From positions 1 through 54,909 of the forward strand of contig CAMAZY010000018.1 in assembly GCA_945863885.1 (NCBI GenBank): a stretch of 54,909 nt of DNA. The letters run 5' to 3'. The notes below the pieces were generated by a model. The model did no database searches and had not been told where the DNA came from. It saw only the letters and a program-made list of their open reading frames with translations. Both the position numbers and the translations under genes were made by a program. Positions 1-54,909 of the stretch are shown piece after piece (position 1 is the stretch's first letter; every line of letters begins with the position of its first letter). Origin of the DNA: an uncultured Clostridia bacterium. GTDB taxonomy: Bacteria > Bacillota > Clostridia > Oscillospirales > Acutalibacteraceae.

Positions 1-165
1 GGGAGATGTCGCAAGGCGACAGAGGGGTCTTACACCGCTAAACTAAAATTTACCGCTTATCTCACGGCTCGGGCTGTCAGGTAGTATTATAGTACTGCCT
101 GCCTCGGGATTGGTGTCGCCTTGCGACCGGCATTGGAGTAGCCCGGTGACAAACTAAAATTTATC
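1..165. repeat. structured intergenic repeat element, cut by the window edge
   Basis: No coding frame is supported here. A 14-nt perfect inverted pair (GTCGCAAGGCGACA near 9-22 and its complement near 113-126) encloses an imperfect hairpin around 80-105 (AGGTAGTAT..AGTACTGCCT). The string AACTAAAATTTA occurs twice as a direct repeat, near 42 and near 150. This architecture resembles dispersed intergenic repeats of Clostridia, but I cannot count copies outside the window. It lies downstream of the fhs terminator. Confidence 0.5.
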
Positions 166-193
166 AACTGTCCGTCATTCATTTTAAACACCG

Positions 194-230
194 TAAAAAA
201 CAGGGCTTGCCGAATCCGGTAAGCCCTGTT
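194..230 (-). terminator. intrinsic terminator of the purine operon
   Basis: On the minus strand, ACAGGGCTT and AAGCCCTGT form a 9-bp stem with an inner CCGG/CGG extension, followed directly by a run of Ts (the A tract at 195-200 on the plus strand). It lies 21 nt after the fhs stop codon and so ends the guaB-fhs transcript. Confidence 0.85.
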
Positions 231-250
231 GCTTTGTATTTCCTATGCTC

Positions 251-1927
251 TTAAAACAATCCGCTGATAACGCCGTCGTCGGAAACATCGATTTTTTCCG
301 CCGCAGGCTTTTTCGGAAGTCCCGGCATTGTCATGATGTCGCCGGTCAAAACAACCACAAAGCCGGCTCCTGCGCTGACCTTGACCTGACGGACGGTGAC
401 CGTGAAGTCCTCGGGTGCGCCGAGCTTTTTCGGGTCGTCGGAGAAGCTGTACTGCGTTTTGGCGATGCAGACCGGGCACTTTCCGAAGCCGAGGTCGGTC
501 AGTGTCTGAAGCTGTTTTTTTGCCGCCGGGAGAATCGTGACACCCTTGCCGCCGTAAACCTTTGTGACAACGGCGTTGATCTTTTCTTCAAGGCTCAGGT
601 CGTCCTCATAGCTGAATGTAAAGTCGCCTTTTTCCTCTTCGCAAAGACGGACAACCTCTTTGGCAAGCTCTTCTCCGCCTTTGCCGCCCTCAGCCCAGAC
701 GGTGGACAGAACAACATTGACGCCCAGTTCTTTACACTTTTCGATGATAAAATCGACTTCTTTGTCAGTGTCGGTGGGGAATCGGTTCACCGCAACGACA
801 CACGGAAGCTTGTAAACGTTTTTGATGTTTGAAACGTGGCGAAGAAGATTCGGAATGCCCTTTTCGAGTGCGTCAAGGTTTTCTTCGGAAAGCTCGTCCT
901 TGGAAAGACCGCCGTGCATCTTCAGCGCACGGATCGTTGCAACGACAACGACCGCCGAGGGGGTAAGACCCGCCATGCGGCACTTGATGTCGAGGAACTT
1001 CTCAGCTCCGAGGTCAGCCCCGAAGCCGGCCTCGGTAACGGCATAGTCGCCGAGCTTCATAGCGGTTCTGGTGGCAAGAATCGAGTTGCAGCCGTGGGCG
1101 ATATTTGCGAACGGTCCGCCGTGAACCAAAGCAGGTGTACCCTCAAGGGTCTGAACCAGGTTCGGCTTGATTGCCTCTTTCAAAAGTGCGGTCATCGCAC
1201 CGACCGCCTTGAGGTCAGCGGCGGTGACGGGCTTGTTGTCGTAGGTGTAGGCGACGATGATCCGGGCGAGTCTTGCTTTTAAGTCTGCGATAGAAGTCGC
1301 AAGGCAGAAAACCGCCATGATTTCCGTTGCGACCGTGATGTCAAAGCCGTCCTCACGGGGCGTGCCGTTGATTCTTCCGCCGAGTCCGTCCGTAATGAAG
1401 CGAAGCTGACGGTCGTTCATGTCGACACAGCGGCGGATAACGATGCGTCTTACGTCAATGCCGAGTTCGTTGCCCTGCTGAATGTGATTGTCGAGCATCG
1501 CGCAAAGAAGATTGTTCGCCGCGCCGATTGCGTGAAAGTCGCCCGTGAAATGAAGATTGATATCCTCCATCGGGACGACCTGGGCATAGCCGCCGCCTGC
1601 CGCTCCGCCTTTTACGCCGAAAACGGGGCCGAGTGACGGCTCACGAAGTGCTACGACAACGTTCTTGCCGATTCGTTTCAGTCCGTCCGCAAGACCGATG
1701 GTGGTTGTCGTTTTACCCTCGCCTGCGGGGGTGGGGGTGATCGCCGTCACAAGAACAAGCTTTCCGTCCGGTCGGTTGCTCTCCTTTAAAAGCGAAAGGT
1801 CAATTTTCGCCTTGTAATTGCCGTACTGCTCAACGTATTTTTTGTCGATGCCCGCACTTTCGGCAATCTCGGTGATGTGCTTCATATCACACCCTTGGGC
1901 GATTTCAATATCAGATAAATAAGCCAT
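251..1927 (-). CDS. fhs: formate--tetrahydrofolate ligase
   Basis: A cytosolic enzyme that joins formate to tetrahydrofolate using ATP to give 10-formyl-THF. The 558 residues are the full family length. The start region [11 protein letters not shown] and the ATP-binding loop [13 protein letters not shown] near residue 66 are diagnostic. It is the last gene of the purine operon, 22 nt after the AICAR transformylase gene, and supplies the formyl donor that enzyme uses. With the FNT channel upstream, the operon appears to feed free formate into purines. The ZTP riboswitch at the operon head senses the intermediate that builds up when formyl-THF is short, which fits this gene being in the regulon. 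Confidence 0.96.
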
Positions 1928-1949
1928 ACTCCGTATTCTCCTCTTATGT

Positions 1950-3137
1950 TTAATGGTGGAAAAGTCTCATCTTCGTAAATGCCATAACCATACCATACTT
2001 ATCACAGCAGTCGATAACGGCATCGTCACGGATTGAGCCGCCGGGCTCGGCAATATAGCTGACGCCGCTCTTTTTCGCTCTTTCGATGTTGTCGCTGAAC
2101 GGGAAAAATGCGTCCGAACCGAGCGCAACACCGGTGATGGTGTCAAGATAGGCTCTTTGTTCCTCGGCCGTGAACGGTTCGGGCTGAACGGTGAAGTATT
2201 TCTGCCAGTTGCCGTCGGCGCAGACATCCTCTTCGTTCTTGTTGATGTAACCGTCGATGACGTTGTCACGGTCGGGACGCTTCAGCGTCGGCAGGAACGG
2301 GAGAGAAAGTACCTTCTCGTGCTGACGCAAAAACCACGTATCAGCCTTGCCGCCGGCAAGCCGGGTGCAGTGGATTCTTGACTGCTGACCGGCGCCGACA
2401 CCGATTGCCTGACCGTCGACGGCATAGCAAACGGAGTTCGACTGGGTATATTTGAGGGTAATCAGCGCAATAATCAGGTCCCTTTTTGCGCTTTCGGGGA
2501 AGGTCTTGTTCTTCGTTACGACGTCGGACAAAAGTGCCTCGTTGATTTCGAAGTTGTTCCGGCCCTGTTCAAAGGTGATGCCGTAAACCTGCTTTCTTTC
2601 GACCGGATCGGGAACGTAGTCGGGGTCGATTTTTACAACATTGTAGCTGCCGTTCCTCTTTTGCTTTAAGATTTCAAGTGCCTTGTCGGTGTAGCCCGGT
2701 GCGATAACGCCGTCGGATACCTCGCGCTTGATTAAAAGAGCGGTCGTTTCGTCGCATACATCGGAAAGAGCAATCCAGTCGCCGAACGAGCACATTCTGT
2801 CCGTTCCTCTTGCTCTTGCAAAAGCGCAGGCAAGGGGTGAATCGTCAAGACCCTCAACGTCGTCAACGAAGCAGGCTTTTTTCAGCTTTTCGTCAAGCGG
2901 AAGTCCGACCGCCGCCGAGGTGGGGCTGACGTGCTTGAAGGACGTTGCCGCCGGCATTCCGAGGGCTTCTTTGAGTTCCTTTACTAACTGCCATGAGTTG
3001 AAAGCGTCAAGGAAGTTGATGTAGCCGGGTCTTCCGGAAAGGATTTCGATCGGAAGCTCGCTTCCGTCTGCCATAAAGATTTTTGACGGCTTCTGATTCG
3101 GGTTACAGCCGTATTTCAGTTCAAATTCTTTCATCAT
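1950..3137 (-). CDS. stand-alone AICAR transformylase (PurH C-terminal domain type)
   Basis: It transfers a formyl group from 10-formyl-THF to AICAR, giving FAICAR. The 395 residues match only the AICARFT domain of PurH. The catalytic Lys-His motif is seen in [14 protein letters not shown] near residue 65, and family segments such as [14 protein letters not shown] follow. The N-terminal IMP-cyclohydrolase domain of bifunctional PurH is absent; a separate PurO-like gene in the same operon supplies that step. Two adjacent ATGs (MMKEF) leave the start uncertain by one codon. It is separated from purB by 356 nt that hold a palindromic repeat, and followed by fhs after 22 nt. Confidence 0.92.
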
Positions 3138-3493
3138 TTATCCGTTCCTTTCAAAAATTGTTTGTGAAAAGTTTAGGGGCATCTTGCTCAAACAACAGCC
3201 AACACACGAACGGTCAGTCTGTACTTTTTAAATTCAGATTCTTCTATATCTTTGCTTTTGCGCTAATGCCGCGCGGGCACTTACTTTCTTTCAGTCACGA
3301 AAGAAAGTAAGCAAAGAAGCGCTTTTTCGTAGCCGGAAAACACTAAGTGGGGTCGCACTTTAGTTGTGTCAACTTATTTGTACTCTCCTGCGTTTGGTTA
3401 ACAATTTCAGGCGGTTTTCTGATTAGCGCAAATCTTCCCATTTGCTCTTTTTTCTCGATTTATTCAGATGCGAAGCACCGTCGTTGTGTCGCC
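3138..3493. other. 356-nt intra-operon spacer with a palindromic repeat
   Basis: No plausible gene is seen. The spacer contains a palindromic element at about 3280-3312 in which CTTACTTTCTTTC pairs perfectly with GAAAGAAAGTAAG across a six-base loop. The rest is non-coding sequence with no recognised motif. All other junctions in this operon are tight, so the spacer looks like an insertion between purB and the AICAR transformylase gene. Confidence 0.55.
3280..3312. repeat. 13-bp palindromic hairpin element
   Basis: Perfect inverted arms CTTACTTTCTTTC / GAAAGAAAGTAAG with loop AGTCAC. It is symmetric, so direction cannot be set, and it lies inside the operon between purB and the AICAR transformylase gene. 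It could be a dispersed repeat or an RNA processing/stabilising hairpin. Confidence 0.7.
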
Positions 3494-4924
3494 TTACACC
3501 TTGAGTTCCGATTTGATTTCTTCGCCGTTGTAACGGGCAAGAATCGGGGCAATTACGTCTTTTAAAAATTCGTCAACCTGGCTGACGCTTCTGCCGATGT
3601 ACTTTTTCGGGTCAAGATGCGATTCGATTTCCTCTTTCGTAAGCGGGAAAAGATTATCGGCGGCGATACGGTCAATCAGGTCGTTCTTTCCGCCCTCAAG
3701 CTTGACCTTTGCGGCGGCGGCGTGCGAGTGAACACGCAAAGCCTCGTGAAGTGCCTGACGGTCTCCGCCGCGCTTAACCGATTCCATCATAATGTCCTCG
3801 GTCGCCATGAACGGAAGCTTGTCCATCACACGGCGGGTTACCACCTTGTCGTAAACGACAAGACCGCTTGTGACGTTGATGTAGATGTTGAGGATCGCGT
3901 CAACGGCAAGAAACGCTTCGGCAACGGAAATCCGCTTGTTGGCGCTGTCGTCCAGCGTTCTTTCGAACCACTGTGTTCCGGCGGTGATGCCGGGGTTAAT
4001 GGAATCAATGATGACGTATCTTGCAAGTGCGCAGATTCTTTCGCTCCTCATCGGGTTGCGCTTATACGGCATAGCGGACGATCCAATCTGATTTTTCTCG
4101 AACGGTTCCTCCATTTCCTCGAACGACTGCAAAATTCTCAAGTCGTTTGCGAATTTATAGGCACTTTGAGCAAAGCCGGAAAGCACGGAAAGGAAGTAAG
4201 CGTCAACCTTTCTTGAATAGGTTTGACCCGAAACGGGAACACAGCCGGAAAAGCCCATGTCCTCGGCGATCAGGGCTTCAAGCTTCTTGACTTTTTCTTC
4301 GTCGCCCTCAAAAAGCTCCATAAAGCTTGCCTGTGTGCCGGTGGTGCCTTTCTGACCTAAAAGCAAGAGGCGGGAGAGCTGATATTCAAGGTTTTCGATG
4401 TCCTGCGAAAGCTCGTACATCCAAAGAGTGGCTCTCTTGCCGACGGTTGTCAGCTGAGCCGGTTGAAGATGGGTGTACGCAAGGCAAGGGAGAGCTTTGT
4501 ATTCCTCGGCAAAGGCGGAAAGGTTTTTGATCACCTGAGCCGCTTTTTTCAGTACGATTTTCGAAGCTTCACGAAGAATAATCACGTCGGTGTTGTCGCC
4601 GACATAGCAGGAGGTTGCCCCGAGATGAATGATGCCCTTGGCTTTCGGGCACTGCTGACCGTAGGCGTAAACGTGGCTCATGACGTCATGGCGGACGATG
4701 CGTTCTCTTTCTTCGGCAACGTCAAAGTTCACGTTGTCTTTATTGGCTTCAAGCTCGGCGATTTGTTCGTCGGTGATGTCGAGCCCGAGTGCCTTTTCCG
4801 CTTTGGCAAGGGAAATCCACAGTCTTCTCCAGGTCCTGAACTTGAAGTTGTCGGAAAAAACGTGCTGCATTTCTTCGCTTGCGTAGCGGGTGGATAACGG
4901 GGAAATGTAAGAATCTCTGTTCAT
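3494..4924 (-). CDS. purB: adenylosuccinate lyase
   Basis: It cleaves SAICAR to AICAR plus fumarate, and adenylosuccinate to AMP plus fumarate. The 476 residues show the fumarase/ASL superfamily signature SSAMPYKRNPMRSE near residue 290, the THLQPAQ motif near 153 and the GATSCYVGDN segment near 103. In this operon its first activity makes the substrate of the downstream AICAR transformylase, and its second draws on the IMP made by the upstream PurO-like enzyme. It starts 14 nt after the upstream stop codon, which suggests co-translation. The 356-nt spacer on its 3' side is unusual for this operon. Confidence 0.96.
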   Translation of the reverse strand: MNRDSYISPLSTRYASEEMQHVFSDNFKFRTWRRLWISLAKAEKALGLDITDEQIAELEANKDNVNFDVAEERERIVRHDVMSHVYAYGQQCPKAKGIIHLGATSCYVGDNTDVIILREASKIVLKKAAQVIKNLSAFAEEYKALPCLAYTHLQPAQLTTVGKRATLWMYELSQDIENLEYQLSRLLLLGQKGTTGTQASFMELFEGDEEKVKKLEALIAEDMGFSGCVPVSGQTYSRKVDAYFLSVLSGFAQSAYKFANDLRILQSFEEMEEPFEKNQIGSSAMPYKRNPMRSERICALARYVIIDSINPGITAGTQWFERTLDDSANKRISVAEAFLAVDAILNIYINVTSGLVVYDKVVTRRVMDKLPFMATEDIMMESVKRGGDRQALHEALRVHSHAAAAKVKLEGGKNDLIDRIAADNLFPLTKEEIESHLDPKKYIGRSVSQVDEFLKDVIAPILARYNGEEIKSELKV

Positions 4925-4938
4925 TTGTACCCTCCGTA

Positions 4939-5658
4939 TTATTTATTCTTATTGACAAGGCGGCTTTCTGTTTCGCCGCTTTCAAGGTCGATGAAACGGG
5001 TATAAAGCGAAATCTTGTTGTCTTCGTCAAGGTTGTCCCAGATTTCGGCGGTGAAGGCGTCAAGGTCGTTGCCAATTTTCACTCTCTCCGGCTCCCCTTG
5101 GAAGGTCGGAATCGGATTGCCGTCGCAGACGTAGGTGTGAATGAAATGACCGAGACCGGGAAGCGAGGGGTAGGAGAAATAATAGCGGTTGCAGGCGGTA
5201 CCCTCGGCGTCGGCGGACTTTAAGATGCTCATGCGGTAAGAGAAGTCGCCGTTTTCGAACTTGAGCATGCCGCTGATTCTCGGGGTGAAGTTCGGCTTGT
5301 CGGGTTCAAACTCACGGGTGTTGAGAGCGTGCGCGAAGCCCTTGCCCTGCTTGACAAAATCGAAAATGGTATCGGTCTGGTCGCCGTTTGTGACAATGAG
5401 CTTATTTTCGAACTGACGTAAAGCGGCGTAGATGATAAGGGACGGATCCTCAACCTTGGAAGCATCGAACGGCTCGGTGAAAACGGCGCCGTCCTTTTCG
5501 GTAAAAATGCGGTTGCGGCTGTTTTCGCTTCTGCCCATGATGAAATAGGCGACGGCGGCTTTTGTGCCGTCCTCGGTCTTTCCGATGATAATGCCTCGGC
5601 CGACGTAGGAGTTGCCGAAAAGGCGGTCTTTGATTGAGTTGATTTTATAGATATCCAT
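4939..5658 (-). CDS. purO: IMP cyclohydrolase, PurO-like (archaeal-type)
   Basis: Predicted to close FAICAR to IMP, the last step of purine ring synthesis. The 239-residue protein matches the PurO/IMP_cyclohyd family in its opening segment (FGNSYVGRGIIIG, AAVAYFIMGRSENSRNR) and overall length. PurO was first described in archaea, and several Clostridia carry a homologue in place of the PurH N-terminal domain. The pairing with a PurH lacking that domain, two genes downstream, supports the assignment. A GAAAGGAAC ribosome binding site precedes ATG 5658. It is 15 nt after the FNT stop and 14 nt before purB. Confidence 0.88.
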   Translation of the reverse strand: MDIYKINSIKDRLFGNSYVGRGIIIGKTEDGTKAAVAYFIMGRSENSRNRIFTEKDGAVFTEPFDASKVEDPSLIIYAALRQFENKLIVTNGDQTDTIFDFVKQGKGFAHALNTREFEPDKPNFTPRISGMLKFENGDFSYRMSILKSADAEGTACNRYYFSYPSLPGLGHFIHTYVCDGNPIPTFQGEPERVKIGNDLDAFTAEIWDNLDEDNKISLYTRFIDLESGETESRLVNKNK

Positions 5659-5673
5659 TTGACTGTTCCTTTC

Positions 5674-6294
5674 TTATTCCGTTTTCAGCTTCATAAGAAG
5701 CGGAATGATAAGCGAGCCTGCCGTGTTGCCTAAAACGACAAGGACAATATATACGGCGGATTCAAGGGTGAAGATTCTTGCGAGTGCAAAATAGTACATA
5801 TCGGCAATCGAGTGTTCAAAGCCGCTTAAAATGAACACCGGAATAGCAAATAAAATGCCGACGATGCTGTTCTTCTTCTGGTATACCCAGACGGCAATAT
5901 ACATCAGGATCCCGCAAAAGATGCCCCGGATAAAGGTTTGTCCTGCAGTCTGCGTCAGCTTCGCCGTGCAGACGGCGGCTGCGGCTTCGACCATTTTCGG
6001 AACGCCTGCCCCTGCAAGCAGTCCGAAAAGGACGCAGGCGATTGTGTTGCCTAAAAGTCCCGTCAGAAGCACGGCGATGTCTTTCTTCTTGTGGTTTTCG
6101 ACAATCAGACCGATTTTTCCGGTGTAAAGCGAAAAGCCGAAAAAACAGATGGTCAGAAGCGCCACGCAGAAAAGAACCGCACCGACGTATTTGTTGTCGC
6201 ACGAAAGATAGACCGTACCGCCAAGCGCAATACAGATTCCGGCAAGAATTCCCTGAGCCGTGCCCGACACGGCAAGCGGAGTTTTCTTTGTCAT
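5674..6294 (-). CDS. formate/nitrite transporter family channel
   Basis: A membrane protein of about 206 residues with roughly six hydrophobic segments. The FNT signature GFEHSIADMYYF lies near residue 158, and the first helix contains GILAGICIALGG. It is shorter than typical FocA proteins (about 280 residues), because the N- and C-terminal tails are trimmed. FNT channels carry formate, nitrite or hydrosulfide. Sitting between guaB and purO in an operon that ends with fhs, formate is the likely cargo. The start overlaps the guaB stop, with ATGs at 6297 and 6294, so the two genes are probably translationally coupled. Confidence 0.85.
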   Translation of the reverse strand: MTKKTPLAVSGTAQGILAGICIALGGTVYLSCDNKYVGAVLFCVALLTICFFGFSLYTGKIGLIVENHKKKDIAVLLTGLLGNTIACVLFGLLAGAGVPKMVEAAAAVCTAKLTQTAGQTFIRGIFCGILMYIAVWVYQKKNSIVGILFAIPVFILSGFEHSIADMYYFALARIFTLESAVYIVLVVLGNTAGSLIIPLLMKLKTE

Positions 6295-7799
6295 CATTTT
6301 GTACCCTGTGAGCTTTCTTTTCTGATGACGTCATGGGCGCCGCCCTCGACGATGCTGGTTGCGGAAACGAGGGTCAGCTTCGCTTTTTGCTGAAGCTCTT
6401 TGATGGTCAGTGCGCCGCAGTTGCACATGGTGGATTTAACCTTGCTTAACGTGCGGTCAACGTTGTCCTTAAGAGGACCGGCATACGGAACGTAGGAGTC
6501 AACGCCCTCTTCGAACGAAAGCTTTCTGTCGCCGCCAAGGTCGTAACGCTGCCAGTTTCTGGCTCTGTTGGAGCCTTCGCCCCAGTATTCCTTGACGTAA
6601 GAGCCGCCGATGAACATTTTTTCCGTCGGGCTTTCGTCAAAGCGGGCAAAATAACGGCCGAGCATGACGAAGTCAGCACCCATGGCAAGCGCAAGCGTCA
6701 GGTGGTGGTCATAAACGATACCGCCGTCCGAGCAGACCGGAACATATACGCCGGTTCTTTCAAAGTATTCGTCTCTTGCCTTGCAGACCTCAATCAGCGC
6801 GGTTGCCTGACCTCTGCCGATGCCCTTGGTTTCTCTTGTGATGCAGATCGAGCCGCCGCCGATACCGACCTTGACAAAGTCTGCGCCGCACTCGGCAAGA
6901 AACAAAAAGCCCTCCTTGTCAACAACATTTCCGGCTCCGACCTTGACGGTGTCGCCGTAGTTTTCACGGATATAGTTGATTGTCAGCTTCTGCCATTCGG
7001 AAAAGCCCTCCGATGAGTCGATGCAAAGCACGTCCGCACCGGCATTGACGAGAGCCGGTACTCTTTCGGCGTAGTCACGGGTGTTGATACCTGCGCCGAC
7101 AACGTAACGCTTGTGAGAATCCAGAAGCTCGTCCGGGTTCTGCTTATGAGATTCGTAGTCCTTACGGAAAACGAAGTAAAGAAGTCTGCCGTCCTCGCTG
7201 ACAATCGGGAGGGAATTGAGCTTGTTGTCCCAGATAATGTCGTTCGCCTCGGCAAGGGTCGTGCCCTCTTTTGCGGTGACAAGCTTTTCAAGCGGCGTCA
7301 TAAAGGTGCTGACCTTTTCGGTCTTATCCATACGGCTGACACGGTAGTCACGGCTTGTTACAATACCGACAAGCTTACCGTTTGAGGTGCCGTCGTCCGT
7401 CACGGCAACGGTGGAGTGACCTGTCTTTTCCTTAAGATCCAATACATCGGCGAGCGTAGCGTCGGGCGTGATGTTCGAATCGCTCGGAACGAAGCCGGCT
7501 TTATACGCCTTTGCTCTTGCGACCATCGCCGCTTCACTTTCAACGGACTGAGAGCCGTAGATAAAGGAAACGCCGCCGCTTTTTGCAAGAGCGACTGCGA
7601 GTCTGTCGCCCGAAACGGACTGCATGATAGCCGAAACCATCGGAATGTTCAGCTCGATAGCGGGCTTTTCGCCTTTTTTGTACTTGACAAGCGGCGTTTT
7701 GAGCGAAACATTCGCCGGAACACATTCGCTTGAGGAATACCCGGGAATCAGCAGGTATTCGTTAAAGGTATGGGACGGTTCGTTGATGTAGGTTGCCAT
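6294..7799 (-). CDS. guaB: IMP dehydrogenase
   Basis: It oxidises IMP to XMP with NAD+, the committed step to GMP. The 501 residues carry an N-terminal TIM-barrel portion, an inserted CBS pair at about residues 100-220 ([26 protein letters not shown]), and the catalytic-cysteine loop [13 protein letters not shown] near 310. The flap segment [17 protein letters not shown] lies near 430. It is the first gene of the purine operon and the one directly controlled by the ZTP riboswitch and promoter upstream. An AAGGATGATATGTC stretch before ATG 7799 provides the ribosome binding site. Confidence 0.95.
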
Positions 7800-7846
7800 G
7801 ACATATCATCCTTTCGAAATATAATAAACTTGAGTGAGTGTGACCG

Positions 7847-7891
7847 ATATAACAAAGGCAGTCTTTTACCCGCAATAAGGAAAAGACTGCC
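7847..7891 (-). terminator. expression-platform terminator of the ZTP riboswitch
   Basis: On the minus strand, GGCAGTCTTTTCC (7891-7879) pairs with GGTAAAAGACTGCC-type sequence (7870-7857), followed by TTTGTTAT. The 5' arm overlaps the conserved CTGGGC end of the riboswitch, so ligand binding and terminator formation should exclude each other, giving a transcriptional ON switch. Confidence 0.75.
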
Positions 7892-7960
7892 CAGACGGTC
7901 GGCATTGAAAAAAATATTCCGCTCCCTCGTGGTTTTCCCACAAATCCGTCAGTCACAGAA
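7888..7960 (-). promoter_or_regulatory. ZTP/ZMP riboswitch (pfl motif) controlling the purine operon
   Basis: Reading the minus strand, the conserved pfl-motif blocks occur in order: GTGACTGACGG (7956-7946), TGTGGG..ACCACGAGGGAGCG at about 7940-7918, then GCCGACCGTCTGGGC (7903-7889). This class binds ZTP/ZMP (AICAR ribotide), which accumulates when 10-formyl-THF is short, and turns on purine and one-carbon genes. The downstream genes (AICAR transformylase, fhs, formate channel) are exactly that regulon. Identification is from memory of the consensus, not from a covariance search. Confidence 0.88.
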
Positions 7961-7981
7961 TACTCTTATGAACTTGATAAA

Positions 7982-8010
7982 ATTATAGTCCATTCCGCTT
8001 TGAAAGTCAA
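7982..8010 (-). promoter_or_regulatory. SigA-type promoter of guaB operon
   Basis: Minus-strand TTGACT (8010-8005), 17-nt spacer, perfect TATAAT (7987-7982). The start point would fall about 20 nt before the first conserved block of the ZTP riboswitch. Confidence 0.85.
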
Positions 8011-8122
8011 TCAACTTTTTTCATCATATAGCACTCTTTTATGCGGAAAATCTTGTTGAAAAAGTCAAAAAAGCCCGAATCCGTCTGTCTGACGGGATAC
8101 CGCAACAAAATCGGGACATTTG

Positions 8123-8151
8123 TTGACACGAAAGAGAAAAACTGTTAAAAT
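8123..8151 (+). promoter_or_regulatory. SigA-type promoter of the sialidase gene
   Basis: TTGACA (8123-8128), 17-nt spacer, TAAAAT (8146-8151). It excludes any upstream in-frame start of the sialidase gene near 8120, which would lie inside the promoter. Confidence 0.8.
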
Positions 8152-8176
8152 ATGCATAAAGTATTTTTTGGAGATG

Positions 8177-9721
8177 ATGACGTTGAAAAAAGTTGTATCC
8201 ATTCTGATTTGCGCCGCTATGCTTCTGTCAGTTTTCTGCATTTGCGGCTTTGCGGCGGACACTGAGTATGATCAGCCCTTTGACGCCGGTGTTTTAGGCT
8301 GTGAAAGACTTCGCATTCCGGCTCTTTTAACCCTCAATGACGGCTCGGTTATGGCGGCCGCCGATCTTCGCTACAATCACGGCTCGGACTCACCGCAGAA
8401 CATCGACACCGTTGTTGCCGTTTCAAAAGACGGCTATACGAACTGGGAATATGCCGTTCCGAATCATTTTGACGACTGTGCCGACGGTGAAACCGACAAA
8501 AACAGCGCTTCGTTCATTGACCCGGCTGTCATTCAGTCGAAAGAAACAGGAAGAATCTTCCTTGTTACGGACGCTTTTCCCTCGGGCGGCGGCTATCCGA
8601 CCGCCAAGACCGGCACGGGCTATGTGACCGTTGACGGCGTGAAGCGTCTTGCGCTGACCGACAGCGACAACATTTCTTCTTTCAAGAAATTTAACTACTA
8701 TATCGCCGACTTCCAAGACGGCTTTGCTCCCGTTATGACCCTTTCGGGCGAAAAGACCGCTTATACGGTTGATACCGAATACCGTCTTTATAAAAACGGC
8801 GAAGCAATCTATTGCGCTCAGCTCGGCTCCGACGGTGTCAAGGTTCAGCAGACCGTCTTTTCGGTGAGTGCCGACCTTACGGTGTATCTGACCTGCTATC
8901 TCTGGATGCGTTACAGCGACGACAACGGAAAAACATGGAGTGCTCCTGTCATTCTTTCCGAACAGATTAAAAACGACAACGAAAGCTTCCTCGGCATCTG
9001 TCCGGGAAGAGGCTTTGTGACGGAAGTCGACGGAAAAGAGCGCATCATTTTTGCCGTTTACGATAACGCCGGCGGCAAGGAAAACGTCAGCACGATCTAT
9101 TCGGACGACAACGGCAAAACCTGGAAAAGAGGTGCGGAGACCGAATGCAAATTAGCGGTCGGCAAGACGAGCGAATCGCAGATTGTCGCCCTCCCCGACG
9201 GTACGCTTCGTATGTTCGCAAGAAACGCATATGACTTTGTCGCTTTCGCCGACAGTCGTGACGGCGGCGTTTCGTGGTCGACCTTTAAGGCTGATCTTGA
9301 CCTGAAGGCGAACGGCAACTGTATGCTTTCGTTTATCAATACGTCAAAAGAAATCGACGGAAAGCCGGTCGTTTTAGGCTCGTTCTCTTCGGATACCGAG
9401 GAGAGAGCCGACGGTGTTGTCAGACTCGGCTTAGTCGGCGAAAACAACGACATCGACTGGATTACAACTTATCACATCAACGACGGCTTCTTCGCCTATT
9501 CCTGCCTGACCGAGCTTTCGGACGGCAACTTCGGACTGCTTTATGAGGATGAGGCGGCTCATATTTCGTATATGGTGCTGACTGTTTCCGACTCGGGTGA
9601 ACTTTCCGAAATCAACGGCAACAATATCGACTATCAGTACAACCCGGATTTCTGGCGCAAGCTTCTTGATGCCATCAAGGCTATCATCGTCAAGCTTCAG
9701 GTTCTGTTCGACGTAATCTGA
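8177..9721 (+). CDS. secreted exo-alpha-sialidase (GH33-like)
   Basis: Predicted to release terminal sialic acids from host glycans outside the cell. An N-terminal signal peptide (KKVVSILICAAMLL..CGFAA) is followed by the sialidase RIP motif (ERLRIPALLTLNDGS) near residue 45 and three Asp-boxes: SDDNGKTWS, SDDNGKTWK and SRDGGVSW. Length is typical for a single catalytic domain. The last 25 residues (FWRKLLDAIKAIIVKLQVLF) form an amphipathic helix outside the catalytic fold. GGAG at 8170-8173 is too close to ATG 8177 but well placed for TTG 8183, which may be the true start. It is followed after 32 nt by a secreted FN3 protein, probably co-transcribed. Confidence 0.88.
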   Translation: MTLKKVVSILICAAMLLSVFCICGFAADTEYDQPFDAGVLGCERLRIPALLTLNDGSVMAAADLRYNHGSDSPQNIDTVVAVSKDGYTNWEYAVPNHFDDCADGETDKNSASFIDPAVIQSKETGRIFLVTDAFPSGGGYPTAKTGTGYVTVDGVKRLALTDSDNISSFKKFNYYIADFQDGFAPVMTLSGEKTAYTVDTEYRLYKNGEAIYCAQLGSDGVKVQQTVFSVSADLTVYLTCYLWMRYSDDNGKTWSAPVILSEQIKNDNESFLGICPGRGFVTEVDGKERIIFAVYDNAGGKENVSTIYSDDNGKTWKRGAETECKLAVGKTSESQIVALPDGTLRMFARNAYDFVAFADSRDGGVSWSTFKADLDLKANGNCMLSFINTSKEIDGKPVVLGSFSSDTEERADGVVRLGLVGENNDIDWITTYHINDGFFAYSCLTELSDGNFGLLYEDEAAHISYMVLTVSDSGELSEINGNNIDYQYNPDFWRKLLDAIKAIIVKLQVLFDVI

Positions 9722-9753
9722 TAATACCGGAAAGCAGAAAAGAGGAATAAACA

Positions 9754-10578
9754 ATGGCTAAGAGGTTTGTAGCACTTGTTACGGCGCTTATCGGTGTGCT
9801 GTCGCTTCTGTTTTGCGCACCGGCGTCTGCCGTGCATTACGAAAATGCTTTTCCGGCGGAAGAAAGCTTCAAAACCGCTTCTTCGCTTTCGGTGAAGCTG
9901 TCCGCAACCACATACGAATACAGCGGTTCGGCCAAAACGCCCAAGGTGACGGTCACCTACGGCGGAAAAACGCTGAAAAGCAACACGGATTACACCGTCA
10001 GCTATTCTGCGGGCAGGACAAACGTCGGACGGTACAGCGTCAAGGTTACTCTCAAAGGCAAATATAAAGGAACCAAAACCGCATCCTTTGATATCGTGCC
10101 GAAAAAGCCGGTCATCACCTCGGTCACTGCCGGCAATAAAAGCGTTACGGTCAAGTGGCGCAGTCAGACCGCTCAGACAGACGGCTACAAGCTTGAATAC
10201 AGTACGTCAAGCAGCTTTAAAAATGCAAAAAGCGTGACGATAAAAGGAAAAAGCAGTTCCTATAAAACCGTCACGGGACTTGCCAACGGTCAGAAATATT
10301 ATTTCCGACTGAAAGCCTATAAAACGGTAACGGTCAACGGAAAAAGCACGGCGTTCCTCTCGCCCGCATCTGCCGTCAAGACCGCCGTACCCGCAAGCAC
10401 ATCAAATCAGATTACGGTTATTGTCAACAAAAGCTCAAAGGTCTTTCATGTTTCCGCCTCATGCAGTGCCGTCAAACGAATGTCGGACAAGAATAAAGGA
10501 ACCGTGAAAGGCACCGTAAGACAGATTAAAGCCGCCGGATACAAGCCGTGCGGAATCTGCGCAAAGAAATATCAGTAA
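9754..10578 (+). CDS. secreted protein with Ig-like and FN3 domains and a Cys-pair C-terminal domain
   Basis: A 274-residue exported protein. It has a signal peptide (residues 1-26, ending ASA), an Ig-like repeat at about 45-110 (YEYSGSAKTPKVTVTYGGK), a fibronectin type III domain at about 113-210 (VTVKWRSQTAQTDGYKLEY), and a C-terminal module of about 55 residues (SSKVFHVSASCSAVKRM..GYKPCGICAKKY). That module resembles the Cys-containing Ada/Lnt-type metal-binding tail seen on secreted Firmicutes proteins. No enzyme motif is visible. It probably shares a transcript with the sialidase and may act as a surface or glycan-binding partner; that role is inference. Confidence 0.7.
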   Translation: MAKRFVALVTALIGVLSLLFCAPASAVHYENAFPAEESFKTASSLSVKLSATTYEYSGSAKTPKVTVTYGGKTLKSNTDYTVSYSAGRTNVGRYSVKVTLKGKYKGTKTASFDIVPKKPVITSVTAGNKSVTVKWRSQTAQTDGYKLEYSTSSSFKNAKSVTIKGKSSSYKTVTGLANGQKYYFRLKAYKTVTVNGKSTAFLSPASAVKTAVPASTSNQITVIVNKSSKVFHVSASCSAVKRMSDKNKGTVKGTVRQIKAAGYKPCGICAKKYQ

Positions 10579-10584
10579 ACCAAA

Positions 10585-10619
10585 GGGGGCTGTCTCACGA
10601 AGGCAGTCCCCTACTTTTT
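10585..10619 (+). terminator. intrinsic terminator after the FN3 protein gene
   Basis: GGGGGCTGTCT pairs with AGGCAGTCCCC (11 pairs including G-U), loop CACGA, then TACTTTTTC. It lies between convergent genes, and its T tract overlaps the stop codon of the minus-strand Rieske gene. Confidence 0.8.
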
Positions 10620-11909
10620 CAGGTTTCCGTTTGCGGGGTTATCAAGCACCCTTCCGCTTTCGGAAAACCGTGAACCATGGCACGGGCAGTCCCAGGAATG
10701 CTCGGCCTTGTTGTATTTCAGCGCACAGCCTAAATGCGGACAGCGCTTTTTTGACGGTGTAAGAAGTCCGACAACGCTTTCAAAGCCGTTGACGGCAAGC
10801 TGAGGACGAAGCATACTTCTTGACGGCGAAAAAAGGTCGGCAAAATCGTTCGGCTTGCCCAAAATCAGATCGGTCAGAATTTCCGCCGCCGCCATAGAGC
10901 CTGTCATGCCCCACTTATTAAAGCCGGTCGCAACGAAAAAATCAGGTGTGTTCTTTGAGTACTGTCCGACATACGGCACCGAGTCGAGACTCATGCAGTC
11001 CTGCGCACTCCAGAAAGCTTTCTCTTTTGCGTTCGGATAATGAAGCTTCTGAAACCGCCTGAGTTTCTCCCAATTTCCGCCCTTTTTCCCCGTCCGGTGT
11101 CCGCCTCCGCCGATCAAAAGTAAATCATCGTAATTGCGAAATGACAGCCCGGTTTTCTTTTCGTCAACATACATGCCGTTTACGTCCTCGGCATTTTCAA
11201 GTGCAATCACATACGAGCGGTGCTGATACAGCTTGAGCGGATACAGTCCGTGCTTATTGATGAACGGAAAGTGAGTCGTGCAGACGGTCTTTTTCGCAAA
11301 AATCCGCCCGGTATCCGTCACGGCGACGGTTCCAATCATCTCCCGGACAAAGGTGTTTTCGAAAATTGTCAGGGTCTTTGAGACGGCGCAAAGAAATTTC
11401 AAAACGTTGAACTGCGCCTGATTCGGGAAACGTACCGCACCGACCGTTTTCACAGGAAGCGGTACGCTTTCGGCAAAGCCGGCTTTGAACCCGATTTTGT
11501 CAAGTGCCCGCATTTCTTCCTCAAGCTTCTTTTTGTCATCGACCGAATAAACAAAGCTGTCTTTGACTTCAAAGCCGCAGTCGATTTTGCGGCTCATAAT
11601 TTCGTACCGTCTTAAAGCATTTTCGTTCGCACAAAGGTATTTCCGTGCATTTTCTGCCCCGACGCTTTTTAAAAGCTTGGCGTAAATCAGCCCGTGCTGA
11701 CTTGTAATTTTAGCGGTTGTGTTTCCCGTCGTTCCCGAACAGATTTTTCCCTTTTCGGCGACAACACACTCAACGCCGTTTGCCTTTAGAAAATATGCCG
11801 TCAGGATTCCCGCAATTCCGCCGCCAATGATAAGTACATCGGTATGCTTGTCGCCGTGCAGTGCCGGAAAAGAGGGCATTTTCGTCTCTTCATGCCATAT
11901 TGATTCCAT
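10611..11909 (-). CDS. FAD-dependent oxidoreductase with C-terminal Rieske domain
   Basis: A 432-residue DAO-type flavoprotein. It has an FAD-binding Rossmann motif (VLIIGGGIAGILTAYFL) near residue 25, a GTTGNTTAKITSQHG segment near 58, and a second nucleotide-proximal motif (FVATGFNKWGMTGSMAA) near 320. A C-terminal Rieske [2Fe-2S] domain shows both ligand pairs, CPHLGC near 390 and CPCHGS near 408. This two-domain layout is common in Firmicutes and Bacteroidetes, but the substrate is unknown. A GGAGAG ribosome binding site precedes ATG 11909. It is a single gene between convergent and divergent neighbours, so context gives no pathway clue. Confidence 0.88.
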   Translation of the reverse strand: MESIWHEETKMPSFPALHGDKHTDVLIIGGGIAGILTAYFLKANGVECVVAEKGKICSGTTGNTTAKITSQHGLIYAKLLKSVGAENARKYLCANENALRRYEIMSRKIDCGFEVKDSFVYSVDDKKKLEEEMRALDKIGFKAGFAESVPLPVKTVGAVRFPNQAQFNVLKFLCAVSKTLTIFENTFVREMIGTVAVTDTGRIFAKKTVCTTHFPFINKHGLYPLKLYQHRSYVIALENAEDVNGMYVDEKKTGLSFRNYDDLLLIGGGGHRTGKKGGNWEKLRRFQKLHYPNAKEKAFWSAQDCMSLDSVPYVGQYSKNTPDFFVATGFNKWGMTGSMAAAEILTDLILGKPNDFADLFSPSRSMLRPQLAVNGFESVVGLLTPSKKRCPHLGCALKYNKAEHSWDCPCHGSRFSESGRVLDNPANGNLKK

Positions 11910-12045
11910 AAACTCTCCTCAGATATTGCCTTTCGCCTTGTCTTTACGGTTAGTATAAACAAAATCCCGGCGACCTATTCGCTGCGATGCGTTCCCGACG
12001 ACAACATGCACAAGAAATTCCTATATATTTTAATCATTATAATAA

Positions 12046-12101
12046 TTGACTTTTACCCATTTTTGGAGTATAATGTCAAGGAATAGTGAGTGACGACTCA
12101 C
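12046..12101 (+). promoter_or_regulatory. promoter with perfect inverted repeat near the start point
   Basis: TTGACT (12046-12051), 17-nt spacer, perfect TATAAT (12069-12074). The expected start (about 12081) is followed at once by GTGAGT-GACG-ACTCAC (12086-12101), a 6-bp-arm inverted repeat that could be an operator or a 5' mRNA hairpin. Confidence 0.8.
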
Positions 12102-12132
12102 CAAGTAAAAAACTTTTTTAGGAGGAGTAGCA

Positions 12133-13620
12133 ATGGATACAAGATTTGCTATATCAGAGTATCTCGACGCTCAGGCTGTAACCGAAAAATTGGACAACCT
12201 TATCAAGCAGCCGATTTACACCATCAAGCCCGAAGTTCTCAAGGATTACGAAGAAAACTACTTTGAAAAGAAGTGCCAGAAGTCCAAGGCTATGATCACC
12301 GAAGCCAAGCAGATTATCCCCGGCGGTGTTCAGCATAACCTTGCTTTCAACTATCCGTTCCCCCTTGTTTTCACAAAGGCAGAGGGCGCAAAGCTCTATG
12401 ATATCGACGGAAACGAATACTATGACTTCCTTCAGGCCGGCGGCCCGACCGTTCTCGGCTCAAACCCGAAGGTAGTCCGTGACCAGGTTATCGACCTTCT
12501 GAACACCTGCGGTCCGTCCACCGGTCTTTTCCATGAGTTTGAATATAAGCTTGCTAAGAAAATTGCCGACTCCATGCCGTCGGTTGATATGTTCCGTATG
12601 CTCGGTTCAGGTACTGAGGCTTGCATGTGCGCCTGCCGTGTTGCAAGACTTGCCACGAAGAAAAAGCACATCCTCAAGATGGGCGGCGCTTATCACGGCT
12701 GGTCCGATCAGCTCGGCTACGGTATCCGTATTCCCGGCTCGAAGTTCACCCAGGCAAGCGGTGTTCCCATCCGTCTTATGAGAGATACACAGGAATTCTT
12801 CCCGAACGATCTTCACGACCTTGAAAAGAAGCTTCGCAGAAATCAGCTCAACGGCGGCACCGCTGCTGTCTTCATTGAGCCGGTAGGCCCCGAAAGCGGT
12901 ACAAGACCTTTAAGCAAGGACTTCAACAAGGGCGTTGAAAGACTTTGCCGCAAGTACGGCGCACTTCTCATCTTCGATGAGGTTGTAACAGGCTTCCGTA
13001 TCGGTATGTCCGGTGCGCAGGGCTACTACGGTGTTGAGCCCGACCTTACCATCTTCGGTAAAGTTATCGCCGGCGGCTATCCGGGCGCAGGCGGAATCGG
13101 CGGTAAGAGAGAATACATGAAGTACATGGGCGCAGGCCTTGACGCAAGCGGCATGAAGATCAAGAAAGCTTTCTGCGGCGGCACCATGGCGGCGACTCCG
13201 ATCTCCTGCGTAGCCGGTTACTACACCCTTGAAGAAATCGACAAGCAGAATGCTTGCCAGAAGGCCGGCATCATGGGCGACAGAATGACCGCAGGTCTCA
13301 ACGCAATCATCGACAAGTACAATCTTCCGTTCGTAGCGTTCAACCAGGGCTCTATCTGCCACATGGAAACCGTCGGCACCATGCACTTTGCCATTGACTG
13401 GAGCAAGCCGTGGCAGATTCCGGGCATTCTCAGCGCAACAAGCGAGCGCAAGACCGAAATGACCCACATGGGCGCCGCTTACATGGCAGAAGGTCTTGTA
13501 ACCCTTGCCGGTTCCCGTCTTTACACTTCGGCCGCTTACACCGAAGAAATGATTGACGACGCTCTTACCCGCTTTGACAAGGTATTTGCCAACGTCGGCA
13601 TCAAGGAAAGCAGCAAATAA
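12133..13620 (+). CDS. class-III PLP aminotransferase (glutamate-1-semialdehyde aminomutase-like)
   Basis: A PLP enzyme of 495 residues. It has the GSGTEACMCACRVAR phosphate-binding turn near 158, YHGWSD near 192, FDEVVTGFRIG near 280, and the PLP lysine in TIFGKVIAGGYPGAG near 311. It resembles HemL but carries about 55 extra N-terminal residues, and no tetrapyrrole genes are nearby. The next gene is a class-II aldolase, so a transaminase/aldolase pathway on a sugar- or amino-aldehyde is more likely than haem synthesis. An AGGAGGAG ribosome binding site and a consensus promoter suggest high expression. The substrate is not determined. Confidence 0.85.
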   Translation: MDTRFAISEYLDAQAVTEKLDNLIKQPIYTIKPEVLKDYEENYFEKKCQKSKAMITEAKQIIPGGVQHNLAFNYPFPLVFTKAEGAKLYDIDGNEYYDFLQAGGPTVLGSNPKVVRDQVIDLLNTCGPSTGLFHEFEYKLAKKIADSMPSVDMFRMLGSGTEACMCACRVARLATKKKHILKMGGAYHGWSDQLGYGIRIPGSKFTQASGVPIRLMRDTQEFFPNDLHDLEKKLRRNQLNGGTAAVFIEPVGPESGTRPLSKDFNKGVERLCRKYGALLIFDEVVTGFRIGMSGAQGYYGVEPDLTIFGKVIAGGYPGAGGIGGKREYMKYMGAGLDASGMKIKKAFCGGTMAATPISCVAGYYTLEEIDKQNACQKAGIMGDRMTAGLNAIIDKYNLPFVAFNQGSICHMETVGTMHFAIDWSKPWQIPGILSATSERKTEMTHMGAAYMAEGLVTLAGSRLYTSAAYTEEMIDDALTRFDKVFANVGIKESSK

Positions 13621-13630
13621 GAACCATAAT

Positions 13631-13660
13631 GGGGCAGGGTTTTGCCTGCCCCGTTTCTGA
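13631..13660 (+). terminator. hairpin between aminotransferase and aldolase genes
   Basis: GGGGCAGG / CCTGCCCC stem (13631-13652) with a GTTTTG loop and a weak, interrupted T stretch. It may give partial termination, tuning aldolase expression relative to the aminotransferase. Confidence 0.6.
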
Positions 13661-13688
13661 TTTATTTTAATGAAAAGGAGTGTTCTTT

Positions 13689-14915
13689 ATGGAACTTCTT
13701 GAAGCGAAGAAAATCGTTGTCGAGGCCGGAAAAAGACTCGTTTCCTCCGGACTTATTGCAAGAACCTGGGGCAACGTCAGCTGCCGTGTTGACGACAAGC
13801 ATTTTGTTATCACACCGAGCGGCCGTGCTTACGAAACCCTGACCCCCGACGAAATCGTTCTTGTCAACATTGACGATCTTTCCTACGAGGGTGACATCAA
13901 GCCGTCAAGCGAAAAAGGCATTCACGCTAAATGCTATGAGCTTCGCCCCGAAACCAATTTTGTGATCCACACCCATCAGATGTATGCTTCGATTATCAGC
14001 GCACTCGGCTATGACATCAACGGAATTGACGGCGAAAGCCGTGACATCATCGGTGACAACATTCCCGTTTCCTCTTATGGACTTTCGGGTACGGGCAAGC
14101 TGAAAAATGCCGTTGTTGAAGCACTTAAGCGTTCGGACTCCAAGGCGGTTATCATGAAGCATCACGGTGCTGTCTGCCTCGGCGCAGACTACGACGATGC
14201 GTTCAAGGTGGCCTCTGAACTCGAAAAGGTTTGTGAGCGTTACATTCTCGACCGCTACGAGGTACTGACTCAGTCAGCCGCCGAAAGCTTTTCGGACGTC
14301 TGCAAGTATGTTGCCGACGTAAAGAGAAGAGGCGACGCCCTTTGCAAGCCGCTTGACGCTTACGACAGCACAAGAGAGGGCAACGTCGTTGTTCTCAAGA
14401 ACAAGGACGGAAGCGAAAAGGCTACCATCGCTCTGAAGAAGAGAATGCTGATCTTAGGCGACGAAATGCCCAAGGAAGCCGAGCTTCACTGCGCAATTTA
14501 CGACAGACGTGAGGACGCAGGCGCGATTGTTCACAGTAACGACGAGTCCGTTCTTTCCGCTTCGAAGGTTGTTGTCAAAAAGCTTCGTCCGCTGATTGAC
14601 GACTTTGCCCAGATTGCCGGCACCACCATCAAGACCGTAGGCTTTGACCCGGACAACGCCAAGAAAACCGGCAAAAAGGTTGCCAAGGCTCTCGGCAAGC
14701 ACAAGAACGCCGTTCTCTTAAAAGACAACGGTGCGGTCTGCATCGGTACGAGTGAGGACGAGGCAGAAGCTACGGCTATCGTTACGGCGAAGAACTGCAA
14801 GACCTTTGTTGCCACGAGAATGTTCAAGGAGCCGAAGTATGTCGGCGCAATCGACTGCTTCCTTGAAAACTTCGTGTACAGAGTCAAGTATTCCAAGCAG
14901 AAGAATAAGAAATAA
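13689..14915 (+). CDS. tandem class-II aldolase/adducin protein, second half lacking metal ligands
   Basis: A 408-residue protein made of two class-II aldolase-like halves. The first has the expected zinc ligands: HTH at residues 94-96 and HHG at 158-160, with the phosphate-loop segment GNVSCR near 28. The second half (about 235-395) keeps the fold pattern (GAIVHSNDESVLS, NAVLLKDNGAVCIG), but HTH has become HSN and HHG has become DNG, so it cannot bind the metal in the same way. ATG 13689 follows GGAG at 13677-13680 with 8-nt spacing. It is 68 nt downstream of the aminotransferase gene and probably in the same pathway; the aldol substrate is unknown. Confidence 0.82.
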   Translation: MELLEAKKIVVEAGKRLVSSGLIARTWGNVSCRVDDKHFVITPSGRAYETLTPDEIVLVNIDDLSYEGDIKPSSEKGIHAKCYELRPETNFVIHTHQMYASIISALGYDINGIDGESRDIIGDNIPVSSYGLSGTGKLKNAVVEALKRSDSKAVIMKHHGAVCLGADYDDAFKVASELEKVCERYILDRYEVLTQSAAESFSDVCKYVADVKRRGDALCKPLDAYDSTREGNVVVLKNKDGSEKATIALKKRMLILGDEMPKEAELHCAIYDRREDAGAIVHSNDESVLSASKVVVKKLRPLIDDFAQIAGTTIKTVGFDPDNAKKTGKKVAKALGKHKNAVLLKDNGAVCIGTSEDEAEATAIVTAKNCKTFVATRMFKEPKYVGAIDCFLENFVYRVKYSKQKNKK

Positions 14916-14931
14916 GATATATAAAATAAGG

Positions 14932-14962
14932 CAGAGACGGGCACAGGCTCGTCTCTGTTTTT
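14932..14962 (+). terminator. intrinsic terminator after the aldolase gene
   Basis: CAGAGACG / CGTCTCTG stem with a ten-base loop and TTTTT tail. Confidence 0.88.
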
Positions 14963-14976
14963 GCACACCATAAATT

Positions 14977-15008
14977 CAGCCGCCTCCGATATCATCCGGT
15001 GACGGCTG
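14977..15008 (-). terminator. terminator-like hairpin after yebC
   Basis: Minus-strand CAGCCGTCACCG pairs imperfectly with CGGAGGCGGCTG. The T tract is poor (AATTTATG). It lies 22 nt beyond the yebC stop, between convergent genes. Confidence 0.5.
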
Positions 15009-15029
15009 TCATTCTTATTTTCGGACGGA

Positions 15030-15767
15030 TCAGGGAAGATCCTCGGGGTTTTCAAGATTGTGCCAGACGTCCTGAACGTCGTCGTTTTCTTCCATCATAT
15101 CAAGAAGACGGCTCATCATCTTCAGATCCTCTTCATCGGTCAGCTTCGTATAGGTCGAAGGAATGTACTCAAGCTCGGCGGAAACGAATTTATAGCCCTT
15201 TTCTTCAAGATCGTCGCGCACAAGACCGAGATCGTTCGGCTCGGTTCTTACAATAAATACGTCCTCATCTTTAATGAAGTCCGAAGCGCCGGCTTCAAGC
15301 GCAGCTTCCATCAGCGTTTCTTCGTCGATATCCTCGGCTTCGATTACGATCGAACCGCAATGGGAGAACATAAACGAAACACAGCCGCTCTGACCCATGT
15401 TGCCTTTATTCTTGTCGAAATAATGACGCATCTCGGCGGCGGTTCTGTTGCGGTTGTCGGTCAGTGTCTCGACCATAACAGCAATTCCCGACGGACCGTA
15501 GCCCTCGTAAATGATTTCCTCATAATTGGCGCCGTTTCCGTCGCCGGAGGCCTTTTTGATGATACGGTCAATGTTGTCGTTGGGAACATTGTTTGCCTTA
15601 GCCTTGGCGATTATATCCTTAAGCTTGGAGTTCGAAGCAGGATCGGGGCCGCCCTCTTTCACGGCAACGGCGATCTCACGACCGATTTTGGTAAAGACCT
15701 TGGCTCGTGCGTTGTCCGTCTTCTCTTTCTTGCGCTTAATAGTACTCCATTTTGAATGTCCTGACAT
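15030..15767 (-). CDS. yebC: YebC/PmpR family protein
   Basis: A 245-residue protein with the invariant N-terminus MSGHSKWSTIKRKKEKTD and the segments PSGIAVMVETLTDNRNRT and GNMGQSGCVSFMF. The family was annotated as transcriptional regulators. Recent work assigns YebC-type proteins a role in relieving ribosome stalling at proline runs, so both readings should be kept open. It is cytosolic, encoded alone, and followed by a terminator-like hairpin. The next upstream gene on the same strand (the lipoprotein at 15804-16454) ends 36 nt before it, so read-through is possible. Confidence 0.93.
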   Translation of the reverse strand: MSGHSKWSTIKRKKEKTDNARAKVFTKIGREIAVAVKEGGPDPASNSKLKDIIAKAKANNVPNDNIDRIIKKASGDGNGANYEEIIYEGYGPSGIAVMVETLTDNRNRTAAEMRHYFDKNKGNMGQSGCVSFMFSHCGSIVIEAEDIDEETLMEAALEAGASDFIKDEDVFIVRTEPNDLGLVRDDLEEKGYKFVSAELEYIPSTYTKLTDEEDLKMMSRLLDMMEENDDVQDVWHNLENPEDLP

Positions 15768-15803
15768 GAAAAATTCACCAATCCTTTTTTGATAGATATA
15801 TAA

Positions 15804-16454
15804 TTATTCGGACACGGCGGCGGTTGTTTCGGCCTTGTCTGATTTTGTGCTGCTGTCGGGTTTTGTTTCCTTAACGGCGGGCTTGGTTTCCTTGACGGCG
15901 GGCTTAGTATCCTTGACGGCAGGCTTGGTTTCCTTGACGGCAGGCTTGGTTTCCTTCCCGTCGGGTTTTGTCTCCTTACCGGAGGGCTTGGTTTCCTTGT
16001 CGGTGGGATCGACTTCGATCACCTCTTCGTCACTGCCCCACGATTCTGGCTTCTCGCTGTAACCGTAAATCTGAATATTACAGCCGAACATATTGTAGCC
16101 GTTCGTTCCGTCCTCGCTGAAAATAAGTTGAAGATAAACCTTGTCGTTTGTACAGCGCCAGCTTGCGGTTCCGTTGTTAAGATTATAGTTTTCGGGTATG
16201 TCACCGTTTTTCAGATAATGGAAGCCGGCCTCTTTCAGATCGTTAATATATTTTACAAAATGATCATAATTGTTGTCTTTGATTTTGATGTTGGCTTCGG
16301 ACGCAAATTCAGCAAAAATCGTGTCGCCGTATTGGTAGATCTGTACATCGGAAAAAGTTTCATTGCTTTGCCATTTTTCGGTGTCGGCTCTTTTGCACGA
16401 AGCAAAAGACAATATTAGCAGTACAGAAAGCAAAATCGGTATCAGCTTTTTCAT
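15804..16454 (-). CDS. lipoprotein with KETKPAV-type tandem repeat tail
   Basis: A 216-residue predicted lipoprotein with signal peptide and lipobox LSFASC (cysteine at about 20). The globular part (about residues 25-140) has no recognised domain. Residues about 150-200 are seven to eight copies of a seven-residue repeat KETKP(A/S/D)(V/G), encoded by near-identical 21-nt DNA repeats at about 15850-15990. The tail then ends in a Thr/Ala/Glu-rich stretch. The repeat probably spans the cell wall as a charged, extended stalk. An AGGAG ribosome binding site precedes ATG 16454, and a promoter plus long hairpin lie just upstream. Confidence 0.75.
   Translation of the reverse strand: MKKLIPILLSVLLILSFASCKRADTEKWQSNETFSDVQIYQYGDTIFAEFASEANIKIKDNNYDHFVKYINDLKEAGFHYLKNGDIPENYNLNNGTASWRCTNDKVYLQLIFSEDGTNGYNMFGCNIQIYGYSEKPESWGSDEEVIEVDPTDKETKPSGKETKPDGKETKPAVKETKPAVKDTKPAVKETKPAVKETKPDSSTKSDKAETTAAVSE
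15850..15990 (-). repeat. 21-nt tandem repeats encoding KETKPAV units
   Basis: Consecutive 21-nt units read GGC-TTG-GTTTCCTTGACGG-like on the plus strand, with small drift between copies. They are in frame and encode the lipoprotein stalk. Copy number could vary between strains by slippage. Confidence 0.75.
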
Positions 16455-16475
16455 AATCGCATACTCCTGTCAAAA

Positions 16476-16522
16476 ATAGTGCGTATTATATCCGTTTATT
16501 TCGGCCGCATAATACGCACTAT
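16476..16522 (-). promoter_or_regulatory. 14-bp perfect inverted repeat in the lipoprotein leader
   Basis: Arms ATAGTGCGTATTAT (16476-16489) and ATAATACGCACTAT (16509-16522) are perfectly complementary and separated by 19 nt. On the minus strand the right-hand end runs into TTTTTGACA. The hairpin lies between the promoter and ATG 16454, so it could be an attenuator-like terminator, a 5' stabiliser or an operator. Confidence 0.75.
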
Positions 16523-16550
16523 ACTGTATCACTTTTTTGTATTTTTGTCA
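16521..16550 (-). promoter_or_regulatory. promoter of the repeat-tailed lipoprotein
   Basis: Minus strand TTGACA, 17-nt spacer, TACAGT, immediately before the long inverted repeat. It sits within the 108-nt gap after the beta-helix lipoprotein gene. Confidence 0.65.
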
Positions 16551-16561
16551 ATGATATTTCC

Positions 16562-18484
16562 TCAGCCGGCGTTATATTGTCCGAAAAGTGTACCTTTTGT
16601 GTAACCTCCGCCGATATAAACACCGTTTTCGTTTGAGCCGCTGCTGCTTCCTCCGGTGTAGGCACTAAGCTTTTCACCGGCCGTCAGGGCATCATCGGCA
16701 AAAACAACACTGGAAAATGACTTCGGCGAAGCAAAGCAAACCAGTACTTCTTCCTTTTCGTTCAAAAGGGCAAAAACCGTATTCGCCGGAACATTCCCGC
16801 TGATGTTCACGCACGGGACAGAACCGCTTGAAACGCTCTGACTCATGCCGCTGCTGCCGGTGGCAAGAAGCGTTCCGCCGGTTACGATGCACGAGCCGGC
16901 ATAGTCAAGCGCACCGTTTCCGTTCGATTCGGGACCGAAAACAACAACCGTTCCGCCGCTGATTTTAATGTCACCGTTCGAGTCAATTCCGTCTCCGTCA
17001 GCATTTACGATGATTGTTCCTCCGCTGATTTCGATGACGTCGGCACTGTTGTACTCGCCCTTGCCGCCGCCCATACCGCCTCTTCCGCCGTTAGCGCCCG
17101 GACGGTTTCCGCCGAACTGCAGGCCGGTCCGAACGGTGCTCGGTGCCTGTTCGCTTTCCTGCGGTTCGGAAGACTGACCTGCACCCCACGGAGCAGCCGG
17201 ATTTTCACTTTGCTGAGACGAGGAAGCGGCGTTCATTCCGTCGTCCGAAGCGACAACAGTAACCGTACCGCCGGAAATTTTTATGGTTTCTCCCTCAAGG
17301 CCCTCATAGCTTTGAAGAACACTGATATCTCCGCCTGCTATGTTGAGGGCGGTTTCGGCGTGTATGCCGTCGTCTCCGCTTCTGAGGCTGAGCGTGCCGG
17401 CGGTAATGGTACATGTCGAGCCGGAATGGAGCGCATCGTCAAAACTGTCAACAGTGAACGTGCCGCCTTTGATGTTGATGCTTTTTCCTTTCAGTGCCTT
17501 GGAAGAAGCAGTGGTTTCATTTTCGGCGTCCGCCGCACTGCTGTCGGGAGGTCTCATACCCGAAAAAGAACCAAAACCTCTTTCTGTTTCGGTTTTGACT
17601 TCGCCGCTTCCCCCGCCGGTCGTGATAGTAAATTCGCCGCCGGAAACGGTGAGATCCGAAACGGACTGAATTCCGTCAAGCTCACTTGTAATATGGAACG
17701 TACCGCCGCTTATAAGAATATTGCCTTTGTCGCTGTCGGTTTCGTTGCTTGTCCGGATGGCATCGCCCGCACTTGTGAGAGTGAAGGTTCCGTCCGTAAT
17801 TTCAACGCTGTCTTTTCCTCGGATTGCATCGTCCTTGCTGTTGATCGTAAGAACGCCGCCGTGTATCTGTAAATCGTCTTTACTGAAAACACCCTTGTTG
17901 AAGTTTGCCTGAACGGTAAGCGAACCGGCACCTTCAATCTGAAGGTCGTCCTTGCTGTAAATGACCGCCGTTGCGTATTCAGCGTTTTCATCTTCGGGAA
18001 CCGTTCGATCCGCATTGTCTGAAAGCGTACTGCTGCTGCCTTCCGGCAGAATGATCACGGTTTCCTTTCCGGATTCTTCGATATAGATCGGCGCCGTGTC
18101 ATCGCAGTGAATGTTTACCGAATCTAATGCTAATTTGACTTTTTTTTCGGAATCGGGAGAGTCGACAAGGATATGACCGTTTGAAAGGCTGCCTTTTATC
18201 AGGTAGCTTCCCGGCGCCGTGACAGTCAGCACATTGTTTTCGAACGTGACGCCCTCGCCGTCAATTGTTGTATCCGCATCGTTCAAAATAACATAGGTAT
18301 CATAGTCGTCCTGCTGTGTTTGTGCCTGTGTTGTCGCCGACACAAACTCCGACTCGTTTTCCGATTCAATCGGCACGGCCGTTTCGAGGGTTTTATCGGT
18401 ACTGTTGGAATCGGCACAGCCGAAAATCGGCAAAAGAAGAGATAAAGATAAGATAACTGATAAAAATGATTTCAAAGATTTCAT
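16562..18484 (-). CDS. carbohydrate-binding beta-helix lipoprotein (Cthe_2159/DUF4353-like)
   Basis: About 640 residues. A lipoprotein signal ends LPIFGC near residue 23. An N-terminal segment (VTFENNVLTVTAPGSYLIKG) leads into many short beta-helix rungs of the type ISGGTFTI..DDAI and ISGGTVTVVASDDG. Interrupting low-complexity inserts are rich in Ser/Gln/Pro and in Gly/Arg. This matches the Cthe_2159 family, described as polygalacturonate-binding, calcium-coordinating beta-helices of clostridial surfaces. ATG 18484 follows AGAGGTG; a GTG at 18493 is less likely. It lies 34 nt downstream of the DUF4956 gene, in the frequent VTC-DUF4956-beta-helix arrangement. Confidence 0.85.
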   Translation of the reverse strand: MKSLKSFLSVILSLSLLLPIFGCADSNSTDKTLETAVPIESENESEFVSATTQAQTQQDDYDTYVILNDADTTIDGEGVTFENNVLTVTAPGSYLIKGSLSNGHILVDSPDSEKKVKLALDSVNIHCDDTAPIYIEESGKETVIILPEGSSSTLSDNADRTVPEDENAEYATAVIYSKDDLQIEGAGSLTVQANFNKGVFSKDDLQIHGGVLTINSKDDAIRGKDSVEITDGTFTLTSAGDAIRTSNETDSDKGNILISGGTFHITSELDGIQSVSDLTVSGGEFTITTGGGSGEVKTETERGFGSFSGMRPPDSSAADAENETTASSKALKGKSINIKGGTFTVDSFDDALHSGSTCTITAGTLSLRSGDDGIHAETALNIAGGDISVLQSYEGLEGETIKISGGTVTVVASDDGMNAASSSQQSENPAAPWGAGQSSEPQESEQAPSTVRTGLQFGGNRPGANGGRGGMGGGKGEYNSADVIEISGGTIIVNADGDGIDSNGDIKISGGTVVVFGPESNGNGALDYAGSCIVTGGTLLATGSSGMSQSVSSGSVPCVNISGNVPANTVFALLNEKEEVLVCFASPKSFSSVVFADDALTAGEKLSAYTGGSSSGSNENGVYIGGGYTKGTLFGQYNAG

Positions 18485-18518
18485 AAATATCACCTCTTAA
18501 ACGTCAGACAAAAAGGCG

Positions 18519-19199
18519 TCAGAGAACTTCCTGACCCTGATTGCCCTGTCCGCAAATTATTTCGAGATTTCCGTTGCGGCAGCGAAGCTCATCGATAAAC
18601 TCCTTTTCCTTTTTGGCGTCTTTGAGTTTCAGATCGTAGGTAAGCTTAAAGAGGCTTCCCATGTTCGTTGTTTTAACGGTGACAAGCTCGCACTCGCTTG
18701 TATACTTTCTCATTACCGGATTGAGCGCTTCGGTGTAGTTGAGCGATTCGGGAATTACAATAATCAAAGAACGGCTGTTTTTGGCTCTTGTTCCGCCGAA
18801 GCCGAGCTTTGTATAAAGAATCAGCATACCGACCATGATCGCCGTAAAAATAACGGCAAAGCCTATGTAGCCCATACCGGTTGCAAGACCGGTCGCAAGG
18901 GCGATGAAAATGGCGCCGATTTCTTTTGCGGTTCCGGGAATGCTTCTGAATCTGACTAAGCTGAACGTTCCGGCAACCGCAACGCCTGCACCTAAATTGC
19001 CGTTTACAAGAAGAATGATGATCTGAACAACGGCGGGAATCAAAGCCAGCGTGACAACAAAGCCCGAAGAATGCTTTTTCGTCGTGAAAATGTAGGTCAG
19101 GGCAATCACAAGACCGAGTGCGAGAGACGTCAGCATACAGACGATAAAAGCAAAGGGAGTCATCGTTGCCGAGAGAATGGATTGAAAGATACTGTTCAT
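18519..19199 (-). CDS. DUF4956 membrane protein
   Basis: A 226-residue protein with about four N-terminal transmembrane segments (residues 15-150), a conserved loop GTFSLVRFRSIPGTAKEIG near 85, and a cytosolic C-terminal domain of about 75 residues that looks ferredoxin-like (YTSECELVTVKTTNM). It matches DUF4956, which commonly neighbours VTC-domain polyphosphate polymerases. No catalytic motif is evident, and it may be a membrane partner of the polymerase. A GGAGG ribosome binding site precedes the start. It lies 26 nt after the VTC gene. Confidence 0.85.
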   Translation of the reverse strand: MNSIFQSILSATMTPFAFIVCMLTSLALGLVIALTYIFTTKKHSSGFVVTLALIPAVVQIIILLVNGNLGAGVAVAGTFSLVRFRSIPGTAKEIGAIFIALATGLATGMGYIGFAVIFTAIMVGMLILYTKLGFGGTRAKNSRSLIIVIPESLNYTEALNPVMRKYTSECELVTVKTTNMGSLFKLTYDLKLKDAKKEKEFIDELRCRNGNLEIICGQGNQGQEVL

Positions 19200-19225
19200 G
19201 GGTAGGTTTCCTCCAAAATAAAAAT

Positions 19226-19948
19226 TTATATTGCTACGGTTTCTTTTGACGGTTCAGTCATCATAACCCGGAAAGCGGTTCCGTATTTGGAAAAAGACGC
19301 CGGGAAAATCTCCATCTTGTTAAGCTCCGCCGTCAGCCACAATGGCATCGAGCCGATACATTTGATCTCCATAACGCTTTTGTCCCGGTCTAAAAGCGGA
19401 TATCCGTCACTGCCCTTTGAAAGGTCAAGATTCTTGTTGCGAAAACGGACATTATCGTCGAATGTAATTCGAAGCTCACGGTCTTCTTTTCCGTAATAGG
19501 CGGTCCGGTCATAAAACAGCGAAACAGCAGGTCGTATTCCCGGGTAAACCGACATAAAATACCGAATTTCCTTTAGCACCTGCGGATTCGCTTTTTCCGG
19601 ATTATTCCCTTTTATAAGAAACTCCAAGGCGTCTACATAACTCATATGAACCCGCCGTTTATAGACGACACCCTTGTATTTTTTCTTCAGTTCCACAAAA
19701 ACGTTGCTGTCATGTTTGGGCACCCCGTAGGACCGAAGTCTCAGCTTTTCTTTAAAAACCGGCTTTTCGATCGATGCACGAATGACCCGGAAGTCCGACG
19801 TATCAAAATAGATATTGCAAATTGTGCTTTCTCCATATTCGTCGGGCGTCATGTGTTCGAGCATCTTTTCGATCAGCGCTTCTTTTTGGGAAGACGTCAC
19901 AATATATTTTTTTTCGTACCGTTTAAAGACCGACTTGTATTTTGACAT
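19226..19948 (-). CDS. VTC-domain polyphosphate polymerase
   Basis: A 240-residue single VTC tunnel domain. Basic and acidic tunnel residues appear in order: RYEKKYIV near 10, KEKLRLRSYG near 67, VFVELKKKYKG near 83, RITFDDNVRFR near 158 and VMEIKCIGSMPLW near 190. The family makes or handles inorganic polyphosphate from ATP. It follows the histidine kinase gene after 24 nt and precedes DUF4956, so the two-component system probably controls this unit. A GGGGG stretch lies before ATG 19948. Confidence 0.88.
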   Translation of the reverse strand: MSKYKSVFKRYEKKYIVTSSQKEALIEKMLEHMTPDEYGESTICNIYFDTSDFRVIRASIEKPVFKEKLRLRSYGVPKHDSNVFVELKKKYKGVVYKRRVHMSYVDALEFLIKGNNPEKANPQVLKEIRYFMSVYPGIRPAVSLFYDRTAYYGKEDRELRITFDDNVRFRNKNLDLSKGSDGYPLLDRDKSVMEIKCIGSMPLWLTAELNKMEIFPASFSKYGTAFRVMMTEPSKETVAI

Positions 19949-19972
19949 ATATATCCCCCTGAGTCAAGACCG

Positions 19973-21220
19973 TCAAAGAACAACCTTGAAGAGAATTGAT
20001 TTTGAATCACTGCTGGTTGCGGTGATTTTTCCTTTGTGCCGCTGTACAATTACCTGCGCAATCGAAAGACCGATTCCGTAACCGCCCGTCTCTCTCGCCC
20101 GTGAGGAATCCGCACGGTAAAAACGGTCAAACAGCATATCGAGCTTACTTTTATCGATATAGTCACAGTCGTTGAAAACGGAAAATACCGTATTCTTTCC
20201 GCTTTTGTAAACGGCTATTTTTATCGTTCCGCCTTTTTTACAATACTTGACGGCATTGTCGCACAAAATGGACGCAAGCTGTTTGATTTCACTTTCGTTA
20301 CCCGTGTACATGAGATTCGGCATGATGTTATATTCGAGCGAAACCTCGTTCTTGGCGGCAAGCGTCTCAAAATTTTGCGCCGTTTCGGTCACGGCCTCGC
20401 TGATACAGAATGTCGTATCCTTGTTTTTCAGCTTTTCTTCGTCAAGCTTTGAAAGCGTGACAAGGTTTTTGACAAGTCCGTCAAGCCGCTTCGTCTGATT
20501 TTTAATACTGGTTACCCATTCGTTTTCGCCCTCGCACATTTCGAGCACTTCCGCGTCGGCGTTGATGATCGCAATCGGCGTCTTGAGTTCATGTCCGGCG
20601 TCGGTAATGAACTGCTTTTGCTTTTCGATACTTTTTTCAATCGGACGTATGGCATTTTTCGAAAGCTTATAAACCGGATAAATCAAAACGAGAATACAGA
20701 TCAACCCGACAAGAAGAGAAAGCGAAAACAACTTGAAGGTCGCTTCAACTTCCCGGCTGAAATCAATAAAGACGATAATGGAATTGCCGGAATTTCTGTC
20801 GTGTGCGTAATAATACCGATAATCGTCAAGGAAACCGAAGCCGGGTCCCCGCTTAAAGACTTCGGATGCATATTCAAACGCATCACGGTCGGAAACGGCG
20901 GCAATATTTTCCGTCGCAATATCGGTTACGATATTATGGTTGAGCTTGACAACAAAATATCTTGTGGAATACGGCGTCTCTATCGTAATCTGAACTTTTT
21001 TAAACGGATTCAAAATTGAATCAACGTAATCTGTCCCACTGTCGTGATAGCTGTTCGGGAAGACACCGCCGTTTTCGGCGATAATATAAAGGATATTGCG
21101 CACTTCGGAATCCCTTTGATAAACGTTCATGGCATTGACGGCGAACATCTGAACCCAGACGATGATAACCAGGGCTAAAAGCGCAATGGAAATAAACTTG
21201 CGCTGAAGCTTTTTCAGCAT
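19973..21220 (-). CDS. sensor histidine kinase
   Basis: A 415-residue membrane kinase. It has one TM helix at about 10-30, an extracytoplasmic sensor of about 130 residues, a second TM at about 165-188, the H-box DAGHELKTP near 208, the N-box ILCDNAVKYC near 318, and the G-box GGYGIGLSIAQ near 382. The start overlaps the response-regulator stop by 7 nt (translational coupling), with GGAGG ahead of ATG 21220. It probably responds to an envelope signal and regulates the polyphosphate/beta-helix genes; the signal is unknown. Confidence 0.92.
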   Translation of the reverse strand: MLKKLQRKFISIALLALVIIVWVQMFAVNAMNVYQRDSEVRNILYIIAENGGVFPNSYHDSGTDYVDSILNPFKKVQITIETPYSTRYFVVKLNHNIVTDIATENIAAVSDRDAFEYASEVFKRGPGFGFLDDYRYYYAHDRNSGNSIIVFIDFSREVEATFKLFSLSLLVGLICILVLIYPVYKLSKNAIRPIEKSIEKQKQFITDAGHELKTPIAIINADAEVLEMCEGENEWVTSIKNQTKRLDGLVKNLVTLSKLDEEKLKNKDTTFCISEAVTETAQNFETLAAKNEVSLEYNIMPNLMYTGNESEIKQLASILCDNAVKYCKKGGTIKIAVYKSGKNTVFSVFNDCDYIDKSKLDMLFDRFYRADSSRARETGGYGIGLSIAQVIVQRHKGKITATSSDSKSILFKVVL

Positions 21221-21891
21221 TGCTTTTCCTCCAGCGTATAGCCGACTCCTCTTGTCGCCTTAATTTCAAGATTCGCATTCAGAGAGGACAGCTTTTTTCG
21301 AAGATAGGATATATAAACCCAGACAACGTTGATTTCCGCTTCGGTATCATAGCCCCAGATCCGCTCCATGAACTGTTCGGTCGAAATCAGACGGTTGGGG
21401 TTATTCATGAGCATTTCAATCATCTGAAATTCCTTGTTTCCGAGGCGGAAAGAGCCGTGCTCGGTCGAAAGCTCAAAGGTTTCCCGGTTGAGCGAAAGGT
21501 TGCCCAGCTGAAGAAGATTCGGCGAAAACTCAGACTTTCTTCTTGTCATGGCCCGTATTCTCGCAAGAAGCTCCCCCATCGCAAAGGGCTTTGTCAGATA
21601 GTCGTCCGCACCCTTGTCAAGTCCGACGATTCTGTCCTCAACCTCAGCTTTTGCGGTAAGGATCAGAACGGGTGTTGAAATTCCCTTTTCCCGAAGCTGT
21701 TCGAGTACCTCAAGGCCGTTTTTTCCGGGCATCATCAGATCGAGAATGATTCCGTCGTAGTTTTCGCAAAGACCGTAGTCAAGCGCATCGTTGCCGTTGT
21801 AAACAGCGTCAACGGAATAGTTGTTGTGCTTGAGTACGGCACACAGAGCTTTTGAAAGATCTTTTTCGTCTTCGGCAAGCAAAAGTCTCAT
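21214..21891 (-). CDS. OmpR-family response regulator
   Basis: A 225-residue two-domain regulator. The receiver has acidic pair EDE near residue 7, phospho-acceptor Asp in IILDLMMPG near 51, and KPF lysine near 101. The C-terminal winged helix (about 130-222) includes LGNKEFQMIEMLMNNP and RGVGYTLE. It is the cognate partner of the overlapping kinase gene, and starts 22 nt after the alarmone synthetase gene. Confidence 0.94.
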   Translation of the reverse strand: MRLLLAEDEKDLSKALCAVLKHNNYSVDAVYNGNDALDYGLCENYDGIILDLMMPGKNGLEVLEQLREKGISTPVLILTAKAEVEDRIVGLDKGADDYLTKPFAMGELLARIRAMTRRKSEFSPNLLQLGNLSLNRETFELSTEHGSFRLGNKEFQMIEMLMNNPNRLISTEQFMERIWGYDTEAEINVVWVYISYLRKKLSSLNANLEIKATRGVGYTLEEKQC

Positions 21892-21912
21892 AATATTTCC
21901 TCCGTTGTCTTT

Positions 21913-22551
21913 TTAACTTTCATTGATTAAATCTCTGAGCGTCATGAGTGATATCTCGCTCGAATACATTTCGTCGGCGCACTTTTTCAGCTCCGATACG
22001 ATCATCGCTTCGTCTTTGATATGTTTTTTATATTTGAGCTGATGCTCAAGACTCGCCCAACTGTCCATGGATATTGTGCGTATCTGTATTTCGGCACAGA
22101 CCGATTGTTTTCCGGTCGGTGTGCCGACCTCTTTGCGTACAACGGTATGAAAGCTTCGGTAGCCGTTGGGCTTTGGATTGGTTATGTAATCCTTGGTTCT
22201 GACGATTTCAAAATCGGGATTGCTATGAAAACAAAGAAAAAGCTTTTCTATTTCGTCGGCATATTTGCAGATAAGCCTCACTCCCGCAAGGTCAAAAAGA
22301 TTGTCAAAAGCGTTTTCTCTTGAAAAAACCAGTCCTTTTTTGCTCAATTTAGCCTTAACGGAATCAAGGCTTTTTATACGGGTTTTTGTGTGTTCAACAT
22401 AGCCCGAGGCTTCGGCAGTTTTGATAATTTCGTCTATGATAATCTGAAAAGCGGAAAGACTGCTTCCGTAAAAGCTGAGTTCGTCCGTTCCCATCGTATA
22501 AGGCAAAACCATCACCTGCCAACCAATAATTCTTGTTAAATCCGATGACAT
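21913..22551 (-). CDS. small alarmone synthetase (RelA/SpoT synthetase domain)
   Basis: A 212-residue single-domain (p)ppGpp synthetase of the RelQ/RelP size class. Motifs seen are AGVRLICKYADEI near 90, DYITNPKPNGYRSFH near 122 and VCAEIQIRTISMDSWASLEHQLKY-type sequence (key residues E-Q-R..W..EH..Y) near 150. There is no hydrolase or TGS/ACT domain. The start is uncertain: ATGs at residues 1, 14 and 20 are possible and none has a textbook ribosome binding site. Being first in the run with the two-component and polyphosphate genes, it hints at linked stress control, since (p)ppGpp and polyphosphate are known to be connected in other bacteria. Confidence 0.88.
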   Translation of the reverse strand: MSSDLTRIIGWQVMVLPYTMGTDELSFYGSSLSAFQIIIDEIIKTAEASGYVEHTKTRIKSLDSVKAKLSKKGLVFSRENAFDNLFDLAGVRLICKYADEIEKLFLCFHSNPDFEIVRTKDYITNPKPNGYRSFHTVVRKEVGTPTGKQSVCAEIQIRTISMDSWASLEHQLKYKKHIKDEAMIVSELKKCADEMYSSEISLMTLRDLINES

Positions 22552-22622
22552 AATGATAGAAGCGAAACTTAAAAATTAAATAAACTTATTTCACATTGTT
22601 AACAAAACATTGAAAACACCAT

Positions 22623-22652
22623 GACCTCATAAGGTTCAAGCCTTATGAGGTC
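22623..22652 (-). terminator. perfect 12-bp hairpin after the SH3 protein gene
   Basis: GACCTCATAAGG / CCTTATGAGGTC with an 8-nt loop. On the minus strand it lies 28 nt beyond the SH3 gene stop. The following T content is modest (TGGTGTTTT), so it may be a weak terminator or an RNA-stabilising hairpin. Confidence 0.6.
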
Positions 22653-22679
22653 ACAATAGATGACACTTCATTCAATAGA

Positions 22680-23603
22680 TCAGCCGATAAACTCACTTGA
22701 AGCAAAACCGCTATAGTCGATACCGTTGTTGACGAAGTAGACAAAATACCAATTCGGATTGATTTTTGACTGTCCTAAAACCAGTACGGAAAAACCGTTC
22801 GGCATTTTGAAGGTGATATTATTCTTTGTGGATGTGTCCGGAGACGACCGAAGCATAAGCCTGTCACTTCCGACGTTGACAACATTCGCATAAAACGACA
22901 CCTGATAATAATCGACATCCGGGCGGGAATAGATATCTGCGCTGTACGTGCCATTCGTCGGTGGAACCGGTGCCGTCGTAGCCGGCGTTTTTGAGCTCGA
23001 AATCAAAGTGTTGTTGATCCAGCCGTAAACGTTGGCGTCAGCATAGTAGATATACACCCAATTCTTATCGCTTGCCGCTCCCCCTCGGATTTCGACGGCG
23101 CTGCCGTTTGCAATCTTCATCAGCGTATCATAGTTCATGCCCGGTCCGCTTTTGAGCAAAAGACCGTCAGGAGAACTTACATAATAAACGACGGGTGAAT
23201 AATGCGTTTCGGGCTCATAGAGGTTCGCATTTGATGCACTTGTCGCAGCAGTGGTTGAAGCCGTTATCTGACTGTCTGCCGTTGTATCCGGAGCGTCAGT
23301 GGTTGTAACCCTGCCGTTTGCGGCTTTTGTTTCCTCGTCGTCCGCAGACTGACTTGTCGTCGTGCGGTCAGCAGACGGACGTTCCGCATTATCATCTTTG
23401 TTCTTCAGGATAAAGAATACAGCCGTTCCCGCAATGGCGAGAACCAGAACAACCGCAATAATCGCAACAATAATCTTCGTTGCGCTCTTTTTCGGTTGGG
23501 GCTCAACGTCATACTCATACGACTCCTGCACCACCTGACAGCCGCAGACCGGACAAAAGGCCACGTCAGGCGGCAACGGATTTTGACAATTAGGACAATT
23601 CAT
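22680..23603 (-). CDS. zinc-ribbon, single-pass membrane protein with two SH3-like domains
   Basis: A 307-residue protein. The N-terminal zinc ribbon CPNCQN..FCPVCGC (residues 3-22) is cytosolic, one TM helix spans about 43-66, a Thr/Asp/Ser-rich linker covers about 70-130, and two bacterial SH3-like domains follow (about 138-200, SSPDGLLLKSGPGMNYDTL; and 220-307, RLMLRSSPDTSTKN). The SH3 parts would face the cell wall. The combination suggests an envelope sensor or wall-binding protein; there is no enzyme motif. It has its own promoter and a GGAAGAGGG ribosome binding site. Confidence 0.8.
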   Translation of the reverse strand: MNCPNCQNPLPPDVAFCPVCGCQVVQESYEYDVEPQPKKSATKIIVAIIAVVLVLAIAGTAVFFILKNKDDNAERPSADRTTTSQSADDEETKAANGRVTTTDAPDTTADSQITASTTAATSASNANLYEPETHYSPVVYYVSSPDGLLLKSGPGMNYDTLMKIANGSAVEIRGGAASDKNWVYIYYADANVYGWINNTLISSSKTPATTAPVPPTNGTYSADIYSRPDVDYYQVSFYANVVNVGSDRLMLRSSPDTSTKNNITFKMPNGFSVLVLGQSKINPNWYFVYFVNNGIDYSGFASSEFIG

Positions 23604-23909
23604 GTTTTTCCCTCTTCCTTAACATTTTTTTACATTTTAGCACGCTGTTTAAATAAAGTCAATAAATTGAACCGAAAAGACAACGCAGTACCGAAAAATC
23701 GGAGATAATGACAAAGACAGCCGTAACACCTACGGCTGTCCTGCATTAAATTTGAAAGGAGAGGGGAGTGCAATGGGGAAGAGGGAGCAGCGTGAAAAAT
23801 CGGAAAAAAACACGCTACAATCCCCATCGCACATTCAGAAGTATAAAGGGGTTACTTTAAATGAAAGTTAAAAAAGCAATGCCATTTTAGAAAACATAAA
23901 TTTTAATAA
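23604..23909. other. 306-nt intergenic region with promoter and hairpin
   Basis: It holds the promoter of the SH3 protein gene and a 10-bp hairpin at 23716-23740 (GACAGCCGTA / TACGGCTGTC). A 32-codon frame at 23773 with a GGAGAGGGGAG leader is not convincing as a gene. No terminator is evident for the GH28 gene on its right. Confidence 0.5.
23634..23662 (-). promoter_or_regulatory. SigA-type promoter of the SH3 protein gene
   Basis: Minus strand TTGACT (23662-23657), 17-nt spacer, TAAAAT (23639-23634), about 30 nt before ATG 23603. Confidence 0.8.
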
Positions 23910-25472
23910 TTATATATTATTTTCGTAACAATAACATTCCCGGGTATCCGACGTTCTCTTCTCGCAGTAAAAATCCTCTACGGTGACATTTTCGGTATTT
24001 CTCGAAAACAGCCCGTAGCACGGCAAGCTCCAGTATTTGCTGAACTTATGAGAGATAAAGTAAATATGCGATACCCTTGTGATTTCGGGGTAGCCGTTCA
24101 TGGATTTTTCGTCGGGATTCTTCTTAATCGAAAGATTCTGTTCGGTGTCCCGGTACTTGATATCAAAGCCTTTGAGCGTGATATTTTTAACATTGTGACC
24201 CTTGATACCGGTCACCGCCGACGGCATTTCGACGTTGTCGGCCTTGATGTTTTCGACCGTGACATTTTCAATTGAACTGACCGTGTTGCGTCCTCTTCTG
24301 AGTCTGTTTCCGAGCCAGACAAGAAGCGGTGCGGACACACCCTGCATTTCGATATCGCTTATGTTGATATTCTTGATATTTGCGCCGTCTGCACTTTCAA
24401 CGGCAAGACCGCTGTAACCGCCTGTGATACCCTCGGGCATGAAGAAGAAACAGTCTTTGACGGTGATGTCGGCAATATCAAATTCGGTTTCCGTGCCGAT
24501 TTTGAAGTTGTTGGCAAACGAGCAGATTTCGCAGTCGGTGACAGTGACATTAGTGATATCCGAATCCATCGATTTTATAACGATGCCGTCGTCCGCCGTC
24601 GCAATAAAGCAATGCGATATCTCATAATCCTTACCGCCTGTGATGTCGATTCCGTCGCCGTTTGCAATATGTAAATGGCTGTCGATGATGAGATTCTTGA
24701 TTGTCACGTTTTCACAATTCGCAAAAACCGCCGTCCAGAATGCGCTGTCCTTTAAAACGATATTGTCTACCGAAACGTTCTTGCAGTTTTCAAGCCGGAT
24801 AAGGTTCGCTCTTTCGCCGTCCTTTGCCATGCGGATACGCTTTCTCGCTTCGAGCACACGGGTATAAAGATTGAATTCTTTCAGTGCATACAGCGGTTCG
24901 TCCGCTTCCGGGTCATTTGTGTAGGTAAAGCCGTTCCCGTCAATGGTACCGCCACCCGTGATGCGGATATTTTCGCAGTTTTCGGCAAGAATGACTGCTT
25001 TTTCGAGCGGCTTTGCACTTGCCTGATTTTCTTCATACGACTGCGAAAAAAGCACGGCACCTTTTTCTATATATAAAGTAATATTGCTTTGAAGCCGGAC
25101 AGTCGTAATTTTGTAGGTTCCTTTCGGAATGACTACCGTTCCGCCCGTCTCCCCTGTCTTATCAATCGCCTTTTCGATAGCCGCTGCGTTTTCTTCGGGC
25201 GTGTTTTCTTCCAACAAGCCCTCGGGAACAGTTCCGTTTTCGACTTTCGTGTCTTTCAGATAGTTGTCATACCGGATATTCGCAATCCGACAGCCGTTTT
25301 CCTTGGTTGTATAGACGGTTTCCTCCTTGCCGAGCGTTTCGGTACTCCCTGACGTATGAAGCTTATACGAAATTCCGAAAGCGGCAAGAGCCGGCAGTAT
25401 TAAAGCAAGAACACAAACCAATACAATCAGAAATATTTTCATACCGAGCCTTCTTTTTTCGTTTTTGTCCAT
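23910..25472 (-). CDS. GH28-like pectin-acting glycoside hydrolase
   Basis: A 520-residue right-handed beta-helix enzyme with an N-terminal signal anchor (residues 11-33). GH28 acid motifs are seen in HIANGDGIDITGG near 265 and TADDGIVIKS near 288, the two places that supply catalytic Asp residues in polygalacturonases. The usual GHG motif is replaced by FANNFKIGTE near 315, as in divergent GH28 branches, so substrate specificity is unclear. Start could be ATG 25472 or the internal MKIFLIV start ten codons later. It is 79 nt downstream of oadB with an imperfect repeat between, so probably separately expressed. Confidence 0.82.
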   Translation of the reverse strand: MDKNEKRRLGMKIFLIVLVCVLALILPALAAFGISYKLHTSGSTETLGKEETVYTTKENGCRIANIRYDNYLKDTKVENGTVPEGLLEENTPEENAAAIEKAIDKTGETGGTVVIPKGTYKITTVRLQSNITLYIEKGAVLFSQSYEENQASAKPLEKAVILAENCENIRITGGGTIDGNGFTYTNDPEADEPLYALKEFNLYTRVLEARKRIRMAKDGERANLIRLENCKNVSVDNIVLKDSAFWTAVFANCENVTIKNLIIDSHLHIANGDGIDITGGKDYEISHCFIATADDGIVIKSMDSDITNVTVTDCEICSFANNFKIGTETEFDIADITVKDCFFFMPEGITGGYSGLAVESADGANIKNINISDIEMQGVSAPLLVWLGNRLRRGRNTVSSIENVTVENIKADNVEMPSAVTGIKGHNVKNITLKGFDIKYRDTEQNLSIKKNPDEKSMNGYPEITRVSHIYFISHKFSKYWSLPCYGLFSRNTENVTVEDFYCEKRTSDTRECYCYENNI

Positions 25473-25484
25473 CTCTCTAAAACA

Positions 25485-25540
25485 AGAGGTCAGTTCTGAT
25501 TTCTGACATCTGTCCGTCTGAAATCTGAAAGCTGACCTCT
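25485..25540. repeat. imperfect inverted repeat between oadB and the GH28 gene
   Basis: AGAGGTCAG (25485-25493) and CTGACCTCT (25532-25540) are perfect arms. Between them are smaller CTGATTTCTGACA / TGAAATCTGAAAG echoes. It resembles dispersed intergenic hairpin elements and may also terminate the oad operon. Confidence 0.55.
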
Positions 25541-25551
25541 AATACTGATAT

Positions 25552-26745
25552 TTACTTGAACATCGCAAGCAGGAAGCCCGCCGCAACGGCCGAGCCGATA
25601 ACACCGGCAACGTTCGGTCCCATGGCGTGCATGAGAAGGAAGTTCGTCGGGTTGTACTTTCTGCCTTCGGTTTGCGCAACTCTTGCCGCCATCGGAACGG
25701 CGGAAACACCGGCCGCACCGATCAGGGGATTGACCTTGCCCTTGGTGATGACATATAAAAGCTTACCGAGAAGAACACCGCCTGCCGTTGAGAAGCAGAA
25801 CGCAAGAAGTCCGAGCGCAACAATCATGAGCGTCTTGATCTGCAGGAAGTTCTGACCGTTTGCGGTGGCACCGACGGTAAGTCCGAGCATGATGGTGACA
25901 ATGTTCATCAGAGCATTCTGCGCCGTGTCGCTCAGTCTCTCAACAACGCCGCACTCACGGAAGAGGTTGCCGAGCATGAGCATACCTAAAAGCGGAGCCA
26001 CGGACGGCAGGATAAAGGCGCAGATTAAAAGAACGACAACGGGGAACACGATTTTTTCGGTCTTACTGACCTTGCGAAGCTGTTTCATTTCTACCTTTCT
26101 TTCCTTTTCGGTCGTCAGAAGCTTCATGATAGGCGGCTGAATAAAGGGAATGAGCGCCATATACGAGTAAGCGGCAATCGCAATCGGACCTAACAGCTCC
26201 GCCGCTAATTTGCTGGCAACGAAAATCGCCGTCGGGCCGTCCGCACCGCCGATGATGGCGATAGAAGCGGCCTCCTGCGGCGTGAAGCCCATGAGAATTG
26301 CGATAATAAAGGCAACATAGATGCCAAGCTGAGCCGCTGCACCCAAAAGCAGGCTGACGGGGTTTGACAAAAGCGGACCGAAGTCGGTCATCGCGCCGAC
26401 GCCGAGGAAAATAAGACAGGGGAATACACTGCTTTTGACGCCGGCGTATATAAGCCTTAGTACACCGGTTTCGTACCAGTGCGCACCGGCTACAACGTTC
26501 GAGGTGTCCATCAGTCCGGTCGGGTCGTCCATGAGTCCTGCGCCGGGAAGGTTGGCAAGAAGAATGCCGAATGCGATCGGGACGAGCAAAAGCGGCTCGC
26601 ACTTCTTGGCGATGGCAAAATACAAAAGCACGCAGGCAACAAGAATCATCACAAGGTTTCGCCACTGAAAAACACCGCCGGCAAAAAGGGCGTTGATTCC
26701 CGAAGCCTCCCACAGACCGACAAGGACGTTTTTAATCATTTCCAT
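25552..26745 (-). CDS. oadB: Na+-translocating decarboxylase beta subunit
   Basis: A 397-residue polytopic membrane protein. It has the conserved ion-site segment [17 protein letters not shown] near 175, and [14 protein letters not shown] and [20 protein letters not shown] near the C-terminus. It uses the energy of decarboxylating a carboxy-biotin group to export Na+. AAAGGAG stands 9 nt before ATG 26745. It is last of the four-gene pump operon, 27 nt after the biotin-carrier gene. Confidence 0.94.
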
Positions 26746-26772
26746 AAGGGAAAACTCCTTTCTTTCCTCGGC

Positions 26773-27153
26773 TTAAATAACCGCAAGAACGTCGTCTGTG
26801 TTTACGGTTGAGCCTTTTGAAACAAGAAGCTGTTTCACCGTTCCGTCGGCGGAAGCGACGATGTCGTTTTCCATCTTCATCGCTTCGAGCACCATCAGCA
26901 CGTCGCCGGCTTTTACAGCCTGTCCGACGGTGACGTTGACGGAAAGAATCGTTCCGGGCATCGGGGAGATGATGTTCGTGCCGCCCGAAACGGGAGCCTG
27001 AGCGGCGGGAGCGGCAGCCACCGGAGTCGCCTGCTGAACGGGAGCAGGAGCCGCAGCCGGTGTGGGAGCGTCGGTTACTTTCGTTAAAACGGCGTCGCTT
27101 TCGGTGACTTCGACCTCATAGTTTTTGCCGTTTAAAGATACTACATATTTCAT
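26773..27153 (-). CDS. biotin carrier subunit of the decarboxylase
   Basis: A 126-residue protein. The N-terminal part (MKYVVSLNGKNYEVEV) is followed by a Pro/Ala linker at about 30-55 and a C-terminal biotinyl domain with the biotin lysine in VLEAMKMEN near 92. It shuttles CO2 from the alpha (carboxyltransferase) to the beta subunit. The ATG overlaps the gamma-subunit stop by 4 nt, so the two are co-translated. It takes the place of the biotin domain found fused to OadA in enterobacteria. Confidence 0.93.
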   Translation of the reverse strand: MKYVVSLNGKNYEVEVTESDAVLTKVTDAPTPAAAPAPVQQATPVAAAPAAQAPVSGGTNIISPMPGTILSVNVTVGQAVKAGDVLMVLEAMKMENDIVASADGTVKQLLVSKGSTVNTDDVLAVI

Positions 27154-27524
27154 TTTTTATCGTCCTCCAGAAGCTTGATTGACTTGAAGCAAAGTCGGTT
27201 GAGCGGAATGCCGCTTTTGTTGCTGACAATCGCCATAATAACGGCGGCTGTCGGCTCGTCTACGTTTTCCAGAACAAGTTCGCCCTGCGATTCGGTATCG
27301 GGGAGCGGAACGGCTGCGGGCGGGGCGGCCGTCGGGGACGCCGGTGCTCCGGTGTCGGCGAGCTTTGCGGTTTTCGCTTCGATCGACCGGATAATCTTGG
27401 AAACAAGCATAATCAACAGCGCAATGATGGCAAGAATCATCAGCACAGTCGCAATTCCGATGACCGCAGTCAGAAGAGCTTCGCCGATTCCCATTTTCAT
27501 AGAATACTCGCTTGTAAAGAGCAT
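27150..27524 (-). CDS. oadG: decarboxylase gamma-type small membrane subunit
   Basis: A 124-residue protein with one N-terminal TM helix (about residues 12-45, LLTAVIGIATVLMILAIIAL), a Pro/Ala-rich linker at about 60-80, and a short C-terminal cytosolic segment. This is the OadG layout, in which the subunit helps assemble alpha and beta. An AAAGGAG ribosome binding site precedes ATG 27524. It lies between the alpha and biotin-carrier genes. Confidence 0.85.
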   Translation of the reverse strand: MLFTSEYSMKMGIGEALLTAVIGIATVLMILAIIALLIMLVSKIIRSIEAKTAKLADTGAPASPTAAPPAAVPLPDTESQGELVLENVDEPTAAVIMAIVSNKSGIPLNRLCFKSIKLLEDDKK

Positions 27525-27540
27525 ATCGGTTTCAACTCCT

Positions 27541-28920
27541 TTAAATTTGTTTGATGGTATATTTGTAGGTGTGCTTTTCTTTTTCGGCTCTTTCCTTTAA
27601 GAATGCCTCCGCCTGAACGGGGAAAGCGATATAGGAAAGCACGTCCTCGTCCGACTTGGCAAGTGCACCGATTTCTTCCTTTGCCTTTTCAAAATACGGC
27701 TCAAGCGTGTCCGCAAAGCGGCAGGTGACGGGTTCTTTTCCGTCAAGAACACGGTCGGAAAGGGTCTTGTCGATTTCGCCGGGGGCTTTTCCGTAAAAAC
27801 CGCCGATATAGTTTTGGATTTCTTTAGAGATACTCTTGTACCTCTCACCGTTGAGGACGTTTGACGTTGCCTGAACGCCGACCATCTGACTTAACGGCGT
27901 GACAAGCGGCGGATAGCCGAGATCTTTTCTGACCTTCGGCACTTCGGCGAGCACTTCTTCAAACTTGTCAAGCTTTCCTGCGGCGGTCAGCTGAGCGACA
28001 AGGTTCGAAAGCATACCGCCGGGCACCTGATAAGAAAGGGCGTCGGTGTCGGTTGCAAGAACAACGGGATTTAAGATGCCGCTGTCAAGCGCCTGCTGAC
28101 GGACGGGCTTAAAGAAATCGTTGATTTTCTTAAGCTTTTTCGTGTCGAGTCCCGTGTCATAACCCATCTGAGAAAGGGCATAGGACAGTGCCTCTGTCGG
28201 CGGCTGTGACGTTCCTCCCGAGAAGCAGGAAATCGCAGTGTCGATCACGTCAGCGCCGGCTTCAACCGCTTTCAACAGCGTCAGGGCGCCGAGACCCGTT
28301 GTTGAATGGGTGTGAACGATAACGGGGAGGTTCACGCTTTCCTTGATGCCCTTGACGAGGTCAAAAGCGTCCGCCGGGGAAAGAATACCCGCCATGTCCT
28401 TGATACAGATAGACTGCACGCCCATTTTTTCCATCATCTTTGCCTGCTTGACAAAGCTTTCGAGCGTGTGAATGGGACTTATCGTATAACAGATTGTGCC
28501 GGACGGGTGTGCACCGCATTTGAGTGTTTCGTCAACGGCAACCTCGATATTTCTCAAATCGTTGAGGGCGTCAAAAATACGGATGATGTCGATTCCGTTT
28601 TCGACCGACTTTCTGACGAACATGCGGACAACGTCGTCGGGATAATGCTTGTAGCCTAAAAGATTCTGACCCCTTAAGAGCATCTGCAGCTTAGTATCCG
28701 GGCACTTTTCTTTTATTTTACGAAGCCTTTCCCACGGGTCCTCGTTAAGATACCGTAAGCACGAATCAAATGTTGCACCGCCCCAGCATTCAAGCGAGTA
28801 ATAGCCTGCGCTGTTCAGAACGGGAAGTATTTGTTCGAACTGTTCGAACTTCATTCTCGTTGCCATCAGCGACTGATTGGCGTCACGAAGAACCGTTTCG
28901 GTAAAACGAACTTTTTTCAT
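27541..28920 (-). CDS. oadA: oxaloacetate decarboxylase-type carboxyltransferase (alpha) subunit
   Basis: About 459 residues. It has the DRE-TIM/carboxyltransferase opening RFTETVLRDANQSLMATRM, the QMLLRGQNLLGY segment near 84, the metal-site HTHSTTGLG near 210 and the SCFSGGTSQPP motif near 238. It moves CO2 from oxaloacetate (or a related 2-oxoacid) to biotin. There is no fused biotin domain, which is a separate gene here. ATG 28920 (MKKVRF) is preferred over TTG 28926. With oadB, oadG and the carrier gene it forms a complete Na+ pump, typical of anaerobes conserving energy from carboxylic acids. Confidence 0.9.
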   Translation of the reverse strand: MKKVRFTETVLRDANQSLMATRMKFEQFEQILPVLNSAGYYSLECWGGATFDSCLRYLNEDPWERLRKIKEKCPDTKLQMLLRGQNLLGYKHYPDDVVRMFVRKSVENGIDIIRIFDALNDLRNIEVAVDETLKCGAHPSGTICYTISPIHTLESFVKQAKMMEKMGVQSICIKDMAGILSPADAFDLVKGIKESVNLPVIVHTHSTTGLGALTLLKAVEAGADVIDTAISCFSGGTSQPPTEALSYALSQMGYDTGLDTKKLKKINDFFKPVRQQALDSGILNPVVLATDTDALSYQVPGGMLSNLVAQLTAAGKLDKFEEVLAEVPKVRKDLGYPPLVTPLSQMVGVQATSNVLNGERYKSISKEIQNYIGGFYGKAPGEIDKTLSDRVLDGKEPVTCRFADTLEPYFEKAKEEIGALAKSDEDVLSYIAFPVQAEAFLKERAEKEKHTYKYTIKQI

Positions 28921-29229
28921 TTTCAAAAATCACCCCATTATAAAACATTACCTAATATGATATTCATATTTGCGTCAAAATTCAAGTTATTTATCTTCAA
29001 AAATAAATCTTTAGTAGTTTGCTCAGTTTTCGTCGCAATAGGGCGAAATTTTTTAGGTATTTTTTTACATGACATGTTTTATAAATAACTAAAAAACAGG
29101 TCGAATTTTCGTGAATGATTTTTACGAAAATCTCAATATTTATTTGAAAAGCTGTTGACTTTTTGTTCACAATATGTTAACATTTATCTGCAGTTTAAAA
29201 ACTGACACTAATAAAAGGAGCGAAACGAA
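28921..29229. other. 309-nt divergent intergenic region
   Basis: AT-rich region between oadA (minus) and the peptide gene at 29230 (plus). It contains a perfect 8-bp inverted pair ATTTTCGT (29105-29112) / ACGAAAAT (29124-29131) just upstream of the peptide promoter, and the promoter itself. No convincing oad promoter was fixed. Confidence 0.5.
29155..29183 (+). promoter_or_regulatory. promoter of peptide gene 29230
   Basis: TTGACT (29155-29160), 17-nt spacer, TAACAT (29178-29183), about 40 nt upstream of the start codon. Confidence 0.7.
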
Positions 29230-29367
29230 ATGTCAAACATTCTTGAACTTGTACAGAACATTCTTGCGTATTTAAAGGAAGGAAAGGCTGCTGAGATTAT
29301 AGGCCTTATCAGAAAGTTCTTTGACGATCTGTTCAACAAGCCCGCAGACACTGCTCCCACTGAATAA
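29230..29367 (+). CDS. 45-residue amphipathic, acidic-tailed peptide (family member A)
   Basis: Not a recognised family. ATG 29230 has an AAAAGGAG leader 9 nt upstream, its own promoter, and a strong terminator 14 nt after the stop, so it is a convincing monocistronic gene. The predicted product has a hydrophobic/charged helix (ILELVQNILAYLKEG), then IIGLIRKFFDDLFNK, and ends in a Pro/Ala/Thr/Glu tail. There is no signal peptide or cysteine. The IxxFF(D/N)xxF core and acidic Thr/Ala tail recur in the three peptides at 51208-52028. Size and amphipathicity recall phenol-soluble modulins or leaderless bacteriocins, but sequence identity to them is not claimed. Confidence 0.75.
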   Translation: MSNILELVQNILAYLKEGKAAEIIGLIRKFFDDLFNKPADTAPTE

Positions 29368-29381
29368 TGGCATCGTTTTAG

Positions 29382-29405
29382 CCGCCCGAAAGGGCGGTTT
29401 TTTTG
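29382..29405 (+). terminator. terminator of peptide gene 29230
   Basis: CCGCCC-GAAA-GGGCGG followed by eight Ts. Confidence 0.95.
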
Positions 29406-29737
29406 TTGTTCTTTTGACTGATATAGGGAAGGATCTTTCACTTCGTCTGTTGCTTTCAAAAACGATTCAGCCGCTGTATTTTGTCATTATTATATTGATA
29501 TTGTTTTCATAGTGAGCCTGATCGCAAGCATAGATATTATTGATCTGCAGTATTCAAAACATGGCATGGCTTTCGAAATAAAGCCATCAGCGTTTATCAA
29601 CCATTATTGTGGTTTTTCACAAAGATTTGTCTCAACGGACAATTTGACAAACAAAGCTCATAACACGATATTATGAAAAGCCGGAATTCTGACGAAAATG
29701 ATTCACTATTAACTATCATTAAAAAGGGGAAAATATC
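29406..29737. other. 332-nt intergenic region with promoter
   Basis: No gene is supported. It contains an 8-bp hairpin ATGGCTTT/AAAGCCAT (29566-29587) and a likely promoter for the next gene: TTGACA (29644-29649) with TATTAT 19 nt, or GATATT 17 nt, downstream. Confidence 0.55.
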
Positions 29738-30424
29738 ATGAAAAGATTTTTAGCGGTTGTTTTGTCGGTGCTCATGCTTCTGATGTCCTTCGGAATCGGT
29801 GGCTTCGCAGTAAACGAAAAAACAGCTTCGGGTCAGACGCTCGAAAACGTAATGGAAGAGGTTGTCAAAGCTTTTGTCGGTGCGGACGAAACCGCCGAGG
29901 TAACGCTCAGCGACGGACTTTACAAAGCCGTCACAAAGGGGAAAAGAATGACCGCCGAACAGGTGGCGGCTTCGATTTCGGATTACATCTTCATCAAAAT
30001 AGGCGATGAAGAAGCCGAGCAGATTGCTTCTGAGATTGCCGACAGTGCCACTTATTCGGCAAATGTTCTGTCGTCGGGGGAAGAAACCGTTTACATTGTT
30101 GTCCGGATCAGTGAACACCCGGAAATTGCCAACCTGAGTGTTTTTTCCAAGACGGTTGAAAAAATGGCCGAAAAGCAAAAGGACGCTTTGACCGGGAAAA
30201 CCGAAAGTGTCAGCCTGATGGACTACAAGAGAATCGCCGGAGAGCTGGCACTCCACATTGCGGCGGCTGCGATTCTTGAGCCGGTAAAGAATACCTCCGC
30301 GGCGGCGAGTCTCTTTGAAACATTCGACTCTGCCGAAATCGACATCACCGAAATCAGACTTCCATCGCAACTGTTCAGCTTCATCGGCGCATTTTTACAA
30401 CTTCTTGCACGAGTATTCGGTTGA
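29738..30424 (+). CDS. secreted hypothetical protein with hydrophobic C-terminal helix
   Basis: A 228-residue protein with a clear signal peptide (MKRFLAVVLSVLMLLMSFGIGGFA). The mature part is acidic and mainly helical (TLENVMEEVVKAFVG, ADSATYSANVLSSG) with no domain I recognise. The last 18 residues (LFSFIGAFLQLLARVFG) form a hydrophobic amphipathic helix, similar in style to the C-terminus of the sialidase and the small peptides in this window. An AAAAGGGG ribosome binding site precedes the start. It is monocistronic, with its own terminator. Confidence 0.75.
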   Translation: MKRFLAVVLSVLMLLMSFGIGGFAVNEKTASGQTLENVMEEVVKAFVGADETAEVTLSDGLYKAVTKGKRMTAEQVAASISDYIFIKIGDEEAEQIASEIADSATYSANVLSSGEETVYIVVRISEHPEIANLSVFSKTVEKMAEKQKDALTGKTESVSLMDYKRIAGELALHIAAAAILEPVKNTSAAASLFETFDSAEIDITEIRLPSQLFSFIGAFLQLLARVFG

Positions 30425-30442
30425 AAACAATAAAATAAAATG

Positions 30443-30470
30443 AAAAAGCGCAGCTTCGGCTGCGTTTTTT
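30443..30470. terminator. bidirectional terminator between convergent genes
   Basis: CGCAGC-TTCG-GCTGCG stem with a T tract downstream and an A tract upstream, so it can serve both the secreted protein gene (plus) and the Cys-rich gene (minus). Confidence 0.92.
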
Positions 30471-30473
30471 GCG

Positions 30474-30986
30474 TTAATATGGTTCTTTCAGTAATTCTTT
30501 AATTTGCCTTGTGATGTATTTCTGATACTCTTGATTCGCAGTCAAAAAGCCTTTTTCAAAAGCATCGGGATATCGGAACTTTTTCATCTCTGCATTATCT
30601 TCAAACTGAATAATCAGGTAATTCTTTACGTTATCCTTTTCAACCACCCTACCCTTTTTTCCGTGCTTTGTAGTTACCTCCGCTCCGATCGGAAGCGGAC
30701 ATTTTATATCGGGAATCTTTTCGGCTTTCTTCATGATTACGGGTTGTTCTTTCGTTTCTTGCGAAGTCCTGTGCAGCTCTTTCTCTTCCTTCTCCTTTTT
30801 CTCTTTTTCCCGGAACGGACAATGTGTGGAGTAAAAACACTTTCCCAAATAATACATACATTTTTTACAGTTACAGATTCTGTCTTCATCGAGATAGATG
30901 CAGTCAGCCGCTTTTTCTTTCTTCCGGTTAACACTCTGAAATTCGTTGTGCCAACCGAAATCATTAAACTTACCCTTACCGCCCAT
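30474..30986 (-). CDS. hypothetical protein with N-terminal Cys cluster
   Basis: A 170-residue cytosolic protein. Residues about 29-57 hold six cysteines (CIYLDEDRICNCKKC, LGKCFYSTHCPF), suggestive of a metal site. A Lys/Glu-rich coiled-coil linker follows (about 58-80). A C-terminal beta domain (about 95-150; IGAEVTTKHGKKGRVVEKD, KKFRYPDAFEKGFL) resembles small SH3/KOW-like modules found in DNA- or RNA-associated Firmicutes proteins. The function is not known to me. GGGAGAG precedes ATG 30986. The promoter is likely extended -10 TGCTATAAT at about 31096-31104 (minus). Confidence 0.65.
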   Translation of the reverse strand: MGGKGKFNDFGWHNEFQSVNRKKEKAADCIYLDEDRICNCKKCMYYLGKCFYSTHCPFREKEKKEKEEKELHRTSQETKEQPVIMKKAEKIPDIKCPLPIGAEVTTKHGKKGRVVEKDNVKNYLIIQFEDNAEMKKFRYPDAFEKGFLTANQEYQKYITRQIKELLKEPY

Positions 30987-31172
30987 AAAGTCTCTCTCCC
31001 TTCGTATTGTAAACCGTTATTCTTCCTCTGTTGAACCGTCTGCGTCAAAACAACCAAAGATATGTGGCTGTCTTCTGCCATTTCCGGCCTTCTCGATTAT
31101 AGCACAGATTCCATCTTTCAAAAAAACAACGATTTTTTGTCCGGCGGCGGGCAAAAATCCATTGTTTTTTGC

Positions 31173-31195
31173 ATTGTATCATTTTATGATACAAT
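31173..31195. promoter_or_regulatory. 10-bp-arm palindrome, candidate operator
   Basis: ATTGTATCAT / ATGATACAAT separated by TTT. It is a perfect dyad about 75 nt from the -10 of the minus-strand gene and 113 nt from the AbrB-ABC promoter. A dimeric regulator site is the simplest reading. Confidence 0.55.
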
Positions 31196-31307
31196 ATTCA
31201 ATTTACTTTTTCTGTTTTTTCGATATTCCAATTATAAAATCAGCTTCTTTTCTGTAAAACCTCGTCATTTTTGCGTTTAAATGACAAAAAACTTTTCCTG
31301 AATCGGG

Positions 31308-31335
31308 TTGACAAATGAGATAATACGAGTATAAT
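31308..31335 (+). promoter_or_regulatory. promoter of the AbrB-ABC operon
   Basis: TTGACA (31308-31313), 16-nt spacer, perfect TATAAT (31330-31335), followed by an AAAGGAGG ribosome binding site. Confidence 0.8.
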
Positions 31336-31379
31336 CAGTATAACAAATCATACTTTTCATACCAAAAGGAGGCAACATT

Positions 31380-31601
31380 ATGACTTTTCCGAAGGATAAA
31401 TACGCCGGCATGGTAAAAGTGGGCGAAAAAGGACAGATTGTAATCCCGAAAGAAGCGAGAGATATGTTTGATATCAAACCGGGTGATACGCTTCTCATTT
31501 TAGGTGACAAAAAGAGGGGAATCGCCATTCCGCCGAAGGACTCGATTCTGTCGCTTACCGAAAAGATCTTCGGCGGTGAAAAAGGAGAGAGCGAACAATG
31601 A
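31380..31601 (+). CDS. AbrB/SpoVT-type DNA-binding protein
   Basis: A 73-residue swapped-hairpin AbrB-like regulator. It has GKVKVGEKGQIVIPKEAR-type sequence at about 10-28 (key residues K..GQIVIPKEAR), then FDIKPGDTLLILGD. It is the first gene of a three-gene module and overlaps the ABC ATPase start by 4 nt (ATGA). Such regulators often repress their own transporter operon. No MazF-like toxin follows, so it is not an antitoxin here. AAAGGAGG precedes the start codon. Confidence 0.88.
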   Translation: MTFPKDKYAGMVKVGEKGQIVIPKEARDMFDIKPGDTLLILGDKKRGIAIPPKDSILSLTEKIFGGEKGESEQ

Positions 31602-32452
31602 GCATTCTTGAAGTCGGAGGACTTTGTAAAAACTACCCGGGCTTTTCGCTTTCGGACGTTTCGTTTTCGCTTGAAAAGGGGAAAATTACCGGCTTCATCG
31701 GGCGAAACGGAGCCGGCAAGTCAACGACGCTCGGGTGTATTCTGAATTTTATCCATTCCGACTCAGGGGAAATCACCGTATTCGATAAAAGCTTTTCGGA
31801 CGACGAAGCCGGAATCAAACAGAAAATCGGCTATGTTTCGGGCGCGGTCAATTTCTATCCGAAAAAGAAGCTTCGTTCTATCGCCGCCGTGACAAAGCAG
31901 TTTTATTCCGGGTGGGACGATGCGGCTTATGAAAAATACTGCAAGCTTTTCTCGCTTGATGAGAACAAAACGCCGTCCGAGCTTTCCGCCGGCATGAAAG
32001 TCAAGTTTTCGCTGGCTCTTGCGCTGTCACACGGGGCAGAGCTTTTGGTTCTTGACGAGCCGACAAGCGGACTTGACCCGGTTTCGAGAGACGAGCTGCT
32101 TGAAATTTTTCTGACGCTCAAAGACGAGGGCAAAACGATCCTTTTTTCAACGCACATCACAAGCGACCTTGACTTTTGCGCCGACAATATCCTTTACATT
32201 CAAAAGGGAAAAATTGCCGCCGAAAGCCCGATCACCGATTTTGTCGGGAAGTACCGGCTTATCGAATACGAAAAGGACAGCCTGCCAGATGAGCAAAAAA
32301 AGAAGCTCATCGGTGAAATCCGCACGAAAAACGCCATGCGTGCGCTGATCATAGCCGAAGACCGGGAGCTTTTCGGACTTCCTGCCGAAAAAGCCGATTT
32401 GGAAAGCTGTATGGTTCATCTTGAAAAGGAGAGTGACGCAAATGACCGGTAA
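31598..32452 (+). CDS. ABC transporter ATP-binding protein
   Basis: A 284-residue ABC-2-type ATPase. Visible motifs are Walker A GRNGAGKST near 36, signature LSAGMKVKFSLALALS near 128, Walker B ELLVLDEPTSGLDP near 147 and H-loop ILFSTH near 183. The signature serine-glycine is LSAG rather than LSGG, as in other clostridial drug or peptide exporters of this group. The start overlaps the AbrB gene and the end overlaps the permease by 11 nt. The cargo is unknown. Confidence 0.93.
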   Translation: MSILEVGGLCKNYPGFSLSDVSFSLEKGKITGFIGRNGAGKSTTLGCILNFIHSDSGEITVFDKSFSDDEAGIKQKIGYVSGAVNFYPKKKLRSIAAVTKQFYSGWDDAAYEKYCKLFSLDENKTPSELSAGMKVKFSLALALSHGAELLVLDEPTSGLDPVSRDELLEIFLTLKDEGKTILFSTHITSDLDFCADNILYIQKGKIAAESPITDFVGKYRLIEYEKDSLPDEQKKKLIGEIRTKNAMRALIIAEDRELFGLPAEKADLESCMVHLEKESDANDR

Positions 32453-33095
32453 GCTGTTAAAAAAAGAATTCACGCTGACGATGCACCCAACGGTTCCGAT
32501 CATGCTTCTGCTCGGTACCATGGTGCTGATTCCGAATTACCCGTACCTTGTGGCGTTCTTTTACGTTACACTTTCCCTGTTCTTCACCTGCCTGAACGCA
32601 CGGGAAAACAACGATGCGGTTTTCTCGCTCTCTCTTCCCGTAAAAAAAACCGACCTTGTCCGGTCGAGAATCCTGTTTACGGGTATCATTGAACTTTCGA
32701 GCGTTCTGTTCGCCGCCCCGTTTACGATCCTGAGCGCAAAGATCGCACCGCAGGGAAACGCCGCCGGTATGGACGCAAACCTTGTTTTGCTCGGTCAGGC
32801 ACTTTTGCTGTTCGGGCTTTTCAACCTCGTGTTCTTCCCTTCCTATTATAAAGACATTTCGAAGGTCGGCGTTCCGTTTGTCAAGGCCTGCGTGGTTTCG
32901 TTCGCACTTGTTGCGGTTGACATCTGCCTTTGCTATGCCGTACCGTATGTCAAAGACGTGTTGGACACACCGGGCTTTGCTCACATCGTACCGAAAACGC
33001 TCTGTCTTCTTGCGGGTGCGCTGTCGTTTACCGTTTTAACGCTTGCGGCGTACAAGGTCAGCGAAAAACGCTTTTTAAAACTTGACATCCGATAA
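32442..33095 (+). CDS. ABC-2-type permease
   Basis: A membrane protein of about 217 residues with around six hydrophobic segments. The first follows the basic KLLKKEFTLTMHP start and includes FYVTLSLFFTCLNARENNDAVFS. It pairs with the ATPase just upstream. Start ATG 32442 is chosen because AAAGGAG lies ahead of it; the longer frame from 32421 lacks one. It is the last gene of the AbrB-ABC module. The ENNDAVFSLSLPVKKTDLV loop is typical of the clostridial ABC-2 permease group. Confidence 0.85.
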   Translation: MTGKLLKKEFTLTMHPTVPIMLLLGTMVLIPNYPYLVAFFYVTLSLFFTCLNARENNDAVFSLSLPVKKTDLVRSRILFTGIIELSSVLFAAPFTILSAKIAPQGNAAGMDANLVLLGQALLLFGLFNLVFFPSYYKDISKVGVPFVKACVVSFALVAVDICLCYAVPYVKDVLDTPGFAHIVPKTLCLLAGALSFTVLTLAAYKVSEKRFLKLDIR

Positions 33096-33159
33096 AGCGC
33101 AACAAAAGGCTTCGAAATGCCGGGGTATTTCGAAGCCTCTATCTTTAATTATTTAAGAT

Positions 33160-33663
33160 TCATGCCGGGTTTTCTTCCTGCGCCTCCGGCTTTCCGGTTC
33201 TTTCCTTTTTCGCAAAAATGATGAACTTGCTCAGAACGTAGTTTATGATAACAACCACCACGCCTAAAATCAGCTTTGCGACCATTTTTCCGCTTAGCGT
33301 AATGATGATGAAATCAAACGTCTTTTCGTCGAAATGAAGAATCTCGACAAAGAACCATAATCCCGCCTGCTCAATAAAATACGAAGCGACTCTCGCCCCG
33401 ATAAAGGACGGGATCTCTTTTTTTAACACGTCGAATTTCCAGCTTTTACTTTCAAAAACAAACAGCTTATTCGTAACGTAGGCAAATACAACCGCCGCAA
33501 TCCAGGCAATCGAGTTGGTCAGAAGATAAAGCTTTCCGCTGAAAATTACGTCGAACGCCTTGAAAACGACAAGATTGACAAGGGTCGTCAGCACACCGAA
33601 AATCACATATGTGATCGTTTCCTTATTCAAAAGGGCATGAAACAGTTTTTTGATTTTTTCCAT
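33160..33663 (-). CDS. GtrA-family membrane protein
   Basis: A 167-residue protein with four TM segments. The opening ETITYVIFGVLTTLVNLVVF and the ITNKLFVF-like segment (YVTNKLFVFESK) near 62 identify GtrA. Members are linked to flipping or transfer of lipid-linked sugars. It is followed by no glycosyltransferase here. It starts 14 nt after the PAP2 gene on the same strand, and a lipid-carrier recycling partnership with that phosphatase is plausible inference. Confidence 0.88.
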   Translation of the reverse strand: MEKIKKLFHALLNKETITYVIFGVLTTLVNLVVFKAFDVIFSGKLYLLTNSIAWIAAVVFAYVTNKLFVFESKSWKFDVLKKEIPSFIGARVASYFIEQAGLWFFVEILHFDEKTFDFIIITLSGKMVAKLILGVVVVIINYVLSKFIIFAKKERTGKPEAQEENPA

Positions 33664-33677
33664 ATTCTTCTTCTTTC

Positions 33678-34313
33678 TTATTTTGCTTCTTTTTTTGCTT
33701 TTCTCTTTTCCGCCGCCTTGGCAAACAGCTTTTCAAGCTGCGGATAAAGAACTTTCATAATCAGAACGCCGATGAGGGCATACAAGACACCGAATACCGC
33801 ACCGAAAAGTACGTCTGTCGGATAATGAACCTCAACATAGATTCTCGTAAAGCCCATGATGAACGCAAAAACGGTCGTCGGAATTCCGATTTTCCTGTCG
33901 TACCACAAAACGGCAATCGCCGCCGCAAAAGCGGACGAGGTATGCCCCGACGGGAAAGAATAGCTTGACGGTTCGGAAACAAGCCCCGGGAACCGGTACA
34001 CTTCAGCCCACCAGGCGTATTTGACCGGGTCGGTCTCAGCTAAATTAAACGGTCTCGGACGGGCAAAAATCTCTTTTAAAATCAGATTGTTTCCGATTTC
34101 CATGACAACAAGAGCGACCAACACCGCCACACCGGCTTTCCGGTATTTTTTGGTACAGATCAGAGCCAGCGCAAGAAGTATAAAGATGATACCGCCCTCG
34201 CCAAGGGTCGTAATCGCAATCATGATCTTGTCAAGGAAAGTACCTTGCACAGTCTGAATCCATTCAAAAATTGATAAATCAAAATGTAAAAAAGGATCAA
34301 ATAGCGCAGTCAT
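33678..34313 (-). CDS. PAP2-family membrane phosphatase
   Basis: A phosphatase of about 211 residues with five to six TM helices. The tripartite motif is intact: KEIFARPRPF near 88, PSGHTSSAF near 122 and RIYVEVHYPTDVLFG near 163. It is likely to act on undecaprenyl pyrophosphate or another lipid phosphate at the outer membrane face. ATG 34313 has CAGGAGG directly upstream; the longer frame to 34340 overlaps the TrkA-like gene and is not favoured. It precedes the GtrA gene. Confidence 0.9.
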   Translation of the reverse strand: MTALFDPFLHFDLSIFEWIQTVQGTFLDKIMIAITTLGEGGIIFILLALALICTKKYRKAGVAVLVALVVMEIGNNLILKEIFARPRPFNLAETDPVKYAWWAEVYRFPGLVSEPSSYSFPSGHTSSAFAAAIAVLWYDRKIGIPTTVFAFIMGFTRIYVEVHYPTDVLFGAVFGVLYALIGVLIMKVLYPQLEKLFAKAAEKRKAKKEAK

Positions 34314-34329
34314 TTTTTCGCCTCCTGAT

Positions 34330-35001
34330 TTAAATTTCAAATAACTTTTTCAGTTGCTTGCCGGCCGTACCGACCGTCAGCGCAACGATTTCGTCGCCGC
34401 CCATGATGACGGTATTGCCGCGCGGAATCATGAACATTCCGCTTCTTTTTAAGTACACCAGGACGCATTCGCTCGGGACATCAAGCTCACAGACCTTTTT
34501 ACCCGAATGCGACCATTTTATCGGAATGTTGTATTCACTTATCACGGCGTTGCTCGTCCCGATGTCGGCGATAAACTGTACCTGAGCACCGTCGATCTCA
34601 TGTTCGATAAACTGCGTGATCACCTGCGTCGTGTCTAAAACAAGGTCAACACCGAGCTTTTTCATCAGAGAAATATTCTTGTGGTTGTTACTTCGGGAAA
34701 TCGTCCGGTTGACCTTGAACTGCCGCTTGGCAATCTCGCAGGCAATCAGGTTGTCCTCATCCTTTCCCGTAACGGCAATAAAGACACTGCACTTTCCCGT
34801 ATTCGCCCTTGCAAGCGTCTCAAGCCTTGTTCCGTCTCCGCAGCAGACCTCAATATCGAGAGCCGATGCAATCTTTTCGCACCTGTCCCTGTCAATATCA
34901 ATCAGCTTCACTTTATAATGAGAGTCGAGCAGATTCTTTGCAAGGAAATATCCGAGCTGCCCGGCTCCGACAATCACTACATTCGCCATATTCATTTCCA
35001 T
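34330..35001 (-). CDS. TrkA/KtrA-like K+ uptake regulatory subunit
   Basis: A 223-residue RCK protein. It has NAD-binding VVIVGAGQLGYFLA near 6, a VCCGDGTRLETL turn near 53, FIAVTGKDEDNLIAC near 74, and a C-terminal TrkA-C-like part (about 140-220). Starts at residues 1, 3 and 5 are all possible. It is paired with a second TrkA-like gene 54 nt upstream on the same strand. The partner membrane subunit (TrkH/KtrB) is not in the window, so the two may be subunits of a split system encoded elsewhere. Confidence 0.88.
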   Translation of the reverse strand: MEMNMANVVIVGAGQLGYFLAKNLLDSHYKVKLIDIDRDRCEKIASALDIEVCCGDGTRLETLARANTGKCSVFIAVTGKDEDNLIACEIAKRQFKVNRTISRSNNHKNISLMKKLGVDLVLDTTQVITQFIEHEIDGAQVQFIADIGTSNAVISEYNIPIKWSHSGKKVCELDVPSECVLVYLKRSGMFMIPRGNTVIMGGDEIVALTVGTAGKQLKKLFEI

Positions 35002-35055
35002 TGCGGATTTCTGCCTGTCGGCTTATCCGCTTTTCCTTTCTTTCGATCTTCAGGA

Positions 35056-35682
35056 TCATGCGTCCCAAAGCACCGCATAAATGATTTTATCCCCCGCTTC
35101 GATAAGAGCGTCAGGGTCATTCGCAAGAATAATGTGGCCGGTTGCCTTTTTGACCGCAATCGGCATCTGAAGCCGTTTGGTAACGATCTCGCCCGGATGC
35201 AGACCGATATTTCTTTTTTCCGCTTTTACCGAAAGGAACTGAACGTTTTCGCCCTCAACAGTGATGGAACTGATTTCCGACGACTCATCGGTCACAAGAT
35301 CGAAGAGGATATCCGACTCAAATCTTGTCGGACAGATCGTATTGAGTCCGAACTTTCTGAAGAGAGATTCTCTCGACGGGTCAAGGACTCTGACATAAAC
35401 CTCCTCAACCTCAAATTCGGTTTTCAGAATCTGCGCGACCATAACATTGACGTTGTCTTTTTTTGTGACGACAAGTGCCTTCGATGCGTTTTCACAGCCC
35501 GCATTCTTCAGCACATCCATGTCCATAACGTCTCCGCAGACGGCAAGACCGGAAAAATCGTCTTTCAATGCGGAAAATCTTGCGCTGTCCTCGTCAACAA
35601 CGGAAACGTCATAGCCTCTTTCATCAAGCTGATTGGCAAGCCTTGAGCCGGTAAGACCGCAGCCCACGATTAAAACATTCAT
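35056..35682 (-). CDS. TrkA-like NAD-binding K+ uptake protein
   Basis: A 208-residue RCK protein with VLIVGCGLTGSRLANQL at the N-terminus, an AVCGDVMDMDVLKNAG turn near 50, ALVVTKKDNVNVMVAQ near 70 and a TrkA-C domain at about 130-205. It differs enough from the neighbouring TrkA-like protein to be a distinct subunit rather than a recent copy. AAAGGAG precedes ATG 35682. It starts 13 nt after the YfcE-like phosphoesterase gene. Confidence 0.9.
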   Translation of the reverse strand: MNVLIVGCGLTGSRLANQLDERGYDVSVVDEDSARFSALKDDFSGLAVCGDVMDMDVLKNAGCENASKALVVTKKDNVNVMVAQILKTEFEVEEVYVRVLDPSRESLFRKFGLNTICPTRFESDILFDLVTDESSEISSITVEGENVQFLSVKAEKRNIGLHPGEIVTKRLQMPIAVKKATGHIILANDPDALIEAGDKIIYAVLWDA

Positions 35683-35695
35683 TCGTCTATCTCCT

Positions 35696-36157
35696 TTAAT
35701 AAAGACTTTTCAGCTTCGGAACCGGTCCGTCCTCACCGAGCGAGACAACGGCATATCTTCCTTCGCAGACCGCCCCGGGATTGACTAAGCATATACCGCC
35801 CGCAAACTGAACATCGGGAATATGCGTATGCCCGTAAAAAGCAACATTCGCCCTGACCGATTCCGCTTTTCTCGAAAGCTCAGAAAGGCCGTACCGCACG
35901 CCGAAAAGGTGACCGTGCACGGCGATGACCGTATTGCCGTCAATATATTTGTATGCCTCGGTCTCGTCCTCACTTCCCCAGTCGTTGTTTCCCTTGACGC
36001 AGATAAAGCTTCGGTCGGGATACCGGTTTTTACAATTTTCAATATCCCTTGACCCGTCGCCGAGGAAGAAAACGGTTTTACAGCCATGTTCCCGTTCAAG
36101 TATTCTTGTAAGATTATTCAAAATTCCGTGGCTGTCAGAAACGACAAGCACATCCAT
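35696..36157 (-). CDS. YfcE/MJ0936-type metallophosphoesterase
   Basis: A 153-residue single-domain enzyme with the calcineurin-type metal ligands: DSHG near 8, GDGSRDIE near 34, GNND near 56, HGH near 80 and GHTH near 108. The family hydrolyses phosphodiesters, but the physiological substrate is unclear. It is the first gene of the minus-strand run with the TrkA pair, and diverges from the three-gene small-protein set at 36250. Confidence 0.9.
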   Translation of the reverse strand: MDVLVVSDSHGILNNLTRILEREHGCKTVFFLGDGSRDIENCKNRYPDRSFICVKGNNDWGSEDETEAYKYIDGNTVIAVHGHLFGVRYGLSELSRKAESVRANVAFYGHTHIPDVQFAGGICLVNPGAVCEGRYAVVSLGEDGPVPKLKSLY

Positions 36158-36249
36158 TCATATCACCGCCGGACTTTTCATATCTTTTACAAAGCGGCAA
36201 AATAAGCCCGCTGTAAACAGTATTTTATCATAAAGCAGGTGGTATTGCA

Positions 36250-36495
36250 ATGGATAATGAAACAAATCTTTCCAAAGAACAGATGAATAGCATTCTTTCC
36301 GAATTAAAAAAGACAAAAGAAACGGACAGCGTAAACGTGGACGAGTTTGCGAAAAAGCACCTGAACGAAAAACAGACCGCCGCCTTGAAGCAGGCAATGA
36401 AAAATCCCGAGCTGATCAAGTCGATTCTGTCCTCTCCGCAGGCGAAAAAATTTCTTGAAAGGCTGAAAGGAGACGGAAAGAAAGATGAATCCTGA
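36250..36495 (+). CDS. small hypothetical protein, first of a three-gene set
   Basis: An 81-residue soluble, highly charged helical protein (KEQMNSILSELKKTKET, LKQAMKNPELIKSILSSPQAKKFLERLKG). No catalytic motif. GCAGGTGG precedes the start. It overlaps the next gene by 11 nt. Conserved sets of this style sit in Clostridia genomes without an assigned role. Confidence 0.65.
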   Translation: MDNETNLSKEQMNSILSELKKTKETDSVNVDEFAKKHLNEKQTAALKQAMKNPELIKSILSSPQAKKFLERLKGDGKKDES

Positions 36496-36853
36496 TTCTT
36501 TAAATGCCGATTCTCTCGGCGATATCATTTCTTCTTTAAGTCCCGAGGACATCGCCTCACTTCAGTCGATGGCGCAAAGCATTTTCGGCGGCGAGTCAAA
36601 AAAAGAAGAGCCGAAAAAGCCGCCTGAGTCCCCCTCCCCTTTTGCGGGCGGATTCGACTTTGCGTCGATGGCGAAGATTGCTTCTATCATGAGTCTTTTT
36701 TCCAGCGAGCAAAAAGATCCTCGGTGCGACCTTTTAAATGCGCTTCGCCCTCTTGTTGCAAGCGAAAAACAGCAAAAGGTTGACCAGGCGGTAAAAATGC
36801 TCCGGCTTTTATCGGTGCTTCCGAAGATCAAAGAGCTGAATTCACAAAAGTAA
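36485..36853 (+). CDS. small hypothetical protein, second of a three-gene set
   Basis: A 122-residue protein. Acidic N-terminus (LGDIISSLSPEDIASLQSMA), a Lys/Pro-rich linker, then a conserved-looking helical C-terminus (DLLNALRPLVASEKQQKVDQ, MLRLLSVLPKIKEL). The start lies inside the end of gene one with GGAGACGG upstream. Function unknown; the tight coupling suggests joint action of the three products. Confidence 0.65.
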   Translation: MNPDSLNADSLGDIISSLSPEDIASLQSMAQSIFGGESKKEEPKKPPESPSPFAGGFDFASMAKIASIMSLFSSEQKDPRCDLLNALRPLVASEKQQKVDQAVKMLRLLSVLPKIKELNSQK

Positions 36854-36866
36854 GGGGGGATAGTGT

Positions 36867-37304
36867 GTGAACGAAGAGTATCCGAAAGAGGATTTTCAAA
36901 GAATGCAGCAGCAGGCAATCGACCGGGTGCGTGAAATGCAGAAAAAAGCGGTTCACGAACAGCCGCCGAAAGCACAGCCACAGCAACGGCCTTCCCGTTT
37001 CTTCCCGTCGGGAGAAAGACAGTCCGACCGGCAGATGTTTCCGAATCAGCCACGACCGCAAAATTCGCACACCGAGCCGAGAAACCCGGACAACCGAAAA
37101 GCCGCAAACGAAAACGAAAAGCACGCAAGCGCAAAAGAGGAAAAAGCCGCGCCGAAAAACCCGCTGTTTTCCGGGATAAATCCCCTTTCGTCGATTTTGA
37201 ACATGGACACGGATATGTCGCTGATTCTTCCGCTTGTGATGCTTTTAGGCAAGGACGGGGCGGACGATATGCTGCTTCTTGCCCTGATTTATATTATGAC
37301 TTGA
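36867..37304 (+). CDS. hypothetical protein with hydrophobic C-terminal pair, third of set
   Basis: A 145-residue protein with GTG start after AAGGGGGAT. The first 100 residues are Gln/Pro/Lys/Glu-rich and probably disordered (QQQAIDRVREMQKKA). The C-terminus (SLILPLVMLLGKDGADDMLLLALIYIMT) has two short hydrophobic helices split by an acidic turn. It could associate with membrane or with another hydrophobic partner. A promoter for the next gene overlaps its stop codon. Confidence 0.65.
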   Translation: MNEEYPKEDFQRMQQQAIDRVREMQKKAVHEQPPKAQPQQRPSRFFPSGERQSDRQMFPNQPRPQNSHTEPRNPDNRKAANENEKHASAKEEKAAPKNPLFSGINPLSSILNMDTDMSLILPLVMLLGKDGADDMLLLALIYIMT

Positions 37305-37348
37305 CAAAACCCGGTTTGCGCAATAGAATATAAGACAGTATTCTATTG
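37301..37348 (+). promoter_or_regulatory. promoter with operator-like inverted repeat for the TSCPD gene
   Basis: TTGACA (37301-37306), 17-nt spacer, TAGAAT (37324-37329). The -10 lies inside a perfect 10-bp inverted repeat CAATAGAATA / TATTCTATTG (37321-37330, 37339-37348). A bound dimer would block the promoter; as RNA it would be a hairpin close to the 5' end and just before the AAAAGGAG site. Confidence 0.75.
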
Positions 37349-37366
37349 AAAAGGAGTAAAAAAGAC

Positions 37367-37609
37367 ATGACTTATGAATTTACGCCCTCCGGCGTCTGCT
37401 CACAGAAAATTACGTTCGAACTTGACGGTGATATTGTCAAAAACGTGAAATTTACCGGCGGCTGCAACGGCAATCTCAAGGGAATCGGTGCTCTCGTTGA
37501 GGGCATGAAAAAGGACGAGGTTATCGAAAGACTTTCCGGTATCCGCTGCGGCTTCAAACGCACCTCCTGCCCCGATCAGCTGGCAAAAGCACTTTCCGAA
37601 TCGGAATAA
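37367..37609 (+). CDS. TSCPD-domain protein (TIGR03905-like)
   Basis: An 80-residue protein with the motifs FTPSGVCSQKITFELDGD, VKFTGGCNGNLKGIGALVEG and RCGFKRTSCPDQLAKAL. This domain also ends many B12-dependent ribonucleotide reductases; stand-alone versions are common in Clostridia and unassigned. Three cysteines could bind metal. The start ATG 37367 has AAAAGGAG 11 nt upstream. Confidence 0.88.
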   Translation: MTYEFTPSGVCSQKITFELDGDIVKNVKFTGGCNGNLKGIGALVEGMKKDEVIERLSGIRCGFKRTSCPDQLAKALSESE

Positions 37610-37643
37610 AATAATTTATCTTTTAAAAATTCATCAAATCATA

Positions 37644-37671
37644 TTGATTTTTCGGTTTATTCTGATATAAT
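37644..37671 (+). promoter_or_regulatory. promoter of the lysine riboswitch and transporter
   Basis: TTGATT (37644-37649), 16-nt spacer, perfect TATAAT (37666-37671), about 30 nt before the riboswitch P1 stem. Confidence 0.8.
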
Positions 37672-37699
37672 GATTATATGTTTGCAGTAAGATTACCGC

Positions 37700-37925
37700 A
37701 AACAAGAGATAGAGGCGCAAAGCTTATGATTCGTTTTCCCGAGCCGCTCAAACGGCTTTGACGGAAAATCAAAGGAAGCTTTGCCGAAGCCTTTGATTGT
37801 TTGAGAAATCAAAGGCTGGGCGTCGGGAGAATATCCCGGCGACTGTCGCAGCAGCGGAGGGCTATCACGGGAAATCGTTATGATGACTTGAGTGGGCGCC
37901 TTTCGTGCTCACTTTTATTTTTATT
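37700..37925 (+). promoter_or_regulatory. lysine riboswitch (L-box) with terminator
   Basis: Conserved L-box blocks occur in order: AGATAGAGGCGC (37707-37718), GCCGAAGC (37783-37790), CTGGGCGTCG (37816-37825), GACTGTCGC (37841-37849) and GGAGGGCTATC (37856-37866). It is followed by a terminator hairpin GAGTGGGC..GCTCAC with TTTTATTTTT (about 37890-37924). Lysine binding would favour termination. Assignment is by eye; the pairing scheme was not folded. Confidence 0.9.
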
Positions 37926-37945
37926 CTAAATTGGAGGACAAAAAA

Positions 37946-39835
37946 ATGAAAACCAACAGACGCAGCAAAGCAAGACTGCTCCTCATGCTCATGCTCATCG
38001 TCGCTTTCATCGTCCCGGCTTGTGTTTCCGCTTTTGCCGAAACCGAAGCACCTTCCGTCGCCGCAAGCGATGACGCAGCAGTGCTTTCCGCAGAAGCCCC
38101 GGCTGACGATACAGCGACACCGGCTGTCGACGAAGCGGCTCCGGCTGAGGGTGCAAAGTTCACCCTCGGTGAAGGCGAAGACGCAGTCGACTACGACCTT
38201 TCGGACGGCGATTCAGCTCACGCTTATGTCGATTCCTACGCGGACAACCTTGAAGCCGACCCCGACTTCAAAACGCACGTTTCGGCGGCTATCGCCAAGG
38301 TCCGTGAATCCGTCAAGACCTACGCAACGTTCTGGGCGCTTCTTCCGCCTATCGTTGCCATCGCACTCGCTCTTATCACAAAAGAGGTTTATTCCTCTCT
38401 TATCATCGGTATCATCGTCGGCGGCGTGCTTTACGCAGGCGGCAACTTTGAGGGTACGATCAACCATGTTATCTCCGACGGCTTCGTCACGAACGTTGCC
38501 GATTCGTACAACATGGGTATCCTGCTGTTCCTTATCCTGCTCGGCGCTCTTGTTTCGATGATGAACAAGGCGGGCGGCTCGGCGGCTTTCGGACGCTGGG
38601 CAACCAAGCACATCAAAACAAGAGTCGGCGCTCAGCTTGCCACCATCTGCCTCGGTGTTCTGATCTTTATTGATGACTATTTCAACTGTCTGACCGTAGG
38701 CTCTGTTATGCGCCCGGTTACCGACAGACAGAACGTTTCCAGAGCAAAGCTTTCCTACCTCATTGACGCTACGGCGGCTCCCGTCTGCATCATCGCTCCG
38801 ATTTCTTCGTGGGCGGCGGCGGTTGCCGGCTTTGCAAGAGGCGCAGGAGCAGAAAACGGCATCAGCCTTTTCATTCAGGCAATTCCCTTTAACTTCTATG
38901 CCCTGATGACCATCGTCATGATGATCTTCCTTGCCGTTTCGAAGTTCGACTACGGTCCGATGAAGCTTCACGAAAAGAACGCCATGGAAAACGGCGACCT
39001 GTTCACAAGCGGCACCAAGCAGGCGGTTGACGAAATGGAAGTCAACGAAAAAGGCAAGGTTATCGACCTCGTTCTTCCGATTCTCGTTCTGATTGTCTGC
39101 TGCGTTATCGGCATGATTTATTCCGGCGGCTTCTTCAGCAAGGAAGAACCGGTCGGCTTCATTGAAGCTTTCTCAAACAGCGACGCTTCCGTCGGTCTTG
39201 TTTACGGCGCATCAATCGCCATCATCTTCACCATTATCTATTATCTTATCAGACGTGTGCTTTCTTTCAAGAGCATCATGGAATCTCTTCCCGAGGGCTT
39301 CAAGGCCATGGTTCCCGCTATCATGATCCTCGCCTGTGCATGGACTTTGAAGGCTATGACAGACAGCCTCGGCGCCAAGATCTTCATTTCTCAGCTTATC
39401 GAAGGCTCCGCAGGTACCTTCCAGTCGTTCCTGCCGGCAATCATCTTCGTTATTGCTGTCGGTCTCTCGTTCGCAACCGGTACTTCATGGGGTACGTTCG
39501 GTATCCTCATTCCGATCGTTCTGAGCGTATTCGGTGCCGGCGATGCCATCACCATCGTTGCGATTTCCGCTTGTATGGCCGGTGCTGTCTGCGGCGACCA
39601 CTGCTCACCAATTTCGGATACCACGATCATGGCTTCCGCCGGCGCACAGTGTGACCACATCAACCACGTTTCGACGCAGCTTCCGTATGCGCTGACCGTT
39701 GCGGGCGTTTCCGCCGTCGGCTACATCATTGCAGGCTTTGTTCCGAAGTGGTATATCTCGCTTCCGATTACACTCGTTCTGATGCTCGGCACTCTGTTCG
39801 TCATCAAGGCGGTTTCCGAAAAGAAAAAGGCATAA
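37946..39835 (+). CDS. NhaC-family transporter, predicted lysine uptake (LysW-like)
   Basis: A 629-residue polytopic transporter of the NhaC Na+/H+ antiporter family. Conserved segments include CLGVLIFIDDYFNCLTVGSV, AAPVCIIAPISSW, GLSFATGTSWGTFG and AGAVCGDHCSPISDTTIM. The lysine riboswitch directly upstream argues for lysine uptake, as proposed for LysW. It is unusual in having about 130 extra N-terminal residues: a signal-peptide-like segment ending VSAFA, then an Ala/Asp/Glu/Pro-rich stretch before the first core helix. GGAGG precedes ATG 37946. Confidence 0.9.
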   Translation: MKTNRRSKARLLLMLMLIVAFIVPACVSAFAETEAPSVAASDDAAVLSAEAPADDTATPAVDEAAPAEGAKFTLGEGEDAVDYDLSDGDSAHAYVDSYADNLEADPDFKTHVSAAIAKVRESVKTYATFWALLPPIVAIALALITKEVYSSLIIGIIVGGVLYAGGNFEGTINHVISDGFVTNVADSYNMGILLFLILLGALVSMMNKAGGSAAFGRWATKHIKTRVGAQLATICLGVLIFIDDYFNCLTVGSVMRPVTDRQNVSRAKLSYLIDATAAPVCIIAPISSWAAAVAGFARGAGAENGISLFIQAIPFNFYALMTIVMMIFLAVSKFDYGPMKLHEKNAMENGDLFTSGTKQAVDEMEVNEKGKVIDLVLPILVLIVCCVIGMIYSGGFFSKEEPVGFIEAFSNSDASVGLVYGASIAIIFTIIYYLIRRVLSFKSIMESLPEGFKAMVPAIMILACAWTLKAMTDSLGAKIFISQLIEGSAGTFQSFLPAIIFVIAVGLSFATGTSWGTFGILIPIVLSVFGAGDAITIVAISACMAGAVCGDHCSPISDTTIMASAGAQCDHINHVSTQLPYALTVAGVSAVGYIIAGFVPKWYISLPITLVLMLGTLFVIKAVSEKKKA

Positions 39836-39852
39836 ACACAGTTACAATCAAA

Positions 39853-40108
39853 AAGCGGCTATCATTAAGCAGCCGTGAGCCGAACACGATATGCCTGAAG
39901 CCGAATATTTCACGCACCTTGCTATACTTTCAGCCTTGCCATACGTCAGTATGCCTGCGGCTTCAAGTTACGCAATGCACGCAAAATATTCGGTTTCAGG
40001 TTCTTCGAAGTTTTAAGCGAATAAATTTCTGCCGCAGTATCGGCTAAAAATTGTCGCTTAAAACCATATTGTGTTCGATTCCCGGCTGCTTAAGGCAGCC
40101 GCTTTTTC
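39853..40108. repeat. nested inverted-repeat intergenic element
   Basis: The 293-nt gap between the transporter and phosphatase genes is organised as nested inverted pairs. Outer arms TAAGCAGCCG..GAACACGATATG (about 39867-39894) match the complement of 40063-40090 in about 24 of 28 positions. Inner arms CCTGAAGCCGAATATTT (about 39894-39910) match the complement of AAATATTCGGTTTCAGG in 16 of 17. A TAAGCGA/TCGCTTA pair lies further in. The right end has a terminator-like CGGCTGC..GCAGCCG-CTTTTT. It may be a MITE-like mobile repeat or a structured RNA. Confidence 0.6.
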
Positions 40109-40128
40109 ATCTCATTCGGAGGTTTCAT

Positions 40129-40833
40129 ATGATTTACGCTGTTTCGGATTTACACGGTTATCCGCTTGAAGGCTTTTTGTCGCTTCTTTCAAAAGCCGGC
40201 TTTTGTGACGATGATTTCCTTTTCGTCCTCGGAGATGTGATTGACCGGGGCGAGGACGGGATAAAAATCCTCGAATACCTGCTCGATAAACCGAACATTC
40301 AGTTCATTCTCGGCAACCATGAAGCGATGATGCTTTCATGCTCGTTTATAACGGAAATCATCACCGATGATTTTTTGGAAAGCCTTGACGAAACAAAGCT
40401 TTCTTTGCTTCAGACGTGGCTTCATAACGGAGCCGCCCCGACCATAAAGGCGCTCGGAGAAACGGCGAAGCGAAATCCGCCGCAGGTTGAGTATATCCTT
40501 GATTATCTGCGTGACGCACCGCTTTACGATACGGTCACCGTGGGGGACAAAGACTTTGTTCTCACCCATTCCGGACTGGGCAACTATGCGCCCGGAAAAA
40601 AGCTTTCCGAATACACCGACCGCGAGCTTATCTGGAACCGTCCGAGTCTTGGGGAGCAATACTCCGACCGTTTTTTCACCGTGTTCGGTCATACACCGAC
40701 TGCTTTTTACGGCAGTATGTTTGCCGGTAAAGCACTGAAAACCGACACCTGGATCAACATCGACGCAGGTGTTGCGTGCGGCGAAAAACCGATGCTTTTA
40801 CGGCTTGACGATATGAAAGAATTTTATATATAG
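40129..40833 (+). CDS. PPP-family serine/threonine phosphatase / Ap4A hydrolase-like protein
   Basis: A 234-residue metallophosphatase. Motifs are SDLHG near 5, GDVIDRGEDG near 33, GNHEAM near 63, HSGLGNY near 150 and GHTP near 190. It is related to bacteriophage-lambda-type protein phosphatases and symmetric diadenosine tetraphosphatases; which one is not resolvable from motifs. ATG 40129 follows CGGAGG; the longer in-frame start at 40051 lies inside the upstream repeat and is rejected. Confidence 0.85.
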   Translation: MIYAVSDLHGYPLEGFLSLLSKAGFCDDDFLFVLGDVIDRGEDGIKILEYLLDKPNIQFILGNHEAMMLSCSFITEIITDDFLESLDETKLSLLQTWLHNGAAPTIKALGETAKRNPPQVEYILDYLRDAPLYDTVTVGDKDFVLTHSGLGNYAPGKKLSEYTDRELIWNRPSLGEQYSDRFFTVFGHTPTAFYGSMFAGKALKTDTWINIDAGVACGEKPMLLRLDDMKEFYI

Positions 40834-40925
40834 CTCATCCTGTCGATATTTGTCGGAAGATTATGTCCTGATGTTGCACATTTAAGAAATTTTCATGAAC
40901 AGATTGCATTTTTTCAACAAAAATC

Positions 40926-40955
40926 TTGACTGTTACCCCTCAAAAGTTGTATTAT
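40926..40955 (+). promoter_or_regulatory. promoter of the large FN3 protein
   Basis: TTGACT (40926-40931), 18-nt spacer, TATTAT (40950-40955), 60 nt before ATG 41016. Confidence 0.7.
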
Positions 40956-41015
40956 TAGCTTAAGATGAAATCTTGTACTTTTGTATCATCTGTATTATTT
41001 AAGGAGGCAAAGCAA

Positions 41016-44000
41016 ATGAAAAAAGTATCAACCAAAGTTTTGAGTCTGCTTTTAAGTCTCGTGCTTATTTTCGGTACCGTGACCGTCGCTTTTGCGGCTG
41101 ACGATCCTGCACCGCAGGCACCGGCTGTGACCTACGGCTCGAAATATTTCCAGTCTACGTCAGACAAGGCTAACGCAAAAATCCTTCTTGATAAGGTCGA
41201 TGCAGCACTGAAAGAAGCCAATATGGAAAAAATGGAGCTCGATTTCGGTGTTGCTAAAATCACAATCGATTTTACAAGTGTTGACGGAATTTGCGGAACG
41301 ATCGACCTTGTAAAGAGCGTTTGGAATCTCATTGGCACAAAAGAACTTGTCGGTGATCTCGGCGACAATCTTCTCACCTTAAAAACCGAAGAAGGTCTTG
41401 TCTTCAAAAACTGGCCCAAAGATATGTCCAGAAGCAAGACCGGTGATGTCGAAATTATCAATAGAGTCATCACTCTCATTGCGGACAATGCCAATGTGAT
41501 CGCCGGCTTAATGGACGGCAATGTTGAGCTCGGTACGCTCGGCAATCTTCTCGAGACAGCCGGAGTCAACATCAACGAGCTGTTCCCCGCTGGCGGCTTC
41601 TATCCGATGATTCAGGATATGCTCGTTCAGGCTGTTTATTCCGACACCGAAAGTCAGGCTTATAAAGACGCGATTGCCAAGGTCAAGGCAAACGGAATCG
41701 ACGCTTTCGTTTATGAAGACATGATCTCCGACCTTGTCGGGAAAGACCTTCTTCCCGGCTTCACAATGGACGGAAAGACTACCTTCGACGAACTTCTGAA
41801 GTCTGTTTTCAAGATCAGCTGGGACAACTACCTGGTTAAGCTCATCGCAAACATCAACGTTGACTGGTCAGAAAGCGATAACGAGGCTCTCAAGAAGCTC
41901 GGCGCCATCATGAACCTCAACGGTTCGACAATCGACACCGCCAACATCCCGTTCGACAACAGCAAGTCATTCTCCGCTCAGATCAATGACATCATCGGCT
42001 ACATGGCTGTTCAGTTCTTCCCGGGTTACACCGGTTGGAAATCGGGCGACGCCGGCAAACTCGGTGCTAACCTCAATTCTCTTTATCTCTATGTTGCAAA
42101 AGCACTCGGCATCACCGACGGAATCAACACTTCCGACTCCTCCGCCGTTGCTTTCGCCGTTGTCAAGTACATTCTTGCCAACATTGAATCCGAAAGCATG
42201 GACGCATACATCGAAGGTATTGATGCATGCAAAGACCTCAAGCAGGTTGCCGTAGTTGTTCTTCGCAACACCGCCGCAATCAATAATATCCCCGTAACCT
42301 CAAGCACAAAAGCTACATACGAAAACATCCTCGGTGATATACTGACCTACTATGTCGGCAAAGCAATTGTTCTTCCTTATGATGCGGGCGCAGGCAAGAA
42401 CGTATGGACCGTACTCAACGATGTCGCTAACATATTCCTTTATGACAAGGGCTTTGCAAAAATCCTAAAGATGACCACCACCAAGGATAAGGATATCTTC
42501 GCAAAGCTTGACGAGCTTATCGCAAAGACCAAGCTCTTTGACAATCTCGACAGCAGCTATGACTATTCCGTAAAGGCTTTCGTGAAGGACGGCCTCCTTG
42601 AAGCTGTCTTCTCACTTGATCTTGCCAAGATCGTCGACATCACCGTTTCGAGATTCCTCAAGGATTTCAGTACGAAAGTTGTCGCCAACGTCGGCTATGA
42701 TGCCATCTACAATCTTCTCAACGGTATTTTCGGAAAGGTCATTCTTGCAAAACGCAACACTTCTTCCGACAGACCGCTTGATGACGCAATTAAAAACGAC
42801 AAGCTTGAAGCGATGATCAAGAATCTTCTTTCCTCGCTCAACAGCAAGAAAGCTTCTCTTGTTCCCGCAGTCGCTTATATCGGTGCTCTCATTATCAGCA
42901 AGCCCGTTGCAACGTACAGCTTCTCGGCAGGCTCGCAGGCATGTCTCGGCGGCGAAGCGGTTGTTCCGCTTACCGCAACAGCCGTTCTTGACGGCAAAAC
43001 CTACTCGCTCAAGCTCGGAAGAGACTACGATGTCATTTCGACAACAGCCGATAACTATAACCTTGGCAGCACCGTAACCGCAAAACTTAAGGTTTACGGC
43101 TATGCCGACGCAGAAGCAGAGGTAACCTATAAGATTATCCTCGGTGCTGTTGAAAATCTCAAAGCTTCTTCCGTTACGACCAACAGTGCGGTTCTGACAT
43201 GGGATGCCGTTCCCGGCGCAGAGCAGTATCAGGTTGTTTACAACAACAAGCTTATCCAGACCGTTTCCGAACCCACCTGCAAGCTTTCCCTCAGTGCAGC
43301 AACCGAATATAAGTATTCCGTAAGAGCTATCGCCGGCTCACAGAAGGGTGCATACGGCTCCGTATATATCATCACTCTTCCCGGAAAGGCTTCGACTCCG
43401 ACCGCTTCTTCGATTACCGATACTTCGGTTAAGCTTTCCTGGAAAGCTGTTTCCGGTGCTTCCGGTTATGTTGTTGAATACTATAAGAGCGGCAAGTGGG
43501 TAACCCTTAAGGCCGTCACCTCAACAAAATATACCGTTTCCGGTCTGAAAGCCAAAAGCACATATTACTTCAGAGTAAAGGCTTATAAGAAGGGCACAAG
43601 CGGCGTCGCATACGGTGCTGAATCTTCATATGTTAAGGTTAATACACTTCTCGGTGCTCCGAAGCTTGTTGCTTCCGCCGCAACAGACAACGCAATCAAG
43701 GTTTCTTGGGGCAAGGTTTCCGGTGCTGCCGGCTATGTTCTTCAAAGATATGACGGCAAGAAATGGGTTAACGTGAAAGTTACAACCGCAACCACCTACA
43801 CCCTTACAAAGCTTAAGGCAAACACAACCTATCCGTTCAGAGCGGTAGCTTATTACAAGTCCGGCTCGAAGACCGTTTACGGCGCCTATTCGGCAACGCT
43901 CAGCGTTTCGACCGCTCCGGTAAAGACTTCAACCGTTAAGATTTCCTCACCGACATCTTCGACCCTTACCGTTTCGTGGAAAGCTGTTTCCGGCGCTTCC

Positions 44001-44465
44001 GGATACAAGGTATTCTACTCGACCAACAACAAGTCCTGGAAGAGTGTTACCACCACCAAGACAAGCGTCACGCTTACGAAGCTTTCCGCTAACACCAAGT
44101 ATTATGTAAAGGTACAGGTTCTCAAGAAGACAGCCGGCATCTATGCCACCTCTGCTTATTCCGCAACCGTTACCGGTGCAACAAGCGTTGCCAAGGTTTC
44201 CGGTCTTAAAGTAAAAGGTACCTCAAAGAACGCTATTGCCCTCTCCTGGAGCAAGGTTTCCGGCGCCAGCGGATACACCGTTTACAGACTCAGCGGCAAA
44301 AAGTGGGTGAAGGTTGCCGATGTCAAGACAAACTCTTATACCAATAAGGGTCTTTCAAGATCGACCTCCTATACCTATTGTGTCGCCGCCTACAAGACCG
44401 TTTCCAAGAAAGCGGTTTACGGTGATCAGTCAGCTTCTGTCAAAGCAAAGACCAAGTTTTTCTGA
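41016..44465 (+). CDS. large secreted protein with five FN3 repeats
   Basis: A 1149-residue exported protein. The signal peptide (KKVSTKVLSLLLSLVLIFG..AFA) is followed by about 650 residues of mostly helical sequence with no recognised domain, an Ig-like stretch near 640-700 (VVPLTATAVLDGKTYSLKLG), then five fibronectin type III repeats (about 708-1149). The repeats share the core W(K/G/S)(A/K)VSGASGY, indicating recent duplication. There is no sortase or S-layer anchor. ATG 41016 with AAGGAGG upstream replaces the longer frame at 40965. Probably a surface or adhesion-type protein; its FN3 repeats resemble the one in the 9754 gene product. Confidence 0.85.
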   Translation: MKKVSTKVLSLLLSLVLIFGTVTVAFAADDPAPQAPAVTYGSKYFQSTSDKANAKILLDKVDAALKEANMEKMELDFGVAKITIDFTSVDGICGTIDLVKSVWNLIGTKELVGDLGDNLLTLKTEEGLVFKNWPKDMSRSKTGDVEIINRVITLIADNANVIAGLMDGNVELGTLGNLLETAGVNINELFPAGGFYPMIQDMLVQAVYSDTESQAYKDAIAKVKANGIDAFVYEDMISDLVGKDLLPGFTMDGKTTFDELLKSVFKISWDNYLVKLIANINVDWSESDNEALKKLGAIMNLNGSTIDTANIPFDNSKSFSAQINDIIGYMAVQFFPGYTGWKSGDAGKLGANLNSLYLYVAKALGITDGINTSDSSAVAFAVVKYILANIESESMDAYIEGIDACKDLKQVAVVVLRNTAAINNIPVTSSTKATYENILGDILTYYVGKAIVLPYDAGAGKNVWTVLNDVANIFLYDKGFAKILKMTTTKDKDIFAKLDELIAKTKLFDNLDSSYDYSVKAFVKDGLLEAVFSLDLAKIVDITVSRFLKDFSTKVVANVGYDAIYNLLNGIFGKVILAKRNTSSDRPLDDAIKNDKLEAMIKNLLSSLNSKKASLVPAVAYIGALIISKPVATYSFSAGSQACLGGEAVVPLTATAVLDGKTYSLKLGRDYDVISTTADNYNLGSTVTAKLKVYGYADAEAEVTYKIILGAVENLKASSVTTNSAVLTWDAVPGAEQYQVVYNNKLIQTVSEPTCKLSLSAATEYKYSVRAIAGSQKGAYGSVYIITLPGKASTPTASSITDTSVKLSWKAVSGASGYVVEYYKSGKWVTLKAVTSTKYTVSGLKAKSTYYFRVKAYKKGTSGVAYGAESSYVKVNTLLGAPKLVASAATDNAIKVSWGKVSGAAGYVLQRYDGKKWVNVKVTTATTYTLTKLKANTTYPFRAVAYYKSGSKTVYGAYSATLSVSTAPVKTSTVKISSPTSSTLTVSWKAVSGASGYKVFYSTNNKSWKSVTTTKTSVTLTKLSANTKYYVKVQVLKKTAGIYATSAYSATVTGATSVAKVSGLKVKGTSKNAIALSWSKVSGASGYTVYRLSGKKWVKVADVKTNSYTNKGLSRSTSYTYCVAAYKTVSKKAVYGDQSASVKAKTKFF

Positions 44466-44482
44466 TATCAATAACAACACTT

Positions 44483-44517
44483 CGGGGTGCAGTTCAGACT
44501 GCACCCCGATTTCTTTA
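44483..44517 (+). terminator. intrinsic terminator of the FN3 protein gene
   Basis: CGGGGTGCAGT / ACTGCACCCCG with a TCAG loop and TTTCTTTATTT tail. It lies between convergent genes and may also form in the head-cassette transcript, though without a T tract. Confidence 0.88.
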
Positions 44518-45330
44518 TTTGAAAGCAATAAACACATACTTTCTGTCAAGCTCGTTCATCTTCGGATAAACACCGTATGAGGAATAGATTTCGCTTTGAC
44601 CCGCCCTGAACCCGTTCCTCTGAATGGCGACTCCCTTTGACGGATAACCGCGCGCCGCCATTGCGAAATAGACAACGGGATGTTCTCCGCTCATGGAAAG
44701 AAGTGCCGTTGACGGCGCAAAAACAATCAGAAACCGCGGATAGAATCCAAGGTCAATTACCTGTGCGTCGCCGTCGCCAAGCCCCGTATAAAGACCTAAA
44801 ACGTACGGCTCGTTCAAGTATTCCTTTTCCGCTTCGGTAAGATGCGATACCGTATCGTTGACGTGGGTTTTACACAAAAAATCCGCAAAAGGCTTCAACA
44901 CGCTGTCCTCAGTAACCGAGGCAGGACACTGCTCATACGAAAAGAACAGCCTGCACGGAAGACAGAACACCTTCAGACTGTCGTCGACTGTAACCGAGCC
45001 GATTTTAAAGCCTGTCATCTTGCCCTCGAAATAGCCCATGAGGATATCCGAAAGCTTGAGCGCAAGCTCATTGATCGTACCGTTGTTTTCGTCAAGCGGC
45101 GCATAGCAGTTCATTTTGATGACGATGCTCGTCTTTTGACAGCATTCTTCATTTTCATCTTCAAAAAGCTTCGATTCGCTTTCATGGCCGTTGAGAACAA
45201 CATAATACCGGTCAATCGGAATCGGATCACATATCGTATCGTAAGCGACAGTCGCCGTCACTTCCACCGGCAGATCTTCGCTTTCATTGATTTTCTGACA
45301 AGCCATCGTGATAATTTCATTCGTGTTCAT
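44515..45330 (-). CDS. phage-like fusion: tail-terminator-like N-domain with fibre-like C-domain
   Basis: A 271-residue protein. The N-terminal half (about 1-150; DTICDPIPIDRYYVVLNG, LKLSDILMGYFEGKMTG) looks like a small head-tail/terminator-type minor protein. The C-terminal half (about 165-271; GLYTGLGDGDAQVIDLGFYP, FLIVFAPS) matches the GxYTGxG...IDLGFxP pattern at the ends of phage tail fibres. Joining these two is unusual. It is the last gene of the head cassette. GGAAAGGAG precedes ATG 45330. The domain reading is pattern-based, with no structural check. Confidence 0.6.
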   Translation of the reverse strand: MNTNEIITMACQKINESEDLPVEVTATVAYDTICDPIPIDRYYVVLNGHESESKLFEDENEECCQKTSIVIKMNCYAPLDENNGTINELALKLSDILMGYFEGKMTGFKIGSVTVDDSLKVFCLPCRLFFSYEQCPASVTEDSVLKPFADFLCKTHVNDTVSHLTEAEKEYLNEPYVLGLYTGLGDGDAQVIDLGFYPRFLIVFAPSTALLSMSGEHPVVYFAMAARGYPSKGVAIQRNGFRAGQSEIYSSYGVYPKMNELDRKYVFIAFK

Positions 45331-45351
45331 TGTTGCTTCTCCTTTCCGTGA

Positions 45352-45774
45352 CTAATAGCTGACCCGGTGAACGATTGACCAGCAATAGCACTCTTTTTCG
45401 CCGAAGCTTACCGTTTCGCTGTGGTCACAGCAATATTTTCCGTCCGAGGCGGTGATGACGACATTTTCCCGCTCGTTTTGCTTCAGCTTGACATCGGGCT
45501 GAGAGATGAGCAGATATTTTTTCGTCGTATTGTACCCAAGCTCGGTCGAAATGCCGTTAAGGTACATTTTATTTTTATACCGAAGCGGCTGAAGAAAACC
45601 GAAAAATTCGGTTTCCTCGCCGTTTTTGAGTCTCGTCATCTTTCGGCCGAACTTTTTGATCAGTCCGCTGATTTGTGCATCATACCGGACGTTATTCTGC
45701 GCTGAAATAAAAACCACCGTCCCTAAGGATTCCGGCAGCGTTCGCCAACGCCTCGCGAACCAGTTGCGATTCAA
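45352..45774 (-). CDS. small phage structural-type protein (start uncertain)
   Basis: The frame codes up to 140 residues, but the first 27 codons overlap the 3' end of the previous gene (stop at 45692) and are doubtful. A start in the region of 45690-45639 is more likely, giving about 95-110 residues. The body (EETEFFGFLQPLRYKNKMYLN, KKYLLISQPDVKL) is beta-rich, as in small phage head-completion or neck proteins. It ends 21 nt before the terminator/fibre-like gene. Confidence 0.55.
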   Translation of the reverse strand: MNRNWFARRWRTLPESLGTVVFISAQNNVRYDAQISGLIKKFGRKMTRLKNGEETEFFGFLQPLRYKNKMYLNGISTELGYNTTKKYLLISQPDVKLKQNERENVVITASDGKYCCDHSETVSFGEKECYCWSIVHRVSY

Positions 45775-46054
45775 ACTGAAGCTCTTTTTCGGCGTTTCTT
45801 TCCGTCGTGATATCCCCTATTTTATATTTTTGAAACCGCAGACCGACACCGGACTGCTTCTTGAACAACAGATACCGTGCGACAGCCGCCGCTGTTTCAC
45901 CGATCAGCGGATCGTCCTTGTCCGCTGTATCTTTCAGCTTTGACAAAACGAAGTTCAAAGCCCTTTGACAAAGCGGCAACATCTCTTCGGCGCCGATATC
46001 TTCCGTGTCGGTATTTTCCTTAAGCAGTGCAAATACCGATGCTGCATCCGTCAT
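45692..46054 (-). CDS. phage head-tail connector-type protein
   Basis: A protein of about 120 residues, mostly helical (EMLPLCQRALNFVLSKLKD, IGETAAAVARYLLFKK). Size, position directly after the capsid gene, and helical content fit a gp6-like connector, but no diagnostic motif is seen. ATG 46054 is preferred over TTG 46057; AAAGGAG lies upstream. Confidence 0.6.
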   Translation of the reverse strand: MTDAASVFALLKENTDTEDIGAEEMLPLCQRALNFVLSKLKDTADKDDPLIGETAAAVARYLLFKKQSGVGLRFQKYKIGDITTERNAEKELQFESQLVREALANAAGILRDGGFYFSAE

Positions 46055-46068
46055 CAATTTTGCTCCTT

Positions 46069-47076
46069 TCAGACGGAAAGCGATTTTGACGCCGGAGTAA
46101 AGATTTTTGCAAAGCCGCTGATTGTTGTAATTGCCGCTCTTTCAAGCTGGCGGTCAATCAGCTTGTCAAACTCTGTCAGAACGCCGCCCGCCTGAACCTG
46201 TTCGAGTGCGCAGGTGCGGTCAAGTCCGATCAGCTTTCCGGCGCCGACGCTCGCACTCTTCAAAAGCTCGGCTCCGAACGGTGTGACAAGCTTACCCGTG
46301 GCGTGGAAATCAAGACCTGCCGAAGCGTCCTTGAACTGAGACATGGAAAGAATCTTCGCCGTAAGGTCGGGTGAAGCGATAATCGTTGTAAGACTGTACG
46401 GATCAAAGCCGTTCCAGAAATTCACAAGATCGGTATAGTCGAGCACACCGTCGGCGGCTGTTTTCGATTCGGTAATAGGATTCTCGTTGCCGTCGCCGTT
46501 TACAAGGACATCAATGGCATCCTTGAGCTGCATTTTAGCAATATAAGCGCCGATCTGACGCAGGGTCACCGAGAAAAGGTCAAGGCGCTGAAAACGAAGT
46601 GCTTCATAAGAAGCGACAAGCATTCTGCCTCTCTTTTTAAGGGTAACAAGGTTTTCCTGTGTCTTGACCGCTGTTTCGGGAATGGCTTCGCCCTCAGCAA
46701 CGATTTTAAGCTCCTTGTCGTCCTCAGAGGGAACGGAAGCGATGGTGCGGTAGTCCATGCCCTTGATATCGGTCACGGTTGCCACGATTTTCGGAAGAAT
46801 GTCGTTTTCTTCGATGCCTCTGTAAACCGAACGGCTGACATATTCCGGGAACAGTGCCGCCGAGTCCGAGGTCTTGAAAAATTTTTCAACCGTATCACTG
46901 CCTCTGCCCGAAACCTTGATGTCGAATCTTTTCAGCTGTCGCTGAAACGCATCAAGCCCCTCAAGCTCGGTTCCGATGTATTCCTCTGACGGATCAAGCT
47001 CCTCAAGCGCCTTGGTGAAGCTTTTTCCTGTTGTGTAAAGTCCTTTTTCAAGCTTAATGTTTTCAAATCTTGCCAT
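46069..47076 (-). CDS. HK97-fold major capsid protein
   Basis: A 335-residue capsid protein. Typical features are a long N-terminal arm (residues 1-95), the E-loop/P-domain region KIVAEGEAIPETAVKTQEN near 125, LKKRGRMLVASYEALR near 148, and a C-terminal A-domain part (VSSAGLDFHATGKLV-like) to 335. An encapsulin is excluded by the portal, protease and terminase genes in the same run. GGAGG stands before ATG 47076. Intact length suggests it can still assemble. Confidence 0.82.
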   Translation of the reverse strand: MARFENIKLEKGLYTTGKSFTKALEELDPSEEYIGTELEGLDAFQRQLKRFDIKVSGRGSDTVEKFFKTSDSAALFPEYVSRSVYRGIEENDILPKIVATVTDIKGMDYRTIASVPSEDDKELKIVAEGEAIPETAVKTQENLVTLKKRGRMLVASYEALRFQRLDLFSVTLRQIGAYIAKMQLKDAIDVLVNGDGNENPITESKTAADGVLDYTDLVNFWNGFDPYSLTTIIASPDLTAKILSMSQFKDASAGLDFHATGKLVTPFGAELLKSASVGAGKLIGLDRTCALEQVQAGGVLTEFDKLIDRQLERAAITTISGFAKIFTPASKSLSV

Positions 47077-47089
47077 GTAAAAATCCTCC

Positions 47090-48004
47090 TTAAATTTTAA
47101 ATGCGTTGTTGTTCACGTTTTTTGCCGCCTTTTCGCTTTTCAGTTGAATCTGCGGCGGAATGATCTGTTTTGCCTGCGCTTCAAGTCCGCTTTTGAGCGT
47201 TTCAAGCTTTTCGACCGAAAGACAGTCAAGTCCCTTGGTAAACAGTCCGACGTTCACCTTCGGCATCACGATCATGCAAAGGCGTTCGATGCCGGAAACA
47301 AGGCTGTTCCGGTACGTCTTCGCCTCATGCTCGTACTCCTCAAGCTTTCCGATGTAAGCGGACAGCGTATCAGCCTGCGTCTTTGTCAGCGTCAGCTCGC
47401 CGTCACATTCCTTGATTGCTTTGATAATATCCGTATTCTTTTCCTCCTTTTTGAAGAAGCTTTTGGTAACGCCCGCCTCCCGTTGCGACGGGACAGCAAC
47501 AAAGGACCATTCGTAAGCGTCTGTCGGCTCCGAAAGAATTCCGCAGCAAAGCTTGCCGCCGTATACTCGTCCCTTGATGTGCGTGCATTCACCGGTTTTC
47601 ATGTCTTTTCCGCAAACGGAGCAAACCGATTTTTTCACCGAGCAGCCGACGCTGACCTCTTTTTTGATTCCGGCGTCGATTTCGTCAATCAGTGCCTTGT
47701 TTTGGTCGGTTCTCACCATATACGCCTTGGCTTTTAAAGCGGTATAGGGTTCACCCGCCGAGGTCAGCCGGTCTTTATCGGTCTCGACCCATGTTTTGAA
47801 AATGCGTGCGCTCTGACCCGCCGCCGACATATTGTGGTCAAAAATTCCCGTCTTTCCTAAAAACAGCGTGCAAAGCTTCTGAAGTGCGCTCACCGTAAAC
47901 CGTTCGAAATCCCGGTCAACCTCGTTGTCACAAAGGGTAACGGGGAAAATATACACCTGCTGAGCCGTAAGAACCGAGCGGGTATAGTGATTGATAAGCG
48001 TCAT
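47090..48004 (-). CDS. prohead protease with scaffold-like C-terminus
   Basis: A 304-residue protein. The HK97-type protease part shows a candidate His in GIFDHN (H57) and Ser in KKEVSVGCS (S118), then EWSFVAVPSQREAG near 170. Between these lies a Cys-rich insert (CSVCGKDMKTGECTH..GKLCCGIL) likely to bind zinc. The C-terminal 120 residues are coiled-coil-like and would serve as scaffold. ATG 48004 lies 4 nt after the portal stop; a longer frame would run into the portal gene. Confidence 0.75.
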   Translation of the reverse strand: MTLINHYTRSVLTAQQVYIFPVTLCDNEVDRDFERFTVSALQKLCTLFLGKTGIFDHNMSAAGQSARIFKTWVETDKDRLTSAGEPYTALKAKAYMVRTDQNKALIDEIDAGIKKEVSVGCSVKKSVCSVCGKDMKTGECTHIKGRVYGGKLCCGILSEPTDAYEWSFVAVPSQREAGVTKSFFKKEEKNTDIIKAIKECDGELTLTKTQADTLSAYIGKLEEYEHEAKTYRNSLVSGIERLCMIVMPKVNVGLFTKGLDCLSVEKLETLKSGLEAQAKQIIPPQIQLKSEKAAKNVNNNAFKI

Positions 48005-48008
48005 ATCG

Positions 48009-49178
48009 TCAATGTTCTTGTTTTCCGTTTTTCTCTCCTCCAATCTCACTGAGAATCTTTTCTGCCTGTGCGTTGTAATAACTGCTTCTTGCGATTTCGG
48101 TAAGATCCTGAAGCGTAATGTCGTCCCAGACGATGTCAACATCGCAGCAAAAGCCCGAAAGCCGTAACTGCCAAAGGCAGATTTTCCGGATTACCGGCTC
48201 GATTTCACGGCGGTAGGCGTCAATTTCACTTGTGAGAATATCCGCCTGCTGATACGACATTCTTTCCGTTGAGGACCAGCTAAGCCCCAATAAAAACGGC
48301 GGAATTCCGAGCTTTGCCACGATCTGTTCGAGCACCTGCCTGACGGGCACCTCGCTGTCAAGAATCTGATTGTCCGCCCCGATGGCCTTAATCGAAACGT
48401 CGCCGACAGCGATAAAATCCCTGACCGGACCGTTCGGGTCCATCGCCTTGCTCCATTCGTCGGCGACACACTGTGCCCTTTCCCGGGCGTACGCCTTGTC
48501 GATTGCGTCGTCCTGCGGCTTGTAGGTCACGGCGAAGCGCACGTTGCCGAGCCGTTCCCAATTGACGCCGACCGTGTTCATGATTTTCAAAAACACGTCG
48601 CTGACAAACGGCAAGCCTTTGAGAACCGATGTACCGTAAACACTTCCGGGCTCCGGATTGTGAACACATGTAAGAATCAGCTGGGGATACTTCACCGGAA
48701 CAAACACACCCGATTGGTCCCGTGCCGAAACGGTGACGGCAAGCGGATTGTCACCACTCGAAAGGTTGACGTCCTCGAGACGGGCGTTATAAAGGTGGCT
48801 GACCTCACCGCCGGAAACGACAATCTCGCCGACGGCCGTCCCGTAAGTCAGAAGCTGTTCGAAAAACGTAGAAATAAAGCTGTCGATTCCCGTCCTCGTT
48901 CCTGAAACGTTCACCGACCTTAAAAAGCGCCGTAGCATTTCGTCTGCCTTTGCATTTCCCGTCTTCGCTTCAAACGAGCCTAAAAGCCTTACGGTTTTGA
49001 GGATAGCCGCATCAATAATCGGAACCGCTTCCCGCAAGGAACGGTACAGCTCAAAATCGGCGTTTTTTCCGGGATAATAAGCCGACAGCGGCATAAACGG
49101 GTGTCGGCTTGCACCGGTCTGAGTAACGGCGGCAACGGTCTTTTTTGCGCCTTTTTCCTTTTTTCTTAAAAGTGCCAA
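48009..49178 (-). CDS. phage portal protein
   Basis: A 389-residue portal with TTG start (49178) behind AAAGGAG. Family segments include LYRSLREAVPIIDAAILKTV near 45, IPPFLLGLSWSSTERMSYQQ near 300 and EIDAYRREIEPVIRKIC near 325. Full length for this group. It starts 15 nt after terL. Confidence 0.85.
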   Translation of the reverse strand: MALLRKKEKGAKKTVAAVTQTGASRHPFMPLSAYYPGKNADFELYRSLREAVPIIDAAILKTVRLLGSFEAKTGNAKADEMLRRFLRSVNVSGTRTGIDSFISTFFEQLLTYGTAVGEIVVSGGEVSHLYNARLEDVNLSSGDNPLAVTVSARDQSGVFVPVKYPQLILTCVHNPEPGSVYGTSVLKGLPFVSDVFLKIMNTVGVNWERLGNVRFAVTYKPQDDAIDKAYARERAQCVADEWSKAMDPNGPVRDFIAVGDVSIKAIGADNQILDSEVPVRQVLEQIVAKLGIPPFLLGLSWSSTERMSYQQADILTSEIDAYRREIEPVIRKICLWQLRLSGFCCDVDIVWDDITLQDLTEIARSSYYNAQAEKILSEIGGEKNGKQEH

Positions 49179-49193
49179 GCGTTTTCTCCTTTC

Positions 49194-50456
49194 TTATTCC
49201 TTTTCTCTTTGGGCGGCCACGGCGAAAAATCCTCCGCCGCTTTCGCCTAAGTACGTCGAAACAAAATACCGGATATCGTCCATTGCGTGGTCGTTTTCTT
49301 TTTTCGGAACGTCCTTTGTCTGACCCTCTTCCCAACGGTAAAGCGAAAACTCCCTGAGTGTGTCCGTGCAGTCGGGACCGATTCTGATTTTTCCTTGTTT
49401 AAGAGCCTCATGAACCTTCCGGATTCCGTCCGTCACGCTGTTTTTTGCGGGCAGAGCTTTGAATTTTCCGTGCCGTCTGATGCACTGAATGAAGCTTGCC
49501 GCCGAGGGGTCAACGATAACCGCTTCGATTTTTCTTTTGCCTGCAAGACGGCAAAGTGCCTCGTAGTATTCTTCGTCCGTAAGCTGTTTCCCCTCTCTTC
49601 TTGACGAATAATAATACTCGTTTTCTCTGTACCATGTTCCGCCGTGTTTTGCCCAAAGCCCCATCGACATCGGATTCACCGTACCGTAATCGCAGGAGAT
49701 ACAGTACTGCTCGGCCGTGCCGTCGGGCGGCTTTTTTGTGTAACTGCCCCTTGCCGCTTCCGGATAAACAAGCCCTTCGGCGGCGACCCATTTTCCGAGC
49801 ACAAACCGTTCGTAAAACGCACCGCTGTAAAGCGATTGATAGCGTTTGAGCACCTCGGGAGAAAGGGACGGATTGTCGCTCATTAAAAAATGAAGATACA
49901 GGCAGTTTTTCTCTTTGCATTTTTTGATCCATTCCCGATAAAACCAATGCATGGGGTTTTCGGGATTGCAGTTGAACCAGAATTTAGCCCCCTCGGGCGA
50001 ACAGCGGGCAAGAGCTTGTTCTACGAATGATCGCGGCATCAGTGCCACCTCGTCAAGCAACACGCCCGAAAGCGTCATTCCCTGAATCAGCGAAGCCGAG
50101 CTTTCGTCCCGTCCGCCGAAAAGATAAAATCGGTTCCTTGTTTTTCCGAAACGGATTTCAATCAGATTTTGTGTGTACTTTTCTTTACAGTCAAAGCCGA
50201 GGCTTCTTAAAAGCGGAATCAGGCTGCATATAATATTCCGTTTTAAAGAAGCGATTGTTTTTCCGCAAAAAGCAAAGTCGGCTTCGTTGAAACAATGAAA
50301 AGCCCACGACACAAACGACAGCGACATGCAGGTCGTTTTTCCGCTTCTGACCGCACCGTCGCAGATAATACCATCGAAAGAACGGTAAGGGGAGCTTTCG
50401 TGCCACCAGGAAAGTACGGAAAGCTGTTTTTTTGAAAAGGCGTGAAACTCAGTCAT
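49194..50456 (-). CDS. terL: phage terminase large subunit (PBSX-like)
   Basis: A packaging ATPase/nuclease of about 420 residues. Walker A GAVRSGKTT lies near 34, Walker B GVLLDEVA near 136, and the RNase-H-like nuclease acids in ISCDYGTVNPM near 255, VIVDPSAASF near 330 and NDHAMDDIRYF near 400, so both activities look intact. ATG 50456 (MTEFHAF) overlaps the terS stop by 8 nt. Confidence 0.9.
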   Translation of the reverse strand: MTEFHAFSKKQLSVLSWWHESSPYRSFDGIICDGAVRSGKTTCMSLSFVSWAFHCFNEADFAFCGKTIASLKRNIICSLIPLLRSLGFDCKEKYTQNLIEIRFGKTRNRFYLFGGRDESSASLIQGMTLSGVLLDEVALMPRSFVEQALARCSPEGAKFWFNCNPENPMHWFYREWIKKCKEKNCLYLHFLMSDNPSLSPEVLKRYQSLYSGAFYERFVLGKWVAAEGLVYPEAARGSYTKKPPDGTAEQYCISCDYGTVNPMSMGLWAKHGGTWYRENEYYYSSRREGKQLTDEEYYEALCRLAGKRKIEAVIVDPSAASFIQCIRRHGKFKALPAKNSVTDGIRKVHEALKQGKIRIGPDCTDTLREFSLYRWEEGQTKDVPKKENDHAMDDIRYFVSTYLGESGGGFFAVAAQREKE

Positions 50457-50928
50457 CAGTAGCCTCCGCAATAGCTTTTGCACTGTTTTCAATCGCCGAA
50501 TAGAGCGACAACGCTCCTTGTGTCTGTTCCCGATCCCCTATTTCACTCAGCTTTTCGAGAGCCTTCAATCGGTCAAAAAATTTAATTTCAACCGCTCCGC
50601 CTTTCTGCCTTTTAACTTCCGCAACATTAAAAAGGTCAAGCTTCAAAAGCTCCTCCCGGCTGATTTCCGGGTCAAGAATCAGCGTCACCGCATCGCTCAC
50701 GCAGCCGAACGCAAGCCGTCTGTACCCGGCCGCGACCTCCGGAGTACAGCTTTTCTTCTCTGCGTCAAGCTTTTCGATATAGTCCGTGATTTCCTTTTTC
50801 CGAAGCAGTCTTATCGCCTTACGGGGGTTGTTGCCGAAGCCGCTTTTTACCGCCGCTTCTCTTGCGTTGCGGTCAAGGTGATAATAAATACAAAACAGTT
50901 TTTCTTTTGCCGTTAATTCGTTTGACAA
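50449..50928 (-). CDS. terS: phage terminase small subunit
   Basis: A 159-residue DNA-recognition subunit. The N-terminal helix-turn-helix region (LTAKEKLFCIYYHLDRNAR, AAVKSGFGNNPRKAI) is typical of Terminase_2 proteins. Start is TTG 50928 after AAAGGAGAAG. First gene of the head cassette. Confidence 0.85.
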   Translation of the reverse strand: MSNELTAKEKLFCIYYHLDRNAREAAVKSGFGNNPRKAIRLLRKKEITDYIEKLDAEKKSCTPEVAAGYRRLAFGCVSDAVTLILDPEISREELLKLDLFNVAEVKRQKGGAVEIKFFDRLKALEKLSEIGDREQTQGALSLYSAIENSAKAIAEATDD

Positions 50929-51019
50929 ATTCTTCTCCTTTCCTTTTGGTTTTTTCTCCCGAGAAGAGCGTTTTTTCGCCGCATCGAAAATCTGCTCTTC
51001 ACTAAATCCCCGTAAAATG

Positions 51020-51043
51020 AAAAAAATCCCGCAAAAAGCGGGA
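51020..51043 (-). terminator. terminator-like hairpin upstream of terS
   Basis: Minus strand TCCCGC-TTTTT-GCGGGA followed by seven Ts. It lies between the peptide genes and terS, so it would shield terS from read-through, or act as an attenuator of the head cassette. Confidence 0.85.
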
Positions 51044-51144
51044 CTTTTCAGAAAAAATTTTTAAAAAATCAGATAAAAAACAAAAAAAGAGCAAAAAAAC
51101 CGCTGTCAGAACAGACATCGGAAAAACTGCCGTATAAAAAGGCT

Positions 51145-51172
51145 AGCCGCCTGAAAATCAGGCGGCTTTCCA
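51145..51172 (-). terminator. terminator of peptide gene 51208
   Basis: AGCCGCCTG / CAGGCGGCT with a 5-base loop, then AGCCTTTTTA on the minus strand. Confidence 0.85.
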
Positions 51173-51207
51173 TTTTAAAATTTCAAATTTTAAAACAGCA
51201 CAATTGA

Positions 51208-51369
51208 TTATTCAGCAACTGTTGTTTCAAGGTCAGCCCACGGGCTGTCATCCTTAAGGATTGTGTCCTTAGCGAATGCCCAAAGCTTATCAAAGAACTC
51301 AACGATAGCCTTCCAGTTGTCATTAAGGAACTTGATGAAGTTGTTCCAAGAAGCGTTAAGATCGATCAT
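51208..51369 (-). CDS. 53-residue amphipathic, acidic-tailed peptide (family member B)
   Basis: Too short for standard gene calling but well supported: promoter, AGGAGG eight bases before ATG 51369, and a terminator after the stop. The product has a Trp/Phe-rich amphipathic helix (NNFIKFLNDNWKAIVEFFDK, LWAFAK) and an acidic Thr tail ending LETTVAE. No signal peptide, TM segment or Cys. The NWKAIVEFFDKLWAF core aligns with YWEEICDFFDAFYAF in peptide C. Function unknown. Confidence 0.75.
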   Translation of the reverse strand: MIDLNASWNNFIKFLNDNWKAIVEFFDKLWAFAKDTILKDDSPWADLETTVAE

Positions 51370-51399
51370 GTTTATTTCCTCCTATTACAAATATTAATC

Positions 51400-51456
51400 A
51401 AAGACATTTGGTCTTTAACTTGCCTATATTGTACAGCATTCTTTAAACAATGTCAA
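51400..51456 (-). promoter_or_regulatory. promoter and leader hairpin of peptide gene 51208
   Basis: Minus strand TTGACA (51456-51451), 17-nt spacer, TACAAT (51433-51428), with a leader hairpin AAAGAC/GTCTTT at 51416-51400. Confidence 0.8.
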
Positions 51457-51532
51457 TAGTTAATTCAAAAAAAATTCATGATTTTAACGGAAGAAAGTCA
51501 CTTTTTTATAAAAGGACGGGTACAAGACAAAA

Positions 51533-51551
51533 GCCGGGAAAAGCTCCCGGC
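51533..51551 (-). terminator. terminator of peptide gene 51585
   Basis: GCCGGGAGCTTTTCCCGGC followed by TTTTGTCTT on the minus strand. Confidence 0.8.
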
Positions 51552-51584
51552 CGATGTGCGATCTGTTTAAATCACTTGCATTCA

Positions 51585-51713
51585 TTATTCTTCTTCAGCG
51601 TCAGCATTCGTTGCTTTATCGATAAGAGCTTTTACAAAAGCATAAAATGCATCAAAGAAATCACAGATTTCCTCCCAATAGGTTTTTACGAAAACAAAAA
51701 AGCCGTTATTCAT
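51585..51713 (-). CDS. 42-residue amphipathic, acidic-tailed peptide (family member C)
   Basis: ATG 51713 has AAGGAGG nine bases upstream, its own promoter and terminator. A longer frame to 51800 would run through the promoter and is rejected. The product begins NNGFFVFVKTYWEEICDFFD, continues AFYAFVKALIDK and ends ADAEEE. One Cys. Shares the WxxIxxFFDxxxAF core with peptide B. Confidence 0.75.
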   Translation of the reverse strand: MNNGFFVFVKTYWEEICDFFDAFYAFVKALIDKATNADAEEE

Positions 51714-51748
51714 AGTGTTTTCCTCCTTGAAATATTGAAGATTTTTTC

Positions 51749-51810
51749 CGATACTTTGTTGAGAAGTATCGATTTTCCTATATTTTAGTATATCTTTCAT
51801 ACATTGTCAA
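51749..51810 (-). promoter_or_regulatory. promoter and leader hairpin of peptide gene 51585
   Basis: Minus strand TTGACA (51810-51805), 17-nt spacer, TAAAAT (51787-51782), with a perfect 8-bp leader hairpin CGATACTT/AAGTATCG at 51771-51749. Confidence 0.82.
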
Positions 51811-51878
51811 TACAAAATTCAAAATCAATTTACTTTTGCAATAGATCCTACGCATCTGTCATGAGCAAAGACAATCGC

Positions 51879-51909
51879 AAAAAACAAGGCTCCCCTTTTG
51901 GAGAGCCTT
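51879..51909 (-). terminator. terminator of peptide gene 51915
   Basis: AAGGCTCTCC-AAAAG-GGGAGCCTT followed by GTTTTTT on the minus strand. Confidence 0.88.
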
Positions 51910-51914
51910 TACCA

Positions 51915-52028
51915 TTATGCCTGTGCAGTTGTTTCTTCTTCGTCCTTCTTGATGAACTTGTTGAAGAAGTCGAGAATAAGCTCATAAAGACCCTTTAAGA
52001 AGTTGATAAGATCGCCGAGTGTTTTCAT
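51915..52028 (-). CDS. 37-residue amphipathic, acidic-tailed peptide (family member D)
   Basis: ATG 52028 has AAGGAGG nine bases upstream, plus its own promoter and terminator. The product is KTLGDLINFLKGLYELILDF, then FNKFIKK and a DEEETTAQA tail. It keeps the LYELILDFFNKF version of the family core and an acidic Thr/Ala end like peptide B. Confidence 0.75.
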   Translation of the reverse strand: MKTLGDLINFLKGLYELILDFFNKFIKKDEEETTAQA

Positions 52029-52060
52029 AGTGAAATCCTCCTTTAAAATTTTGTGAATTC

Positions 52061-52089
52061 AGTATAGCACAGTTTTCACAGAAAATCAA
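52061..52089 (-). promoter_or_regulatory. promoter of peptide gene 51915
   Basis: Minus strand TTGATT (52089-52084), 17-nt spacer, TATACT (52066-52061). Confidence 0.8.
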
Positions 52090-52113
52090 TAATTTTCACA
52101 AATTGCTTCAATA

Positions 52114-53097
52114 TCAAAGCTGAAGTTCACCGCCGTTAAAAGTCATTATCACTACAAGCGTCAGCAATGCGGCAATAAACGTACCACAATTGACAGCCCT
52201 CCACATCGAGACGGTTTTCTTCTCGTAATCCGTAAGTATCCGTCTGTCAAGAAGATTGACCAATATGATCTGCGTTAAAATAAACCCGATCGCTGCCGGA
52301 ACAAGCAGAAGCGTCACCTTCGGCACCGACGCAGTCAATAATACAAAGCTAACCCCCAGCAGGATATTCACAACGCTTTCCACCCGATAAAAATAAACCG
52401 TAAAAACTGCCGCCTTGTCGGTCAGCTCAAAGACGCCCGAAAAATCGCCCTGTGCCGCCTTTTTCGCTTTGACACCCTGCCTGACCTTATCGAGAAGCAT
52501 CAGCGCACCCTTACATAGCCCGGCCGAAAAGCCGACAAGCCACCAGATGAAAACATTAAAGAAATCAGCCCACCACGGTGCGCAAACAATCATCGACCTC
52601 GAGCCGTCGGGATTAACTTTGAAAACGTCATGGGCATCATAATACACCTCGCCCGGCACCGGCTCCCCCTGTATGGTTGTGTCTTCGAGGTCAAAAGACA
52701 GTCCGTAAGCGTCGCTCTCCCCTTTTTCAAGAAAGGCACCGGTTTTTCTGTCGTAAAGGTACGCTTCGCTTGCGCCGTAAATTGTCAGCGTCTTGCCGTC
52801 AAGGTCAAAATAACTGTGGCGAAGATACGGGGCTGACACCGCCCAAAGAAACGTACCCGTCCCGCTGTCGTACACATTGACCGCTGAGCTTTCCGTGTAG
52901 CAGACGTAAATCATACCGCTTTTACTGTCGACCAACACGCAGTCGATCGGCTCGGGCGTCCGAAATTCGGGCTGTATTTCGGTGTAGTCGGCGTTGTTAT
53001 CGGTGTAAAGGGTACTGCTGACCAAACCCATGACAACCCCCGTTATAAACATCAGCGTAAAAATTACATTCAAACCCTTTGTAATCTTTTCGTACAT
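52114..53097 (-). CDS. polytopic membrane protein with extracytoplasmic beta segment
   Basis: About 327 residues. One N-terminal TM, then about 150 residues of beta-rich sequence reminiscent of propeller blades (CVLVDSKSGMIYVCY, AVNVYDSGTGTFLW, AYLYDRKTGAFLEKG), then a TM hairpin and three more TM segments. Function unknown. ATG 53097 follows AAGGTGAGG and is preferred; a TTG at 53148 that overlaps the previous gene is the alternative. Last gene of a four-gene membrane operon. Confidence 0.6.
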   Translation of the reverse strand: MYEKITKGLNVIFTLMFITGVVMGLVSSTLYTDNNADYTEIQPEFRTPEPIDCVLVDSKSGMIYVCYTESSAVNVYDSGTGTFLWAVSAPYLRHSYFDLDGKTLTIYGASEAYLYDRKTGAFLEKGESDAYGLSFDLEDTTIQGEPVPGEVYYDAHDVFKVNPDGSRSMIVCAPWWADFFNVFIWWLVGFSAGLCKGALMLLDKVRQGVKAKKAAQGDFSGVFELTDKAAVFTVYFYRVESVVNILLGVSFVLLTASVPKVTLLLVPAAIGFILTQIILVNLLDRRILTDYEKKTVSMWRAVNCGTFIAALLTLVVIMTFNGGELQL

Positions 53098-53134
53098 ACC
53101 CTCACCTTGTTTCAAGTCGTCCGACATTTCCGCA

Positions 53135-53584
53135 TCATTTTTCTTCAATCTTTCCGTAATACTTTTCTATCAGCCGTTTTGTATTTCTGTTTTTATTGAT
53201 ACTGCTTGCGTCTTTCGATTTTCTTTCCCACGGACCGTAAAACTCATAATTACTCAATAAGCCTTCGAGCCACAACGGAACAAAACGTTCTCTTTCAACC
53301 ATAACCATTCTCACCTGCGACCACTTGAACGTTTCCCGAAAGCCGAACAGATACAAAATCTCTGCGCCGTTCTCGTCAAACCGATAGCCGTAGGGAAACA
53401 AGACCAAAAACGCTGCGATAAGAAGTAAACTGAATACAATCGAAATCCAATTGAACGCTTCCCCCTCTTTTACGACGATCAAAAGACCGTTAAAAACCGC
53501 CCAACAAAGAAATATCATGCAGAAAAGACCCGTCCGCCGATTCACAGCGAACTCACCTTTTTTCTCTTTCACCGTCTGCCCCAC
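53135..53584 (-). CDS. small membrane protein, PH-like
   Basis: Up to 149 residues with two TM segments and a cytosolic beta part (YRFDENGAEILYLFGFRETF, KWSQVRMV) that resembles bacterial PH-type domains. GTG 53584 directly follows the previous stop; GTG 53545 behind AAAAAAGGTGAG is an equally good start. Function unknown; belongs to the 52114-54718 operon. Confidence 0.6.
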   Translation of the reverse strand: MGQTVKEKKGEFAVNRRTGLFCMIFLCWAVFNGLLIVVKEGEAFNWISIVFSLLLIAAFLVLFPYGYRFDENGAEILYLFGFRETFKWSQVRMVMVERERFVPLWLEGLLSNYEFYGPWERKSKDASSINKNRNTKRLIEKYYGKIEEK

Positions 53585-53585
53585 C

Positions 53586-54140
53586 TCATCTCATTCTCCA
53601 AGGATAATCCGGGTCGCTAACAAACGGCTCACATTCAGAAAACCGACGGCAGAACGGTAAAAGCGATTCGGTCACGGCGTCAAATTGCGACTGCGCAACA
53701 TAGATTTTTATCGTCCTGCCCCGGAGCTTTTTTCTCGTTTCTTTCTTGATGGTTTCCAACTTTTCGGCGGAAAAGTAAAGAACATACATCGGATATCGGG
53801 ACGTCACATCATAAAACACACCGTAGTCCGCTGTTTCCTCCCAACTCAACTTTTTGCTTTTCAGCAACCCCTTGCGTAAAATACCGTTCTCATCTACGGT
53901 GACGGTTTCAAAGAATCTTAACAGCATAAACAAGCCGACGCCGCAAAAGAAAAGCAAAATCGCCACAAGACACAGAACCGGCATTCCGTCCGGCGTGAAA
54001 AGGTCGACATCAAAAATCATCGGCAGAACAAAATCTATAAGGGGAAAACTTCCGGCCGACAGCAGTATCACACCGCTGACAAGGTAAGAATAGTGACCTT
54101 TTATGATGATTTTATCCGGGAATACCTTGATCTGTTTCAT
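53586..54140 (-). CDS. PH-like membrane protein, paralogue 1
   Basis: A 184-residue protein with two TM helices (about 18-85) and a C-terminal domain with LSWEETADYGVFYD, MYVLYFSAEKLETIKK and LLPFCRRFSECEPFVSD. It is clearly homologous to the neighbour at 54155. GAGGAGAG precedes ATG 54140. No enzyme motif; it may sense or scaffold at the membrane. Confidence 0.65.
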   Translation of the reverse strand: MKQIKVFPDKIIIKGHYSYLVSGVILLSAGSFPLIDFVLPMIFDVDLFTPDGMPVLCLVAILLFFCGVGLFMLLRFFETVTVDENGILRKGLLKSKKLSWEETADYGVFYDVTSRYPMYVLYFSAEKLETIKKETRKKLRGRTIKIYVAQSQFDAVTESLLPFCRRFSECEPFVSDPDYPWRMR

Positions 54141-54154
54141 TCCACTCTCTCCTC

Positions 54155-54718
54155 TTACTGAAACTTTTTTAAATAATCCGTGTCACTCAAAAACGGCTCA
54201 CAATCGGCAAAGCGCCGACAGAACGGAATCAGCGAACCGACCGTCTTGCAAGCGTCCGGAGCCGAAAGATACATCCGTATGGCTTTGCCGCCGATTTTCT
54301 TTCGCTTGCCCGTTTTGTCGGCACTCAGCTTTTCGTCAGAAAAATAAACAACATACATTCCGTCAAGGCTTCTTATGTATCGGTCATAAAAGCAGCCGTA
54401 ATCGCAGACTTCCGCCCATGAAAGGCATTTGCGGGAAAACAGCCCTTTCCGGCAGACACCGTTTCGGTCAACCACAACCGTGATACCGTTTTTCGCCAAA
54501 TCGACCGTGCCCAACGTCCAGAAACCGACCATACAAAAAAGGCAGGTCAGTTTTTCGCCAATGTCGCCTGCACTATATATTCCGGCAGTCTCAGGCTCAT
54601 AGCAGATCAGGACTGTCAGAAGGACAAAGCCGATAAGCAAAGCGGCCGCACCTCTGAGAACCAAGCCGACATTCGGTCTGATAACTGTTTTGTCCGCTCC
54701 TACTTCAAGCTGTTTCAC
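54155..54718 (-). CDS. PH-like membrane protein, paralogue 2
   Basis: A 187-residue protein starting at GTG 54718 behind GGAG, the first gene of its operon. Two TM helices and a C-terminal domain (LSWAEVCDYGCFYD, MYVVYFSDEKLSADK, LIPFCRRFADCEPFLSD) match paralogue 1 over nearly all of its length, so the two arose by tandem duplication. Function unknown. Confidence 0.65.
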   Translation of the reverse strand: MKQLEVGADKTVIRPNVGLVLRGAAALLIGFVLLTVLICYEPETAGIYSAGDIGEKLTCLFCMVGFWTLGTVDLAKNGITVVVDRNGVCRKGLFSRKCLSWAEVCDYGCFYDRYIRSLDGMYVVYFSDEKLSADKTGKRKKIGGKAIRMYLSAPDACKTVGSLIPFCRRFADCEPFLSDTDYLKKFQ

Positions 54719-54750
54719 AGTCCAATCTCCAATCGTTATTTTATAAATAT

Positions 54751-54779
54751 ATTATATAGTATGTACAAAATAAAATCAA
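54751..54779 (-). promoter_or_regulatory. promoter of the PH-like membrane operon
   Basis: Minus strand TTGATT (54779-54774), 17-nt spacer, TATAAT (54756-54751). Confidence 0.75.
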
Positions 54780-54811
54780 CAAAAAAATTTTAAAAATTTA
54801 GCGAAAAAGGG

Positions 54812-54840
54812 TTGACGAGTCTGCTTTTTTGTGGTATAGT
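54812..54840 (+). promoter_or_regulatory. promoter of the tRNA gene
   Basis: TTGACG (54812-54817), 17-nt spacer, TATAGT (54835-54840), 16 nt before the tRNA. Confidence 0.8.
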
Positions 54841-54856
54841 ATTCGAGCGTTGAAAC

Positions 54857-54909
54857 GCTGGTGTAGCTCAGTTGGTAGAGCAGCTGATTTGTAATCAGCA
54901 GGTCGGGGG
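54857..54909 (+). tRNA. tRNA-Thr (anticodon UGU), 3' part beyond the window
   Basis: The acceptor start GCTGGTG is followed by the D-arm TAGCTCAGTTGGTAGAGCA and an anticodon arm CTGAT-TTGTAAT-CAG whose loop gives UGU. The sequence is cut in the variable region by the window end. Confidence 0.9.

Follow-up and report, generated by a model that had tools for sequence, protein, structure and literature searches.

Genus-wide, fast-evolving genes for small acidic amphipathic peptides in gut Clostridia, with a layout resembling that of phenol-soluble modulins

The window analyzed here, a 54,909-nucleotide stretch of DNA from an uncultured Clostridia bacterium (contig CAMAZY010000018.1), carries four tiny genes, P0001 to P0004, whose coordinates and flanking signals are collected in Table 1. 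A sequence-only reading of the window had proposed these genes as a family of four; all four open reading frames (ORFs) lie exactly where it placed them, each preceded by a ribosome site of the AAGGAG/AGGAGG type, and inspection by eye likewise found no signal peptide in any. The four genes are real and belong to one family, but this family is not limited to four: a fifth copy is present in the window's own genome (G000:C33:22385-22510), matches occur throughout the genus at one to eight per genome, and tandem relatives exist in other genera. Orthologs of P0001 share 93% and 72% identity with it in two genomes of the window's genus, G020 and G025, and G020 also carries counterparts of P0002, P0003, and P0004 (77, 48, and 89% identity, respectively) in the same order as in the window. 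Relatives of P0002 with the motif NWAxIVAFFDK adjoin the terminase small subunit gene (terS) in several genomes.

Table 1. Features of the window at and around the four peptide genes.
Feature	Coordinates	Strand	Evidence or remarks
Promoter-like site of P0001	29155..29183	+	TTGACT-17-TAACAT, 9/12; TG before second hexamer
P0001, acidic amphipathic peptide gene	29230..29367	+	ORF, 45 residues
Terminator-like hairpin of P0001	29380..29399	+	
AbrB-type regulator	31380..31601	+	TIGR01439, E 1.3e-14; downstream of P0001
ABC transporter ATPase	31598..32452	+	Best NCBIfam model is the PSM exporter PmtA (NF047565, 235.9 bits)
ABC-2 type permease	32421..33095	+	PF13346, E 2.6e-12; beside PmtA-like ATPase
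Last head-module gene	44515..45330	-	No family match
Last but one head-module gene	45352..45774	-	No family match
Major capsid protein	46069..47076	-	phrog_3922, E 2.2e-100
phrog_16951 protein	47090..48142	-	E 1.4e-100; putative protease/scaffold, from position
Portal protein	48009..49178	-	phrog_30703, E 7.6e-128
Terminase large subunit	49194..50492	-	PF03237, E 4.2e-11; phrog_2, E 6.5e-46
Terminase small subunit (terS)	50449..50928	-	PF03592, E 7.7e-15
Terminator-like hairpin of P0002	51145..51167	-	
P0002, peptide gene	51208..51369	-	ORF, 53 residues; closest of the four to terS
Promoter-like site of P0002	51428..51456	-	TTGACA-17-TACAAT, 11/12
Terminator-like hairpin of P0003	51532..51552	-	
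P0003, peptide gene	51585..51713	-	ORF, 42 residues; subfamily FFxFVETYWEDI
Promoter-like site of P0003	51782..51810	-	TTGACA-17-TAAAAT, 11/12
Terminator-like hairpin of P0004	51886..51909	-	
P0004, peptide gene	51915..52028	-	ORF, 37 residues; subfamily T(I/L/V)GD
Promoter-like site of P0004	52061..52089	-	TTGATT-17-TATACT, 9/12; extended -10

The consensus promoter that had been claimed for every gene holds for P0002 and P0003 but is overstated for P0001 and P0004, which match at only nine of twelve positions, while the claimed intrinsic terminator has a counterpart in a terminator-like hairpin 3' of each of the four ORFs on the coding strand. Across the family, 52 of 55 members could be placed for such counts. 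Promoters scoring 11 or 12 of 12 precede 32 of these 52, compared with 22 of 128 ordinary intergenic gene starts, although the latter were taken as the starts of the longest ORFs and may be misplaced, so that their promoter scores may be too low. A terminator lies within 100 nt downstream of 40 of the 52 members, compared with none in five shuffles of each. Most peptide genes in the window's genus have a strong housekeeping-type promoter and a terminator of their own, and judged by these signals they are probably highly expressed.

A profile search of small ORFs in Oscillospirales genomes, as suggested by the sequence-only reading, recovered homologues throughout the window's genus. Profile A1, built from 55 such peptides, matches 33 of the 34 genomes in the genus sample. 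It yields 121 matches in all, of which 104 fall in frames no longer than 80 codons. Because two of these genomes (G009 and G022) match only in long frames, a peptide-sized ORF is present in 31 of 34. The peptide genes are nearly universal and multi-copy in this genus. At the level of the order, a search of 295 genomes returned the window's own genome and three weak matches in long frames; at the level of the family, A1 matches were found in 25 of 391 other genomes, spread over 13 genera, about half of them in short frames and some in tandem sets, and restriction of the peptides to the window's genus was therefore too strict a description. Listings of the open-licence literature contained no report of this peptide family.

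The peptide genes are genuine, under purifying selection, and fast-evolving. In pairs of related genes hand-picked as putative orthologs, one of which (G006/G006b) lies within a single genome, pN was lower than pS in 13 of 13 pairs within the genus and in 16 of 16 pairs in other genera; compared with G020, P0001 gave a pN of 0.04 and a pS of 0.47, and P0004 a pN of 0.05 and a pS of 0.31. Short ORFs in isolated intergenic transcription units could in principle be chance frames, or small RNAs that contain an ORF by accident. However, pN below pS in all 29 pairs, together with conservation of start codon, ribosome site, and frame among family members, refutes this explanation for the family, and neither of the two Rfam matches in positions 28900 to 54909 falls on a peptide gene; we give it almost no credence. 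One refuting outcome set out in the sequence-only reading, a lack of homologues biased toward synonymous changes, did not occur.

The members of A1 are leaderless, as judged by eye, and 28–54 residues long. Net charge within the genus is negative in 54 of 55 and neutral in the remaining one, and the helical moment exceeds 1.645 standard deviations of shuffled sequences in 49 of 55. AlphaFold2 models consist of helices with low-confidence tails, the helices spanning residues 4–17 and 19–37 in P0002 and residues 2–11 and 13–40 in P0003; most members have a disordered end rich in Glu, Asp, Ala, and Thr. These properties support the earlier description of small, leaderless, acidic amphipathic helices encoded by separate, strongly promoted genes.

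Outside the window's genus, in six or more further genera of its family, peptides of this type are grouped on one strand, two to nine to a set. Nine of 17 fetched stretches contain at least three matching peptides, with up to nine in one stretch, often 10–110 nt apart. Of the 32 tandem-set peptides, 25 carry a net negative charge. A profile-profile comparison of the genus set with the tandem set gave a match with a probability of 95.6, and A1 favors the forward over the reversed sequence for 29 of the 32 tandem-set peptides, a count that is biased since most of them were found with A1 itself.

Two known classes of peptide had been offered as comparisons, and the first of these, the phenol-soluble modulins (PSMs), is the best one available. 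The PSMs of staphylococci (alpha, beta, and epsilon types, and delta-lysin) are also short leaderless amphipathic helices with several per genome, and they supply the nearest matches in the PDB, Pfam, and NCBIfam, all non-significant. PSM-alpha-3 ranks first in the PDB with either profile (E 0.042 and 0.021), a match that is lost with reversed sequences in one reversed control. The Pfam models PSMalpha and Delta_lysin each touch one of 55 members (best E 0.15 and 0.085), as does the NCBIfam delta-lysin model (E 0.047), while among the 32 tandem-set peptides the NCBIfam PSM-epsilon model touches three (best E 0.001), one scoring 14.8 bits against a cut-off of 33. Searches of known families and of the PDB thus gave no significant match, and none of the curated cut-offs seen was reached. 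Given the Pfam and NCBIfam results, we rejected membership in the PSM family and keep the comparison in the sense of "works like."

To our knowledge, modulin-like arsenals have been described in staphylococci and closely related bacteria only, whereas the hosts here are gut Clostridia. Alpha-type PSMs are cationic, unlike the family described here, most of whose members carry a net negative charge and an acidic tail, and the Pmt exporter is not genus-wide here. PSMs of the alpha and beta types are encoded several to an operon, which is comparable to the same-strand sets in six other genera as far as gene layout goes; the copies in the window, in contrast, have separate promoters and terminators. 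A further comparison is offered by LspU and LspD of Staphylococcus aureus, which the available part of the source describes as unannotated, genus-conserved PSM-like small proteins (PMC12607899, mBio 2025), LspU staying in cells without Pmt and AbcA; both have 21 residues and lie inside a lipase mRNA, whereas the present peptides exceed them in length and mostly form their own units or sets. The layout of the family is much like that of the staphylococcal PSMs, and any relationship to them is conjectural.

The second comparison was with leaderless bacteriocins, which would make the peptides exported agents that kill close relatives. Such a role would suit leaderless, amphipathic, fast-diverging peptides that stand in tandem with different ones, and the AMEP412 elicitor model is touched by three of 55 members (best E 0.017). 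Aureocin A53 and enterocin L50 are leaderless, helical, and of similar length, but they are cationic, whereas the peptides here are almost all acidic (54 of 55 in the genus, 25 of 32 in the tandem sets). In addition, no immunity or transport gene recurs alongside, among the neighborhoods listed, and near-universality within a genus would be unusual. The comparison fits poorly, and we regard a bacteriocin role as improbable.

P0001 lies upstream of an ABC transporter operon that resembles the PSM exporter Pmt, with 237 nt separating it from the AbrB gene in G020. The ATPase of this operon scores far better against the PmtA model NF047565 than against the next model (124.1 bits), but does not reach the curated cut-off of 350. 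A PmtA-like ATPase (at least 187.8 bits) occurs in six of the 34 genomes, and the cut-off is reached in none of the 34; the remaining NF047565 matches score at most 172 bits and appear to be general ABC ATPases. Since this ATPase is present in only six of 34 genomes and adjoins P0001 in two, a PmtA-like exporter was ruled out as a defining part of the system. By eye, no transporter or immunity gene recurs beside the peptide copies among the neighborhoods listed.

Without a signal peptide or a constant exporter, the peptides could instead act inside the cell, as helices seated on the cytoplasmic side of the membrane or attached to one of its proteins, where they would tune transporters or cell shape. 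SpoVM and AcrZ are small proteins of this kind, and at four loci (L115, L120, L122, and L123) a P0003-like gene lies 61–80 nt downstream, on the same strand, of a gene judged by eye to encode a MATE transporter. The low sequence constraint of the peptides would fit such a role as well. However, their multiple copies, fast turnover, dispersed sites, and arrangement in tandem sets whose peptides differ greatly speak against it, as a protein that binds a partner would be expected to keep a steadier face, and no single neighbor recurs. We consider an intracellular role rather unlikely.

Three of the four peptide genes in the window abut a phage-head module, a point absent from the sequence-only reading. 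No tail or baseplate gene was recognized in this seven-gene unit. Its capsid gene is found in 33 of the 34 genus genomes, at one place in each except for two contig-end pieces in G009. Across the order, it occurs in 43 of 295 genomes, representing 34 of 149 genera; a scan of IMG/VR with the capsid protein, using patterns from one sequence only, found no relative. Single-copy across the genus, the module appears from its genes to resemble a gene transfer agent. FpGTA of Faecalibacterium, a gene transfer agent with ten ORFs (PMC12946183, Nat Commun 2026), is, in the available part of its description, likewise a compact unit of terS, terL, portal, and capsid genes without replication genes, and each of the two is conserved in its genus, both genera belonging to one order-level group of gut Clostridia; the likeness to the seven genes here is one of gene content, the module being known from genes alone.

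This proximity raises the question of whether the peptides belong to the module. The head unit would then be a slimmed-down gene transfer agent that had lost its baseplate genes, with the peptides on the terS side opening the membrane for capsids to leave or DNA to enter, in place of lost holin or tail genes. With the 17 matches in frames over 80 codons set aside, 33 of the 103 short-frame matches, distributed over 18 of 33 genomes, are found no more than 7 kb from the capsid gene. Random placing would give 0.66, although shared ancestry invalidates any probability drawn from this figure. At five loci (L149, L152, L153, L156, and L184) the peptide gene starts divergently 224–252 nt from terS, and one baseplate-like gene from another lineage, used as query, gave only two weak matches in the 34 genomes. 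In the fair comparison, that of MCP-centred loci, a peptide lies within 10 kb at 10 of 20 genus loci and at none of 39 others, the latter being loci that could not be assigned by their coordinates to any of the 34 genomes, so that some could still be of the genus. A homology-free screen returned 31 candidates in 41 genus loci, all of this peptide type by eye except one Cys/Asn-rich ORF, and one candidate, not acidic, in the 39 others; this screen is biased, as 20 of the 41 genus loci were fetched around peptides. Because the 39 other loci, some with equally short modules, have no peptide within 10 kb, the head module does not need the peptides. Moreover, a large number of the peptide genes are located away from the module, promoters point in either direction, and that of the peptides resembles an independent one of housekeeping type. 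An operon with the head module was rejected, since orientation varies and the peptide promoter stands alone. We therefore hold a role as part of a gene transfer agent to be highly improbable; the link between peptides and head module may be one of location only.

Our best reading, in which we place roughly balanced confidence, is that these are surface-active, modulin-like peptides, either exported or acting on a membrane face. The peptides would be made in quantity and would work like PSMs, the helix lying flat on membranes or hydrophobic surfaces such as the cell's own envelope, neighboring cells, fiber, and lipid or bile micelles. So bound, it could act as a surfactant, promote spreading, form aggregates, or be mildly lytic, and the acidic tail may keep the peptide soluble and limit self-harm. 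Export would presumably proceed through some ABC transporter.

The near-constant head module is of interest in its own right, as a further starting point for the study of gene transfer agents in uncultured gut Clostridia. As for the peptides, ORFs of 28–54 residues that diverge fast are overlooked by ordinary gene callers and homology searches, and with the profile and the tandem arrangement, metatranscriptomes and peptidomes can be searched for them directly. If the modulin-like reading is true, arsenals of such peptides would be standard though unannotated equipment in a large group of Clostridia from gut and rumen, and would be candidates for roles in spreading on fiber, competition, bile handling, and host-cell contact.

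All four tiny open reading frames that a sequence-only reading had claimed for the window are present (see table), each with a ribosome site and a downstream hairpin terminator. The consensus promoter that it had assigned to every gene is found at P0002 and P0003 (11 of 12), whereas P0004 and P0001 reach only 9 of 12. The family is real but larger than the four members proposed, being genus-wide with relatives in other genera. The contig (C18) belongs to a 2.60 Mb genome, 98% complete, in which a search with A1, our profile of host-genus peptides, finds a fifth copy on contig C33; starting at an internal ATG, this copy would encode a peptide built like the others. G020, a genome of the same genus, carries counterparts of all four genes with the order of P0002–P0004 kept (identities of 93%, 77%, 48% and 89% for P0001 to P0004, respectively). 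Synonymous-biased substitution among homologues, the test named by that reading, was found: pN was below pS in 13 of 13 pairs from the host genus, with the P0001 pair at 0.04 versus 0.47 and the P0002 pair at only 0.13 versus 0.26. P0001–P0004 are genes.

Features of the window and their immediate setting
Feature	Position	Strand	Remark
P0001	29230-29367	+	peptide ORF
AbrB gene / ABC ATPase / ABC-2 permease unit	31380-33095	+	downstream of P0001
Lysine riboswitch (RF00168, 109 bits)	37702-37872	+	upstream of Na+/H+ antiporter-family gene, 37892-39835
Fibronectin type III protein, 1166 residues	40965-44465	+	adjoins head module
Seven-gene phage-head module	44515-50928	-	terS, terL, portal, phrog_16951 protein, major capsid protein (MCP), two genes without hits
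P0002	51208-51369	-	peptide ORF
P0003	51585-51713	-	peptide ORF
P0004	51915-52028	-	peptide ORF

Iterated profile search of the loci fetched to that point gave 62 distinct sequences, of which 55 were aligned as A1; three ends of longer proteins were dropped, the remainder being redundant or doubtful. A1 matched 33 of the 34 genomes of the genus at E ≤ 0.001, with 1 to 8 matches per genome, and 15 of 15 among the best genomes; a peptide-sized frame occurs in 31 of the 34, while G009 and G022 matched in long frames only. Its members are 28–54 residues long and carry net negative charge in 54 of 55 cases (mean -4.9). The helical-moment analysis that the sequence-only reading had proposed bears out an amphipathic pattern, with 49 of the 55 exceeding 1.645 sd of their own shuffles. 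A promoter scoring 11 or 12 of 12 lies within 130 nt of 32 of the 52 placeable members, compared with 22 of 128 ordinary intergenic gene starts, and a terminator lies within 100 nt of 40 of the 52, compared with 0 of 260 shuffles. AlphaFold2 predicts two helices, with low-confidence tails, both for P0003 with 11 relatives (consecutive, 2-11 and 13-40; mean pLDDT 86) and for P0002 alone (4-17 and 19-37).

A homology-free screen also returned a 47-residue acidic, aromatic-rich frame (L117, 2461-2604, minus strand) that is probably another family member. A 51-residue Cys/Asn/Gly-rich frame with good promoter and terminator (L125, 5394-5549, plus strand) is unlike the family. An amphipathic helix closes some proteins that begin with a signal-like segment (window 29738-30424, plus strand; L131 18035-19216, where the end is cationic; L126 824-7594; L123 11875-13632). 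These termini give weak matches to the peptide profile and may be a common end signal.

When A1 was run against an evenly drawn sample of the order (295 genomes, 149 genera), the only matches were those of the host genome and three weak ones, whose frames are 138, 942 and 1147 codons long. In the family sample (398 genomes, 135 genera), weak matches occurred in 7 of 7 host-genus genomes and in 25 of 391 others, from 13 genera. Among the short frames matched there, six genera or more (g186, g187, g196, g214, g218 and g242) have peptide frames grouped in same-strand sets, with gaps mostly of 10-110 nt. Among the matches listed, nine of the 17 longer stretches fetched hold at least three peptides, the largest sets being nine in L297 and eight in L298, each in two runs; L303, L306 and L307 hold two or three, and L304, L305 and L308–L310 one each. 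The tandem-set profile aligns with A1 at an hhalign probability of 95.6. These peptides also end in E/T/A-rich tails. Acidity is lower among them, with 25 of the 32 negative, 5 neutral and 2 positive, and pN was below pS in 16 of 16 between-species pairs (narrowest 0.43 versus 0.59).

P0002–P0004 adjoin the phage-head module. Of the 20 stretches fetched at the outset, 11 contain it (L107–L114, L116–L118). Of the 34 genus genomes, 33 carry the module's capsid gene, 54–96% identical apart from pieces in G009, with the module in single copy across the genus; in the order sample the capsid gene occurs once each in 43 of 295 genomes (34 of 149 sampled genera); named relatives come from gut and rumen Clostridia MAGs. 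In other lineages the head genes are followed by further genes, baseplate/fibre-like by eye. From MCP to about 5 kb downstream in L162, L181, L157 and L158, these are compact and no tape-measure-sized gene was seen; the head unit of the host genus lacks them. The module recalls the Faecalibacterium gene transfer agent (PMC12946183) and is a candidate gene transfer agent. A relative of the module (capsid 63–68% identical) also occurs in four human faecal records that are labelled 'Bacteriophage sp.' and carry no annotation (L262–L265: MT836604, MT835508, MT835952, MT835769). No peptide gene was found in them, and their DNA may come from bacteria instead of phages. Proteins similar to the fibronectin type III protein adjoin the module in two stretches, L107 and L116; in L121, L124 and L126 such proteins neighbour P0003-like peptides.

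This proximity raises the reading that the peptides are part of the capsid module. Of 103 short-frame peptide matches, 33 (in 18 of 33 genomes) lie no more than 7 kb from the capsid gene versus 0.66 expected, a figure that describes rather than tests because the species share ancestry. MCP-centred loci carry a peptide gene in 10 of 20 cases within the genus versus 0 of 39 other such loci. The peptide genes and terS are probably controlled apart, judging from the divergent intergenic region of nine aligned genomes, because a TTGACA-type promoter is conserved ahead of the peptide gene, while terS retains a hairpin together with a TATARGTGAGAG-like box. The terS-side inverted repeat (e.g., TTGTTGCA...TGCAACAA) precedes this box, which lies just ahead of the ribosome site. 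Other copies lie elsewhere. In L115, L120, L122 and L123, for example, a P0003-like gene lies downstream of a MATE-like gene, at a distance of 61-80 nt, and has a diacylglycerol-kinase-like gene nearby, both neighbours being named by eye. We regard membership of the capsid module as very unlikely.

For the ATPase downstream of P0001, the best NCBIfam model is PmtA, the exporter ATPase of phenol-soluble modulins (PSMs), at 235.9 bits (next 124.1; cut-off 350), and in G020 P0001 lies directly upstream of the AbrB/ATPase/permease unit. Such an ATPase (at least 187.8 bits) occurs in only 6 of the 34 genus genomes, none above the model cut-off, and in G023, G029, G026 and G012 its neighbourhood showed no peptide gene; for both reasons we rejected the unit as part of the peptide system and treat it as a lead.

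We propose that these are surface-active peptides made in bulk, because they are leaderless amphipathic helices with many copies, low sequence constraint and either strong promoters or tandem sets. They would then be highly expressed, exported and active on membranes, and their acidic tails would have a role. The same leaderless helices could instead serve at the inner membrane surface, a possibility that we hold to be real but doubtful. The sequence-only reading had likened them to PSMs or leaderless bacteriocins. Searches of Pfam and NCBIfam gave no significant match; the best sub-significant ones were PSM-epsilon (3 of 32 tandem-set peptides, E 0.001, the one score shown being far below cut-off), AMEP412 (3 of 55 A1 members, E 0.017) and delta-lysin (1 of 55, E 0.047). 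When the two profiles were compared with the whole set of PDB sequences, the top entry was in each case PSM-alpha-3 (E 0.042 for A1, 0.021 for the tandem set), and modulins were absent from the best 10 rows of a reversed-sequence control. These comparisons point to modulins as the nearest kind, with descent unproven, and we judge bacteriocins an improbable identity. Whether the peptides act as modulins do is, in our estimate, evenly balanced. In this group, distant from the bearers of modulins, a modulin-like layout and type of fold recurs, with no significant kinship in sequence.
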